In this document: positions 1 through 64,000 of the stretch, in pieces
Layout: each line of letters begins with the position of its first letter
Position numbering within the stretch: the first letter of the stretch is position 1
NCBI GenBank assembly: GCA_037043015.1
Contig: CM073330.1
Coordinates: forward strand, 10,930,512 to 10,994,511
Source: Bryum argenteum
Taxonomy: Eukaryota > Streptophyta > Bryopsida > Bryales > Bryaceae
DNA: 64,000 bases
Direction: 5' to 3'
Translations under genes and position numbers: made by a program
Notes under the pieces: model-generated
What the model saw: only the letters and a program-made list of their open reading frames with translations
Told to the model about the DNA's origin: nothing
Databases searched by the model: none

Positions 1-2101
1 ATTGAATAGCTTCGCAAATGTGATTATGTCTTTGTTTTTTATATCTCCTCCAGTATGAACCTAAAGATGGTAAATAATCTACAAAATTAATGCATCTTAT
101 ATGAATATAAAGACAATAGGCGTATTTTTAATATCTTTTTTTCATTGTAATTTAAATAATATTTTGAGTTGTTTGAGTTGATATGTTTAGGTCATGCTTA
201 CCTTATTCATGAAATTTTCTAAATCATTAGCGGTTCGACGAAGTTCCCCACTTGGAGATTTTTTGAGTTCTTTTGCCATATCTTGAACCGTTTCTTTCAA
301 GAACTTTGCGTATTGTACTCGAGCAACTAGCTTTGTATTAACACTTTCCTATTTGGAAGAACAGAAATTTAATTTAGTCTTTGATCCTTGATACTTAAGA
401 GTTCTTGGAGGGAACTGATTCATTGCAAGATTGTACGGTAATTGAAAGTTTCATAACATGCACAAGTTCTATGAAAAATTCATACTTGCTGTTTACTTTT
501 GTCGGCAAATGTTGAAGGCAACATATTTGGAAATATCTTCAGTAAAAAGGGAAGTGTAAATTCCATAAATGGTACAACCAAAATGACCGCAAATGGAATA
601 AGCCGAAAAATGTCACCCGTTGTGAGTTTTAGTTGTTGCCTCTCACGTCTTGTCAAGTTCTTTCCTTGAAGAACTTTATAGAATAATCTCGCGGAGATTT
701 TTATGTCAACCCATAAAAGCTTTCCGCCGATATAATAATGTTGTGCTTCAAGCTTTATGATTTTTTTCCAACCATCAATTTTTATACCCCAATCTTTTCT
801 GTTTTAATGTCAAGTATATGTTTTTAGTATATGTAATCAACAAAAAAGCAAGTACTTGTATTAAGATCAATTGTATATGTGGTGTACTATATAGAATACA
901 AGTGTGATTCCATAAGCCATAGGGCAATTCGACAAAAGTAAAATTGAAATTGCCAAAAAATTAAAAAAGTTATTATTAGAAAAATATTGATTCTAGAAAA
1001 CTAGAATCGGCACAAAAATAGAACTACTGAATCAAAGACATAAAAAAGCAAGGTGTCAAATTGGCCTGTGATATAGGGTAAAGTGAGAGGCGCGGGATAG
1101 ATAATATACTTGCTCATGGATAAAATGCTTGCTATAGTAGGACCAATTTGAGTGACAAAGCCTATAACACCATGAGCAAATTTCCCAAATTTTATGGTCC
1201 AACTTTCATGCTTTCTTGCTTGCATTTCTTCATGAACCTTCTTCACTTGAGATTTTAAAACCTCAAGTTGTGCAATGGTTTGTAAATGATCATCATTTAT
1301 GGCTTTTGCTCTTTTGGCTTTGGCATCCTCTTGCGCCTTCTTTGCAGCTTCATCATTATTGTTTGCAGAATTTACTTGGGCATCTTTTCCTTGGGCATCT
1401 TTTCCTTGGGCATCTTTTCCTTCAACACTAGAAGAAAAATTGTTGTGGTGGCTTTGATTTAGTAGGTTATGTATTTTGGTCTTAGAACCTCGATATTTGA
1501 TACCATTGCTTGGTTGGAAACTTGATGAATGTTGGAAGATATTTTTGTTGTGCAAGTCTTCAGACTTATTCCAAGGTATATTTTTGAATGTATGAGGTTT
1601 TTGACGGTGTGGTAGACTTCTATTCTTACAGATTGTACACTTATTAAACAATGGCATGCAATTGTCATCACTAAACCATGAAGATGATAAAGGCTTAAAA
1701 TCTAGAAACTTATACCATATTTCATGAAAACATGTTACAGATATACTTGTGTCATTTTCTTCATTGTCAATGTCTTGCAAAGGTGGGTGTGTAATATATT
1801 TATATTGCATTGATTTTGACACATTAGGTTCTTTAAAAATACACGTTTTGACATCTTGGTTCTTAGATTTTTTAGGTATTTTGTATTTATTGTTTTTACA
1901 AAGAACAATTCTTTTATTGGGTTCAAGAAATGTATGGTTCAAATAACTGTATACAATTGATGACCTAGAATGTACTTTGCTATGGTGTGCATCTATTGTA
2001 TAAGTCAATTTATTGTTGTAGGCATTCCAAAGTTTTTCATTTTTTGATAAAAGTTGTCCAATAAATGATCTCTTCCAAATACCTAATTGACTTAACACCA
2101 T
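1..2101 (-). CDS. LETM1: LETM1-like mitochondrial cation/proton exchanger, 5' part (four exons, 3' end outside window)
   Basis: LETM1 proteins sit in the mitochondrial inner membrane and exchange K+ or Ca2+ for protons. Exons on the minus strand are 2101-1110, 798-486, 348-202 and 60-1. All junctions are GT-AG and the phases fit (2, 0, 0). Exon 2 carries the family core: an HYY-GGKLLW-DIK block, NLTRRERQQL, then the membrane segment FRLIPFAVILVVPFMEF and FPNMLPSTF. Exon 3 has the helical KFLKETVQDMAKEL. Exon 4 begins VHTGGDI and leads into FAKLFN, then leaves the window. Exon 1 (about 330 residues) is poorly conserved. It has three GKDAQ repeats, an Ala/Lys-rich coiled coil and a hydrophobic segment. 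The ATG at 2101 opens a basic, amphipathic presequence-like start (MVLSQLGIWKRSF). A splice-acceptor-like TTTCAG lies 5 bases before it, suggesting a 5'UTR intron. The core is clearly LETM1; exon 1 is joined by phase and position only. Confidence 0.88.
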
Positions 2102-2109
2102 TTTATCTG

Positions 2110-3520
2110 AAATCAAATCTATATTGTCCACATTTTAGATGGTCAAAACATTGTAATGTTTGATTTTTCTTAAATCGACATTCAATTTCTTTATGGACAT
2201 GTTCATGCAGTAGGATTTCTTCTTCATCTCATAAATATAATAATAGAATCATACTCATTACTAAAGAAGTTTGATTCGTAGGTTTTTTACTCCAAAAATG
2301 CATGTTTTATATGGTCTTTGGAATAAAGCTCAAGTGATGGAGTTAACCCTATTTGTTATATTGATAGAAGAAAATAAATACTTAATGAAAGCCAATGAAG
2401 GCAATTGCACCCAAAATTTATGCATTTGATTCTAAATGCTTCTAATCTTCTATTATTCTACACTCGTGTTTTACTCATTCCAACCAAGTAACTTAAATTC
2501 CATGAGATAAAACAAAAATTCATGAATGTGTTTTGTCCTCAAATACAACATTTTGTGATAACCAATTTAAACAACACAAGTAGCAATCCCTTTATCCAAA
2601 AGTCTTCTTGAGAGTGTCAAATGTTTTGTTTTAGAGAACCTAATTTGACTTCATATTTTTGAAAGTCCATTTAGTCAAGGACTTTGGTTAATCACACAAC
2701 AAGGTTCTACTATTTATTGCATGAATCTCAACTCATATGTGAGCTCTAAATTATCTTACTACTAATTTGGTCAATGATACTCTTTAAAAACAAGCATGGA
2801 AAAAACTACAATGTACAAACACAATCCAACTGTATATGGTTTGTCACAAAACAAGGTTATGGGATTTTTGAAGGATTCCATATAGTCATGAACTTGATGG
2901 TAGCTAATAAACATCTAGATAATGCCACAGATCTAGATTAGGGTAAATAATTCTTCCATGCGTGTCTCTTGTACAAAAGAATCTATTGTTTCTTGTTTCA
3001 TATTACTCATTGTGATTCATTTAAATTGACTTGCACTCAAAATGTCATCCCTAATCTAACACCAAAATACTAGCAACGTGACTATTCATATTGAAATGTA
3101 GTTGCTATATTCATAATCCTTTGTAGTTTCATCTCTCCTCCCTTCATAATACCACCCCTCCTCCCTCTGTAATACCTCCATCATCTATCAATAGTACCAT
3201 CCCTCCTGCCCTCGCCTGCCTCTGTAATATCACACTGTGATCTTGTTATTGCAAGATGATATGACAGTTGGACCTTGTCATAATGAACCACCAAAACAAC
3301 CTTACCACCATGACCAAGATCAAATTCTATTATGTTTTTAGAAATGTATAAGTGTTTTGAACATTTTTTTTCATCTTAAGAGTTAAGATCTAAAAATAAA
3401 GACAAGGCTTCCAATCCCCTATGATTCCACCCTTCTCTATTTCTCAATTGCATCCAATAGCTAGTATGCCATCAAACCTCTCAAATATCTTCTACAATAT
3501 ACTATAGTGTAGAAATTTAA
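2110..3520. other. AT-rich intergenic stretch upstream of LETM1
   Basis: No reading frame or RNA gene is supported. The LETM1 promoter and 5'UTR should lie in the first part, but I could not place a TATA box. Around 3126-3220 there is a pyrimidine-rich patch with loosely repeated CCTCCC and ATACCAC motifs. Confidence 0.4.
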
Positions 3521-3539
3521 CTCCCAAAGTTGAAAAAGA

Positions 3540-5690
3540 GCGGGAAACAAGTTGCTTTGGCTTTGGTTATGCTCTTAGTTACTATATATAGATTATACCA
3601 AGTCAATACATTTCATAAGTTGTAGCATTTTTCCACATTTATTCAATAAGGCCATTTGTGCTTCGAAATTCCTCAAAATTTCAAAGATGTTATCCTCAAA
3701 GTTTGAAATCACTATAAGAGCTTGCTGAAATCTGCGTCAAGTTGTAGTATATGCTCGTTTATTCTTAGAATCTATCCAAAATTAATTTGATGATTTTGAT
3801 CACATATTCAGAGTAACTTCAAAATTTCACCAAAAAATGAAATCTTTTTAAAAGTCAATTTTAAATTTTTGGAACATGTAATAGACGTATCAAGGCATGA
3901 TCTCACCTATTGGACTATCAATCCAATAATTATTTATGTGTCATTTTATTGTTAAATACTGACCTTTGTATTTGGATTTCAACATACCTCCATGTGAAAA
4001 AACAAGCATTTCTTAAGCCTTCGAAGGTACTTTGACGGTAAAAATATTCCTAACCTACCTAAGAACAAGAATATGAAGAGCCTCAAGTCAAATTTATATT
4101 AACGCCTAAATGGTTTGACTCATTTGTAAAAATAAAACACATTTTTAGAAAAAGTGTCATAAATGGAAACATAGGTAAGTTATTTGGATCTCAATCATAC
4201 ATTCTTGTAGTCGATAAATTGTACATTATGTGAGTCAAATTCTCAGTCATGAGGTCTCATAGATTGGAAGATCATAACGAATTAGTACTCAAAAAACATC
4301 ACAAAATCTTAACATTTTCACTTTGAAGTGAAAATGCTACCAATATACTTTTTGCAATGAAAAGATCACCAACTACAAAGATGTTTATCTTCATCTCATT
4401 AATACTTTTACCAACAAAAATCCATGAGAAAAATGTCTTTGCACTGGTAATGACCTTACAATGCTGAAAAGTGCCAAAATCTTACAAAGGAAAAATAGCC
4501 CAAAACTCAACCCTTTGCACTTAAATCTATGCCTTATCTTCAATAAATTTTCAAAATTTCAAATTTACCAAGGTTTCTACCACTAAAACTAGACCCTAAT
4601 TGGAATCGATCCCAAAAAATAAAGTCAAAACCCAATGGTCGATGAAGGAGATATAGTTCCTTGACAATCATCCATTTATTCACTTTCTTTTAAGATAAAA
4701 ACATTGTTGCAAATCCAATACCACAAATATTTGAATAAAAAATCTTCCAACTAGAAAGTTGTTAGCCTTTACCATGATCATGATTATGTGAAAATATTTC
4801 ATGAAATCATCTCTTGATATCCCAAAACTGCCTCATGGTTGAAAACCCAAAAACAAGAGTTACCTTCACTAAAATAAGTTCTATTTATTCATACTTTATT
4901 GTATGGATCTGCAAATTTTACCACAAAAACTAGACTTGATTTGGGACGCAACCCAAAACAAACTCTAGTTGAAGAAGTTATGGCTCTTCAAAGTTGCTGC
5001 AGTCATCCGAAATGTTGATTTTCGACATTCGGCCTCATTAAGAGTTAAATACTGGTTCTCTCGCTTACTAAACACTTCAAATGGTCCATTGTGCAATATG
5101 GGAAAAAATCTTTTTTCTAGACTTTCAATTTGATAATCTCACAATGATAGTCTCACAAAAGATTTGAGCTATTTGTACAAATATGCATCATTTAACTAAA
5201 TATGGACTTTGGGCTTATTTATGGACTTTAAAACATGGGGAGATTACTCCATCCATGACCTCAAAATCTACATATTTGAAGAGTATCTTCATAGAACCTA
5301 GATTCTAGAAATCATTTTGCAACTATTGTTCTTAATTGTAGACCGTCGACTGTCCATATTTAGTTAAATATGTCATAAATAAGGTACTTGATTCTATGAT
5401 TACATCCTTAAAATAAGTCAAAAACTTGCACATTGTGTCGAAAGAGGATAGTTTTGAGGCCTTTTGACTAGGAATTAACACATTGGTACTATTAAAAAAC
5501 TAAAGTGGAAGAATGCATCCAAGCACCGAGCTAATATCATATAATTCAACATTCTAAAAATGATTGTGTCCTAAATTCTGGCATGGAGGGCATGCAGGAA
5601 GTCACACTATTATCCGGCACACTATTCTAGTAACATTGGATGGATTGAACGAATAGGCACTTGAATGAAGTTATTCCTATGAATAGACAT
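3540..5690 (+). repeat. Long AT-rich non-coding repeat, copy 1
   Basis: The block has no coding capacity but matches three other places in the window. About 4880-5690 matches 14650-16020 in the same orientation, with shared phrases such as ACTTGATTTGGGA and AATTCTGGCATGGA. About 3540-4020 matches 16060-16500. About 4190-5060 matches the reverse complement of 17.9-19.2 kb and of 47.7-48.4 kb. Sub-block order differs between copies. Similarity was judged by eye and looks moderate, so the edges are approximate. Confidence 0.6.
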
Positions 5691-6024
5691 GGTGTATAAG
5701 CGAAGCATATGGAGTACATACAATGACTGCCAAAACTGAATACATGCTCATTGTATTAAAAGTCAATAAACAATGTAAGAAAATTGGATGCATCAAAAAT
5801 GAAACCATAAATTGTATAGGATTGCAATTAGTCATATTTCCATGGAATTGAGGCCTATTACACACAAGTATGCACGTACAAACAAAAATTAAGTTAACTT
5901 CAAACTAAAACTGAGTTTTGCTCACACAAGCTCAAATGAATCTAAAAATTTGTCCACCTACGTACCCTTCGGAGCTATAACAACTACAATTATGTGCTTG
6001 GGCATGCTCCTATACAAGTTTTGA

Positions 6025-6960
6025 CACTCATTGAGAGTAATTGAAGCCCAACAATATCTCGACACGCTCCCACAATTCCAATTTTTTTTTTGGAGATCTC
6101 TCATACTGGTTTAGTCGTCGTTTTGAAGTTGGCCACAAGTTTTTGATTGGATTCAAGTCTCGCCATGGGGATTGCGCTGACGATTTCAAAACAACAACTT
6201 CTTGCAAATTTAGCCAACGGCGCACACTCTTGGATATATGTTTTGGGTCATTATCATCTAGAAAATCAAATTGGCAAGATCCAAATCGTATGCATCGAGT
6301 GTATGAATCAACTCTCGCTCAAAAATTTCTTTATACATATACTGGTCCATTTTCCCCTCAATCCTAGACATCATACTAGAGCCACTTGAAGTCATGCAAC
6401 CCCACAATCATCCTCGCTTGGCTACCTCCAAACTTGACAGTTTGTTGTACCATTCATGCACTTCTGCTCTGTTCTTCACAAACCAATACCAAGTGCTACC
6501 ATCAAAGCAAAATTGGATGATTTTTGTCCCATCAAGAAATACTACACTATTCCAATCATCATCAGTGGCAATGACGTCTAGAAAATTCTAATCGTTGCTT
6601 AATTTGAAGAAGTCTAAGTTTTGGTTTCTTTTGCTGCACTTTACATTTAAAACCTTCTTTCGTAACACTTTTCTCACAACACTATCGCTTATACCAACAT
6701 GAAGCTCTTCCCTCAAGTAATCTCCAACTTTGTGTGCACTTTCTAAGCCACGCACAATCATTGTCTTGGCACAAGCTTTACGATCACCTGCACTCTACAT
6801 TTTTGGCCTACCACCAAAGCTTTGATTGACATCACTCAATTCACTCAAATGTTCCGTATGAAATTTTGCAATCCAACTTCAGGATATCTGTAACTCTCTA
6901 GCAACATTTCTAATACTTTCACCCCTCTCAACTTCTCTGAAGTAGCTTCTTGTACTTGGT
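6025..6960 (-). pseudogene. Dead Tc1/mariner-type transposase
   Basis: Reading down the minus strand, fragments of a DDE transposase appear in order. First is a helix-turn-helix part (RNVARELQIS, then GGRPK), then a second HTH-like part (VGDYLREELHVGISDSVVRK) around 6650-6750. Next is FLDGTKIIQFCFDG near 6500-6545, and DNDPKHISKSVRRWL near 6220-6260. The last is DLNPIKNLW near 6140-6170, the Tc1/mariner signature before the last catalytic position. The final 65 codons (6225-6028) are open to a stop. The rest carries several stops and frame changes, for example a stop after QIS in the first HTH and one after GGRPK. Inverted terminal repeats were not found. It is a long-dead DNA transposon. Confidence 0.75.
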
Positions 6961-6989
6961 TTTACTATCAACACAAAGAGATTTCAATA

Positions 6990-7420
6990 AAACCACTTTG
7001 CTCAATTCGCATACATGATGTGGACTAAATGGGGAGACATTATAACTGTGAAGGCCAAGAACATGCCCACCCAAAAACCAGACGTTAAAAAAGACCAGTT
7101 GTACATGTTAAATTTGTAGCATTCATTGCTTATTCCAAGTGTGCACATAAGCAAGTTTAGAAGCTAATTTATTTTCATCTGGATCTTTCTCAAATCACCT
7201 TGCATTGCTGGACTTGTAATTTGGTAACCACATCATTTACATGCAGGAATACTTGAGCCAATTGATTTCATAGTAAATGCATTACAGCCATCATAATACA
7301 TATAAATGACTAAAAGAAAACTATGGTTTCTATGGACTCAGTTTTCAGTTTTGGCGTCAATGTAAAGCTCCTCTCATCAACCCGAAAGTAAACTATGGTT
7401 TCTATAGACTTAGTAGAACA
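6990..7420. other. Intergenic stretch between mariner relic and LINE
   Basis: Nothing coding is seen. The phrase AAACTATGGTTTCTAT occurs twice, near 7321 and 7391, just left of the LINE tail. It could be a short duplication associated with insertion, but the second half does not match well. Confidence 0.3.
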
Positions 7421-7991
7421 ATTTTTTTTTAAAATTTTTTATTTTATTTTATTTTTTTTTTTTTTTTTCTTGAACAGTATATGCTTTACTGAAGTTAAAC
7501 ACATACAAGAGCCAGAGCCGAAGCCCGGCATAATTAAACCAAATTCTTTTAAAGATTTTCTAAGACTAATTAAACCACCAGGCTAGTTTAGCCACTAAAC
7601 CTCCACAACCTCTTCCAAGTGGTGGAGGTTCTCCACCAACCGCAACTCCCGGGCGATTCGCTCCTCCGCCTTCGCAAGCTCCTTGCGCTCCGTCGACGTG
7701 CTCCCGGTCCTTCATACTCTCCGATCGATCAGCTCCCTCCAACTGGTCCTATCCTCCTGTCTCGGCGCAAGTTCTTGACTTGCAGCTGGAGCCCTGCCTG
7801 CTCCATGCCATCCTCCTCCACGCGACTGCATCTCCACACCTGATGCCTGCGCTGCTCTATACAACTACGCTCGATACCTTGTGGCCTGCATCCCAAATCC
7901 CCCTCAAACCAGAAATATGTTGTGAAAAGTAGTTTGGCGCTGTTTGATTTGACTACGTCCTGAATGCCCCCATAGATGGTCTCGTTGCTTT

Positions 7992-8966
7992 CTATTCCAG
8001 AGATGTTTCAACTCTTGTGGGGATTTTGTTCGTGGGCAGCCAATTCCAATCGAACTTGTCCAGAAACTTGTCGATGCGGGCGGGATGTGTGTGTATCAGG
8101 TGCATCGTTCGTTCCCAAGCTGTTCGAATAATGTCTAGCATAGATTCCCAAATTCGTACCTCTCTAAACTGATGCGAGGTCCATTTGGTGTGTGCAAATA
8201 CATCAGCATTTCTATCCAACCACATCACCCATAATCCCATATTATTGAGCCTCTCAATACCATCCAGATGTTGTTACCTTTTCTGAGTTTGCGAGGGAGG
8301 GGGGACCCCAATAGGCATTGCTGCCAGACTAAAGGATCCCATTTGCCCTCTCGTGCTGGGACATGCATGACCGTGTTAAAGATTGTTTGCGCATAGTACC
8401 ACAAATGCGTGGCTTTGGGGCAGTCTACAAATCGATGCTTAATTGACTCTGGGACCCGGAGCAGGCAGCTAGGACAATTCCGGACAATTCCTGTCTGTTT
8501 GTGGGCACATTTGGTGGCGCCATTCATTCACTGCAATGGCATGGTGATAGACTGACCATAAGAACTCTGCCTCCTTTTGTGGCTTGGCTGCATGCCAGAC
8601 TTCACGCCAATCTGGCTTGTACGTGCTCGGGAGAATGGCTTTCCATTTCTTGGGGATGGAGCGGCTCAGTTCCTGGATGGTTCTCACGAGTGCTCTGCCC
8701 TCTTTAGTTGTGTAATTGAGCAAGCATTGACCCTTGTGTTTAGGGGGTCGTCTTGTCCTGGTCGTTGTCGATGTCCACTTGCTACGCCACCTCCATCTTG
8801 CCGGGTCAAAACTTAAATTCGCAATAATACCAGCATACCACAGTACAATGTTAGCATTTTTGGCGGAGCCAGTAGTCAGTGATACCACACGAACTCTCGC
8901 AAACCGGCCGGTGTATCTCCTTGCTATCCCTATGAGTGGTGTCGTTCTTTGAAGCATGCTTGTCAC
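7992..8966 (-). pseudogene. LINE ORF2 C-terminus (zf-RVT region)
   Basis: Three overlapping minus-strand frames (8966-8469, 8527-8225, 8240-7992) encode the tail of a plant L1 reverse transcriptase. The best marker is the zf-RVT pattern: EAEFLWSVYHHAIAVNEWR, then CPQTDRNCPSC, then ESIKHRFVDCPKATHLW. It is split by frame changes and therefore dead. No reverse-transcriptase YxDD box is present in the window for this element. Confidence 0.7.
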
Positions 8967-8968
8967 GC

Positions 8969-9860
8969 CTATTGTGAAGAACTCGGCCCTGCAAGGGATT
9001 TGAACCTCCTAGGGTTACATTTCCTACGAGGAAATGGGAAGCAGTCAACAATTTGATTGGCTTCGTGTGTGAACTCTAACCCTAGATGCTTCAATGTGAT
9101 CCAGATTTGCGCAATGAGACCTACCGGCTTACATGGGTCGAAGTTGGGGACCCACGCATGAACCACTTATAGATGGCCTTCACAAATCAATGCCTTCAGG
9201 TTAACAGCTCTCGCAAGATCACTTTCTTTGTCAAATTTAATTAGGTGAAAATCGTTACCGATGACGTTATGTCTTACTATGTGGGCTTCTACCTCCCGCT
9301 CTAACAGGTCCAACCATTTGATGTGAGATAGCCTGGTGTCACTAGTATACTTGATACGGACTATAGCAAAGTAGAGCTTACAATGTTGTATTTTATTTTC
9401 AATGGATTTGACGTCAAGATCACTCACCTTTAGTACAATCGTCTCACGGATTGACGTACCTTGCTCGTTCTGATGAATTTGTTCACTAATTGGTTCACCT
9501 TTTGATGATGTGACCTTGGGGTCTGGTGTTTGATCTGCCACTGGTGGTCTTTCTCCCTCCGTTGCTGCCTTGCGATCAGGATCTCTTCGATCTAGATCTG
9601 ACCGATCTGGATCTCGTCTGTCTGGGGCTTTCCTGGTCAAGTCCTGTTGATCTGCATATTCAGGCTCTCGGGTGTGTGTTCGGGTAGCAGGGAATGTGCT
9701 TCTTTCTCGTCCTGCTCCGTATCTGCTTGGACGCTCGCCCTTGTTCTCGAGCCTCCCATCTCTGTAATCAGATCTGTTGTGCTGTCGTCTCTCATCTTCC
9801 TGCCTTCTTACCACGTCACTGTAGCTTCTTGTTGCTCCTTGTTGTTTGAATGATCACTTC
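8969..9860 (-). pseudogene. LINE ORF1 remnant (nucleic-acid-binding, DUF4283-like)
   Basis: An open frame from about 9860 to 9167 continues after a stop into 9166-8969. The N-terminal half is rich in Arg/Asp/Glu, with repeats of the type RRDPDRSDLD. The second half reads DFHLIKFDKESDLARAV, then HAWVPNFDPC and an ILE-TLKHLGLEF-like stretch. This is the layout of the DUF4283 domain at the start of plant LINE ORF1 proteins. No ATG opens the frame. A possible original start (MSDQTNTID) lies near 9930 in another frame. The zinc knuckle expected downstream is absent. Confidence 0.6.
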
Positions 9861-10245
9861 ACCTTCCCTCTTAGATCTGAGGAACAACTTTGTTTCCTCT
9901 ACTGTCAATTGTGTTTGTTTGATCGCTCATACGCCACAGATCCTCAGAGGGTCACTTCCATGATTAGATCGTCCCATGTGAGCTTAGATTGCTCAGGCTG
10001 GGAGAATTAGGGTTTCGCCCTTCCTCCCACTTCCGCAGCGTCCCATCGTCCTGATAAAAAAAATAATCAAATAGTGGTCAAATATAAACGAAGGGCATAT
10101 TGGCGCATGACCTGCAGAAATAATAATAAGTATAATTATGTTGGCATGATGGGGGTATTGCAAAAATGTGCACATCATCAATAAACTATCTTTTTAATGC
10201 CCTTTTTAATGCCCTTTTCAGGGAAAACAATACCCTCTCTCTTTT

Positions 10246-10307
10246 CAGGGAACGTCCTGTTCCCGGGAGAACACCTCAGGGAACGTCCTGTTCCCGGGAG
10301 AACACCT
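10246..10307 (+). repeat. Tandem 31-bp repeat, two copies, with palindromic core
   Basis: The 31-bp unit CAGGGAACGTCCTGTTC... occurs twice without a gap. Each unit holds GTTCCCGGGAGAAC, close to a palindrome. Related pieces (CCCTTTTCAGGGAAAACAAT near 10210 and CCCTTTTCGGGGAGAACAAT near 10329) flank it. The array lies about 690 bp upstream of the TATA-like box of the first small-protein gene. Confidence 0.7.
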
Positions 10308-10985
10308 CAGCCAAGTACTATTTGACTGCCCTTTTCGGGGAGAACAATACCCTATCTGCGGAACAAGCCGACTGATCCAGCGGTAGGAATATAACCAACA
10401 CATTCCTGAACACCTTCCAAAGAGAAAGGGGAGATGTAGGACAAAGCTAGATGTGGGGTGCTTGTCTGCAGAAAGTTGCATCTGATTTGACGGAAGCCTA
10501 TGATAGCGTGGCGTTGATTCTTCGCATCCGCACGCTTTGTGCTACAAACTACTGTAGTTAACATAAAAATAACATAACTTAGGGATTGTCGAATGGAAGC
10601 ATTTGGCCAAGGCATCAACTCGACCGCGTCTCCCACGCACTGGCTTGACCCTTCCAAGCGGGACCTGGAGTTCCGGATCAGACGATATATAGGAAAACTT
10701 GGATTAGAAATGTAATCCCACCCGGGATATAACAAAACTAGGATTGGAAATCTAACCCCACCAAGGATTTGCAAGACTTGGATCAGAAAAGCGACCCCAA
10801 CTTCTACGACCTCCAGAAAGTAGGACGATCTTGCTGACCGCGGAGTGGTCTGACACAACTGGATGCATGTACGTATCTTGAGCCAACCTGCCTTCCATAA
10901 TGGAATCGATACCTTCTCATCCGGGCCGCCTTGGAATGCGTTTTCATCCGTATTCATCCCAACATTGCTCCCTGTCTCGTCGACA

Positions 10986-10994
10986 CTACATAAG
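10986..10994 (+). promoter_or_regulatory. TATA-like box of small-protein gene 1
   Basis: CTACATAAG lies about 800 bp before the start codon at 11795. The two paralogues have better TATA boxes at the corresponding place. A good splice donor (TTG/GTATGTCT near 11131) and an acceptor (TTGATTGCAG ending 11595) suggest a 5'UTR intron in between. Confidence 0.4.
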
Positions 10995-11794
10995 CAGCCC
11001 TGAGATTTGGAAATAACACCTCTGTATTACCCGAACGGTGACCATAGTTCCAACTAGAAAGTTTCGATCACTCACTTTACTTCAAGCAGTCCCCGCTCGC
11101 ATTTTCCTGCTTCCCAACGACAGTCCACTTGGTATGTCTTTCTCTTTTCTTTTTGCCTGGTTGTATCGATCGATAGGAACTCTTCAACGCTTGATATTGG
11201 GTCATATGATTCCTCTTTGAAACTGACTTCTCAATTTCTCTTTGAAGTTGGGAGCTCCTCGCTCTGAATGATCTCTTTCAATTGCCGAAAGTTCGTGGTC
11301 ATCCTTACACTGCTACAGACAGTCTACTGCTACCTGCTAAGCTCATTGCTCAGACTACTAATCACTTCATGGATTGTGCGGTGATCTTAAACATGTTGAG
11401 AAATGGTTTTCATTTGTTGTTCTGGTCAACTTCGATCAGCTCCCCGCGATCACTACTTCTTTGTGATTAATCGTCATGCTGAGACTTGTCCACTTCCTAG
11501 AGCTTTGTACCTCATGCTTCGATCGTGTCTTCAACGTTGCCCGTGTTTGCTGATATCGAAAACTTAGTACTGTTGTTCTTGAAATTTGATTGCAGTGTCC
11601 GTTTCTTGGTTGTGCTTGCGTCTTCTCTGTGGTAGCTTTGAATGCAGAAACTGTCTTGCTGCGATGGAGTCTTCAGAGCTGCCGACGATATTCATGTGAA
11701 ACATGTCCGGCATAACTGTATGGAAGTGCTTTGGCTGAGGATTGTTTGGTTGTGTTGATTGTGGAAGGCGGAAAACACTGCTCAGTCGGTAGCA

Positions 11795-12001
11795 ATGGCA
11801 CAACCAAATTTTCCAGCAAACCAACTTAATCTGCTTGTGGCAGTTGCTGGTCATGGTGCACAAACGGTCGGTGCTCCAGCCCCTGTGGCCGGGGCAGCTC
11901 TGCTTGGGGCTCGTACACAGTTTGATGTGGAGGCGGGCCTTTTGGGACCTATGCCCACGAAAAGCAACGAAGGGTGCCATATCCATGCCACCATCACTTG
12001 A
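11795..12001 (+). CDS. Small protein of a three-member family, copy 1 (68 residues)
   Basis: The function is unknown and I recognise no known family. The protein starts MAQPNFPANQLNLLVAVAGHG, has a short Ala/Pro/Val-rich middle (VGAPAPVAG), and ends in the block shared by all copies: FDVEAG, GPMPTKSNEGC, IHATIT. The start is chosen because the upstream leader (GATTGTGGAAGGCGG) is conserved in all three copies while its reading frame is not, owing to a small length difference just before this ATG. Copies at 35084-35305 and 44887-45264 (both minus) match in protein, leader and downstream DNA. The hydrophobic N-terminal half is too short and irregular for a confident signal peptide. Conservation of the ends across three diverged copies argues for a real gene. 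Confidence 0.6.
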   Translation: MAQPNFPANQLNLLVAVAGHGAQTVGAPAPVAGAALLGARTQFDVEAGLLGPMPTKSNEGCHIHATIT

Positions 12002-12742
12002 CTTGGTGGGATCATAACTTTAGATTCTGAATGTATTTGAACAGGTGTTCAATTCAATTCAGTATGAGGGTTGCACATGATCGCTTCCAATCGTTAAGTA
12101 CTCAAGAGAAGAAAAGGTGTTCAAGTTGGCTTGAATAATGTGTCTTGTTCAAGGTTGTTTTACATGACACACTTTCGGTAATGTTTGTCTAAATTGTCTT
12201 GTACGACATGTTTGTCGGATGTCCGAGTTCGACGGGAATGTCCGACCATACTAGATAATGCATAGTAAAAACATGAACATTTGCCTCTTCGATGTTGTTT
12301 ATCTTCTCTAAGAGAAAATGTTTATTTGATGTCATGACGTTCGATACTGTCGCATAAGACAACCCTAGTCTTGTTTGACTTATCATGGTTTATAGTGTAG
12401 GACTACTTTTGTTGTGTTCACAAACACTTTGAGTGAAAGAGTAGCCAAGTAGTAGTTGGGTTGACCTTCATGTGAATGGATGATTATTTACATGTTAGTC
12501 CAAGGTTTGAAGAAACTTGTGTGATTGAAGTTTTAAATATTATGTAAATGTGAAATGTTTTGTATCTACTTGTTATATGGTGTTTTGTTATTTGAGTTTG
12601 AATCCTATTGCTTTAAGAATTGGAGATCCAATTCGCTTTAAGAATTGTTGCCCTTGTTCCAAATTTAAATGGTGGACACTTTGAGGAACTGCTCAATTGC
12701 TCATGGGATGACAATACTTGTAGCTAATTGATCATAAATTGC

Positions 12743-13006
12743 CATGAACCCCAATTCCGTTAAAATGACATTATTCCGGTAAAATGGCACACCTCAACTA
12801 TTGAACTGTAGCTCAAAAACCATGTGATATAACAGAATTTTACGGTGATATTAGGAAAATTGAGTGACAATGTATATGAAGAAGTGATATTAAAAAAAAA
12901 ATTGTGATATTACAGAATATACCATTTTATATGAGCACAAATGTAAGATCTAGTGTGACAAAATGGCACATGGCATAGTGCCATTTTAACGGAATTGGGG
13001 TTCATG
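12743..13006. mobile_element. Short foldback/MITE element with 25-bp perfect inverted repeats
   Basis: Arms at 12743-12767 and 12982-13006 are perfect inverted copies beginning CATGAACCCCAATTCC. The AT-rich core has no coding capacity. No convincing target-site duplication could be read, so the superfamily is open. Confidence 0.65.
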
Positions 13007-13019
13007 TCATTGTTTGAAT

Positions 13020-14364
13020 GCTTTTAAAAAATGATGTTCACACCCAAACAAAGATCAAACGAAGATCAGTGCATTGCACTTGATAGCCAATTCACCAAAC
13101 TTTTGCTCTATATGATTTATCTTCAAATTGTTTGTAATCTAGGAGTGGCAACTCTTCAAAGTTCCAATTACCCACACATTGTCATAATATTCGAGAAACA
13201 TAAAAAGTACAAAGTGAAAAGTGTGGATGTGAAAAATTCTTGACACATGTATGAAACTTTGTACTGTGGTAACTATGAATACTTGTGATAGAAACAAATA
13301 AACCACAGTCAAGTGTATATTCAATTTTCATAATTTCTGCTAAGAGATAAAAGGAATAGTAAGATTGCACCCACTACTAGAATTTGACCCCATTTGCTAC
13401 ATGTTTTATTTTATCTATTTTTTCCATAAAAGCCACATACGGGAAGTAACTGTTAAACTACATATCAACACTTTTATGCTACAACAAAGTTTCAAAAGCT
13501 ACATTTCAACAAACATATGTTAAAACGTAGTTTAAGCTACTCCCCAAACGTGACTTTTATGAAAACACAAACGTAGCAAATGGGGTCATATTCTAATAGT
13601 GACCATCTTTGAATGCGCCATGCCAATCTTGTAGATTGAATCTTTGTATACGGCATGGAACAATCTAGTCCTAGCACATGTATCTTGAACAGTTAAAAAT
13701 TTTTAATTCAATTTTTAAAAAAATGTTTGACCATTACTCCAATTAGTCCAGTAGTACAGAATTCAGTTTTCTTCACCCTTCACCATTATGATCTCACAAT
13801 CATTTTTGAATGAGCATGTAATACTGATGCATCTATTCAGATACAAGATCTTCCGTTTGGAAGTATAAATAAAGTGAACTAGCTTTCTTACTTCAAGGGA
13901 ACAATGTTGTATTAACATTTTTGGTATGGACACCAAATTTCTTTGCAAGGGTTAAACTTAAATTCAATACTCATACATAATTGCTATGATAAGTAGATAA
14001 AATATTACTCACGCCAGAAGAAATAGAGAAACACTTAACCAAACTTTAGAGGACATATAATTCGGGGTTGTCTTATGCGACATTGTCGAACGTCATACAC
14101 AAACGACAGTCAGACATTTGCCCTTGGAGGAGGCGATATCGAAGAGGTAAATGTTCATGTTGAAAGAACATGTCGAACATGACATTCTAGAGAGACATTA
14201 CCGAACGTGTGTCATGTAAGACAACTTGATATAATCAACATGTAACATATAATCAATCACATGAAGGTTAGTCGTTTATTACTTTGGTACTTTTTTACTT
14301 GGAGTGTTCATCCTAAGAGAGAAGTCCTAAAGTGTGAATATGATATCAAAGATAGGTCAAATAA
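13020..14364 (-). repeat. Inverted relic of the small-protein gene segment (gene missing)
   Basis: This block matches, in the minus orientation, the DNA downstream of the small-protein genes. 13600-13950 matches 34410-34720 (GGCATGGAACAATCTA, AGCACATGTATCTT) and 44390-44600. 14060-14230 is an inverted match to 12130-12370 (GTCGAACGTCAT, CATGTAAGACAA). The coding part would be expected beyond 14364, where a CACTA MITE begins and unrelated repeat follows. The locus therefore looks like a duplicate that lost its gene. Confidence 0.55.
13372..13601. mobile_element. CACTA-type MITE with ACC target duplication
   Basis: The 230-bp element starts CACTACTAGAATTTGACC and ends as its near-perfect inverse (GGTCATATTCTAATAGTG). 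The CACTA ends and 3-bp duplication (ACC at 13369-13371 and 13602-13604) are typical of the superfamily. The paralogous segment near 34403-34430 reads straight through GATTGCACCATCCTTGAA, so the empty site is preserved. Confidence 0.85.
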
Positions 14365-14634
14365 CACTAGTAGAAAATGACACTAAAAGTGACGTCCGGA
14401 ATAACATGTCCGTAGTAATACAGTGTGCATGTTTTTGATTGACAATGTGCTTCTAATGACATCAAATAAATTATTATATATGTCACCTTTCCTATTAAAC
14501 TATGTCATCATAGATATAATTAGGTCCAAAATGACATTTTTCTATGTCATTTCGGACAGAAAGTCTCTTGTGTCATACCGGTGTACCCTACACTTAAATC
14601 CAGTCAATATATTAGGACATAATTCCTACTAGTG
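14365..14634. mobile_element. CACTA-type MITE (270 bp)
   Basis: It starts CACTAGTAGAAAATGAC and ends with the inverse of CACTAGTAGGAATTATG. Only the outer 13 or so bases pair well. The flanks (TAA left, AGG right) do not match, so the right side may have been rearranged. It sits exactly at the broken edge of the duplicated segment. Confidence 0.6.
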
Positions 14635-14649
14635 AGGGTTGTTGCTACT

Positions 14650-16500
14650 AAAGTGTATGCCCTTTATTCATGCTTCATCGGATAGGTCTAAAATTCTTAC
14701 CACACATACTATACTTGATTTGGGATCCACTCCAAGTAGTTACATCCAAAACAGACTTGGAATGAAGAAGTTATGATTTTTCAAAGTTTATGCATTTCAT
14801 CCAATTTTTTTGGTTTGGCACGTTTAGAGGTTTAGGGTAAACATGTGCCTTACTCACCAATGAACAAAGGATACAAAGAGCCTTGAGTCAAATTTACTCT
14901 TAAAATTGGTCTTTTGGCTCACGTACTAAACATTCCAAACTCATCCTGTAATGATCTTATTTCTCAACTTTAAATATTATAATCTCACAAACGATATGGA
15001 AGATTTGGGATTCATGTACGGTACCCGACAAGAGAGATATGAACACATGCATTTTTGAACCTGAATGTGTGAAGACTCCATAATTTGAAATGCTCTTATT
15101 CATTCAATTAAATTAGTTTAATCTTTGCTACTTGGAAACAACACCTATATGTAATTGCTCCTAGAGCCACATGCAATTTTATGAGAAACATAATTTTTGG
15201 CATTCACCTGAAGTTCACCTTGTTTTTGGAATTCTGCAAGTTGTCCATATCTCTCTTGCCGGGTACTGTACATGATCAAGTAAGGTACTAAATTCTACAG
15301 TTACATCCCAAAACAAGCTAACATTGAGAATTTACACCTTGTATTGAAAGATGCCACTTTTTATTGTGATTGTGTTTCTCTCAATTGATTGATGCATTGA
15401 TTGTTTAAAAAAGGAAAAAAAAAGGGCAACTTTGAGGCCTTTCGACTAGGAATTAAGAAATACGATACATTCTTTTTTTGGAAAATGCATCTAGCCACTG
15501 AGTTCATCTTCTATACAATTCAACATCCTAAATTCTGGCATGGACGGCATGCATGAAGTTACATTAGATCAGACACACAAAGGCACCATAAGCCTTGGCT
15601 TGGTGGTTAGGGTTCATGGACCTCAATGAGGAGGTCTTGAGTTCTATTCCCCATGTCGTCGTGGTGCTCACCACTATAGTCCACCCAAATATTGTGGGGG
15701 TCCTTGGACCTTGATGTATGGGTACCTCAAAGCCTTTTAGGAGGATACTATGTCATTCAAGTGTTTTCAAGACGCTAGAAACTAGCGTAGTTATAGTGTC
15801 CACCCTCGAGAGGGGAGAGTAGTATTCTTCCAGCTTCCCCTTGTCTGGTGGCCATCGGGATATTAGCATTACAAACGGACACTTCATTTACGCCGGCCCC
15901 TTAGAAAGAGACCGGAGTTTCTATCTATCTATATCAGACACACAGTTCTAAGAACTTTGGATGGATTGAACAAAAGCGCATTTGGAAGGTTCATTTTTAT
16001 GGATCCACATGGAGTATGGAGTACATCAATTTAACTCCTAATGTCAAAAACTCAAAATCAACCCTCACATGGTCGATTTGACTCTATTTAAGCTCTAAGA
16101 TTCTAAATATAGATCATATGACGTTGAAACTTTTTGCAAATTGTGAAGTTTTTCCACACCTGTCCAAAAAGTCATTTCAAGCTTCAAAATTCCTCATCCT
16201 TGAGGAGATATTCATGGTCAAAGTTTTAAAATCTGCCCAAACTGTGGTGTATGCTCATTTATTCCCTAAATCTGCCTAAAATCAATTAGATTGCAAGTAA
16301 CTTCGAAAATTCACTATAAATTGAGATTTTACTTTTTTAAAGTTTTATTGCTTGAACATGTAGAAGAGGTACGAAGGCATGATCTCACCATTTGGATTTC
16401 CAATCCAAGAATTTTTACATGCTTATTTTAAAATCAAAGACCAACCTTTATATTTGCAATTTAACTTACCTCCATGTGAATAATCAAGCATTTCTATACA
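14650..16500 (+). repeat. Long AT-rich non-coding repeat, copy 2, interrupted by a SINE
   Basis: About 14650-16020 matches 4880-5690, and 16060-16500 matches 3540-4020. The two sub-blocks are therefore in permuted order relative to copy 1. A SINE at 15582-15932 interrupts it; copy 1 shows the empty site near 5590-5640. Confidence 0.6.
15582..15932 (+). mobile_element. tRNA-derived SINE, copy 1 (full length)
   Basis: The head has an A-box-like TGGCTTGGTGG and a B-box-like GAGTTCTATTCC, the internal RNA polymerase III promoter of tRNA-derived SINEs. The tail ends in a run of CTAT units. A perfect 12-bp target duplication (ATCAGACACACA) lies at 15568-15579 and 15933-15944. Two more copies are at 33452 and 50481. 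No coding capacity; it would rely on a LINE for movement. Confidence 0.85.
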
Positions 16501-16519
16501 GTTTGATCGGTTTCGACAC

Positions 16520-17870
16520 TCTTTGTAGGAGGTTTCATTATATCTGATAAAGATTTTGTGTTCTTCATCATATGAGGGTGTGGATATTTTTCATGGAAAT
16601 TTACAATTTCAAGTAAATTATAGTAATCCGGTTTATTCGCATTCAAAATAAAAGTTATCTAAGTGTTATCTAAGTGTTTTTGCACGGCATCTATCGTTCA
16701 TTCTCAAGATGTAGATTTGAGAGAACCTTCTCGACAATTAGAATGGGACAGAGGGAGTATGTAACTTTCAGGTAGTCTTTGCAATAGTTGTGATTTTTAA
16801 GTAATATGTTGCTAAAATAGGAATTCTTAATGACGATCAACTTGTTATCAAAATGAGTGGGTTGAGCAATGATTTATGATGTAAAAATAAACATAGAATT
16901 AACGATATCTAAAAGATGACTTAAATTCTTGAAAGATTCTTCACATTGTGTCCAATTTTCGCTTTAGCAATAGGTTAGTATAATGAAGGGGAAAAACTCT
17001 CATGCTTAAATAAAAGTCTTGGGTGAAGATGGACTCAATGGAATTTGAACCAATTATTTCATTAGAGTGCTAGGATTACTATTGTCATCTTCAATGCTTT
17101 TAACAATTTGTAAAGGAATTATTAGAATCTTGTTCTATATTAGGCCCAATTGAATTTTTTTGACAAAGACTACCATATCCGCATGGCCAATTCACCACTC
17201 TAGTGCAAAATGGTTTTTGAAATTTTTGTTTTTGAATTCAAAAAACCTCAATTGGTGTTATTGTCTCAATGGTTATAGTCAAATTTTTAATCCTTGTTGA
17301 TCTTCTCGTCCACTCATATTTCTCAATGTGAGTTTGTGTGATAGTCTAGTGGTGATACTATATGAGTATATACTTTAGACCTCACATTTATGAGGGGTAG
17401 AATAGTTTTAATTTACTTACTACGTGTAAGTCACATGTTAGGTGCAACATGATAATAAGATTCATAGGTGTGACATCATTGAAAGGATAAAAATATTTTA
17501 CATTCACACTTTTTGAAGATGACCTACATGAATTAGTAGTTCTCCAACCAATCAGGTAAAGCAAAAGAGATGTGTGGTTTTGTACAATACATATGCAAAA
17601 GTTGAAATTGGAGTTGATTATGTAGATAGAAGTTTTAAGCTTAACCCCTAAAGGTTCTTGAAAACCCAAATGGTTATTTGTTGTGTTAGGCAATCTAGAT
17701 GGAGGAATACAAATTATTATTTTTGCCAAAAAAATTTACTAGATATTCCCTGTAGGTCTATGCAACAAAGTTTTTGAATGAGAATTTTCAAACTAAGAAA
17801 GATTTCAAATCAATTATTTTTTAGATCAGATTTTAGTTATCACATAGGACAGTAGAATAATTATCTTTAG
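16520..17870. other. AT-rich stretch without recognisable content
   Basis: I see no gene or clear repeat. A short minus-strand frame at 17729-17388 has no family resemblance and reads like chance. Confidence 0.4.
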
Positions 17871-17878
17871 TATTCTTT

Positions 17879-18264
17879 TTAACCCCTACGCGTCTCTAGT
17901 GTCGGGAAACAACATTTTGGATGCAAAGAAGAAACTTCGAAGAGCCATAACTTCTTTATTTAGGCTTTGTTTAGAACAAAGGGTGAGTTACAAATCAAGT
18001 CTAGTTTGTGTGTTAGAAGTTGTAGACCCAAATAATAAAGTATGAATAAATGGCATGCATTTTAGAAGAGACAACTTTTATTTCTGGGTTATCAAACATT
18101 TGGCATTGTTTTACCGTTGCAAGACAATTATGTGAGATCAAAAGTAGTTTTTTGTAAAGTTTCTTACATAAGTGTGATCTTTAGATGCATGCCAACAACT
18201 CTCTAGTTAGAAATTTTTTGATCGGAATAAATTTGGTATTGAATTTGCATTGATGTTTCACCTT
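17879..18264 (-). repeat. First unit of a tandem pair within long repeat copy 3
   Basis: It begins TTAACCCCTACGCGTC and runs through GAAGAGCCATAACTTCTT to a GTTAGAAA-type phrase before the next TTAACCCC at 18265. The following unit repeats the same text with moderate divergence, so about 385 bp is tandemly duplicated. The sequence is the reverse complement of material in copy 1. Confidence 0.55.
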
Positions 18265-19242
18265 TTAACCCCTAAACGTCCCTAGTGTCAAAAAACGACA
18301 TTTTGGATGAAGGGCAAAAACTTTGAAGAGCCCTAACTTCTTCATCCAGACTCCGTTTTTGACGAAATCACTTGGATTAGGTCACAAATCAAGTCTAGTT
18401 TATGTGGTAAAAATTGCAGACTCATACAATAAGTATGAATAAATGGCATGGATTTTAGTGCAGGCAGCTTTTGTTTTTGGGTTTTCAAACATTTGGCAGG
18501 TTTTTACCATTGCAAGCCAATTATGTGAAATCTAAAATAGTTTTTCATGAAATTTTTTTCATGGGTTTGATATTTAGATGCATCCCATCAACTTTGTAGT
18601 TGGAAGATTTTTGATCTAGATAACTTTGGTATTGGCTTTGCACTGATGTTTCTACGATAAAAATAGTGAAAAAATGGATGATTTTTGAAGAGCTAGATCT
18701 CCTTCATCCACCGTTAGATTTTGACTTTATTTTTTGGGATGGATTCCAATTATAGTCTATTCTTAGTGGTAGAAACCTTGACCCAATCGAGGATATATTG
18801 AAGAAAAGGCATGGATTTGAGTGCGAGGGGTCTAGTTTTGGACTGTTTTTCCTTTGTAAAATTTTTTGCAGTTTTCACGACTACAAGGCTACTCTTTGAG
18901 CCAAGATTTTTTTTGATGAATTTTTTTGGTACAAGAGTGTCTTTGAGATGAAGATGAACAACTTTCTAGTTGCTGATTTTTTAATGCAAATTTCATGTTG
19001 GTAGTATTTTCACTTCAAAGTGGAAATGATGGTATTTTGTAGCCTGTTTTGCGCACTAATATGTTACGATCTCGCAATCTATGAGGTCCCATGAGTCAAG
19101 TTTTGGTCCACATGATCTACTACAAGTCTATTACAAGTTTGTATGGTTGAGATCTGAATAGCTTATCTTTATTTTCATCTATATCACTTTTTTTGAAAAT
19201 GAGTTTTTGGCTAAAAATACCCCAAGGGCGTTTAGGGGTTAA
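18265..19242. mobile_element. TTAA-flanked element with CCCCTAAACG ends (978 bp)
   Basis: The left edge is TTAACCCCTAAACGTCC and the right edge is its inverse, GGGCGTTTAGGGGTTAA. The outer ten bases pair perfectly inside a TTAA at each side. The interior is non-coding and matches the reverse complement of 4190-5060 as well as 47745-48390. Related edge-bounded elements occur at 31439, 42085, 49213 and 53124. Superfamily not settled. Confidence 0.6.
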
Positions 19243-19593
19243 ACACCGTTTCGCTGGTATTTGCCATGAGCCCATCCACCCTATGTCCAATGGTGAGTTC
19301 AAAAAGTTTAATTACCACGAGCTAAGAGGACCAACTCACCAGTTTTAAGTATGAAAAATATGAACCTTGGTAACATTCATGACACTTACAAGAGTTGATG
19401 TGCTTCCTGGCGTTTGGATTATCTAAGACACAGAAAGGAATGTTGTTAGTCACATTCAAAAGATAAGATCATCTAAAAGATTCATCTCAAATCAACAATA
19501 TATATAGAAATGATAGGAAGTTGCTCTCTAACTCGAGGCTGCTTCGAAATCTCACGATTTATAAGCTTCTGTACCTCCTCTCCTCTTGTATGA

Positions 19594-19860
19594 CAATCTA
19601 GTTCTAGAAAAGAGGGGGAGGTTTGTAACATTACATTCGTTCTTATTGTGTAAACGTTGTTCAAGCAACCTTTTGGAACTTGCTTGAGCAACAATCTCAA
19701 GAAAAATAAGCAACGTTTTCAACTGGATTATAATTTATAAATAATGTTCCCAATTTTCTTGAAAATATTGCTCAAGCAAGTTCCAAAACCTTGCTAAACC
19801 TTACTAGGAAGTACGAACGTTCGAGACGAAAACGTGCAAACCCCTCAAATTGTAGTAGTG
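19594..19860. mobile_element. CACTA-related MITE of the GCAACGTT family, copy 1
   Basis: The right end reads CTCAAATTGTAGTAGTG, the inverse of a CACTA terminus. The left end (TTCTAGAAAAGAGGGGG) is a decayed partner. The interior has paired phrases AACTTGCTTGAGCAAC and GCTCAAGCAAGTTCC, giving a hairpin. Other copies lie at 23592, 26256 and 27018. Confidence 0.65.
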
Positions 19861-19869
19861 GTCATAGTG

Positions 19870-21150
19870 CTCAATACGTTGGACAATAGAACCATGCGTG
19901 TAAAGTAGAAATGCACATGATTGACAACATTTTGTTCAAACATTATACGGAATCCAAAAGTGGTCTTAGTATCCACGTCCAAATCTCTTTGAGTACGATT
20001 TAAAGGTCTTCAAGATTTCTCTCGTCTTTCAAGGTTTCTCAGCATTGGTATCAATTGATAACTTACATTTGGGAAGACAATGTGGTCTCGCGCTGCAATC
20101 TCCAAATCCTCCTCCAGCTTGTGCTTGCTGCAGACACACTCATCACTCAACTCAGATCATTAATACTCATGCAATAGGACCGGCTCTGCAATTCCTTGCA
20201 AAAACATATGATCCCCCACAATCATATCTCCTTTAATCCATATTTTGTGTCTGGTCTTGGTCCAAACAACATAAACGTAGAATGTTCCACCCTAATATCA
20301 CAATATAAAATATTATACATTTGTATTAGGGGTGAGGTATGTGCCTCACTCAAAATATATCTTCTAATTGTCATGGATTATGCTTCGCCGTAAGGCTATA
20401 ATTGTCGTTAATTATTGACAACCAATAATTATTCCACTCAAGGAGTTGATGTCTGTTGAACAATTTTGGACCAAGTGAATTGGATATTTCTTGTATGAGG
20501 ATTTAGGCTTTTGAAAATCCAAATAAGGTTTGTAGGAAGATGGTAGTAGCTTATAGGTCTTCAATTAAGTAAAAAGTATTTAGGATGCGTGAAGAAGATT
20601 AAGTAGCATATAGAAAATAGTGATTGAAGTGATTCTTAACCATAGCCTACGTCTCAAATATTTTCCTTCATGTGTTTATACCAAGTGAGGCATTCTTAAG
20701 GTAGTTGTATTTCATTAAAATATAATTTGTGATAATTTGTTCATGTGCTCTTTTACACATTGAAATGCTCCCAACATGAGTCCTATATATGAATACCGAA
20801 AACCCAACAAATGAAGTTCCCAATATCTAAACCTAGTAGTAATAGATGGATGTGGATTTCCACTTATTGTGATGTAAGCTTCCAATGTGGCGACGCTCTA
20901 GCCGCTACATTGTTATTTTGAGAAACATTTGGGTGATCAATTATTGCTTATGAAACTTTTTTTAAGTGGATGAAAAGTGTTGGACGGATGGAGGAAGGAT
21001 GGTACAAATCGTACGTTGTCCAAAACACCTCTCTACTTATTTGTGTCTTTGTGTTGCGGCATTACTAATCTTTTTCGTTCGCTCTCCATATTTATTGCTT
21101 CCCTTTCTCACCATTCTCTCTGACTTCGTGCACATTGCTACTTTGCAATT
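19870..21150. other. Stretch without supported genes
   Basis: Nothing conserved was recognised. The last 100 bases before 21157 are pyrimidine-rich and could be the leader of the candidate gene that follows. Confidence 0.35.
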
Positions 21151-21156
21151 GTAGCA

Positions 21157-22840
21157 ATGGACCTCCATATTCATCATGTTATTCCTCGTTATAGGGAAGC
21201 AAGGATAGCAACTATTGTGAGGGGGCATAGATGGACATGGCGACTACTCCCTAGCACACCACTTGAGAACTTCAGCACTTTTATTGAGGTGAGAGTTCTT
21301 AATTTCAACAATGATACTTTTTTGTGTCAATGAGACTTGTTAAAGGCCATGACTCTCTTTATTATATTGTATCACAAATTAGGAAATTTCACAAGGACTT
21401 AATCATTATTCATGCTTCGAATGACCTTGCAGCAAAAAGCATGCGGCAATGGCCATATCCAAAGTGCTGAAGGAGCTTTTCTGCTCCTGCTCAACCGCGA
21501 TGGAACAGTTGAAACCATAGATCGAGAGGGTCACCACCACCTCCGGGGTGACAAGCAGCTCGTTTTCATGGTGGCGAATTCCACCCAACAACTTGCATCA
21601 CGAATCGTCAACCAAAAGAACATCAAGAAGAGGGATGTCATACAGCCTGTCGACATCGGATTCCTCACCCCAGGAGCTCATGACGGTGCTCGTCCCGGCC
21701 CAAGCAACATCAGCAAGAAGTCGGAATATGAGGTTCTCCCTTCCAAGCACCCGAAGTCGCCTTCAACAACGACGTCGCCTACGTACGCAGGCGAGGATAA
21801 GTCGTCCACAAACCCTTGGACCGGATCAGATCGAGACGCCCGCCATGATAGGGAAGGTGCTTTCGTGCTGCGAAAGCGTCAACACTATCGAAAAGACCTG
21901 CATCCTCTGGGAGTTGCAAACGTGAGCACCCATACGGTTGAGGATGTTGATGCTCATCGAATAGCCGGTGAACAGCTTCAAGCCGCACGCGAATGGCGAA
22001 TGCGTCCATAGCTCCTCCCAGTCATGGTGGCAAGCTTACCAAGGATACCGATGCCCACGCTGATTTCGCGCTTCCTACATGGATTAGGAAGAGGCGAACT
22101 CCGTCCAGTGCGGTAAGTGGATGCTTTTTGCTTGTGCGTAGTACTACACTACTACATGTGATTATGCTTGATGTATGTTTTCTGCATTACTTTTGATTTG
22201 TTTTGTGTTGGGTGTTTGATTTTCCAGCTTCAAATAGAGCCATATGCACCACAACGTGTGCGGTTGTCGGATATGGCGGTACTCCGTTTCCTAGACCCAC
22301 AGGCGCGCAAGTATTGTGCAAAAGCTTCTGTTCTCGTGCAGGGAGTCTACCCGATCGCCAGATTGGGAATGTAAATCAACAGCCGCTTGCAAATGTGGTG
22401 ACGAATCAGTCTGGTGGCGAATGCAAACGTGGAGGAAAGGGAGGTGCCTGTGACCGACATCCAGGAGAACCAAGGGCTCAGTCAGTGGCTTTTAGTCGGC
22501 AAAACAGGGTTCGACACAATTTCTCTAACCCGGTAAGTATGCCCGGTAAGTAGGTCAGGTTACTTTCTTTTTTCTTCTCCATCTGAAACTATGTGCGTAA
22601 CTGAATGTAATGTGATTGTTCTTGCTCACTTCTTCCTACATCACACCTAAGTTGTGTTAAGTTGTGTTGTTTTCACAATTCAGCTGCGACTGGGACCGGG
22701 TTGTGCACCGGATCGTGTAACGCTGGTAGATTTGGCGAAATTGTATGAGCTAAGTGCAACTGAGCCTCTCCGGACATCGGCCTCTCTGCTCTACAGGATG
22801 CATGCAGAATGCTTGGGCAAAGCGATGGCCCAGCAAGAAG
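21157..22840 (+). CDS. Candidate multi-exon gene, unrecognised
   Basis: Function unknown. An ATG at 21157 opens 44 codons ending at a donor (GAG/GTGAGA, 21288). An acceptor (CCTTGCAG) at 21432 continues in the same phase into a frame open to about 22011. Further exon-like pieces follow: a frame from 21993 ending at CG/GTAAGT (22112), one after TTTTCCAG at 22228, and one from 22684 to a donor at 22840. The last two begin with the same motif, L-x-[IL]-x-P, then AP-x-RV-x-L-x-D-[ML]-A-x-L, pointing to a duplicated exon. The exact joining is uncertain because frames change between 21.9 and 22.6 kb. Base composition is more GC-rich than the surroundings. It may be a gene or a decaying one. Confidence 0.3.
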
Positions 22841-22964
22841 GTAGAGTACATACACGATCTTACATTGATCTTATATGGTGAATGCCATGAACCATTTAGC
22901 TTATGTGGTGTTCACGTTTGGCATGCGGGCTAGGAGCTCGGTTTGGGACGCTTTACGACCACTT

Positions 22965-23267
22965 CCAGACTCTGGCGGTTTGGGACGCTTTACGACCACT
23001 GGAGCAGATTAAACCGATTGGAATATTGAAGTTTTTTACTTTTAATTGCATTATGAGGTTGAGTGATGTGCTTGATTTTGCAGGAGTCCGATAAACAAGA
23101 GAAGTCTGACTGCGAGGAGTATTCTGATTGAGAAATAGACATAACTCGAGCCTGAGTGGACCGGCTTGAGAATGTGACATCGCTCAAGCACGAGATGGTC
23201 TTGGTCTGAAACTGAGGAGCGATGATGACGAAGTGGTCGTAAAGCGTCCCAAACCGCCAGAGTCTGG
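22965..23267. repeat. 36-bp perfect inverted repeat with 231-bp loop
   Basis: The arm at 22965-23000 (CCAGACTCTGGCGGTTTGGG ...) is the exact inverse of 23232-23267. The left arm is itself preceded by a partial direct copy (GTTTGGGACGCTTTACGACC near 22940). The loop holds an acceptor-like TTTTGCAG. It looks like a foldback or an inverted local duplication. Confidence 0.7.
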
Positions 23268-23372
23268 AGGTTGTAGTTTGGGCTACACTGTAGGTTTGAA
23301 GTTGGAGGCTAGACAAGAGGTTGTAGTTTGGGCTAGACTGGAGGTTTGAAGTTGGAGGTTGTAGGTTGTTGC
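23268..23372 (+). repeat. Tandem repeat of about 52 bp, two copies
   Basis: The phrase GAGGTTGTAGTTTGGGCTA, followed by a GAAGTTGGAGG segment, occurs twice with a few differences, next to the inverted repeat. Confidence 0.6.
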
Positions 23373-23591
23373 TCAAAGGCAGAGCACGAGTTCTCGTTGT
23401 TGTGAATTCGGTAACATCAATATTAATTAGAAGCAAGAATGAACACACAACTTGATGGTGGGTGCATAGTACTCAGGTAAGCATTTCTTATGCCAGGCTC
23501 GAGGGTAGCACCTGCAGTTAGCCCCTTTTTCTCGACTTGTTGCACTTTTCACAATGGGCATGTGAATGTGAAGCCATCAGCCTCCGTGTCT

Positions 23592-23931
23592 CACTACTTG
23601 AATTTGAGAGGATTTGCAACATTCTATTCTCAAACGATCAGCCTCCGTGTCTCACTACTTGAATTTGAGAGGGTTTGCAACATTCTATTCTCAAACGTTG
23701 CTGAAGTTTCGCAACGTTTTGGAACTTGCTTGAGCAACATTCTTAAGTAAAAAAAAAAAGGTTTTAGATCATCAAGATCACCAAGCAACGTTATTTATAA
23801 TCGAGGTGAAAACGTTGCTTATTTTCTTGAGAACGGCGCTCAAGCAAGTTCCGAAGCATTGCTAGACTTGAGCAATGTTTACACAAAAGCGAGGTTAGTA
23901 ACATTGCAAAGCCCCCTCTTTTCTAGTAGTG
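23592..23931. mobile_element. CACTA-related MITE, copy 2, with a duplicated left end
   Basis: The right end TTTCTAGTAGTG at 23931 pairs with CACTACTTGAATTTGAG, present twice (23592 and 23653). A 61-bp unit covering the left terminus and adjacent flank (CAGCCTCCGTGTCTCACTAC ...) is tandemly duplicated. Interior phrases around GCAACGTT match the copies at 19594, 26256 and 27018. No matching 3-bp target duplication was seen. Confidence 0.7.
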
Positions 23932-23939
23932 CGATCTTG

Positions 23940-24750
23940 AGCTTCATGTGAGTGTAGTAATTTGACCACACAAAGAGGGTGGAAGAAGTGCTTCCACTTC
24001 GTGGTATCGCATTTGAAGACCTGTGCCAATCACAAATTCACAATGTAAGTGAAACTTTGCTTTCCTAGATCATAGTAAGTAGCAATCTATACGATTTCAG
24101 TATGTCAAGCGTACATTTTGCAACGGAGACTACGGATCAGAGATCCCGAGCTTACCCACATGCAAAGCACTAGTGCTGAATAACTTCACAATTTGGGCAG
24201 AGCCAGTACTTAATCTGCAAGGAACACAACGTCGAGTCAAAATCGTTGTCAGTAAGACTATGCCCTGTTAAAGAAGATTCTCATATCAAAACACTCCTCG
24301 ATCATGAGTATCAAGCGAAGATCCTCTCGTCAACACTATTCCGTGTGCAATTTCTTCCCTTCACATGTTCATGACCGTTGAATCCATAAAACTCTTGGAC
24401 AAAAAAAAAAAAGAGAAATCATTGGCTTACCTCGGAAGCTGCTCGTGAAAGGTTAAGAGAATTGCAATTCCTATGCGACCCAGAAGCAGGTGTAGGGTGA
24501 AACGATCTCACAGAGTAAACACAGTATAGAATAATCACAATAAGAAAAGTTGTTTGTGTGAATACTCATGTGACTGTGCAAATAAGACCAGTGAATGGAA
24601 GTGTGCATTCTTTCAAAGTCTTTAACGTGAAAGGGAAAGCTCACATACCACAAGAGATCATCATTGCCATTTACACTATCGTCGCAAAATGCGCACACAT
24701 CAGGCTCATCCACCTAATTCGCCGAAAACATTTCTCCGTGTATCACCTGT
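23940..24750. other. Stretch without supported genes
   Basis: No family resemblance in any frame. An A run lies near 24402. Confidence 0.3.
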
Positions 24751-24855
24751 CGCATTCCCTTCTCCCGCATTCCCTTCTCCAGCATTCCCTTTTCCTGCAT
24801 TTCCTTTTCCCGCATTCGCTTCTCTCAAATCCCCTTCATTCGCATTCCCTTTTCT
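24751..24855 (+). repeat. Minisatellite with 15-bp unit
   Basis: About seven imperfect copies of CGCATTCCCTTCTCC in a row, degrading to the right. Frames read through it only give a low-complexity HSLLPHS-type peptide. Confidence 0.8.
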
Positions 24856-25607
24856 TTCGAGCGCGACTAGCAAATTGCAGGAATTGAAATGAGTCATTTT
24901 AATGGTACATGTCATCCCGAGAGAACTCGTTATGAGGACTTGCTGATTACAGTTCGACCTTTTCACTATCTTTAAACATTTAGTTTTCAAAAAAGCCCCA
25001 ATGAATACCTCTACACTATGTTATGAAGCATATGAGCTTGTTTATCGACCAATTCTCACTTAGCGATGTAGATGGTGAGTCCCAGAAACATCAACTGGTG
25101 TGTCCAATGCCTGAGTAACCGAGTCGCATGTCGGATGCAATCCCACTCGAAGCCGGAGTAGCCTCTCTTACAGCCTTTAGCTGGAAGCCCGTTTAGTTCG
25201 GGACGTGTGGAGTACACTCGCCCCTTTAAACTCTTCGTCTTCATTATCTTCAGGGCATCTCGGTTCACTTTCTACCAGTGGGATGACTGGAGCAGTCGGA
25301 GCCTCCGACCTGTAGACGTCGTTGACATCGCTTAACCGGGGTTCCTCGTCGTTGACATCGCTTAACCAGGGTTCCTCTGGTCGGATGAGTGGAGCAGTTG
25401 GATTCTGGTACACTTCGTTGACGTTGCCGGACTTCTCTGGAAGTGAAGCGATTCGAGTTCTGTTAACGTCGTTGGGACTGCTCAACAGGGGTGCTATTGA
25501 GGAATGAGAGAAGCACTTGGACTTCGGATGACTTCGTTGACACAGCTCAACCAGGGTCCTTCGGTGGCAGGACATTCTTTGTACCACCATGTTCCTGGAG
25601 CGTTTGT

Positions 25608-26138
25608 TCACTCGTTCAGGAGCAGGGAGATTTGGAGCAGGGAGATTTGGAGAGGGACCTCAAGAGCAATTTTACTGTAGATCACTTGCAGAGTTTCAAA
25701 CTGCACGCACGTCATTAGTCTGTGAGACAAGGTGTGAAGTGTGAATCAACTGTGCATCTTAAATATTTTTTCAAGTGCTAAGTTATTAAGCGTTCAAAGA
25801 GAACTGAAATGAAAATGTTGGAAACCATTTGAATGTGGTACACCTGAACTCTATCACGTATCTCAAGGTCCCTTCGTTCTGTGTTAGGACGACTCAAACC
25901 TGGGAAGTATTTTGCCTGAATCTGTAACCAACATCAAAATTTTCAAATATCGGAATATATAACAACGATATCCGAGGAACCTCAATCAAATCAATTCCGT
26001 GAATGAGTCAATATTTCAGAAAGGCATGAAACAGATAATGTGAAACTCACAGATGTGAACGGTCACTTACACGAGATTGTTGCAGAGTATCGACTAACGA
26101 CTTCTTCAAATCTTCTAGGGTCGGGTTTACCACGAAAC
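25608..26138 (-). CDS. Three consecutive exons of an unrecognised gene
   Basis: Function unknown. On the minus strand, 26138-26071 encodes a piece with NPTLEDLKKSLVDTLQQSR and ends at a donor (CGT/GTAAGT). 25915-25844 follows an acceptor (ATTCAG) and encodes 24 residues including KYFPGLSRPNTERRDLEIR, ending CAG/GTGTAC. 25700-25608 follows GTGCAG and encodes FETLQVIYSKIALEV, then a duplicated LQISL, and a stop. Phases agree at both internal junctions, which would be unlikely by chance. A second frame (25611-25177), rich in repeats of the type EPRLSDVNDVY, overlaps the end and could be an alternative last exon. Upstream exons were not traced; pieces at 27.4-28.9 kb may belong to the same gene. 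Confidence 0.4.
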
Positions 26139-26255
26139 CTCACTCAATCACAACGCATTCAAGATCTCATAACATCTGAGACGCATCTGTTATTCGCATG
26201 TGTTCACGGAACTTGAAGTGTGAAGAAAACATGAGAGGATATTGTTTCTAGCTTC

Positions 26256-26546
26256 CCTACTACAATTTGACGGGGTTTGCAACGTCTTCTTCTTGAATGT
26301 TCCTCAAGTTTAGCAACGTTTTGGGACTTAGTTGAGCAACGTTCTCAAGAAAATAAGCAATGTTATCGAATCATCAATCATGTGAATCATCAAGCAACGT
26401 TACTAATATTGTTACTTATATTTTCATAGAGAATGTTGCTTATTTTCTTCGAAATGGTGCTGAAGCACTTAATCCCAAAACGTTGCATCTAAGCTTAAGC
26501 AACTTTGGAGGAAAAACGTTGCAAACCGGCCTCTTTTCAAATAGAG
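26256..26546. mobile_element. CACTA-related MITE, copy 3
   Basis: It starts near CCTACTACAATTTGACGG and ends near CTCTTTTCAAATAGAG. The interior has AGCAACGTTTTGGGACTT and TTGCTTATTTTCTTC, as in the other copies. The ends are worn. Confidence 0.6.
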
Positions 26547-27017
26547 CTTATCGATGGAACGAAGACTAACCTCATTCATCACGAATATATCACCACACAT
26601 CAGCTTTGGATGCATGTGGTGTGCGCTTCGCGATAGCCATGAAATATACTGCCACCATGTTGGATACCATGGTTTCGGATTCCTTTTTTGTCTCTAATCA
26701 GTGGATTTTGAAACTCCATTTTTAAAACAAAGACAAAATTGTAATAAGCTTAATATTAAGCTTAAAATTAGGAATTGAGAAAACAATGTTAAGCATTTGT
26801 ACCACTCATTATGTTTGGCCGGAACGGAGCATCAACGTGGGGGCTTTTCCTCAAGACCAACGTCGTATGTTCCAAGAGTCAACTCTGAACGCTTTCTTCC
26901 TGTATTTGGTTCCTATCATTTGATGATGTAGACACCATCAGGCGATGTGATTCCAAAGTTCTCCCGAACTTTCAACAATTTTTGTGTAGTAATTTAGGAT
27001 ACAACTAAATGAACTAA

Positions 27018-27309
27018 TACTACATTGAGGGGTTTTACAATTTAAGGGGTTTGCAACGCTTTTTATCAAACGTTGCTGAGGTTTAACAACGTTATGAAAC
27101 TTGTTTGAGCAACGTTATGAAAAAAGTAAGCAACGTGATCGGATCACCAAACATTGTTAATTTTGATTTAATTGGAAAAGTTGCTTATTTTCTTGAGAAT
27201 GTTGTTCTAAGAAGTTCCACAACGTTGACTTTTTAACTTGAGCAACTTTACACAAATTTTCACAACGTTTATAACATTGCAAACCCCCCTTTTTTCTTTT
27301 CTCGAAGTG
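27018..27309. mobile_element. CACTA-related MITE, copy 4
   Basis: It runs from ATACTACATTGAGGGG to CTTTTCTCGAAGTG. Interior phrases GGGTTTGCAACGC, CAACGTTATGAAACTTG and GTTGCTTATTTTCTTG match the other members. Confidence 0.6.
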
Positions 27310-27404
27310 ATCGATAAATACGGAGAATGCGAATAGAACCTTCCCAAACCCCTTTCTAGAACAACGAATATACTATAATTTATAGAGAATGCGAACAAAA
27401 CCGT

Positions 27405-28900
27405 CATGTGTGAAGAGATAGCTCTCTCTGAAACTTTCAAAGCGGGCTCTGGCAGCACGGCAATGCTCCTCCACCGACCTTTCACGCAACAAGTACACGC
27501 TATCCGACCCGATCACTGCAGCAGCTCACTAAACCTGTCACACACCCACACACATAATCAGAAATTCTGCTTTTCAAAGCTCTGTACATACGATTCGGAT
27601 GTATTTCATACCATTAAAGCATTATCGTTGTGCTGTCGGAAACCTTTTTCAGGCCAGACCACTACACCGATCTCATAGTCAATCACAACAATACACAGAA
27701 CACCACTTTGAGGAGCAATTAATGATACAACAACAAATTTAACAACAAATTTGAGGAAAGGGATTAGAACCTTGTGAACAGATAGCTCTGTCTCGAACCC
27801 TCCAAGCGTACTCTGGAAGCGGCAACAGGGCAATGCTTTTGCACATACCCCACGCATCACGTACAGATTATCCCACCCGATCACAGCACCAGATCACCAG
27901 ACCTGTCACAAACCCACACACACTCCTAGCATCTCCAATTCCAATGCACTACTTCGGCTCTTCCCCAGGCGCACACCACGCTCGAGTGCGAACCGAGAGC
28001 TACAAAAAAGCACTCCGTCGTAGAGCTGCTTGGGCCAGCGCAACCCTCACGCATCGTGATCATTGCCGACTACACAAGACCCCTAGATCCAGTTGCGCTC
28101 CTGCTCGCCGTCAATCACTCCGACTCTAAATGGGACATAAACACAAAATGGGGCTTCTGCCCTGGCGCCCACGCACAACACATCTGCCGCACTGATGATT
28201 CAGCCGAAGCAAGCATCGTCGTCTGAGGCCACGGGGGCAAACAAAGTCAGAACGGGGTCCTACAACAAATAATCCGTGTGACAGAAATTGCTAAGGGTAG
28301 AGGATGGTGGCTCACGATTCTACAGGCTTGCGTGTGTGAGGAGAGACGAGACTAAAAAGAGACCCACGACGATGCTGTAAGTTGGACATGTGAAAGCAAG
28401 AAAGGGCATATAGTGGGTTGGAGCTTCGGCCTCCCTCCATGCGTGGTCTGGTCTTGCACGCTCAATACACAGCTGTTGCGGCCCTCATTCGCTGGTGCTG
28501 GTTCTGTTGTGGGGCTGCAACCCCAATCCCTTCCACCCTTGCCCACAGGGCTCGTTGTCCCTGCCTTGCCTCACTCCCTTCCCTCACTTCCTTCCTCACG
28601 GTTCTACAATCTACACTCCCTCTTCTGCTGTTGTTGCTTGCGCGGGCCTCGCCCCCTTGCTCTGAAGCTACCAAGGCATGTTTGGATGGGGAGATTCTCG
28701 CCCACCAATTTCTTTAGACATATCGCCCCTCTCATTCATTGCAACTTATTTGAATCACCAAACCCGCACACGATTCGGATCCAATTCGATACCAAGCATG
28801 ATCCTGGAATGCTGTCCGGAACCTTTTTCAGGCCGTACGGTTATACCGATCTCCTAGTCAATCACAATACCGTCCTCAGAAGATCTTACACCATCCTCCT
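27405..28900 (-). repeat. Diverged local duplications of exon-like units
   Basis: Two kinds of unit recur. Unit A (27405-27530 and 27775-27890) reads on the minus strand into a frame with SVEEHCRAARARFESF, preceded by a splice-acceptor-like CTGCTGCAG. Unit B (27625-27720 and 28770-28895) reads CIVVIDYEIGVVVWPEKGF in the first copy and a closely related but interrupted frame in the second. The pattern suggests tandem duplication of a coding segment followed by decay of one copy. Identity unknown. Confidence 0.4.
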
Positions 28901-28909
28901 GGATTCTAG

Positions 28910-29260
28910 CGGATCACAAATTCGTACCTCTTCACCCCTCCACCAACACAAACGCGATGCCAGCAACTCTGCAGAAGCAGAAGATTGCTTCGGCCTCCAA
29001 GAGGAGCACCTCGCGGCCACAATCTCTCACCACGGCCACGCACACAGCCCGTGATGTTTCGGACACCAGAATCGCTTCTTGCCGCCGCCCAAGAAGCGCT
29101 CCTGAATCGATGATGCTCCTGAATCCTAGCTAGCGGCAGATTCACTCTACGCACAGAACCGCAATTCTCCCAATCGAACTCCTCTACGAGCAAACCCTAG
29201 CGGTATCATATGGTATCAGAACAAACCCTCGCGGTATCATATGGTACCAGAACCTGAAGG
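28910..29260 (-). other. GC-rich block with repeated GGTATCATATGGTA motif
   Basis: A minus-strand frame (29193-28906) is open for 95 codons with no family resemblance; it could be a first exon of the gene to its left. Just upstream, GCGGTATCATATGGTA occurs twice with 30-bp spacing (29198-29252). Confidence 0.25.
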
Positions 29261-31438
29261 AAGGGGTGTGGGTGTGGGATAGACCTTTTCAAGACGTTTC
29301 AGGAAAGCCTTCTTGCATAATCAGACTTTCTACAAACTAAAGTGTCTCGTCCTCGCCATCTCATTAGCACCAAAGTCAGAAATGGATACGATCATGTACA
29401 TACTAATTCACATCTCCCTAAGTATATATTATGGCAAATAGTTTATTTGTTTATGACATTATGATATTGGGGACCGCACGTTGGAATTGGATCGTATGAA
29501 GTGTGGTTGGAAGCCGACATTTACGTAGAGGTGTACGGGGTACGCAACAATTGGATCGTGAATCAGGTCGACAGATTCCAAGGTATTGAATGTCAAAGTA
29601 TCGGTCTATAAATATTGGAAATTATTTGTATGAGCATGGAAATGCCGCGTCGGCATACGAGTTGCCTATGGGGCAAAACAACCATTTAAGGTGGGCCTGA
29701 TGGTGCCAAGTAGGCTTCTTGTACAACTCATTGTGCCAAGCTTAGAGTCAACATTTGGATCAAGGAATACAATGTTAAGCCGCTAAGTCTGGGAGCTAAT
29801 TTTTACAAAGGAATAAATGTTAGTATCAAGTTTAGCCACAAACTATTGATGGCGTAAAGTCAACTTTCACCTTTTCCAATTAAAAGTAAAGTCAATCACA
29901 TTCTCCACCGAAGAAAAGATAAAGTGCATTCCGCATTGCTACATGTTTGATGCATTAGTACAAGTAGAGACTTGCAACAAGCCGTTAAAGTAAAGTACTT
30001 ATTTCTATACAGTCATTTGCACTTATATTTAACCATACAATACAATTTCTTATAGAAAGTGTCATTGTTGAAAATAGACCTAGTACCACTAAAATTAGAC
30101 TCTTATTGGAATTCTTCCAAAAAATATAAAGTTCCTCAAAAATCAATCAAATTGACCAGTTTCTTATTTCGGGTTAGGGTCCCATTGTGCCAAACAATTG
30201 TAGCAAGTGGCTCCAATCGCTAAATGTACTTGCGTATTTGCTTCGATTGATCTTACCTTTACTAATTGAGTTAGTGTATACAACATCATCACATCAAAAA
30301 ATATAGACAGTTCGCGGGGTGTGTGAGAGAAGTGAGCCCATGTGTGCCCGTGTTCAATCGGATTGCAAGAATTAATGAAATGTTGGTGTCAAGGCCTACC
30401 TCAACCACCTCATTTGTCCAGCAAAGTGCATTAGTACACTCTTGCAAGGCACCAAATGCATGTATGTTATATTATACGGTACATCATAATCCAAAAAGGT
30501 GCATAGGATTCAACTAGAAGGAATATCATAGGCTTTTCCATGAGTTACGTAAATATAGCTCTACATTCAACGTTTCTTCATGTTTGAGATAAAAGTTGCA
30601 TCACTATTTGCTATTTCAATATCAAAGGAATTTTCCTCTTGTTAGTGGAGATTCAAAATTTCAAAATTTTCAAATTAATTTTCTTAGTAAATATAGCAAT
30701 ACTATTTTAATTTGGTGCTTGATTATCAAGAATACTCCTTTGTGATAATATATCAAAAAGTTATGATATTTCATGTCTTAATTTCTTGTCGCTTTTGTGC
30801 TCTTACTTTGGATGTTAAAGGTTACTCTTTAACTAAGGTGATACATTGGTTTATTCAAAAGTGTGGCACCTTAGCATTCTTTTACCTTTTCATGTGGCTC
30901 TAAATTTTAAGAAATTTTATTAAATATTTTCTTTACTGGGGACATCATATCTCTCTTGTTGACTTTTTGAAATTAGAATATGGTTAGCATTATTTCTTCA
31001 TAGAGTACATTATGGAGAATCAAATCTTGAAGGATCATCATAGAAGTGGTAAGAAAAACTTCAAAGAGTTTACTTAAGATAGCTTCCCTTGAGCACAACA
31101 ATACTTTGGTTACGTTTTGGCAACATGACAAATTTAACTACTTCTGGATTGAATTGGAAGCAGTCTAGAAGTAAGGCAACGGGGGATCCCCAATACTCAT
31201 GTGAGTAAGATACAGTGTGAACACGAAAGTGTAAATTGGGGGATCCATGGAGAATATAAAGATACTCACATCCCCCAATGTAAAAATTCAATTGGTGTAA
31301 TGATCATTCCACAAAATTTTAATATCCAAAATTTGCTTCAGTCCATAATTCGTGAATGAGTCCCGATTGAGTTAAATGGGGCATCAACCCAATAAAAAAG
31401 AAATATTGTGATATTTGAACGACCTTCAATTTTACTCA
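29260..31438. other. AT-rich stretch without recognisable genes
   Basis: No frame longer than about 75 codons and none with family resemblance. No repeat shared with the rest of the window was noticed. Confidence 0.35.
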
Positions 31439-32625
31439 TTAACCCCTAACTTTCCTTTAAACCCAAAACGGGTTTTAGCTGTTTTGGGCAGCGTAAGTGA
31501 AGTAGTAAAAATTGATATTTTTTGCTAATTTTTTTATCGGAGGTGGGCATTTTCATGATGAAGATGTTGTAAAAATCTTGGTGTATAATTTTCATTTTCA
31601 CGACTTCTATGATATTATTTTGTTTTGGAGTCCAGAAGGGGCAGGACGGACGGGGCTCTAAGCCAATGGGGGTTGCTGTCAGAAATAGGGCAGTCGTGCA
31701 ATTTGAGAGAAGAAATATGACATGGGCAGGGGGTTAAGAAGGGGGTTATGGCTAACCCATGATCTGCAAATGGGGGTTGCTCACATGCCATGCTAAATGC
31801 TCCCCCCCTAGCACTAATCTCAATGTAATTTCAATGTATTCCGCATAGGTGGCACTATCTACGACTGAATTTTACTTACACATGCTATAAATGTAAGTCA
31901 ACTTTGACCAATTTAGGCCATTGCATTTATAACAACAAGATCTACTTTGATATTTTTATGAATGCATGTAAAGGGTGTAGTGGGGCTAATAAGGGGTCCA
32001 GCTTTGTAAGGCTGCCCCTTTCTTATTTTTCTAATTTTCTTACTATAAATCTTAAAAAATTCATAACAAATTGAGTTTGTAAAATTTTTGAACAAAAGTT
32101 GTGCCCAAAATTTACAATCCTATGAGTGCACCCTCTCATTGTTCACTTTTTCAAAATTCAAAACTCTATAGATACCTCCAAGTTTTTTCATATTTCAACT
32201 CTAATGGGAGATTTTAGACCCTAAGTTGGAAAACATTTTTAGTGAAGGTTCTAAAAGTGGAATTTGTTTCCAAGTTTTTGCATGAGCATGAAGAATCCAT
32301 AAACCTACATGAAAAAAAATGTGACCAAAATGTTTGAGGTAATCATCATCAATTCGCCCTTTGCACCATTGACATTTTGTTTCTCGGGCAATACCCAAAA
32401 AAACATTTGTCGTAACTTTGAACGTTATGATCTCACAAATGCCAAACATCCAACGGTTGAAATTTAAATCAGTTTTTCCAATTAGGGTTTTGTACAAGAT
32501 CTTACGGTTAGAAGTCAAAATAAAGTAAAAAAATCTGACTTGTACCGCCGGGAGTACATAGTGGTAGAAAATGGCAGTTTTGAGGTTTCAAGGTTCCAAA
32601 AACAACAAGGAAATTTAGGGGTTAA
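31439..32625. mobile_element. TTAA-flanked element with CCCCTAA ends (1187 bp)
   Basis: The left edge TTAACCCCTAACTTTCCTT and the right edge AAGGAAATTTAGGGGTTAA are inverse with one mismatch. The interior is non-coding and shares phrases with 49213-49798 (TTTTGGGCAGC, then a GATCTCACAAATG ... CATCCAACGGT segment) and with 38902-39205. It is likely a non-autonomous DNA element. Confidence 0.7.
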
Positions 32626-32639
32626 ATATAGATTTTCAA

Positions 32640-33222
32640 ATATCATTGATAATGAAAATATGAAGGGTTATTTTGCAACCCAATAATAAATGATATATGT
32701 AGGACCTCCGTTTTTACTCGTTATTGTGATTTGCACATAGCATGATAATGAAATTATGAAGGGTCGTTTGGTAACAACCCTATAACTTCGCGTATCTTCC
32801 ATTTTTCCACTCATTGGTATATAAATATGAACAATGTTAAACTTCAACATCTTATACGAGAACCTGACCGCAAAAGTACTTAAGGGCAAAGAGTATAGAA
32901 AGGTAGTGGCAAAGGCAGGGATGGCCAAACATGGTCTGAAAGATTGAGGTCCACACCTCCATTTTCATTCCCTATATATCACCATGAATTTTAGAATATC
33001 ATGATAATGGAGAGTTGCCAAAGGGGTGGTTATTAGCGAAAAGTGACATTTTGGAAATATCTGGATTTCTCATGAAAGATCATGATTCTCAAAATATCAT
33101 GATAATTTTTATCATGAAAATGAAGGGTTGCCAAACGGATAGTCATTGACAAATATTGTTATTTTGCTAATATCTTGAATTTCGGTGCCATTATATTCAG
33201 TGGCTGCCAAACGCACCCTTGA
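32640..33222. repeat. Degenerate repeats of ATCATGATAAT / GGGTTGCCAAACGG
   Basis: Four loosely spaced copies of a phrase combining ATGATAATG with GAAGGGTTGCCAAACGG, ending in GGCTGCCAAACGCACCC at about 33203-33220. That last phrase resembles the ends of many plant MITEs. Boundaries are not clear. Confidence 0.35.
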
Positions 33223-33451
33223 TTTTGGGGAGTGTATGAGTAGATCGTTGATTCTTCAACTTGGAGATTTTTAGGTTAGTAAAGACAAGATAGGAAGATC
33301 ATTTTGGGACAGTCTCACAAATTGATATGAATTTTTGAAGCTTGGCTTACAGAGGTGATTAAAAAATGGTGCTCAAAATTGGCACCCTTAATGTTTACTG
33401 CAAGTTCATGGCATTGTTGAATTGCAAATCTATTATGTATGTGGATGAAGA

Positions 33452-33805
33452 GGCACCACAAGTTTTGGTTTGGTGGTTAGGGCTTAGGCCCTCAATGAGG
33501 AGGTCGTGGGTTCTATCCCTCATGCCGTCGTGGTGCTCACCACTATAGTCCACCCAACTATTGTAGGGGTCCTTGGACCTTGTTGTATGGGTACCTCAAA
33601 GCCCTTTGGGGGATACTATGTCAAGTATCTTCAAGGCACTAGTAACTAGCTAGAATCTAGCGTAGTTAGAGTGTCCACCCTCGAGAGGGGGAAGTAGTAT
33701 TGTTCCAATTTCTCCTTGTCCGGTGGCCATAAGGATATTAGCATTACAAACGGACACTTCATTCACGCCGGCCCCTTAGAAAGGGACCGGAGTTTCTATC
33801 TATCT
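33452..33805 (+). mobile_element. tRNA-derived SINE, copy 2 (full length)
   Basis: Same family as 15582-15932, beginning GGCACCACAAG and with box-like TGGTTTGGTGG and GGGTTCTATCC. Tail TTTCTATCTATCTAT. Target duplication ATGTGGATGAAGA at 33439-33451 and 33806-33818. Confidence 0.85.
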
Positions 33806-34309
33806 ATGTGGATGAAGAATATTGTAACTCCATTATTTGTACTCCTACATTATTCACGTCAACAGAATAAGCAAAAGCAGAAGTAAGAGTGAGTATACAT
33901 TCAAGAATAAATATGGTAATACGATGCTCAAGATGATGAAACTTTTAATGTGGAAAGCACAGCTTAGTGTAGAAAACCTGCTAATAAACTGAGAATCAAA
34001 GTAGAATGAATTGGTGAAGAAGCAGGCCAGGAATGGCCTTTAAATTGTTGAAATTTCAAGGCGTCCTGGTGCTCAATTATAATATCACCTTCCGAGTAAT
34101 AACTGGCCGAGCACTTTGAAAACTCTGGATATCCTATTTCATTTTCAGTATTGAATGTCAAGCCCTCCAATGCTTTTGATGTATGCCTGGACAGTAAGGG
34201 AGCATGCTACTTGTATGGTCAGTGGACATAGAGCATCACATGAAGTACAAAGTAAGTCAGACGTATATATGTGAGAAATTCCGCTAACATGTCGGGAATG
34301 TTCTTCGTA

Positions 34310-35083
34310 CTCTGGTAACGGCATGAATGCATGAGTGATCGAAGAAAATAAACCACTAGTGCAATTTCACTTTTCATAAGTTTTGCAAACTAAGAAGCAG
34401 TAGATTGCACCATCCTTGAATGAACCATGCCCATCATATAAATTGAATGTAAATCCGAATAAGGCATGGAACAATCTACACTATAAGAAAATATCATCCT
34501 AGCACATGTATCTTCAGTTTGATTTTTACCATCTCAAATTCCCTCCTGAAATATATGGCCATTCATACAAACTTTAATTATTTTCACCTGTCACATTAAT
34601 TTAGGTTGTGTTCGTAAAATTGATGGTACATCTCTTTAGATACAATATCTTGCATTTGGATATATAAACCGTACTAGCTTTTGTACTTCAAGAAATCAAT
34701 GTTGTAATACCTTTTGGCATTGAGATACCTCAAATAATTACACTCACAACTTAAACATTTATTTGATAAGTAGGTATAGGAAACATACACATGAAACGAA
34801 TTAGAGAGACATTTAACCACTTACTTATGAGGGCTAACTCATAATCATTACCATGAAGGTTAGCCCCTTATTACTCGTGGTGTCCTCCCTGTAAGAGTAA
34901 CCCTACACTATAAACATAATAACAAAAATAGGTCAAATAAGACACATTATGTAGACCAACTTGTACAAGGACTTCAAGGGGGTTTGTCCTCTCCTAAACA
35001 TTTGGAACCAACCCCCATACGGAATGAAACTCCTTGTGCAAATGGGATCGTAATCAAAAGCCACAAGTGATGATCCTAACAAG
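34310..35083 (-). repeat. Duplicated 3' flank of small-protein gene 2
   Basis: The DNA downstream of the gene (minus orientation) matches 13.6-14.3 kb and 44.4-44.8 kb, for example CACTATAAACATAATAAC near 34906 and CATTATAAACATAATAAC near 44691. It includes the MITE-free site GATTGCACCATCCTTGAA. Confidence 0.6.
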
Positions 35084-35305
35084 TCAAGTGATGGTGGCAT
35101 GGATATGGCACCCTTTGTTGCTTTTTGTGGGCATAGGACCCGAAATGCCCGCCTCCACATCGAATTGTGTACGAGCCCCAAGCAGGGCTGCCGCGGCCAC
35201 GGGGGCTGCCGCGGCAACAGGGACTGGAACGCCAACAGGTTGTGCACCACGAGCGGCAACTACCACAAGCAGCTGCAGTTGGTTTGCTGGATTCGCTTGT
35301 TCCAT
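35084..35305 (-). CDS. Small protein of a three-member family, copy 2 (73 residues)
   Basis: It starts MEQANPANQLQLLVVVAARG, passes through a Pro/Val/Ala middle (PVGVPVPVAAAAPVAAAA), and shares ALLGARTQFDVEAG with copy 1. It ends in GPMPTKSNKGC and IHATIT. The frame stays open upstream for another 68 codons, but that part is not conserved in the other copies, so the ATG at 35305 is preferred. The leader GATTGTGGAAGACGG matches copies 1 and 3. Function unknown. The near-identity of the last 20 or so codons with the other copies, against freely changing middle lengths, suggests selection on the C-terminus. Confidence 0.6.
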   Translation of the reverse strand: MEQANPANQLQLLVVVAARGAQPVGVPVPVAAAAPVAAAALLGARTQFDVEAGISGPMPTKSNKGCHIHATIT

Positions 35306-35742
35306 CGCTACCGACTGAAGGATACTCCGTCTTCCACAATCATAACAACTCACAATATTCAGCTCAACGATTCCACATATTAAGTTCAACACTTCTAGCA
35401 GAATCATACAACACCAGTCCTCGATATGATCACTGAAACTTACAGATAAGATTCCGTATGATACGAAGTAGTAATCACGATCGAACCAGGAAATTTCTCC
35501 AAATTTCAAATTTCACCACAATACTTAGCTAGTTCTCTGTCAATCAATACCTCTCAGCAGACAACCTTAACTTCGAAGACACGATCACCACTGTCAAACA
35601 AAGAGAATTAATAACCAGGATCGATACAAAGTAACCAGCAGAAACAGACTCATGTAAGTAAACGACGGAGGGCAGCAGAGACATACAAAGCAAATGACTG
35701 TCGCCTAGAGCTGGAAACTGTTAAGGTAGTGCACATAGTGGG

Positions 35743-35753
35743 CAATATATAGT
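35743..35753 (-). promoter_or_regulatory. TATA box of small-protein gene 2
   Basis: On the minus strand this reads ACTATATATTG, about 440 bp upstream of the start. The following leader (GTCTCTGCTGCC ... CTGTTTCTGCTGG) is similar to the leader of gene 3 (GTGTCTCCTACC ... CTGTTTCTGCTCG), supporting a common transcription start region. Confidence 0.5.
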
Positions 35754-35883
35754 GGGGTTGTGCACATGGCCATGGGCGGAATCAAATGTTTTATTTACTA
35801 TATAATTCATTGATTACTCCTCATGAGAAGCAGCTCTTTACTATATAATTCATAGTTGACTTATCATGCGCACCGGCTCACCA

Positions 35884-36115
35884 AGATATACTGTAGAAAG
35901 TATTTCGTGCCGAGGAGCCGGGAGGGGGGCTGCAAGATATACAGACTGTACAAAGTACTTCGTGTCGAGGAGCCGGGAGGGGGGCTGCAAGATATACTGT
36001 ACAAAGTACTTCGTGTCGAAGGCCGGGAGGTGGGCTGCAGGAGCTGCCAGGCATCTGGGTAAGGTTCTGATAAGGGTAGCCCCAATGATCAAAGTTGAAG
36101 AGCCGGGAGGGGGGG
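35884..36115. repeat. Tandem repeats of about 55-60 bp upstream of gene 2
   Basis: Units combine AAGATATACTGTACAAAGTA, CTTCGTG-CGA and GAGCCGGGAGGGGGGCTGC. Three near-complete copies run from 35884 to 36040, and a partial one (GAGCCGGGAGGGGGGGCTGC) lies near 36100. The array lies about 130 bp upstream of the TATA box of gene 2. Confidence 0.8.
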
Positions 36116-36159
36116 CTGCTGCATGATTTGCCGCTGCCACCTTGTAGATACAAAACAAA

Positions 36160-37280
36160 GATTTAGAATTCTTTTAGTAGTTATTCTTGAATTTGATTGA
36201 GTTTTGGAGTGAAACTTGCTTGGAGCATTCTTGAATAATAGAATAAGAGAATCTGAAAGGACAAGGAAGATCAAAACACAAAGAAAACAAGATAATAAAA
36301 TAAGAGAAATAAGAAAATAAGAAAAGACAAGGGAGAATCTGAAAAGACAAGGGAGAAAACTTAATAGTTACACGAAGAAATCTTTAAGCCAAATAACTTC
36401 GTGCAAGAAAGAACTTATTGTGCTTACCAAGCCCTTACAGTGTTCGATGTCCTTCCCTTGTGGAAACTATCCACAATGACCTGCAATGCAATAATACACA
36501 TTGAATCACCATTTTGGAAAGTGTGATTAAGTCACTGCAATTTAGCAACACAAGATTCATAAACCTTAGTAGAACCCAATGGGTTTTATGAAGTTTTTTA
36601 GGGCTTTGAAAGATTATATATCCACGTCCTACTTTCTTGGCAGCGTGCATGAGATCTAGCACATGAAATCTAACAGACTCCCACTGACGATTGGCTTATC
36701 TCCTGTGTCCCACAACGACATGTGACAGAGCTCTGCGGGCTCCGGAATCTAGCAGACAATCAATGAAACAAACTCAAGAACTTCGTTTGTTGCAAAGCCA
36801 AACAGTGATTCAAATCATTCTCTGCATTTGACCAAGAGATTCAATTCAGTAATTATTTAGAGAATCACAAATCTTTTCCTGAAAAAAACAAAAAACTTGA
36901 TATTTGCTAAAAGAAGTTTTCAAACCCTAATTCTAATTTGTGAAGCAGAGAAAAATGATCAGCATTCACAAGAATCTTGATTCATGATCATCGCTTAGAG
37001 TTCGTCACGACGCAAGTAGTGAAGCTCAGTGGCCCAACCGAAGGCATACAAGAGCAAACCCTAAGAGATCAACACAATGTAACAAACCGATAAAAGTGCG
37101 ATGAAAGTGCTCTGTGACAGCGTAAGAACGCGCTCTTTGTTTATTGTCGTCGATTGTTGCTTTTATAAGTGAATTGTTAACAAGCAACGCTACTTTCAAT
37201 TGGTGTAAATGTGTAATTTGGTGAAATTAAGATAATTAAGTTGTCAATGCAATATGCATGTTAGAGGATGGTTGTCGTAA
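36160..37280. other. Purine-rich then unassigned stretch
   Basis: 36230-36360 is a purine-rich repeat of AAGAAAACAAGA / AGACAAGGGAGAA type. Nothing coding is recognised beyond it. Confidence 0.3.
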
Positions 37281-37767
37281 GGCCTTTGGTAGATTATTTA
37301 GCATCAATTATGAACTTACTTTAGATTATGAGCGATTGATTCGATAAGAAAGGACTAGAGGAGGTAAAGAGCCCCCTAGTGGATCTTTAGTGCGATGATG
37401 AAGGAATAGAGGGGGTAAAAGGTTCCTTAATAGATCTTTAGTTTGATTAGCGTAAGTATTAGGAACTTGAGTTGGGTTAGAATTTACGATTGGCCTTGCT
37501 CAACTAACTTTTGATGTGCATCATTGTGTTTGTAATTTAAGTGTTTTAGTTTTGTTCAATTAACCTTTACATGATGTTTGTGAGTTACATTTGTTTGTAG
37601 AGGCTTTAAGACGGAGTGCGTGGAGCAGCGACCATTCATTCAAGAAGGCCTTAGTTAGGTTTTATGCCTTAATTAGGGTGAGGGTAAGTTGCCACTTTGG
37701 CCGCTCATATTATTTATTTAATAACTTGTTTCGAAGCTATCTTTACCTGCTCAATTTGGTTAGAGTA

Positions 37768-38005
37768 GGAGAAGAAAGGCCGTGGGCCTCCTTCTCCTTC
37801 ATCTAGTTCCACCTTTTCATATATCAATTAATCCCCTCTCTTGTATATTGATTTATCTTGTTCTTCTCCCTCCTCTCTCTTGTTATGTGTAGGTTGTAGA
37901 AGAAGGAAGGTCGTGGGCCTCCTTCTTGATGTTGTTTCTCTTCCTCTTGTTTTTGAAATGTTTGATAGATAGGAGAAGGAAGGCCGTGAGCTCCTTCTCA
38001 CTAAT
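37768..38005. repeat. Three copies of a purine/pyrimidine hairpin
   Basis: GAGAAGAAAGGCCGTGGGCC followed by TCCTTCTCC near 37770, and close relatives near 37897 and 37974, each pair a purine arm with a pyrimidine arm around GGCCGTGGGCC. Spacing is about 130 and 75 bp. Every copy can fold on itself. Confidence 0.6.
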
Positions 38006-38104
38006 GTTGATATTCTTCCCATTTGTTCGTATACTTGCTTTGTTCTCAAATATTGAGTAATATCTTCCCTCAATCTTTATCAAAGACATGTCGGTTTTTT
38101 ACCT

Positions 38105-38480
38105 CATCAGTCACTCAATTCAAATGCTCTGAGATTTCTAGGATAGATAGAGCTTCAAGAGAGCTTTCTAAAGGTATATGGAATGCCCCAATCCAATCTC
38201 TAGAGAGAGAAATCGGCTCCCAAAGTCGAGGTGTTGAAAACAATTGTCACCCCGATGGTGAACAAATCAGCTGCATTTGATCGGCAATTTGTCACAGAGT
38301 TCTGGTTGTATGGTCTTGGCATTTCTACGGTAGATAGAGCTCTAGTATAGCTTTTCAATTATATGAGGCATGCTCCATTCCAATAGGTAGAGAGAGAGAG
38401 ATATGAGCTTCCAAAGTCGGGGTATTGAAAAAGTTTTCCCGGGAGTGGCAAAAACCGTCACAGTTAAACGACAATCACTC
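38105..38480 (+). repeat. Tandem duplication of about 190 bp, two diverged copies
   Basis: Both units carry GATAGATAGAGCT-like, GGCATGCTCCATTCCAAT-like (AATGCCCCAATCCAAT in the first) and CCAAAGTCGAGGTGTTGAAA-like phrases in the same order. Confidence 0.6.
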
Positions 38481-38901
38481 GGAGCTCTTGGATCAAATGC
38501 TTCGGAGATTTTAGGGGTGAATGCACAATTGACTTAGCTTTCGAAAAAGCTATGATATGCCTAAAATGGAGCAAGGACAAAGAAATAAGATGCAAAAAAC
38601 TGAGGGTCACTCCCAAGCAGGGATGTCAATATGGACGTCTTTTGAGTTTTTTTGGTCGGACGGACGTCCGTCTACGACCGTCCGGACGTCCGTCCGGGGG
38701 GGTAAATTGGAATTACTAGGACAATAGTAAAATTTTCAACCATTAGATCTTATTGGAGCTCGCATTTAAGCCGTTCAAATCTGATATTGTTTAGAGCGAC
38801 TGAAAAAATTCGCTCCGATTTTTATTTTTATTTTTTTTTCCTGGACGGCGCGGGCGTCCGAAGCCGCCTTGGTGGGGAGCTAAGGATGGCGGCCACTCCT
38901 C

Positions 38902-39205
38902 TTAACCCTAACCCTATTCTAATTTATTCCAACAACCATTTTGAATTTCTTAACAACTCCCTACCTAAAGTTTTTCAAGATCCAGATTACACTATTTGGG
39001 GTTCCCGCCCAAATAAGATTCTCCTTGCTTTGAGCATTACGATCTCACTAATGGAAAAGAATCAACGGTTTAGATTTTACAAGTGACTAGAAACTCAAGT
39101 GAATTTTAAGATCCTACGGTTCGATCTTCTAAACATTGTTTCAAATGAGGCTTTATAAACATGGAGAATTTAGGCAATTTCGCATCAAGGATATCTAGGG
39201 ATTAA
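38902..39205. mobile_element. Small TTAA-flanked element nested in the hAT element
   Basis: Left edge TTAACCCTAACCC, right edge ATATCTAGGGATTAA. The core phrase GCATTACGATCTCACTAATG, then CAACGGTTT, parallels the interiors at 32400-32460 and 49600-49640. The ends are poorly matched, so the call leans on the interior. Confidence 0.45.
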
Positions 39206-40839
39206 GATCTCTTTATTTTATTTATAAATTATAACCATACTTAAGTTACTTTTGCAAATTGATTGATGATTCATTTAATCTTATTATCATGGTCCGGAAG
39301 ATGTTACTTACTTCGTACTATGTATGGTATGTTGATGTTTAACAACTTAAAAGAGAAAATAGGATGATGTTCATGTGTTTTCTAGTTTAAATTACGTATT
39401 TTTCTTCAATTCCCAAATTGCAAACTTTAGGAACAAGCCTAATGTCTTAATTCACCGTGAAGGGCAGTTGGTATTTTGGGGGTGTAAGTTCTTAGTGTCA
39501 TTTGCCAAAAACACATAGCATCATAAGGGTCAAATAAGTTCAAATAAAAAATCTTCACTTGAGGATAAGAAGACGCTTCCACAAAGATTACTTTTATTCA
39601 ATACAAATTTAAATCAAATGGGGTTAATATCAACTAATCACATCTTAAAATAATATATCATTGTATATTTGATCATGTAGTATTATGAAGTGCTAAAATA
39701 AGATATTGAAGATACATCACTTTCTACAAAAACCAAAAATAATATACGCCATAAACGTGGAAATGACTCATCTTCATTTCGGAGTTATGAACATTTACCA
39801 AGAACAAATAAATGAAAAATCTATATCTACAAATTGCCACTACGTAACTTGTTAAATGATTAGGAACATCTTATAGAAATATAATCTTTTATCCTCGCAC
39901 ATACACTTGAAAGACAAATATTAGCACATAATACTTTGTAGTATTGTTCTTCTAAATTTGGGTTGCATGAATTTGTATTGCAAGTTTTATGTTATATGTC
40001 TTTTTCCTTCACATATTTATATATTTATATGATGCTAATAGCCTTTCAATATAGTACATGATTGGATATTCACTCTAACGCTCAACCACTAAAGGCCCAA
40101 TCAACCATTTTGTGCTCTATTCCGAATTTTGACAAGATATATCTGATTTAAAAAGGATTCTTGTTGGACTTATTTTTTACCTCCGAGATGTAAGATGGGT
40201 TGGGAACCTCATTTACATTACAGAAGCTAGTTTGGAATCATGTATTGTTCACACCAACCCTTCAATCACAAACATGACAAGGTTTGCATAATATTGAATA
40301 ACTTATTATAAAAGGAAACTAGTAATATTCTTTATATATAAGTATTGGCCTTTTATATTTTATCATATAAGATAAAATTTAAGGAAACCATACAAATAAA
40401 TAAGTACTAAGAAGAGAAATGAGAATTTTATTTTGCTATTGAAAGATTTGGTGTCTTTAATCTATTACAAGAGAATTATTAACTATTATGAGGATTTCAA
40501 TTATAACAATTTAATCTAAGCATTAAGGTTTGTATATTGTTTTTGGGGAGAAAGTTCACAAGAGTTAGAAAACTCACATTTCTTAACACATTTATTTTTC
40601 CTTCAAACCCCCCCCCCCCCTAGCCTTTAGGGGTTAAATAAACAACCACCCATTTGGATTCAAATAAAATTTGCTTAGATACTTAGATCCGTAAATGGTT
40701 AGTAACTATAATATTTTTCATTATCATAAGTCAATGTGAATATATTGCAAATTCTATCAAAGCATGACATTGTACCCCTAAAAAATTCCAAGTGATTCAT
40801 GGATAGTTAAGATTCATATGAACAATGAAGCAAGACACC

Positions 40840-41120
40840 ATCCGGTCGCTCGGTCGATCGACCGGATTCCAATTTTAGATTTTTTTTTCCCCCTTAAATT
40901 CCGGTCGGGCCGTCCGACCGGTCGACCGCCGACCGATCGGTCGGCCGCGAGAAATCCAACGGTAGGAGGCTGCGGCAGTTGATCGGACGGCTATTGAGCT
41001 ACCGGTCGGCATGCCGGTCGCCCCGGGTCGGGCCGGTCGGCATGCTGGTCGCCCGGGCTGACGGCCATTCTGGGGGCCGGTCGCTCGGGCCGACGGCCAT
41101 CCTAGAGGCCGGTCGCCCCA
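40840..41120. repeat. GC-rich CGGTCG / GGCCGGTCG repeat block
   Basis: Dense copies of CGGTCG, GACCGG and GCCGGTCGGCATGC units in an otherwise AT-rich element. Many are inverted relative to each other (GGTCGATCGACC). This is the right subterminal zone of the hAT element. Confidence 0.75.
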
Positions 41121-41224
41121 TTTACCTTAAGTAAAAAGTCCAAAATCTCTAAGTCACGGACGCTCCCTTAACCCCCCGCAAACGTCCGGACGTCCGGACG
41201 CCGTGACATCCCTGCTCCCAAGAT

Positions 41225-42080
41225 GATCCGACGAACCGAGGAGTTTCTTACCTATTCTCTTCTTGTTTTATCCCATCATTTTCTTCACTTCATCTTTTCT
41301 TCTTGTGTTTTCCTCAACATACAACCTCTTTGTGACCAAAAGCGACCTCATGATGGTTTTTTGGCTCACATGCTCTTATTAGGTTTTGCGGAAGGTTGTG
41401 TGCTATTTACATGAAGGTGACAATCGTTACCTAGAAAAGCTCCATCTCTACCAAGACGTTCCACAAATACTCTTCTGAATGCGCATCTTGTCGTCAATGT
41501 CGTGTAGTGTCGAAAGTTGAAAAGTTGCAAACTTGCAGAATGAATTGGATCTAGACGGGGAGCAGAGCGACAGCAAGAGTCAACGTATTTTGAAAATTCT
41601 ATTGATATGATGAATAGTATTTGAAGGGCACTTGAAGTCACGGGAGCACTTTGACATGAGAATTGCATATTGAAGGGCTATTTTCCTTGAGGTATTTTTT
41701 GAAGTCTCAAAACCCATTGGAAGAGCACTGAAGACTTCAAATTTGAGTATTGAGTACCCCCTCCAAAATAGTGTTATTTTTTTTAAACTACCTTTTTGAT
41801 AAAAAAACAATATTGAAAAAATTATTCTAACCAGATGGTATTATAGGTGACATGGCTATAGTTGTATACATGCAGTTAAAAAAGAAATTTTTAGCACATC
41901 TATAATGAATTACACATAGTTCACACATAATGAGACGCGTCTTAGTGGTACCCATATCTGAACCTTACCCATCTTAAGATAGTCCAATCACTTGAATTTT
42001 GTCATCCGAAATATCGGTCATGTTTTTGTCCATGTGGGTACAGTCTACCCTCTATAAATGTTAACCCTTGGGAGTAAATA
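41225..42080. other. Stretch without supported genes
   Basis: No frame has family resemblance. Nothing repeated was noticed. Confidence 0.3.
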
Positions 42081-42084
42081 TTTC

Positions 42085-42944
42085 TTAACCCCCCCCCCCC
42101 CCCCCAAGCTATGAGGCCTGTTTTCAACACTTGGTACTTTCGACCCCCAAAAGCATCCTCTTTTTACACAAGTTACTGTAGGATTTTTTTCACTTTGTAC
42201 TGGAATTTCAGGATTGTAACTGTAGGTACTAGTACCTAACTTGTTCATGATCATATGCACCAAATCTCAAAGTGAGCAATTTGTGAGATTGTGATGTTCA
42301 ATGTTGAAAAAAAAATTGTTTTGCCTTGTAGTCAAAAGTGAAATCAGTTTTTTGGAGCCCAAGAAAACTTTTTCAAAAGAAAATATAATGTGCGTGTAAT
42401 CAAATTATTGTTCCTAGGCAAGGTAGGGACAGATTCATAGACTTTCAACCCTCATGCAACATAAAAAACACTGGAAAAAGCTTGATTCTTCACATGGGGG
42501 TATGCTGAAATTTAAATACAAAAGCCTATTATTGATGGTCAAAAAGGCATGTGAAGAATTATCATATAGAAAATCCAAACAATGAAAACATTCCATGGTA
42601 CCTTCTTTACACACATAAAATTATTTTTTTTGAAATAAGTAATACCTCAAATTTTGCTCAGATTTGATTTTATTGATTTGATTGTTTTGGGTAGAATCTT
42701 GAGAATTTGTAGGGATATACTACACTTCTTGGGCAAATTTCACCATGCCCTAATCTCAAAGTTTGGGAGTGAATGTTTCCTAAACTATGAGAAATTTTGA
42801 GGCATGAATGGTCTTGTTGAAAAGGTGTGAGGAAACTTTAGGATTTGCAAAAGGTTTTGACTTTACATGAGCTTAATATAGTAAGTCAAAGGCTGCCAAT
42901 GTCATGATGGTCATATTTTGGCCTCCTCAACCTTTAGGGGTTAA
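42085..42944. mobile_element. TTAA-flanked element with an expanded C-run end (860 bp)
   Basis: The right edge is CCTCAACCTTTAGGGGTTAA. The left edge is TTAA followed by about 17 Cs, then AAGCTATGAGGCC, matching the inverse of the right edge (AAAGGTTGAGGAGGCC) apart from the C expansion. Non-coding interior, with phrases such as AGTACCTAACTTGT shared with 47270. Confidence 0.5.
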
Positions 42945-42949
42945 CATTT

Positions 42950-44380
42950 AGATAGTCAATAACAAAAACATTTCGAAAAGACTATTTTCATTGTTGTCAT
43001 GTTGGACAAATCACTATTCATAGTGATGTATATCATCGGTTTAACACTTGTAGATTCAAAACTACAAAGAAGGGCGTATCATTTTGTTAACGGTCAACGC
43101 GTTCAATATTTTTAGTGTGTAGTGTGTGGAGAGTAGAAGAAGGTTAACATGTAGAATTTAGAGAGGGTTAACACTTAAAAGTGTAATATTTTTAAAGGGT
43201 GGACTGTAAGCAAGTTGGGTACGCTCATGCAAAAATTAGAGTCATGGGGTTGGTCTTCTTCCTTTAGTCCCATTTGGGCAATTCAAGCATTCTTTCTTTG
43301 GTAGATGCTAGGATTTGGAAATGGACCTTAGAAATAAGCTCTACTATAAAGTCACTTAGGCACAACTTAGAGTAAAAGTTCCAATTTGGGCCTCCAAGTG
43401 GGCCTATAGACTTTATTCTGCAAGGCCAATTTCACCGCCCACTTTGTAGATAAGGGCTTGAGTTAAGGCCCACTTCAATTTCAGATTTGGTAAACTCCAA
43501 ATGAGCCCAAGGCCTACCGGACCGCAATATAAAGTGCCCCTCATTCCTCTTTTTTGACCTTCATGCAAATTGTTTTTTAAAAGAAGGTCAAAAAACAACT
43601 ACATGCACTAGGTTAGATATATTTATTTTCTAAAGAATGTTGAACGATAAGTAGGTGGCTGTATGAATTTGTGAATTTTGGAAAAAAAAAAAAAAAAAAA
43701 TGGAAAAATTCCAAAAAATCTCAATTTTTGACAAATTTAGAAAGAAGAATTTGTAACATTACTAAAAGTTGTTAAGGTAATTTTTGAAGTTTTTGGAGGT
43801 TGCCCTAGTAAAATTGGTAATTGTTTGGACTTTGGTAGTGGGTTGGTTATGAACATACTTCCAAAAACAAGTTTTGAAAAAGTCTAAATTTAAACTTCTC
43901 GTTTTAGAATTCAAACCTAAAATTTCTAAATGAAGGTTCTTGAATTGAAATTTGACTTTACAAATTTTGTCACATACACTGTGTAATGTAGGGAGCAAAC
44001 AATAAAAATCTGAAGCAAAAATAATTATAACCCCTTCTAATGAGCTGCCTAAAATCCCAAAAACCCATTTTTGGGTTTCAAGAATTTTTTGGGGCTAGGA
44101 GCATACTCCTTGACATTAAAACTTAGGGGCTCTTTACGCTAATCCCTGCTTCCCCCTCCATTCCTCCCTAGGCGTGCCCGTTGACAGAATTTCTACGTGT
44201 CACAAGATTTCTGAGCATTACTTCTTATAGAAAGTTGTGGCTTCTTGTGTTGAGATTACTCCAAAACTTCCAACTGAGCATTTTTTAGGTCGACTTCTAA
44301 AGTCTGAAGGGCTATCATAGATTGTTATATCTTTTGAAATGTTAAACAATTTGTATAATAATTTATATTGCAACGTCACG
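42950..44380. other. AT-rich stretch, no supported gene
   Basis: Contains a 20-base A run at 43681 and short TTAACA-bounded phrases (43143-43175). No coding signal. Confidence 0.3.
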
Positions 44381-44886
44381 ATCTTGCATCAACTGAAGAT
44401 GAGCATGTACAAGTGATGCAATAATTTTAGATACAAGATCTTGCATTTGGAGGTAGTGAAAATAAAATGTACCAGGGTCAAGTGAAGGCACCTTCAATCT
44501 TTGCAAGGGTCAAATTCAAAGCCAAATACTTATATTAAAAGTAGATACTGAAACACCCACACTAAACGAAATATATAGAGAAACACACAACCATACATGA
44601 GGGTTGAACATGTGATCACTTACATGAAGGTCTGCCCCTACTACTTTGGCTACTCTTTTACAAAAAGTGTACACCCAACTAAAGTAGTCCTACATTATAA
44701 ACATAATAACATGTAAAGATACATCAAATAAGATATATTATTGATGTTATCTTGAACGATGGCTTTGGGTAATACCTCTTAAACAAATGATAATTGGAAG
44801 CATACATGTGCAATCCATATATAATGACTTGAACAAATGGAACAAATCCTTATGCAAATGGGATTGTCCTGAAGGGACGATTCCAG
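44380..44886 (-). repeat. Duplicated 3' flank of small-protein gene 3
   Basis: In the minus orientation this matches the DNA downstream of gene 2 and the relic at 13.6-14.3 kb: TACAAGATCTTGCATTTGGA near 44431, ATAGAGAAACAC near 44576, CATTATAAACATAATAAC near 44691. Confidence 0.6.
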
Positions 44887-45264
44887 TCAAGTGATGGTGG
44901 CATGGATGTAGCAGCCTTCGTTGCTTTTCGTGGGCACAGGTCCCGAAATGCCCGCCTCCACGTCGAACCCAAGCACATTGTTGAAGGCCGGGGCTGCCGC
45001 GGCCACACGGCCTGCCACGGGTACAGGCACCCCGACACCATGAGCAGCCACGGGCACAGGTACCCGGCCACCGTGAACAGCAACTGGCACAGGCACCCCG
45101 TTGTGGTGAACAGCCATGGGCACAGACACCCGGACGACTTGAACAGCCACGGGCACGGGCGCGGGCACCAGGACATCGGGATTAGCAACTGCCACGGGCA
45201 CCGGCACACCATGCGCAGCAACTGCCACAAGGAGCAGTTGGTTTCCTGGGTTCGCTTGCGCCAT
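44887..45264 (-). CDS. Small protein of a three-member family, copy 3 (125 residues, long repeat)
   Basis: This copy starts MAQANPGNQLLLVAVAAHG. It then carries a long run of VPVPVAV / VHGGRVPVPVAAHG-type units (roughly residues 20-90), an elastin-like Val/Pro/Ala repeat. It closes with FDVEAG, GPVPTKSNEGC and IHATIT as in the other copies. At the DNA level the repeat is built from GTGCCCGTGGC-like words, so its length can change by slippage. The frame also reads MDCGRR before the chosen start; the same bases occur as leader in the other copies, where frame is not kept. No domain is recognised. A secreted or wall-associated role is possible from composition, but no clear signal peptide is seen. 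Confidence 0.62.
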   Translation of the reverse strand: MAQANPGNQLLLVAVAAHGVPVPVAVANPDVLVPAPVPVAVQVVRVSVPMAVHHNGVPVPVAVHGGRVPVPVAAHGVGVPVPVAGRVAAAAPAFNNVLGFDVEAGISGPVPTKSNEGCYIHATIT

Positions 45265-46088
45265 TTCTGCCGATTTCCGCCTTCCACAATCCACACACCC
45301 AAAACTTCTCAGCTTTAAACGTCCATGAAGTGGACATCAGTCAAAAGCCAATATTCAGAACAACATTGACGGTACTATCAAATCTGCTCATCTTTTAGTA
45401 CGAAATCATTACAATGTCATAATAATCTGAAGACACTAGGAAGCGGATAAAATTTAGCTCACAGAGGTTTAGTATTCACAGGCATTGAAGGTACAGTAGA
45501 AACAATTCTATACAACCAAAGTTCGTTGTCGATATCAGACGACAGGACAACCTTGACGGAACGATCGCTAGTAGTCTGTGATACTAGGAAGTTGACAAGT
45601 TTCAGCATCCAGATCTACTACAAGTAGTCCTGGGACAAGGAAACTGTAATCTTGGAACAGTGACTTCGAGCACAACCACTTAGGACGAGAATGAATCTCC
45701 CCCAACCAGAACTCAGAATGTCAGGAATCAATGAAGGGGCAATAACTTAGTACTTTGATCGAGTTTAGCAGGTTATGCTCCAGCGATATGAACGATGGCC
45801 ACGTTTTCACAGACTGGAACTCACGATTTCAAACGAGACTTGAGAAATTATTTCTAGACAAGTGTGAATTCAGCCAGTTTCAAACGTTAGAAGATCTGCA
45901 AAGCAAGCTGATAGTGAAACAAACGAGCAGAAACAGTCTGAGATTGCACGACAATAGAAGGTAGGAGACACATACAACGTGGATTGTGAGTGCGCTGTTG
46001 GTAAGAGAGTACTTGAGATACAACAGACGATCTCGATCGCCAGTGGAACTAGCAGTACACAAATGCTAGAAGTGAACTCCTGGCCAGA

Positions 46089-46098
46089 CTTATATAAG
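46089..46098 (-). promoter_or_regulatory. TATA box of small-protein gene 3
   Basis: CTTATATAAG, about 830 bp upstream of the start at 45264. The leader after it shares short words with that of gene 2. Confidence 0.5.
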
Positions 46099-46177
46099 CA
46101 CTCTGGTTTCATGATTGTACCGTGTCTAGATTGTTTGCGTGCATGTTTGATAGCATTCTCCAACCCTACAGTACAAC

Positions 46178-46306
46178 CTTACCGACGACTCCTAGCAAAC
46201 CTTACCGACGACTCCTAGCAAACCTTACCGACGACTCCTAGCCAACCTTACCGACGACTCAGAATCTCAGAATCTCAGAATATCAGAATCTCAGAATCTC
46301 AGAATC
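46178..46306. repeat. Two adjacent tandem arrays upstream of gene 3
   Basis: Four copies of AACCTTACCGACGACTCCTA with 2-3 spacer bases (about 46178-46258), followed by six copies of an 8-9 bp CAGAATCT(CA) unit (46258-46306). They start about 80 bp upstream of the TATA box. Confidence 0.85.
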
Positions 46307-46733
46307 TTGTGTCCCAGATCTTGAGGGAGATCATCCACCGTTAGATCACCAGTGTGGGTCATGTGCCCGATAGTGGACTTGTCAAAGGCAGGGTTCGGGA
46401 AGTTTTTTGACTTTTACTGGCTAATAACCGGCACTTCCCACACCCAATCGGTTTTCCATAAATTTCTTCCGGCAATTACCTTATTTTATACTGAGAATAG
46501 AAATTTATATGTAATTTTTATTGGTTTTTAGCTGGTGGTTTCATGAATGAACCGGCTAGAGTGCGAAATCCATCGGCTGATAATGAACTAGCCGTCGGTT
46601 TTTTCCCGATCATTGGTCAAAGGGCGGGGCGGGATAAGCTGGCTCCCGAATCTCAACGAAAACCCTCCACCGTTAGATCATCTCAACGGAGAAAGTGCCA
46701 TCGAAACGAGTGCGACGTTATACATGGGGATGT

Positions 46734-47137
46734 TTTACATGGGGAGTCAAGGCCAACAAATCTCTAATCCAATTCACTCACATTTTTAGCCTAATTGGCT
46801 ACATGGGTCACTTGGAGAACACATTAAACAATTAATAAAGTGTGGGCCTATTCTCCCATGTGTAAACGTCTTGAGGCGGAGGCGGATTCGTAGAAGGATA
46901 AACAAGGCCATGGGGCCAATTCGTAGTATTAGCTATATTCCATGCATTTAATTTGTTCACGTTAAAATATTTTAGTGAGATGATGATTTTGTATTGGAAT
47001 CAAGCAACGGCCTCTAGGCCATGAATTGGCCTTTCACTCTTGTATTCCCAACCTTTTGGAGCTCCGACCGTGTCATAACTTGTCCCCCACTCATTATAAT
47101 ATAATTTCACAAAATTGGCTTTGACTCCCCATGTAAA
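46734..47137. mobile_element. MITE-like element with 23-bp inverted ends (404 bp)
   Basis: TTTACATGGGGAGTCAAGGC at 46734 pairs with the inverse at 47115-47137 with one mismatch. The core is non-coding. A further TACATGGGGA lies just outside the left end. Target duplication not evident. Confidence 0.65.
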
Positions 47138-47744
47138 GCCCCTCATACCGATTTCAAGAATTGGACCAATGACAAGCAAGGATTTGGCCATGAATTGGCA
47201 CCATCAATGGCTCTGCCGCGGCCCTTAAATTTGACGTGGTTTGGAGTAATGGACACAAAGGATCTAGTACCTAACTTGTACATGTACAAGTATGTCAAAT
47301 CTCGAATTCGAATTCCCCAATGTTTTTTGATAATAATATTTAAGGCATAGATTGCAGTCATGAAAATCCAAACAATCAAACATGCTTAGTACCTGATTTA
47401 TGTGTATGAAGTTCAAATTATGAAAAAAGTGAAATCTCAAATTTTGGTGAATTTTTGAAGTTCCTCCACTTTAATTTCTTTTGGGCTCATTTTGAGTATA
47501 CATGAGCATAAAATGCCGTTTAGAGGGGCATTTCAGCATCCCATAATTTGATGTTTTCAAACTTTGAGAATATCCTAAAGTATGAGGAAATTTAGAGCAT
47601 GAATGGTCTCATTGGAATGTTAATAGGATCTCCTCTCCAAAGTAGAAACAATGAGTAATTTTTTTATTTTATTTTTACTTATATGACACGCTTTCGGAAG
47701 TTGTGTTTCTAGACTAAAGGTAGGCCGGGCGTATGATTGGATTT

Positions 47745-48390
47745 GCAATGATGTTCTTACAATGCAAAATAGTGAAAAATTAGATGATTTTTGAGGAGCT
47801 ATATCTCCTTCATCCAATATTAGATTTCAACTTTATTTCAAGAGATAGATTCCAATTATAGTCTGGTTTGAAATGGTAGAAATTTTGACCTTTGATAGAA
47901 TTTTTGAAGATAAGCCATGGATTTGAGTGCAAGAGACCCGTGTAGTTTCCCCTTTGTAGATTTGGGGCACTTTTCGCCCTTGCAAAGTTATTAATTAAGC
48001 CTATATATATATATATATATCTTTATCTTTATATTTTATATTTATTTTTTTATTTATTATTTTATTTTTATTTTTTTGTACAAGGCTTTCTTTGAGATGT
48101 AGACAAACAACTTTCTATTACGTGATTTCATAGCAGTGGGTCTACTCAAAGTATTTATACTTTAAAGAAAATGATGAATGTTTGCGGCCTCTTTCATGCA
48201 CTAATACCTAACAATCTTGAAATCTATAGGGTCACATGACTCAAATCTTGGCCCACATTTTCTATTATAATTCTATTACATGTTTGTACAATTAAGATCT
48301 AAATAGCTTGTCCTTATCTTTGTCTATGACACCTTTCTTGAAGATATGTTTTTGGCTAAGAACACTCTAGGGTCTTATAGGGTTTAAACA
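47745..48390 (-). repeat. Long AT-rich non-coding repeat, copy 4 (partial)
   Basis: Matches 18650-19240 in the same orientation: GATGATTTTTGAGGAGCTAT, CTCCTTCATCC, GATTCCAATTATAGTCT. It ends near TCTTATAGGGTTTAAAC, a worn version of the TTTAGGGGTTAA edge. Confidence 0.6.
48003..48076. repeat. Low-complexity TA and TTTAT run
   Basis: About nine TA units, then repeated CTTTAT and TTTTATTT words. Simple microsatellite growth inside repeat copy 4. Confidence 0.85.
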
Positions 48391-48399
48391 TTTCAATTT

Positions 48400-49210
48400 G
48401 TAAGATGAATAATCAAAATATTAAAAGCTTCTCATATTGGTATACTAGTACGTGCTCTTGGTGTTGCCACACTCATAAAAATAATATCCGATATATCTAG
48501 CTCCATAAATACTTCAAGATTCAATATCATAATATCCATTAATCCTACTCATGATCCAATTATAGCTTGTACTCCTACATAAAAATTTGCTTTTGACTAC
48601 ACCTCGTGCGTCGCGATCCAACCGACGGTCTCCAATATCATAATGTTATTTACACGCTTGCACACACACTTATATACAAAAAAAATTGGTTGCCTTAAAT
48701 GTAAACAAATATGCCCGCACACTTGGAGATCTTGAATCTAAAAGTATTTATATACTCAAAAATTACCAGAAATTACAAAAAATGACTTGATTTTAGATCA
48801 AGTAGAAAAACAAGAGGAAACCAAACACGTAAGAAGCACATTGTTTGGAGCTTGAGAAAATTTACCAAAAATAGAAACGTGGACCTACCAGCATAAATCT
48901 TGGCTTTTTAACCTTTTATGATAGCAGTGATGGGCATATTTAAATATTTGTGTGGGCTTGAAAACGCAGCATGGACGTACTAGTCATAATAATGAGTAAG
49001 AGAGGAGGGAAGTATACATGCAAGGCACAAAGAGCCTAGAGGTGGAGGGTTGAGGGTGTGGCGATGGAGGAGGGACAGGGTTGGAATTCGTCTTTGAGAA
49101 ACGAAGAGCGGACCTTTGGGCGAGCGTAGCTTTTAGGAGAATGATTCAATATTTCATATTGAAGTATTCAGTGCCCTTCATTTGCGATTTTGTCCTTCAA
49201 AATATAGCTC
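48400..49210. other. Stretch without supported genes
   Basis: No frame with family resemblance and no shared repeat noticed. GAGG-rich words near 49000-49080. Confidence 0.3.
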
Positions 49211-49212
49211 TC

Positions 49213-49798
49213 TTAACCCCTAAAGATCCAAGAGGACCAAATCGGGCTTTTGCTATTTCGGGCAGCTTAGATGAATAGGTTAAAAGTAATATTTTTGCCT
49301 AAATTTTTTAATGGGTGCTCCCTATACTGCAAAGTGTATGTGGTAAAATTTACAAAGCCAAATTCCAATTTTTGAGTCTTCTACAACAATTCTTGGTTTG
49401 CGAGCCGAACTGGGGCAGTTTAAATTTAGTATTTTTTTGAGATCTTTTTTTTGAAATATGTTCATGACCAAATCACTAATTAAGTTCCAAAGGGCCCCAA
49501 GTCAAAAAGAGTACCAATTTTACAAGGGCAGCCTCCAAAAGTGTCAAAAATAATCTCAACAATGCCCAAAAAAACTTCGTAGACAAACTTTGGATGTTAT
49601 AATCTCTCAAATGGTAAACATCCAACGGTCAATTTTTATATCAGATACTGAAAATTGGCTTAGGTACAAGATCTTACGGTTGGAAGTTAAGAAAAGAATA
49701 AAAAAAAATTTTCGCACCCCTTGAAGTGCATAGAGGTAGAGAATTGGAGTTTTGAGGTTTTAAGCTCCCAAAAACACCCAAGGATCTTTAGGGGTTAA
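49213..49798. mobile_element. TTAA-flanked element with CCCCTAAAGATCC ends (586 bp)
   Basis: The left edge TTAACCCCTAAAGATCC and the right edge GGATCTTTAGGGGTTAA are perfect inverses, 17 bases including TTAA. The interior shares TTTCGGGCAGC and the CATCCAACGGT phrase with 31439-32625. This is the cleanest member of the group and so probably the youngest here. Confidence 0.8.
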
Positions 49799-50199
49799 AA
49801 TTTCCCTTTAAAAAGAAGTTCCACAAGGAAAAGCTGCACTTCACTTAAAGTCCCCAAGCAAAAGTACCCTTCATCAAAGTCGTGTCTGAGCATGTCATTT
49901 ATTCTTTGAGGAAATACACCTTCTTTTGTGTAACTCATCCCCACACCAGTACAAAAATGTTCATTCCTATGCTAGCTTGTCCTTAAGTAAAAGTGCTCTA
50001 ATAAGAACTTCATTGAATAGATTGACAGATGATGCCATGGATTGGAATGGAATCTATGACATTTGGAAAGTGGATACGATAACCAATACAATAAGGCATC
50101 TAGTATAGTGTTAGAAGGGATGAATGCAAAGGATTCAAATTTAGTACTATTAAGGTGATTAGTACTAATGGATATGTGTAATAATTTATTACACTGGAT

Positions 50200-50380
50200 A
50201 TTCGCGTACAACTGCAATATAGATTTGAAACCATAGAAAATGGCAATTTCGAAAATATTAGATGGAGAGTACAATTGCAAGTTTCATTACTCTAGATTTT
50301 TGTGTACAACTGCAATTTTCATTGCAATGTAGATTTGAAACCATAGAAATGGTAATACTGAAATTATTGGATGAAGAGCA
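50200..50380 (+). repeat. Tandem duplication of about 110 bp
   Basis: ACAACTGCAAT, then GTAGATTTGAAACCATAGAAA and a TATTAGATG/TATTGGATG phrase followed by GAGAG/GAAGAG, occur twice in a row. Confidence 0.6.
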
Positions 50381-50480
50381 AAAAGACATGTGAAGTGCTG
50401 AAACTTTTCTGGCCCTTCGAAATGTACTTCATAGGAGCCCTTCAATCTTGAACACTGCGATTATACAGTTTGTTGTGGAC

Positions 50481-50795
50481 GAGGAGGTAATGGGTTCTAT
50501 TCCCCATGCCGGCATGGTGCTCACCACTATAGTCCACCCAACTATTGTGGGGGGTCCTTGGACCTTGTTGTATGGGTACCTCAAAGCCCTTTGGGGGGAT
50601 ACTATGTCAAGTATCTTCAAGGCATTAGTAACTAGGCTAGAAACTAGCGTAGTTATAGTGTCCACCCTCGAGAGGGGGAAGTAGTATTGTTTCAATTTCC
50701 CCTTGTCCGGTGGCCATCGGGATATTAGCATTACGAACGGACACTTCATTCACGCCGGCCCCTTGGAAAGGGACCGGAGTTTCTATCTATCTATC
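50481..50795 (+). mobile_element. tRNA-derived SINE, copy 3 (5'-truncated)
   Basis: It begins inside the head at GAGGAGGTAATGGGTTC, so the A box is missing and only the B-box-like GGTTCTATTCC remains. Tail TTTCTATCTATCTATC. Target duplication TTTGTTGTGGAC at 50469-50480 and 50796-50807. Truncation at the 5' end fits target-primed reverse transcription. Confidence 0.85.
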
Positions 50796-50809
50796 TTTGT
50801 TGTGGACCT

Positions 50810-51390
50810 CGGTTCATCCGGGTGATCATTGCTCTTTAATTCATTCCCGGCCTATCTTCCCTGGTGAGCTCGTTAATAAGCCCGACCAAGTCATTTGCTT
50901 TCCTACTGTAGGCTGGGGGGCCGGTGCGCACTGCGTGGACAGGACATCCCCCAAGCTGGGACCTTACCATGCCTCGAGCCTTCTTTCCCTACTTTTTTAA
51001 AAATAGAGCCTGTGGCCCTATTTTATTTTTTCTGAGTTTATATTTGGAATCAGAGACCCCACATTAGTTCAAGGAGTCTCATTTTTCCAATCAACAACAA
51101 AAAAATAGGGGGCTTTTACCCCTCACCCTTGCGGGCCCGGACAAGATTCATCCAAGACCCCACGCCTGGTAAGTCCCAGCGTGGGGATATCCTGCCAAAT
51201 CGGGTGCGCACCCCCTCATAAAATACACGAGGCTGATGATGCACTTTTCAATCCGAGGGTACAGTAGCTGTTATGCTGTGGTAGCCCACATGCTTGGAAC
51301 TCTGCATTTTTCTCTCTGAAAGGAGCTGCTGCTCATTCTTACTGTGCCTGGTAACTGTAAGTTAACTCCAGTGGAGGACACTGGCCATGT
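50810..51390. other. Unassigned moderately GC-rich stretch before the copia element
   Basis: Contains C/G-rich phrases (GGGCCCGGACAAG, CACGCCTGGTAAGTCCCAGCG) but no frame with family resemblance. It may be another old repeat. Confidence 0.3.
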
Positions 51391-51391
51391 A

Positions 51392-51656
51392 TGTTGGCAT
51401 TCTATTATGCTCAGGGACCCTTCTAACACTCATTAGAAGGCACATACAACGAAGAGCGTACAGTACATGTATACGGACCATTGTGGCAGACAAGTAGGCA
51501 GTTAGATTAGTGGGATCCCCACTAACCTAGAAGCTATCATCACACCTTATGCTTGTTGCCCCTCAGCTTTGCTCCATGGGCTGTATATAACCAGTATGGA
51601 CTGGTCGATTAATCTATCTACTTTTACTCTGTTCTACAGTCTAATATCCTCCCACA
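51392..51656 (+). repeat. Probable 5' LTR of the copia element
   Basis: It begins TGTTGG and ends CCCACA, with a TATA box (GTATATAA, 51583-51590) in the expected place. The left edge is inferred from the TG start only, since no second LTR is available for comparison. Confidence 0.5.
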
Positions 51657-51668
51657 TGGTATCAGAGC
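51657..51668 (+). other. Primer-binding site for initiator Met tRNA
   Basis: TGGTATCAGAGC, immediately after the LTR, is the standard plant copia primer site complementary to part of tRNA-iMet. Confidence 0.8.
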
Positions 51669-53123
51669 TTGGAATCAGAGACTGACAAGGGTAGGTGTCT
51701 GATTCTAGGAACTTGAGCGTGCTGCGTCAGTTCTTGTAAGTCTTAGAGCTACCGATAGAGTCCAGAAAGTGTAGATCCGTCAGGTCACAGACACCATACC
51801 TTTCAAATGGCATCGAGAGACAAAATGATGGGGGAAAGCTCGAAACTCGAGGGAAACCCAAATTATGTTGCCTGGAGCTTCAAGATGAAAAATATCTTGA
51901 ACAGGGACGATGCCTAGAAGCTGGTCGACCCACCACCGAGAATTGTAGCTCCCACTGATCAGGCTGACATAGATGCGCTAGAAGTCCAGAAAAAGAAAGC
52001 GCTCACGATGATCAAGTTGTCTGTCAAGGATAATGTCATACCGTATATAGCAAACATCACGGAACCCGACGTTTGCTGGAAGGTACTGAAAGACCTGTAC
52101 TCGAACTCCACGAGCTCCAGGAAATTGTTCCTTTGCAGAAAACTTACTAACTTGAAAATGGAGGAAGGATCCTCCATGGTTGACTTCCTCCAGCATGTTA
52201 CAGAATTAGTTAAAGAGTTTGCAGGTGTCGGAGAGGTCATTAAAGACAAACTACTCGTCGAACACATTCTAGTAGCTCTGCCCGAATGTTATGAAGGTCT
52301 TGTGAACTCCATCATGTACAGGCATGTCCTTCTCCAACCAGCAGAGCTCTCAGCGATCCTTATGCAGGACGAGATCAGACGGTGTCGGGTAGAGAGAATT
52401 AGCCCTAGGAAAACTCTGGGTTTCTGGCTGCACCTAAGTCAGATGAGAAGTAGGAGAAGCAGGAGAAATTATCAAACTATATAAGAAAGTCATTGTAAAT
52501 AACACAAACAGTATTAAGGATATGTTAAAAGATTAGTATTAATGTGTTAAGTAAACCTTATTTGAGATTAGATTAGCTTAATTAATCATAAGTGATTAGA
52601 CAAAAGATTAGTTGACTAAATAGGATTAATTAAAACTTCTAACCTTGATTAGTCTCTAACTGTGATTAGATTAATAGAATAGAGTTAATGTTAATTAATT
52701 ATGATTAGTGTTAACAAACATGATTAAGGTAATTAAGTTTAATTACCTATAACTTTCAATACCCTGACTTCTATGATACCCTCTCTCTAGATACCCTCCT
52801 ATCATGCACACACTTAGTAGATAATTTGTAAGATATAACAAACGTTAATGGTTATAAACTGCCTACTTTGATCAAACACCACGGTTTCATACGATATTAG
52901 AATCATACAAGCGATATGTAATTGGAAAGCTAATACAACACTCTATAATCATGTTAAAGTACAGATATGAAGGAATAAAACACAAAACGCTATCGTCAGT
53001 AGAAGTTAGGCCTTCGAAATTTGAAGGCAGCAGACCTCCCTTCACTAAAAAAAGTGTCTACACCTCTCAAAAGCTCCTAATTTGATGAGTGATAGCTCTA
53101 TAGAAAGCTAACTTCTTAACCCT

Positions 53124-54063
53124 TTCATGACCACTCTTGTTTTGGAAGTCGAGATTTTTTTGAGGTGTCTGAATGTATTTTGGAGTGCATCGAACACATG
53201 AAGGGCCAAAATTAAGATCCGACCGTATAAATGTGTAGTGAACTTCATATACATGCTAGTGGCCAAACATGGGTCAGATCTACCGTATAAACTAGAGTAT
53301 TATGATGTTCTGAGTCAAGTGTAGTACATAGCGTATACATGACCTCGAAGCTTTTTACTAGGATTAGAGACCAGAATATCCAGATTTGGGCAAAACACAT
53401 GTGGTCAATATTGTAGAGAGTTTGAAGATCTATCCAACCACACCATGAGCGTTGCATTTCGAGCATTTATGAAACCAAAATTGTAAAAAGAGACCAAGAA
53501 CCAAGTTCCTTGTATACGGTCGCGTACAAGAAATACATGGGATATCGTAGCAGATATGGTCAGATTGAAAAATCAGACATGGTCACATTCATCAGACGCT
53601 GAGCCTTGACGTAGAATCATTGTGCAAACAACATGTGTTGATTCTTTTTGGGGAGGATTCCAGGTTGTACAAACGTATACGCTTTTATAGACGGTGTAGG
53701 GTTGCCAAAAGAAATCAACTCTTCTGTTGACGACGGAGCCAATTGAGTAGTACCCCCATGTTCCCATGTTCCCAAGGGACCCTTAGAATTGGTGTCATGT
53801 GTCTTCGATAGCCGTATTTCCTGAATCTTTCTCACTTCTTTCCAAACCAGCTACCGTATCTCATACTCATCACCATGTATAGACAGCTCTACCAGGCGGA
53901 GTACGAGTCCAAATGCATCATTGTTTTGTGTAGTAGATCCACCACACACTCCTCTTCTGGCGTTGTTCTCTAACATTTTGCTGTTTCTACACAGATTCTA
54001 CTCAATCATAGAATAACCACACTTTAGCGACCATATTTGGTTGATTGGTCATGAAAGGGTTAA
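53124..54063. mobile_element. TTAA-flanked element with CCCTTTCATGACCA ends (940 bp)
   Basis: TTAACCCTTTCATGACCA on the left and TGGTCATGAAAGGGTTAA on the right are perfect inverses over 18 bases. The interior is non-coding, with no similarity noticed to the CCCCTAAA group, so this is a second family with the same TTAA/CCC end logic. Confidence 0.75.
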
Positions 54064-54916
54064 GCTACAGAATCTCAAAAACCTCAATATCAAAAGATGT
54101 ACAAAAAAAACTATAGGGTCAGTTTAAAATACAATTGTTAGTACCGCCTCTATGTTGAGAGAGTAAGATACCCCCTCTTCTTCAAATGAACACCACGGCT
54201 TCATACTAACTCCAAATTGAACACTCAGTAACTTTTTACATAGAAGAACTCAAGATACAAAAACTCTCAAAGTTTCATACTTAAAAACGCTTTTTACAGA
54301 ACATAGTGACTCCTCAAAGTCACGGTTAACAAAATCACAAGGCAGCAGACCTCTTTACACTAAAAAGAGTGTTGCTCCTCCCTCACAAAGCGTATGAACT
54401 CCCTTGATATCATTTTGGAAAGCTCTCTTAACACTCTACAACACTCTCAAAACTTAGCAACTCACTCCAAAAACCCAAAACACACTACTCTTCCAAAGCT
54501 AGCAGCTCCCAAGGAGAAAGGAGAGAGAGAAAGGGGGGGCCACCAAGGCCCATACCATGCCCATGTGGCATCTCTCATGCCATTGGGCATGGATGGTCAC
54601 CTCCATGCTGCCCCTTATCTCTTATTATCTCCTTAACTAATGAAATACAAAATACTCTATTCTACCTATTCGGTACCAACCAAATGGTTGGATTTCCACC
54701 GAATTATTCTATATATTAACATTATGTAAGAAACTCAACATCAATTCCAATCATAAATAAACTAAATGAGTTCCCACTAGGATAATTTCACCCCACCACG
54801 TCCTCAGGCTCGTAGATCCGACTCCCGATGGTTGAATAAATCCGCCGCTGCTCGATATACAGTCGCCAAGTCGCGGACTTGGTTGGTTGGTTTGAAAGTC
54901 GATGCTGCGTTCTGTC

Positions 54917-54942
54917 GGTCCGGGTTCGAACCCCGCTGGACC
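54917..54942. other. tRNA-like hairpin with B-box motif
   Basis: GGTCC-GGGTTCGAACCC-CGCTGGACC folds into a short stem and contains the palindromic B box GGTTCGAACC. On the minus strand a weak A-box-like TCGCTCAACGG precedes it. A complete tRNA cloverleaf could not be drawn, so it may be the head of an old SINE or chance. Confidence 0.3.
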
Positions 54943-56445
54943 CGTTGAGCGACATAACAAGCTCGTGACTTGGCTCTGCTGGCGAGAGTAAACGGCAGGA
55001 AATAACGCCACCAACCGGCGCCCCTACCCTCTGACTGTGACAAGATGCAGTACCTCCAAGATACAGGTCTGTCACAAAGAATTTATTATCCATTCCTCTA
55101 GGCCTATACTGTGGTTCTCACCACAAAACATATTTTTAATCTAATAATACACTCATATATTTACCACGTACCAGGTACATGGAAAACTACGAGGTTATCA
55201 ACTTATATTTAGTTTTTTACAACATGTAACTGATATCATCACGACAACGGGAGCTAAAGGGAACTCGACACTCTGAGGGCGAAGCTCTTCTGATCAAGAA
55301 CGGCGCACGCGGTGCTGTTACTTGCAAGCCACGATCAAGCAACGACGACAACCGCCAAAAGATCAAGAAGGAGGGGAGCATATGTCACTACTGCGGCAAA
55401 AGAGACCACTGGATGCGCAACTGCTCAGATTTGGCGGCCGAAGTCAAGAAACGCCGTGCCAGCCGCATTGACAAGCCGACTGTCAACCTCTGCGACAACT
55501 TTGCGTACAAGTGCTCCGACTCTGACGATAACTTCCCGACAGTAGTAGAAGACGAGAGTCAGAGCTAGCCATAAACTTCTCAAAGTTGAATTTAGCTCAA
55601 AGTAGCCAGAAGGAAGACGAGTGGTACTTAGACAGTGGAGCGTCCAGGCACGTCACTGGACGGAGGCAGCTCTTGTCGAATCTAGAAGGAGGATGTCATT
55701 CCGGCATCAGTACCGCATGCGGTGAGAAGCTCTCTGTAGCCGGACAGGGGTCCGTGGACTTTCCCACGGCCTCAGGTGGAATAAAGTTTAAAGATGTTCT
55801 TTACGTGCCAGACGTGACGAAAAATCTTCTCTCCGTAGGAACACTCACATACGACAGTAAACACTACAAAGTTCTCTTTGATTCCACCACTGTATGGATA
55901 CTCCGAAACTCTCCGTCACCTGATCCTTATACGGTGGTGACCACAGGGAGACGTGATAGACGAAATGGATTGTATAAATTTCGTCCACCCAACACTTGGG
56001 TGAACAACATTACAGTGGATCACAAGCAGCAAGCGGCTGTACTGTGGCACAAGCGCTTGGGGCAAGCCAACTACAAGGCAATCATTCTAATGGCTCTCCA
56101 GTAGAAGGTCATTGGCTTGCCTCTAATCTCCGACCCTCATGTCCTCTGCGACAGCTGCCAACTTGGTAAACAACATCGAAAGACCATTCCTTGCACGAGA
56201 ACGAATCCGCTTCCTCGCATCAACTCCACACCAGCTTTCAGCTCTCGAACTAGCGCACTATTTAACCTCGTCCACTCCGACCTGTGTGTTCCTCTGTCAA
56301 CTGCTTCACTCTCAGGTTCAAAATACATCTTGACTATTACTGATGACTAAAGCAGATTCACTTGGCTCTACTTCTTGAAACACAAAGACGAGACTTTGTC
56401 CCGTTTCGAGCAATTTCGAACAATGATCAAAGTTCAACACAAGCT

Positions 56446-59400
56446 GTCGTGAGTTACCAAACCGAGGAGACCAAAATTATCCCAATTTACCCTTACATCC
56501 TAGCAAAATGGTCCACCTTGCGGGTAACGTTCCACGGAGATTCTGTGAAGTGTGAAGACAAGACGAAATCCGGATGGACTACCGGTTCGACACTACAATG
56601 ACCACGCAAATTTGGGTACACCGGACTAGTAGGTTCGGTGGTTTAAACCTAGCCTTTTCCTGACCCCAAAACCCCAGGAAAACCAGTTTAGTACTGATCC
56701 GGTTACCCCCCTCCTCTCAACTCCAATATTATCTTGACCAGTTAGAGCGTGTTAGTGAGTGGTGATTTAATTTAACCTCCGTAAATCCTCGGAGGGGTTC
56801 TCCCTGTGAGTTTTTAAAAGAGTACGGAAGGGGCACTCTCCTCCGGTTGATTAGGGTGACTGGAGTTTCACCTATGCTCGTATCCCTCTCTCTCTTTCTC
56901 TACCCGGGGTTCCTCCCTTACAACTGCCGCTACCGCTCAGTTGATTTACCCGAACGGTAGGTCACACCGGCAGCTGTCCGGTTCTCTCCTTCTCTCTAGG
57001 CGACACAACTTGTGATCCGGTCTGCAGTGAGTAGCATCCCACTACTCGGCCCACGAGATTTCTACTGACGTACACTGGTGGTTAGCTGGTACCCGGGGTT
57101 ACGTACAACTCCAATCGTGGACTTCCCTCAACCGAATATCCCATCCGGGAGGTGGGTATGCAGGGTGGCTTTACTCACCAACCCCAACTCCTCTGTCCAA
57201 CCCGGTTGGAGTCACACCCCCTTGTCACTCACTGAACACCTCCAGGACGCTCGGACTTCTCTCACTTGGACCTCTTATTGACGGCGTCACTCCTCTGGCA
57301 ACCCCTCCTTAGATATTTCAGACTCGTAACTACCGAACCAACAAGGGACTTCATGTACCCAAAACCAGTTTTCAATCCTCACTTTACACAAGACACCAAG
57401 AAAATCACTCGCACATACATACACAGCAAGGACGCAAGGTTTCAGATGCAAATTGAACCTTTACTCACAGAGGTGGATCGCAGAAAAGACCTGAAGGACT
57501 CCGCAGAGCCTTCGGTAAGTACAGGGGGTCCCGGATTTCCCGGAAACCCTATCAGATCCGGATTTTCCGGGTCTCCGAGATTCCCAGGTGAGTGGCCAAA
57601 AAGGCATCTACTATTCCTATCCAATCTAACCTAACTAATCACTAACTAACGTATTCTTCCGGCGGCGTGGGGCGGCTCGAGGTGTCTGGCGGCGGGGTAT
57701 TCCTCCTGGGAGTACCTTTCCATTCACGGGGGGGAATCCGCCTCTTTGATCGACCCGAGTGTCGATGTAAAACCTCGGGTTTTACTGTGTCCTCCGGCCC
57801 TTCCACTTGTTCCGGAGTGCCTTCAACTTTGATGGAGGGGGGACGGGTTGGACTTCCGCTTCTTCCTGAGGGGCCACGGGTTCCTCCTGCTGTTCCTGTT
57901 CGCCCTGGTCTCCCACCTCGTTAACTTGGGCCTCCGGGTGAGGTACTACCTCCTCAATCTGCTCGGGGAGTCCTGCCCCTTCTCCAGTGGTACCGTCCAC
58001 CGGGTTCTCATCCGGTCGTTGAGAGGGGTTGACCTCTCCTTCTACCGCCTCTTCCATCTCGGAGGGACCGGGTAGCCCTACTTCACTCGGGTTATCATCT
58101 CCCTGAGGGGGAGTTACAACTCGACCTTCCTCCATGTTCTCCGGAACGCCACCATCAACTGGAATCCTCTGCTCCTCCGAAACGGGCAGGGACACCTCCT
58201 CGATCTCCATGGGCACTGGCCCTTCCGTGGGCACCTCTGGGGGTGCGAGCACATCCTCCTCCGGAAGGGCTGTTTCCTTCACCTCCACGTGGGGGAGGGC
58301 CCCCAGCAACCTACCCGTGAGGGTTCGGAACTCCTTGAGGCACTGGTTGATACCTGTCGCGTGCCTCTTGAGCAACTCCAGGGATTGGAGAGACTCACTA
58401 ATCCCAATCCGGGCATCGTAGAAGGTGGCCTTCGTTTGTGCCTCAGCATCCGGTTGCAGCACCTTCAGGATGGAGTGTAACACCGTCCTGTCGATATTCT
58501 GCAACTTCCGGAGTGCAGCCTCCTGCTCCTGTACAACCCTCCTGAGGGCTTCCACCTCCGGATTTGCCTCCGTGTCCGTGGGGTCCGGTCCGCATTGGAC
58601 TCCCACGGATGCCTTCTCATTCGTTCGGGCCTTCAGCACCAGCTCCACCTTCTCCCTCCTTAGCCGGGCTGTCTCTCGCTGCATCTCCTCGGCCAACTCT
58701 GGATACCTCTCCACGTTGGGGGTCTGGAAGACCCGCTCGAGTCGCGCCAGGGAGGTGAACAATTGTTCATTCTCCTGATCCACCTCCTCCATGGCTAGCC
58801 GGATGGGGTGGAGGATACCCTCGCTAGGTATCCGGTAGTAGGGACGGGGGAGCACCGGGGTTGTGTTCCCCGTCCCAGGTGTCATCACTCCCCTGTGAGA
58901 TGATTCCGGAGCTGCCACTGATGCTGGGGTGGCAGGGGCCGGGTCACTTCTATGCTCCGGTAATTCCAACCGCGGAGGTGTGGTCCTCTCCGGAGTGTCT
59001 TCCTCCTCCGCGATGAGCAGCCTTCTCTTCACCTTAGGCTGACTTGCTGGAATCGGTTCTTCTACCGGAACAGGGGCCGGGTCCTGCATCGGTGCGGGGT
59101 CCGGACTTGGAGCCTGTTCCTCCTCGATGGCCCTCGGGTTCACCACCGGACTCGCTGACCTCTTCCTCTTCTTGGCCTTGCGCTTCAGGTTGGGTACCCT
59201 CCCTCCTGGGGGTCTCTCTCCAGGTGGAGGTACCTCCGCATTGGCCCCGGTTGCAGCCACCTCCTCGTCTGGGACTCCCTGTTCTACCGGGGGAGGAAGT
59301 CGGACGGGAGAACGTCTCCTCCCAAAACCCGTCGTGTCCTTCCTCCTCACCCCTCGGGATGGCCTTGCCTGTCGAGGTGGGGCCTCCTCTTCTTCCTCTT

Positions 59401-61044
59401 CCTCGTCTTCTTCGTCCTGGTCGTCCTCCTCTGCGGACTGGTCTCCACCCGCCTCGGCTATATCCTCGGCCCTTCTCCGTTGGGCCCTCGTCCTCCGGAT
59501 GAGAGGGACGACCTCTTCTTCTTCCTCCTCTTCCACTTCTGCACTTGGCATGAACACGGAGGGTACCGTGTTGTGCGTCCGGGCAGGATTCACCCGGTTG
59601 CTCCCTCCTTCTTGTGTGGCCACCCGGGGTGCTGTGTTGGGCCCGGCCTGGCTGGGTCCCACCGCCCTGGTCTGTCGAGTGGCTGGCTCCGGTGACCCCT
59701 CCAGGTCAGTAGCCCGGACTTCCTCCATCTCGTCCCCGGACTCGGAAGAGGACGGCCCCTGCGGATCCCCGGATGGGAGGTCGTGCTTCTCGTGCCAGTA
59801 AAATATCTCCCGGTCGGTGAGGATGCCGTGCCGTTGATAGAGGTGGAAGAAGTAGGGGGCCAGTGGGCACCCCTTCTGATTCCCGATCTTCACCACCTCC
59901 CGCTGCACCACCTCGTGGATGATGTGGTGCCATCCGACCTGCATCTTCCCATCGTAATTCGCCAGGATGGCCTTCATCAGCTTCACTGTGCAGGTGGTTG
60001 GCTTGTCCGGGCTGAGTATGGGGAGGAGAAACCGGAGGAGGCGCATCACCCGGGGGTCCTTGCAATCTTCCGGTTTGAACCCGTCCTTCTCCGTCGGCCC
60101 CCTGCGGAACCGGTTTCTCAACCCGTCGTCGCCCTTCTTTTTGATGTAGCCAATCGGGGAGTCCGGAAACTTGTATGTCGCCCTCCAATGGCGAGGCCCC
60201 CAGTTATCCGTCTTCCCCCTCAGGGGGTGCGTCACGTACATCTCGGGGAAGTGGTGGGTGACGGTTTCCTCGATGATGGCCTGATCCGCCAAGTCCCACG
60301 GGGCGTCGTAGAGCCTGGCGCACCCCATCCGGAGGAGGTCCTCCCTCAGCTCCGCCTGGTGCAGTGGAAGTTGGGGCACCTGCGGCTTCACCGACTTGAG
60401 GGGAATCGGCATCCCGGGTCGCCATGGGACGACTTCCCTCCTCTTCGGCATTGCTCCGGTTCTACTCTCCTGCGGATGTCCGGGAGTACTCTCTCCCTGC
60501 CTTGCCGGACTGACTCCGGTAGAAACCCTACTTCCCGAAACCCTAACCTCTCAAAACTCTGCTTTTCCAACTCTCGCGGATTGCTGGGCGCGCAACAATG
60601 CCCCATCTCTCAAAATGCGCGGATTGGAATGGCTAAGGATGGTGGCGGCGGCTCCTAATAACAACAAACCGGAGTTCTCCTTCCGAGACATCATCACCCC
60701 GCACTCGAGACGTACACCGGGAATTACCCCGGTCATGATTGAGCCGCCGGTGGTTCCATCGGGCGCCCGCGAGTTTTCCGGCCCTTTCTCCGGGTCGACC
60801 GGCGGCCCCGGTCATCAACCCGGTAGGAGAACCGGCCCATCCAGTTTCCTCAGGGTATCAGCCGGATACCAATACGGGTATCCGGTAAGCTCTAAAATCC
60901 CTTAAGGTTAACCGGGGGAATCCTAACACAAAATTACTATCTACGAACCGGTTTAAGCAGACCGATTTTTATTTCTACTTGCTAAGATTACCATTTTACT
61001 CCTAATTAATTGCTAAAAACAAAAATATTGGAGAACAGGGTTCG
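56446..61044 (-). mobile_element. GC-rich 4.6-kb insertion with 9-bp direct repeats, carrying an open frame
   Basis: The copia integrase text is interrupted between identical ACACAAGCT copies at 56437-56445 and 61045-61053 (13 bases agree with one mismatch). A 9-bp duplication is typical of Mutator-like elements, but no long terminal inverted repeats are seen at the two edges. The body is much more GC-rich than its surroundings and contains one long minus-strand gene plus about 1.3 kb and 0.6 kb of flanking non-coding DNA. It could be a MULE that captured a gene, or an element type I do not know. Confidence 0.55.
57782..60451 (-). CDS. 889-residue protein, plant-transposon-protein-like N-terminus with acidic and coiled-coil parts
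   Basis: One uninterrupted frame. Residues 1-230 form a compact-looking region; the part around 135-215 (LLRFLLPILSPDK, GWHHIIHEVV, CPLAPYFFHLY) resembles the layout of the putative plant transposon protein domain found in many repeat-borne plant genes. That is a resemblance by eye only. Residues 230-520 are disordered, with Glu/Asp runs (about 305 and 345) and a likely nuclear signal KRKAKKRKR (about 423). Residues 545-690 look coiled-coil. The tail is Pro/Glu-rich and ends basic (KLKALRNKWKGRR). The frame is GC-rich and sits antisense in a GC-rich insertion within a decayed copia element. The long open frame suggests recent arrival or selection. The several plus-strand frames over it are shadows. 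Confidence 0.6.
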   Translation of the reverse strand: MPKRREVVPWRPGMPIPLKSVKPQVPQLPLHQAELREDLLRMGCARLYDAPWDLADQAIIEETVTHHFPEMYVTHPLRGKTDNWGPRHWRATYKFPDSPIGYIKKKGDDGLRNRFRRGPTEKDGFKPEDCKDPRVMRLLRFLLPILSPDKPTTCTVKLMKAILANYDGKMQVGWHHIIHEVVQREVVKIGNQKGCPLAPYFFHLYQRHGILTDREIFYWHEKHDLPSGDPQGPSSSESGDEMEEVRATDLEGSPEPATRQTRAVGPSQAGPNTAPRVATQEGGSNRVNPARTHNTVPSVFMPSAEVEEEEEEEVVPLIRRTRAQRRRAEDIAEAGGDQSAEEDDQDEEDEEEEEEEAPPRQARPSRGVRRKDTTGFGRRRSPVRLPPPVEQGVPDEEVAATGANAEVPPPGERPPGGRVPNLKRKAKKRKRSASPVVNPRAIEEEQAPSPDPAPMQDPAPVPVEEPIPASQPKVKRRLLIAEEEDTPERTTPPRLELPEHRSDPAPATPASVAAPESSHRGVMTPGTGNTTPVLPRPYYRIPSEGILHPIRLAMEEVDQENEQLFTSLARLERVFQTPNVERYPELAEEMQRETARLRREKVELVLKARTNEKASVGVQCGPDPTDTEANPEVEALRRVVQEQEAALRKLQNIDRTVLHSILKVLQPDAEAQTKATFYDARIGISESLQSLELLKRHATGINQCLKEFRTLTGRLLGALPHVEVKETALPEEDVLAPPEVPTEGPVPMEIEEVSLPVSEEQRIPVDGGVPENMEEGRVVTPPQGDDNPSEVGLPGPSEMEEAVEGEVNPSQRPDENPVDGTTGEGAGLPEQIEEVVPHPEAQVNEVGDQGEQEQQEEPVAPQEEAEVQPVPPPSKLKALRNKWKGRRTQ

Positions 61045-63600
61045 ACACAAGCTCAAGATCAAAGCCATCCGTTTTGACAGAGGAGGGGAATATGTATCAA
61101 AAGCTTTCAAATAGTTCTATGACAGTTTTGGAATTGCACGTTAGTTTACTCAAAGTTACACGCCACACCAAAACGGCGTGGCGGAGCGCAAGAATCGCAA
61201 CCTTCTCGACAAGGCCCGGAGCATGGCTTACGAAAGTTGTATTCCAGCCTTTCTGTGGACCGAGGCAGTTGCCACCGCCAACTACCTCATCAATAGAACA
61301 ACCACTCGCGCAAACTCAGGTGATACTCCTTTTGAACGCCTCACTGGTGTAAATCCTGTTGTAAGCCATCTTAGAGTTTTTGGCTGCAAGGCATTCGTTC
61401 TTGACACTAATCCTGCTCGCAAGAAATGGGCCCCGCGCTCCAGGTCGTGTGTGTTTCTTGGCTTCGACTCGGAACCCCGTTGCTTTAGGACCTATGATCG
61501 CTCCTCTCGAAAAATAGTCATCTCTAAAGATGTCAAATTTGACGAGTATTCATTTCCTTGCAGCACTCGTCAGGGTCCACCAAATACCTCAAGAGATGAT
61601 CCGGTATTTTGGCCCACCGAACCCTAGCCACCTAACACTAGCGTAGCGCTTGTTGCTGTCTCTCCGTCTCCTGACAGTAGTGCACCAGCCACCTTGATGT
61701 CCCCGGGCAGTGCTCCCTCAACCTCCACCGAGCCCTCCAAACCTCTTTTCTCCACTCCCGGTCTGTCTCTTGATCTTCCTAGCTCTCTGCCTCCTCCCAC
61801 TACAATGGCACAGGTCCACAAAATCGACAACACTTATGATCAGTTGATCTTTCCTCCAGTCCATGTCTCTTCTTCTCTTCCAAAGCTGGATACTCCTAGT
61901 CGAAACTCCTTTTCTAATTCCCCTAGTCCCGCCACCTTAGTTCCCTCCCAGTCTATACCTGACAAGCCTTTCATTACGTATCAGTGTCGACAAGGTCCTC
62001 CTCGTCCACTGTCACCAAGCTAGAGTCATCATTGTCCTCTCGCAGTCACCACAACCGCCCACCTCCATCTCGCTTCGCTGACTACTACTTAAACATCGCG
62101 GACACCTCTCCTGTTCGTCTCTTTGTGAATATTCGTGCGGCCTTTGACCACCCAGGCTGGCACGCTGTAATGGAAAGTGAACTTGCCTCCATCTCCAAAA
62201 ATCACACTTGGGATGTGGTTCCACTTCCCCCTGGCCGCAAGGCGATATCCACGAAGTGGATCTACCGTGTGAAAACAAATGCAGATGGCTCCCCGGCGAA
62301 GCTGAAGGCTCGATCGTCGCAAAAGAGTTCTACCAGCAAGCTGGTATCGACTTCACTGATACGTTCGCTCCTATTGTCAAGTGGAATACTTTACGCAGCA
62401 TTGTGGCACTAGCAGGTCACAACAACTGGAAGATTTTCCACTTGGATGTCAAAACTGCTTTCCTTAACGGCGTCATTACCGAGGAGCTTTACGTCACTCC
62501 TCCTCCCGGATACGCTCACTCCACTCCTGCGAATCATGCCTGTCGATTGCGGAAAGCCCTCTATGGTCTTAAGCAGGCTCCACGAGTATAATACTCCAAA
62601 GTCGATGGCTACCTTCAAAGTCAAGGGCTTCACAAGTCAGGCGTAAATCCCAACTTGTACTACAAGGAGACTGATGGCAAGCTGGCCCTACTCCTACTCT
62701 ACGTCGATGATGTTTATAACGGCGGCAGTGATGATCCACACATTGCTCAGGTGCGTGCTGCCATCAAAACAGAGTTTGAAATGAGCGACCTTGGCTTACT
62801 GTCCTATTCATTGGGACTTGAATTCATATTCACTTCTTTAGCGTTACTCGTTACTCAACGGCAGTATGTCACGGAACTCCTTACTGACTTTGGAATGGCC
62901 GATTGTCGCCCCGTCTCTACCGCGATGGTGGAGAAGCTCCGTCTTGAGCCCGATATGTCTGCACCAGCTACGGATCGCACCACCTACCAACAGATGGTCG
63001 GTAAGCTCATCTTCTTGACCCACACGCGCCCTGATATCTCCTTCGCGGTTAGCTTGGTGAGCAGATTTATAAGTCACCCGCAGGACCCACACCTGGAAGC
63101 ATTCAAACACATCTATCGTTACCTGAAGGGCACCTCCGCGCTAGCTCTGTCATACAAGCGAGTGGGGGGTAAACACCATTTGCGGCTTTACAGACTCTGA
63201 TTGGGCGGGTGATTCTCACGACCGTAAATCCACAACTGGATTTGTTTTCTTTCTTGGAGAGACCCCCATAACGTGGAACAGTAGAAAACAACATACCGTA
63301 GCGCTATCTTCGACAGAGGCGGAGTACATGGCGTTAATCGAGAGGACCAAGGAAGCCATCTGGTTACGAAGATTGTTAGGGGAACTCAACCTACAAAATC
63401 TACATGCTCCCACGACCGTGTACGGAGATAACCAAGGCACCTTGAACTTGGCCAAAAATCCTATCTACCACGGCTGAACGAAGCACGTGGAGGTCCGGCA
63501 CCACTTTGTGAAGGAAAAGATTGCATCCAAGGAAATTGAGCTAAAATTCGTCCCGACATGGGAACAGATAGCGGACATCTTTACGAAGGCACTAGCCTAG

Positions 63601-64000
63601 AGACATAGCTCCTGACCTAATTCTAGATCTCCTCAACTCTGTCTCTACCTTCTCTATATCCACCATCAGAAACTCTCGGAAATTAGTCACCTCAATCTTC
63701 AGACGACGAGTCATGGCAATCAGACTCCTACCTCCGGAAGCATACTTGCGCAACCCTGGAAAATCGTAGAAGACCAAATTCAGGGCGTGCCACTCTAAGG
63801 AGGTTTTGATGAAGGTCTTCCATCTCTCGTTCATCGTTCGAAGTCGAGGAAGCAGTGGACACTCAGCCCACAAAGGCCATATTCTCTCTTCAACAATGGC
63901 GCCAGGCAATGAAAGAATGAGTCTTCCTTCGACCTTAGCTATGCTTCCCCGACTCTCTCCAGCTTCATCTCCATGAACCAGGTGCCATAATTCCTCCTCC
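63601..64000. other. Unassigned end of window beyond the copia RNase H
   Basis: A minus-strand frame (63909-63592, 105 codons) has no recognised relatives. No polypurine tract or 3' LTR matching 51392-51656 is visible here, so the copia element is cut off, interrupted, or continues past the window. Confidence 0.35.

Follow-up and report, generated by a model that had tools for sequence, protein, structure and literature searches.

The analysed stretch of the Bryum argenteum genome holds three members of a multigene family that comprises at least 38 clustered loci and encodes small proteins under protein-level selection, a conclusion in which we have very high confidence. This stretch, which we call the window, spans 64,000 nucleotides (C10:10930512-10994511) of a genome of 258,844,377 bases (258.8 Mb) in 25 contigs. 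A sequence-only reading had proposed a family of three small proteins with fixed ends and an elastin-like middle, secreted or structural in role. Part of that proposal stands, namely a real family of small proteins with fixed ends and a middle of variable length, while the membership of three and the elastin-like character do not; a secreted structural role has weak support, and secretion is doubtful, though it may hold for cluster A.

A clustered family of at least 38 loci

The three open reading frames in the window, A1, A2 and A3, agree letter for letter with the original description in position and in length (68, 73 and 125 residues). The M-[AE]-Q start and the NQL motif claimed for them are present in all three, FDVEAG, PTKSN and IHATIT are identical in all three, and the final 26 codons scarcely vary, with 90-91% DNA identity over the end block in every pair (83, 84 and 144 nt). 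The middle is as variable as had been reported, with an Ala/Pro linker at one extreme and the 33-nt tandem repeat of A3 at the other.

Searches of the organism's own genome with one DNA query and four proteins (P0001 and one member each from C4, C7 and cluster B), with hits merged, returned at least 38 loci, a number to be read as a lower bound. They form local clusters on three contigs, C10, C4 and C7 (Table 1). The count of three had thus understated the family. Three further loci of cluster A lie within ~23 kb past the right end of the window. Read by frame, 32 of the 38 loci are intact and six are broken. Three other hits, C3:5802678 (E 0.27, two stops), C2:16692293 (E 0.83) and C1:1378988 (E 1.92), were taken as chance and stand outside the 38. 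The measurements on members given below come from a set of 32, which includes the broken loci L045 and L055, leaves out L063, and includes only one of a pair of B copies that encode the same protein.

In a tree of 63 core nucleotides from 31 members (L041 left out), the members group by cluster, as predicted by local duplication: cluster labels require seven changes against a mean of 18.9 for shuffled labels, and none of 200 shuffles was as low, though near-copies inflate this label test and five of the 27 inner branches are well supported. The suggestion that the shared block might belong to a transposon finds no support as far as seen, given that the members lie in local clusters rather than dispersed and that Pfam gave no element domain past cut-off among the matches listed. 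Separately, a repeat at 15618-15932, 33487-33807 and 50471-50794 of the window was considered as a linked gene and proved to be a repeat dispersed genome-wide. A scan of 13 ORFs in the window recognised neither a resistance gene nor a receptor gene.

Table 1. Family members in the window, their parts, the genomic clusters and the broken loci (window coordinates unless in Mb)
Feature	Position	Strand	Remarks
A1, 68 aa	11795..12001	+	ORF with stop; coding by indel phase and substitution pattern
A2, 73 aa	35084..35305	-	ORF with stop; coding by indel phase and substitution pattern
A3, 125 aa	44887..45264	-	ORF with stop; coding by indel phase and substitution pattern
A1 leader element TTGTGGAAGGCGGAA	11759..11773	+	21 nt before ATG; element defined on A1
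A2 leader element	35325..35339	-	2 mismatches; 19 nt before ATG
A3 leader element	45275..45289	-	exact copy; 10 nt before ATG
A1 conserved C-terminal block	11921..11998	+	FDVEAG...IHATIT, 26 codons; pairwise DNA identity, omega
A2 conserved C-terminal block	35087..35164	-	pairwise DNA identity, omega
A3 conserved C-terminal block	44890..44967	-	pairwise DNA identity, omega
A3 middle	45014..45160	-	33-nt tandem repeat, 4.5 copies, 75% matches; VPVPVA-type coding
Cluster A	C10 10.942-11.017 Mb		6 loci: three in window, three beyond
Cluster B	C10 9.288-9.553 Mb		5 loci
C4 cluster (C)	C4 9.709-9.740 Mb		4 loci, plus single locus at 12.344 Mb
C7 cluster	C7 13.150-13.291 Mb		10 loci
C7 cluster	C7 13.714-13.772 Mb		6 loci
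C7 cluster	C7 5.855-5.963 Mb		6 loci
L019			broken: stop in tail
L055			broken: frame lost 3' of core
L049, L058, L064			broken: without N-terminus
L045			broken: ATA where start ATG expected

Coding status, selection and the leader element

Across 20 pairs of paralogues, all 24 indels within the coding sequences are multiples of three, compared with 14 of 83 in the 150 nt on either side (7/47 upstream, 7/36 downstream). Because members recur in more than one pair, the pairs are not independent; the rows were also preselected as open frames, which biases the result upwards, and a few of the flanks align poorly (identity 0.41-0.60). Such biases can hardly explain 32 intact loci of 38 whose lengths differ in frame by as much as 150 nt.

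Substitutions within the C-terminal block (C-block) point the same way. The sequence-only reading had named a dN/dS near 1 as evidence against it; omega among the three window copies is instead 0.26 (A1-A2), 0.26 (A1-A3) and 0.15 (A2-A3), each value resting on only 3-5 synonymous and 3-4 nonsynonymous changes. Comparison of cluster A with cluster B, the older C10 cluster, gives 10.3-12.5 changed sites of ~14 synonymous and 6.5-9.7 of ~49 nonsynonymous in three pairs, such that dS is near saturation while dN is 0.15-0.23. Pooled omegas for C-block and middle, respectively, are 0.18 and 0.37 in A, 0.30 and 0.19 in B, 0.29 and 1.65 in C, and, in three C7 groups, 0.14 and 0.61 (n=6), 0.22 and 0.52 (n=6) and 0.78 and 1.08 (n=3), the groups together taking in 28 of the 32 members (L045, L050, L055 and L056 belong to none). 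From these values, the C-block is more constrained than the middle in five of six groups. Cluster B is the exception, its middle being the more constrained part, and the C-block of the three-row C7 group shows little constraint. For the first 10 codons the picture is mixed: omega is 0.29 in A, 0.73 in B, and 0.36 and 0.38 in two C7 groups, and the C4 group and one C7 group have 3 and 18 nonsynonymous differences, respectively, with no synonymous ones. Selection on the N-terminus is therefore not established.

Conservation also extends upstream of the start codon. The element TTGTGGAAGGCGGAA recurs with at most two mismatches in 21 of the 32 members within the 300 nt before the ATG, at a distance of 10-28 nt in 17 members and 59-68 nt in four C4 members. 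For each of the 21, none of 200 shuffled leaders matched as well as the real element, the 21 copies being related and so not independent. Members of cluster B and several from C7 have no copy above chance in those 300 nt. Because the element's frame with respect to the ATG varies between copies, it is probably untranslated, and we consider it more likely a leader than a part of the protein. By eye, acceptor-like AG sites can be seen upstream of the element in several copies, marking a candidate 5'UTR intron.

Could these loci instead be regulatory RNAs, or decaying repeats, in which the open frame is fortuitous and translation incidental? A DNA-conserved element ahead of the ATG in so many members, together with the six broken loci, would suit such an origin. 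Indels that stay in frame without exception, and C-block omegas of 0.14-0.30 in five of six groups, argue against it, and we regard it as the least probable of the explanations considered here.

Anatomy of the proteins and the nature of the middle

The 32 measured proteins are 64-162 residues long, their ORFs are open without an intron, and Ala, Pro, Val, Gly and Asn make up 0.44-0.70 of each. The N-terminus is M-x-x-x-[ND] and related to MAQANQ in 26 of 30 members (L045 and L055 left out), with MAQANQ itself in 10; the four C4 members begin MN[IF]DGQ instead. Near the other end lies a core, F-D-[VIL]-[EQ]-A-[GA]-x-[SLQ]-G-x-[MVL]-[PL]-[RKT]-[RK]-S-x-x-G-[FC], with single exceptions at the Asp and at two of the Gly residues. 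Among the 29 members counted (L045, L055 and L041, which has a three-residue insertion, left out), conservation by column is F 29, D 28, A5 29, G9 28, [RK]14 29, S15 29 and G18 28, with Asp directly after the invariant Phe and Lys or Arg directly before the invariant Ser; L053 has Asn at the Asp site. Past the core the tail is specific to the cluster: IHATIT in A, RAKLIDETD in B, and LLDLPPL-type in C and C7.

Between these ends the middle takes one of three forms. It can be a simple linker of Ala and Pro, as in B, C and several C7 members; it can consist of VPVPVA-type repeats, as in A3-A6, with one such stretch each in A2, L056 and the broken L049, the last two on C7; or it can hold GANVAAN-type repeats, of which L037 has nine copies of a 30-nt unit. 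AlphaFold2 gave A3 (P0003) a mean pLDDT of 31.9 from an alignment of the three window proteins, which makes it a weak result. Taken with the low-complexity sequence, this value suggests that the proteins are largely disordered, and we infer that the middle serves as a spacer, with function residing in the last 20-30 residues.

The idea of a secreted or structural, elastomer-like repeat peptide arose from members such as A3, and cluster A does carry Val/Pro/Ala-rich stretches like those of elastin, a hydrophobic N-terminal stretch, and the bias towards Ala, Pro, Val, Gly and Asn that runs through all 32 members. Elastin-like proteins are recognised by VPGXG repeats. Unlike elastin, the family has VPG in none of 32 members, is made up of short proteins, and shows repeats in some members only, B, C and several C7 members being without them; the VPVPVA type is confined to cluster A, L056 and the broken L049. 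Since the low-complexity spacer also occurs as Ala/Pro linkers or GANVAAN repeats, "elastin-like" describes one state of the middle rather than a family trait. Secretion, judged here from hydropathy alone, is doubtful as well: the 19-residue maximum for windows starting at residues 1-12 is at most 0.75, that is, without a clearly hydrophobic stretch, in 19 of 32 members, although it reaches 1.7-2.0 in A3-A6, 1.0 in A1, 1.5 in A2, 1.2-1.6 in the C4 cluster and 1.1-1.4 in L040, L048 and L052. Given also that the tail is more constrained than the middle in five of six groups, we think an elastomer-like function very unlikely.

A second possibility is that the middle itself holds the product, as in orbitide-like precursors, where an N-terminal leader and a C-terminal follower for a cyclase would flank one or more cores. 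According to excerpts of PMC4409773, the citrus SCAmpPs are precursors of ~50 residues encoded by clustered genes, with a hypervariable core of 5-10 residues in an otherwise conserved sequence, an intron in the coding region and an N-terminal -WSE- processing site; excerpts of PMC11253845 and PMC9308333 describe multi-core plant precursors. Very small proteins from a clustered multigene family, with conserved flanks, a variable centre and GVPVPVA- or GANVAAN-type repeats, resemble this layout. Unlike the SCAmpPs as these excerpts describe them, however, our family changes its middle by repeat number, has no intron in its ORF and lacks -WSE- in all 32 members. The middles of close paralogues differ largely in the number of repeats, which is not the pattern of a hypervariable core; omega for the middle falls between 0.19 and 0.61 in four groups, the other two being C4 (1.65) and the three-row C7 group (1.08); and many members have no repeats at all. 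An orbitide-like precursor therefore seems improbable to us, less so than an elastomer.

Known relatives and possible function

Searches for relatives gave nothing past cut-off in Pfam (10 family proteins, best chance match E 1.1) or NCBIfam (4 proteins, best E 0.082) and nothing convincing in a PDB sequence search with P0001 and a seven-row alignment (best E about 1). With one core pattern, 159 matches in GTDB prokaryotes and five in IMG/VR viral contigs were obtained, of which tblastn confirmed none. Pfam models of pentapeptide or hexapeptide (beta-helix) repeats were not matched at E up to 10 by the two GANVAAN members among seven proteins searched. Text searches of the literature with motif strings returned nothing relevant, and among the papers listed for moss peptides, for orphan genes and for the processing of precursors none showed this family. 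The view that no named family has this end is upheld by the Pfam, NCBIfam, PDB and motif-string searches; judged by these together with GTDB and IMG/VR, the family appears undescribed and, within the collections searched, is apparently lineage-specific. The genome also encodes IFT46 and the LEAFY domain SAM_LFY, each matched past cut-off, which together point to a land plant (or a closely related alga) with motile sperm, probably not a seed plant, and its size suggests a bryophyte.

Our favoured reading, which we hold tentatively, is that each protein is a cytosolic precursor from which the last 20-30 residues are cut as a peptide for signalling or defence, one specific to the lineage. The full-length protein would stay inside the cell, inactive and without an ordinary signal peptide, until wounding or infection led a protease to cleave at or near the conserved C-terminal block. 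The Asp after the invariant Phe and the Lys/Arg before the invariant Ser are candidate cleavage sites, and the freed peptide would then serve as an alarm or defence molecule particular to this lineage, as the peptides from systemin and Pep precursors do in flowering plants. Pep1 is the C-terminal piece of PROPEP1. In the excerpts available from PMC13157962, a metacaspase frees Pep1 after Arg69, the precursors of systemin, PEP, GmSubPep and Zip1 are described as without a predicted signal peptide, and several plant peptide families are described as lineage-specific. By this description the family, apparently lineage-specific and with 19 of 32 members lacking a clearly hydrophobic N-terminus, may resemble prosystemin, PROPEP, GmSubPep and Zip1; unlike these non-canonical phytocytokine precursors, it also shares an N-terminus and has in-frame tandem repeats in its middle.

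Several of our results are consistent with such a precursor: the C-terminal core is conserved within a small protein (the tail past it varies), the C-block is under selection with all 24 coding indels in frame and the core columns examined are conserved in 28 or 29 of 29 members, and the protein is predicted to be disordered, if weakly so from three sequences. Other observations sit less well with it. A C-terminal peptide alone leaves the shared N-terminus unexplained, though constraint there is itself unclear. Completely different tails past the core would be odd for one ligand, L053 lacks the proposed Asp site, and the hydrophobic N-terminal stretch of clusters A and C4 may indicate a weak signal peptide or membrane contact there. 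Finally, the block is less constrained than the middle in cluster B, and barely constrained in one C7 group.

Nearly as likely, in our judgement, is that the proteins are intracellular adaptors, in which two short linear motifs, the MAQANQ-like start and the C-terminal core, bind partners while the middle serves only as a flexible tether of drifting length. This would give the shared N-terminus a role, and it fits the combination of common ends with a middle free in length, the 19 of 32 members that lack a clearly hydrophobic N-terminus, and the lack of a confident predicted structure for A3. Against it, no known motif was recognised and no Pfam or NCBIfam match passed cut-off, the C4 cluster lacks the MAQANQ start, and dozens of clustered, repeat-changing copies fit defence-type genes, among which such genes are commoner, better than they fit a housekeeping adaptor. 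The remaining probability lies with functions outside those listed here.

What we regard as firm is that this is a genuine and sizeable gene family, under selection at the protein level, growing in clusters and free in the length of its middle. Small genes of this kind are readily missed by annotation, and to our knowledge non-seed plants have so far yielded few signalling or defence peptides that are specific to a lineage. Returning to the precursor reading, its fullest form is a rather doubtful prospect: the family would be a new peptide-precursor system of a non-seed land plant, in which damage or infection releases the tail, the spacer tunes the precursor, and the tails IHATIT, RAKLIDETD and LLDLPPL address different receptors. 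With 38 loci, common ends and an expandable middle, the family offers its tail of 20-30 residues as a concrete target for peptide assays and peptidomics.

Repeats and genes around the family

Close to the window's left end lies an exon of a LETM1-like gene, and the right part of the window is taken up by a Ty1-copia element. The latter is interrupted by a GC-rich stretch, at about 57.6–60.9 kb, which looks like a nested insertion; it contains a minus-strand ORF of 889 aa that matches no Pfam family with an E-value of 0.1 or below. Full-length copies of the dispersed repeat were scored at 39 other places, with 94–96% identity to the query, these identities resting on 40 scored of 2731 first-look candidates. 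The clustered repeats, which share a GCAACGTT-type word as their building unit, are possibly small inverted-repeat transposons.

Features of the window
Feature	Position	Strand	Remarks
LETM1_RBD exon	483-803	-	
Leader element	11759-11773 (example)		TTGTGGAAGGCGGAA, 15 nt; upstream of members
Dispersed repeat	15618-15932, 33487-33807, 50471-50794		about 320 bp
Direct and inverted repeat cluster	23571-27227		units about 60-90 nt; GCAACGTT-type word
Ty1-copia element	51918-63474		gag, SH3-like and RVT_2 matches
gag	51918-52481		
SH3-like domain	61145-61624		
RVT_2	62592-63197		

Leader element and start codons

The 15-nt leader element precedes the start codon of family members and is common to three contigs; its conservation is at the level of DNA, not protein. 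In the cluster on contig C4 (L029, L030 and L031 region, 9.71–9.74 Mb), the position that the leader element predicts for a MAQAN-like start lies ∼45 nt 5′ of the MN[IF]DGQ start. At this site an ATG in frame with the ORF is present in member C1 (MTVANG...) and an in-frame CTG in member C4; members C2 and C3 carry a CTG that is one base out of frame. Such a pattern may reflect either drift of the start or, in member C4, a non-AUG start.
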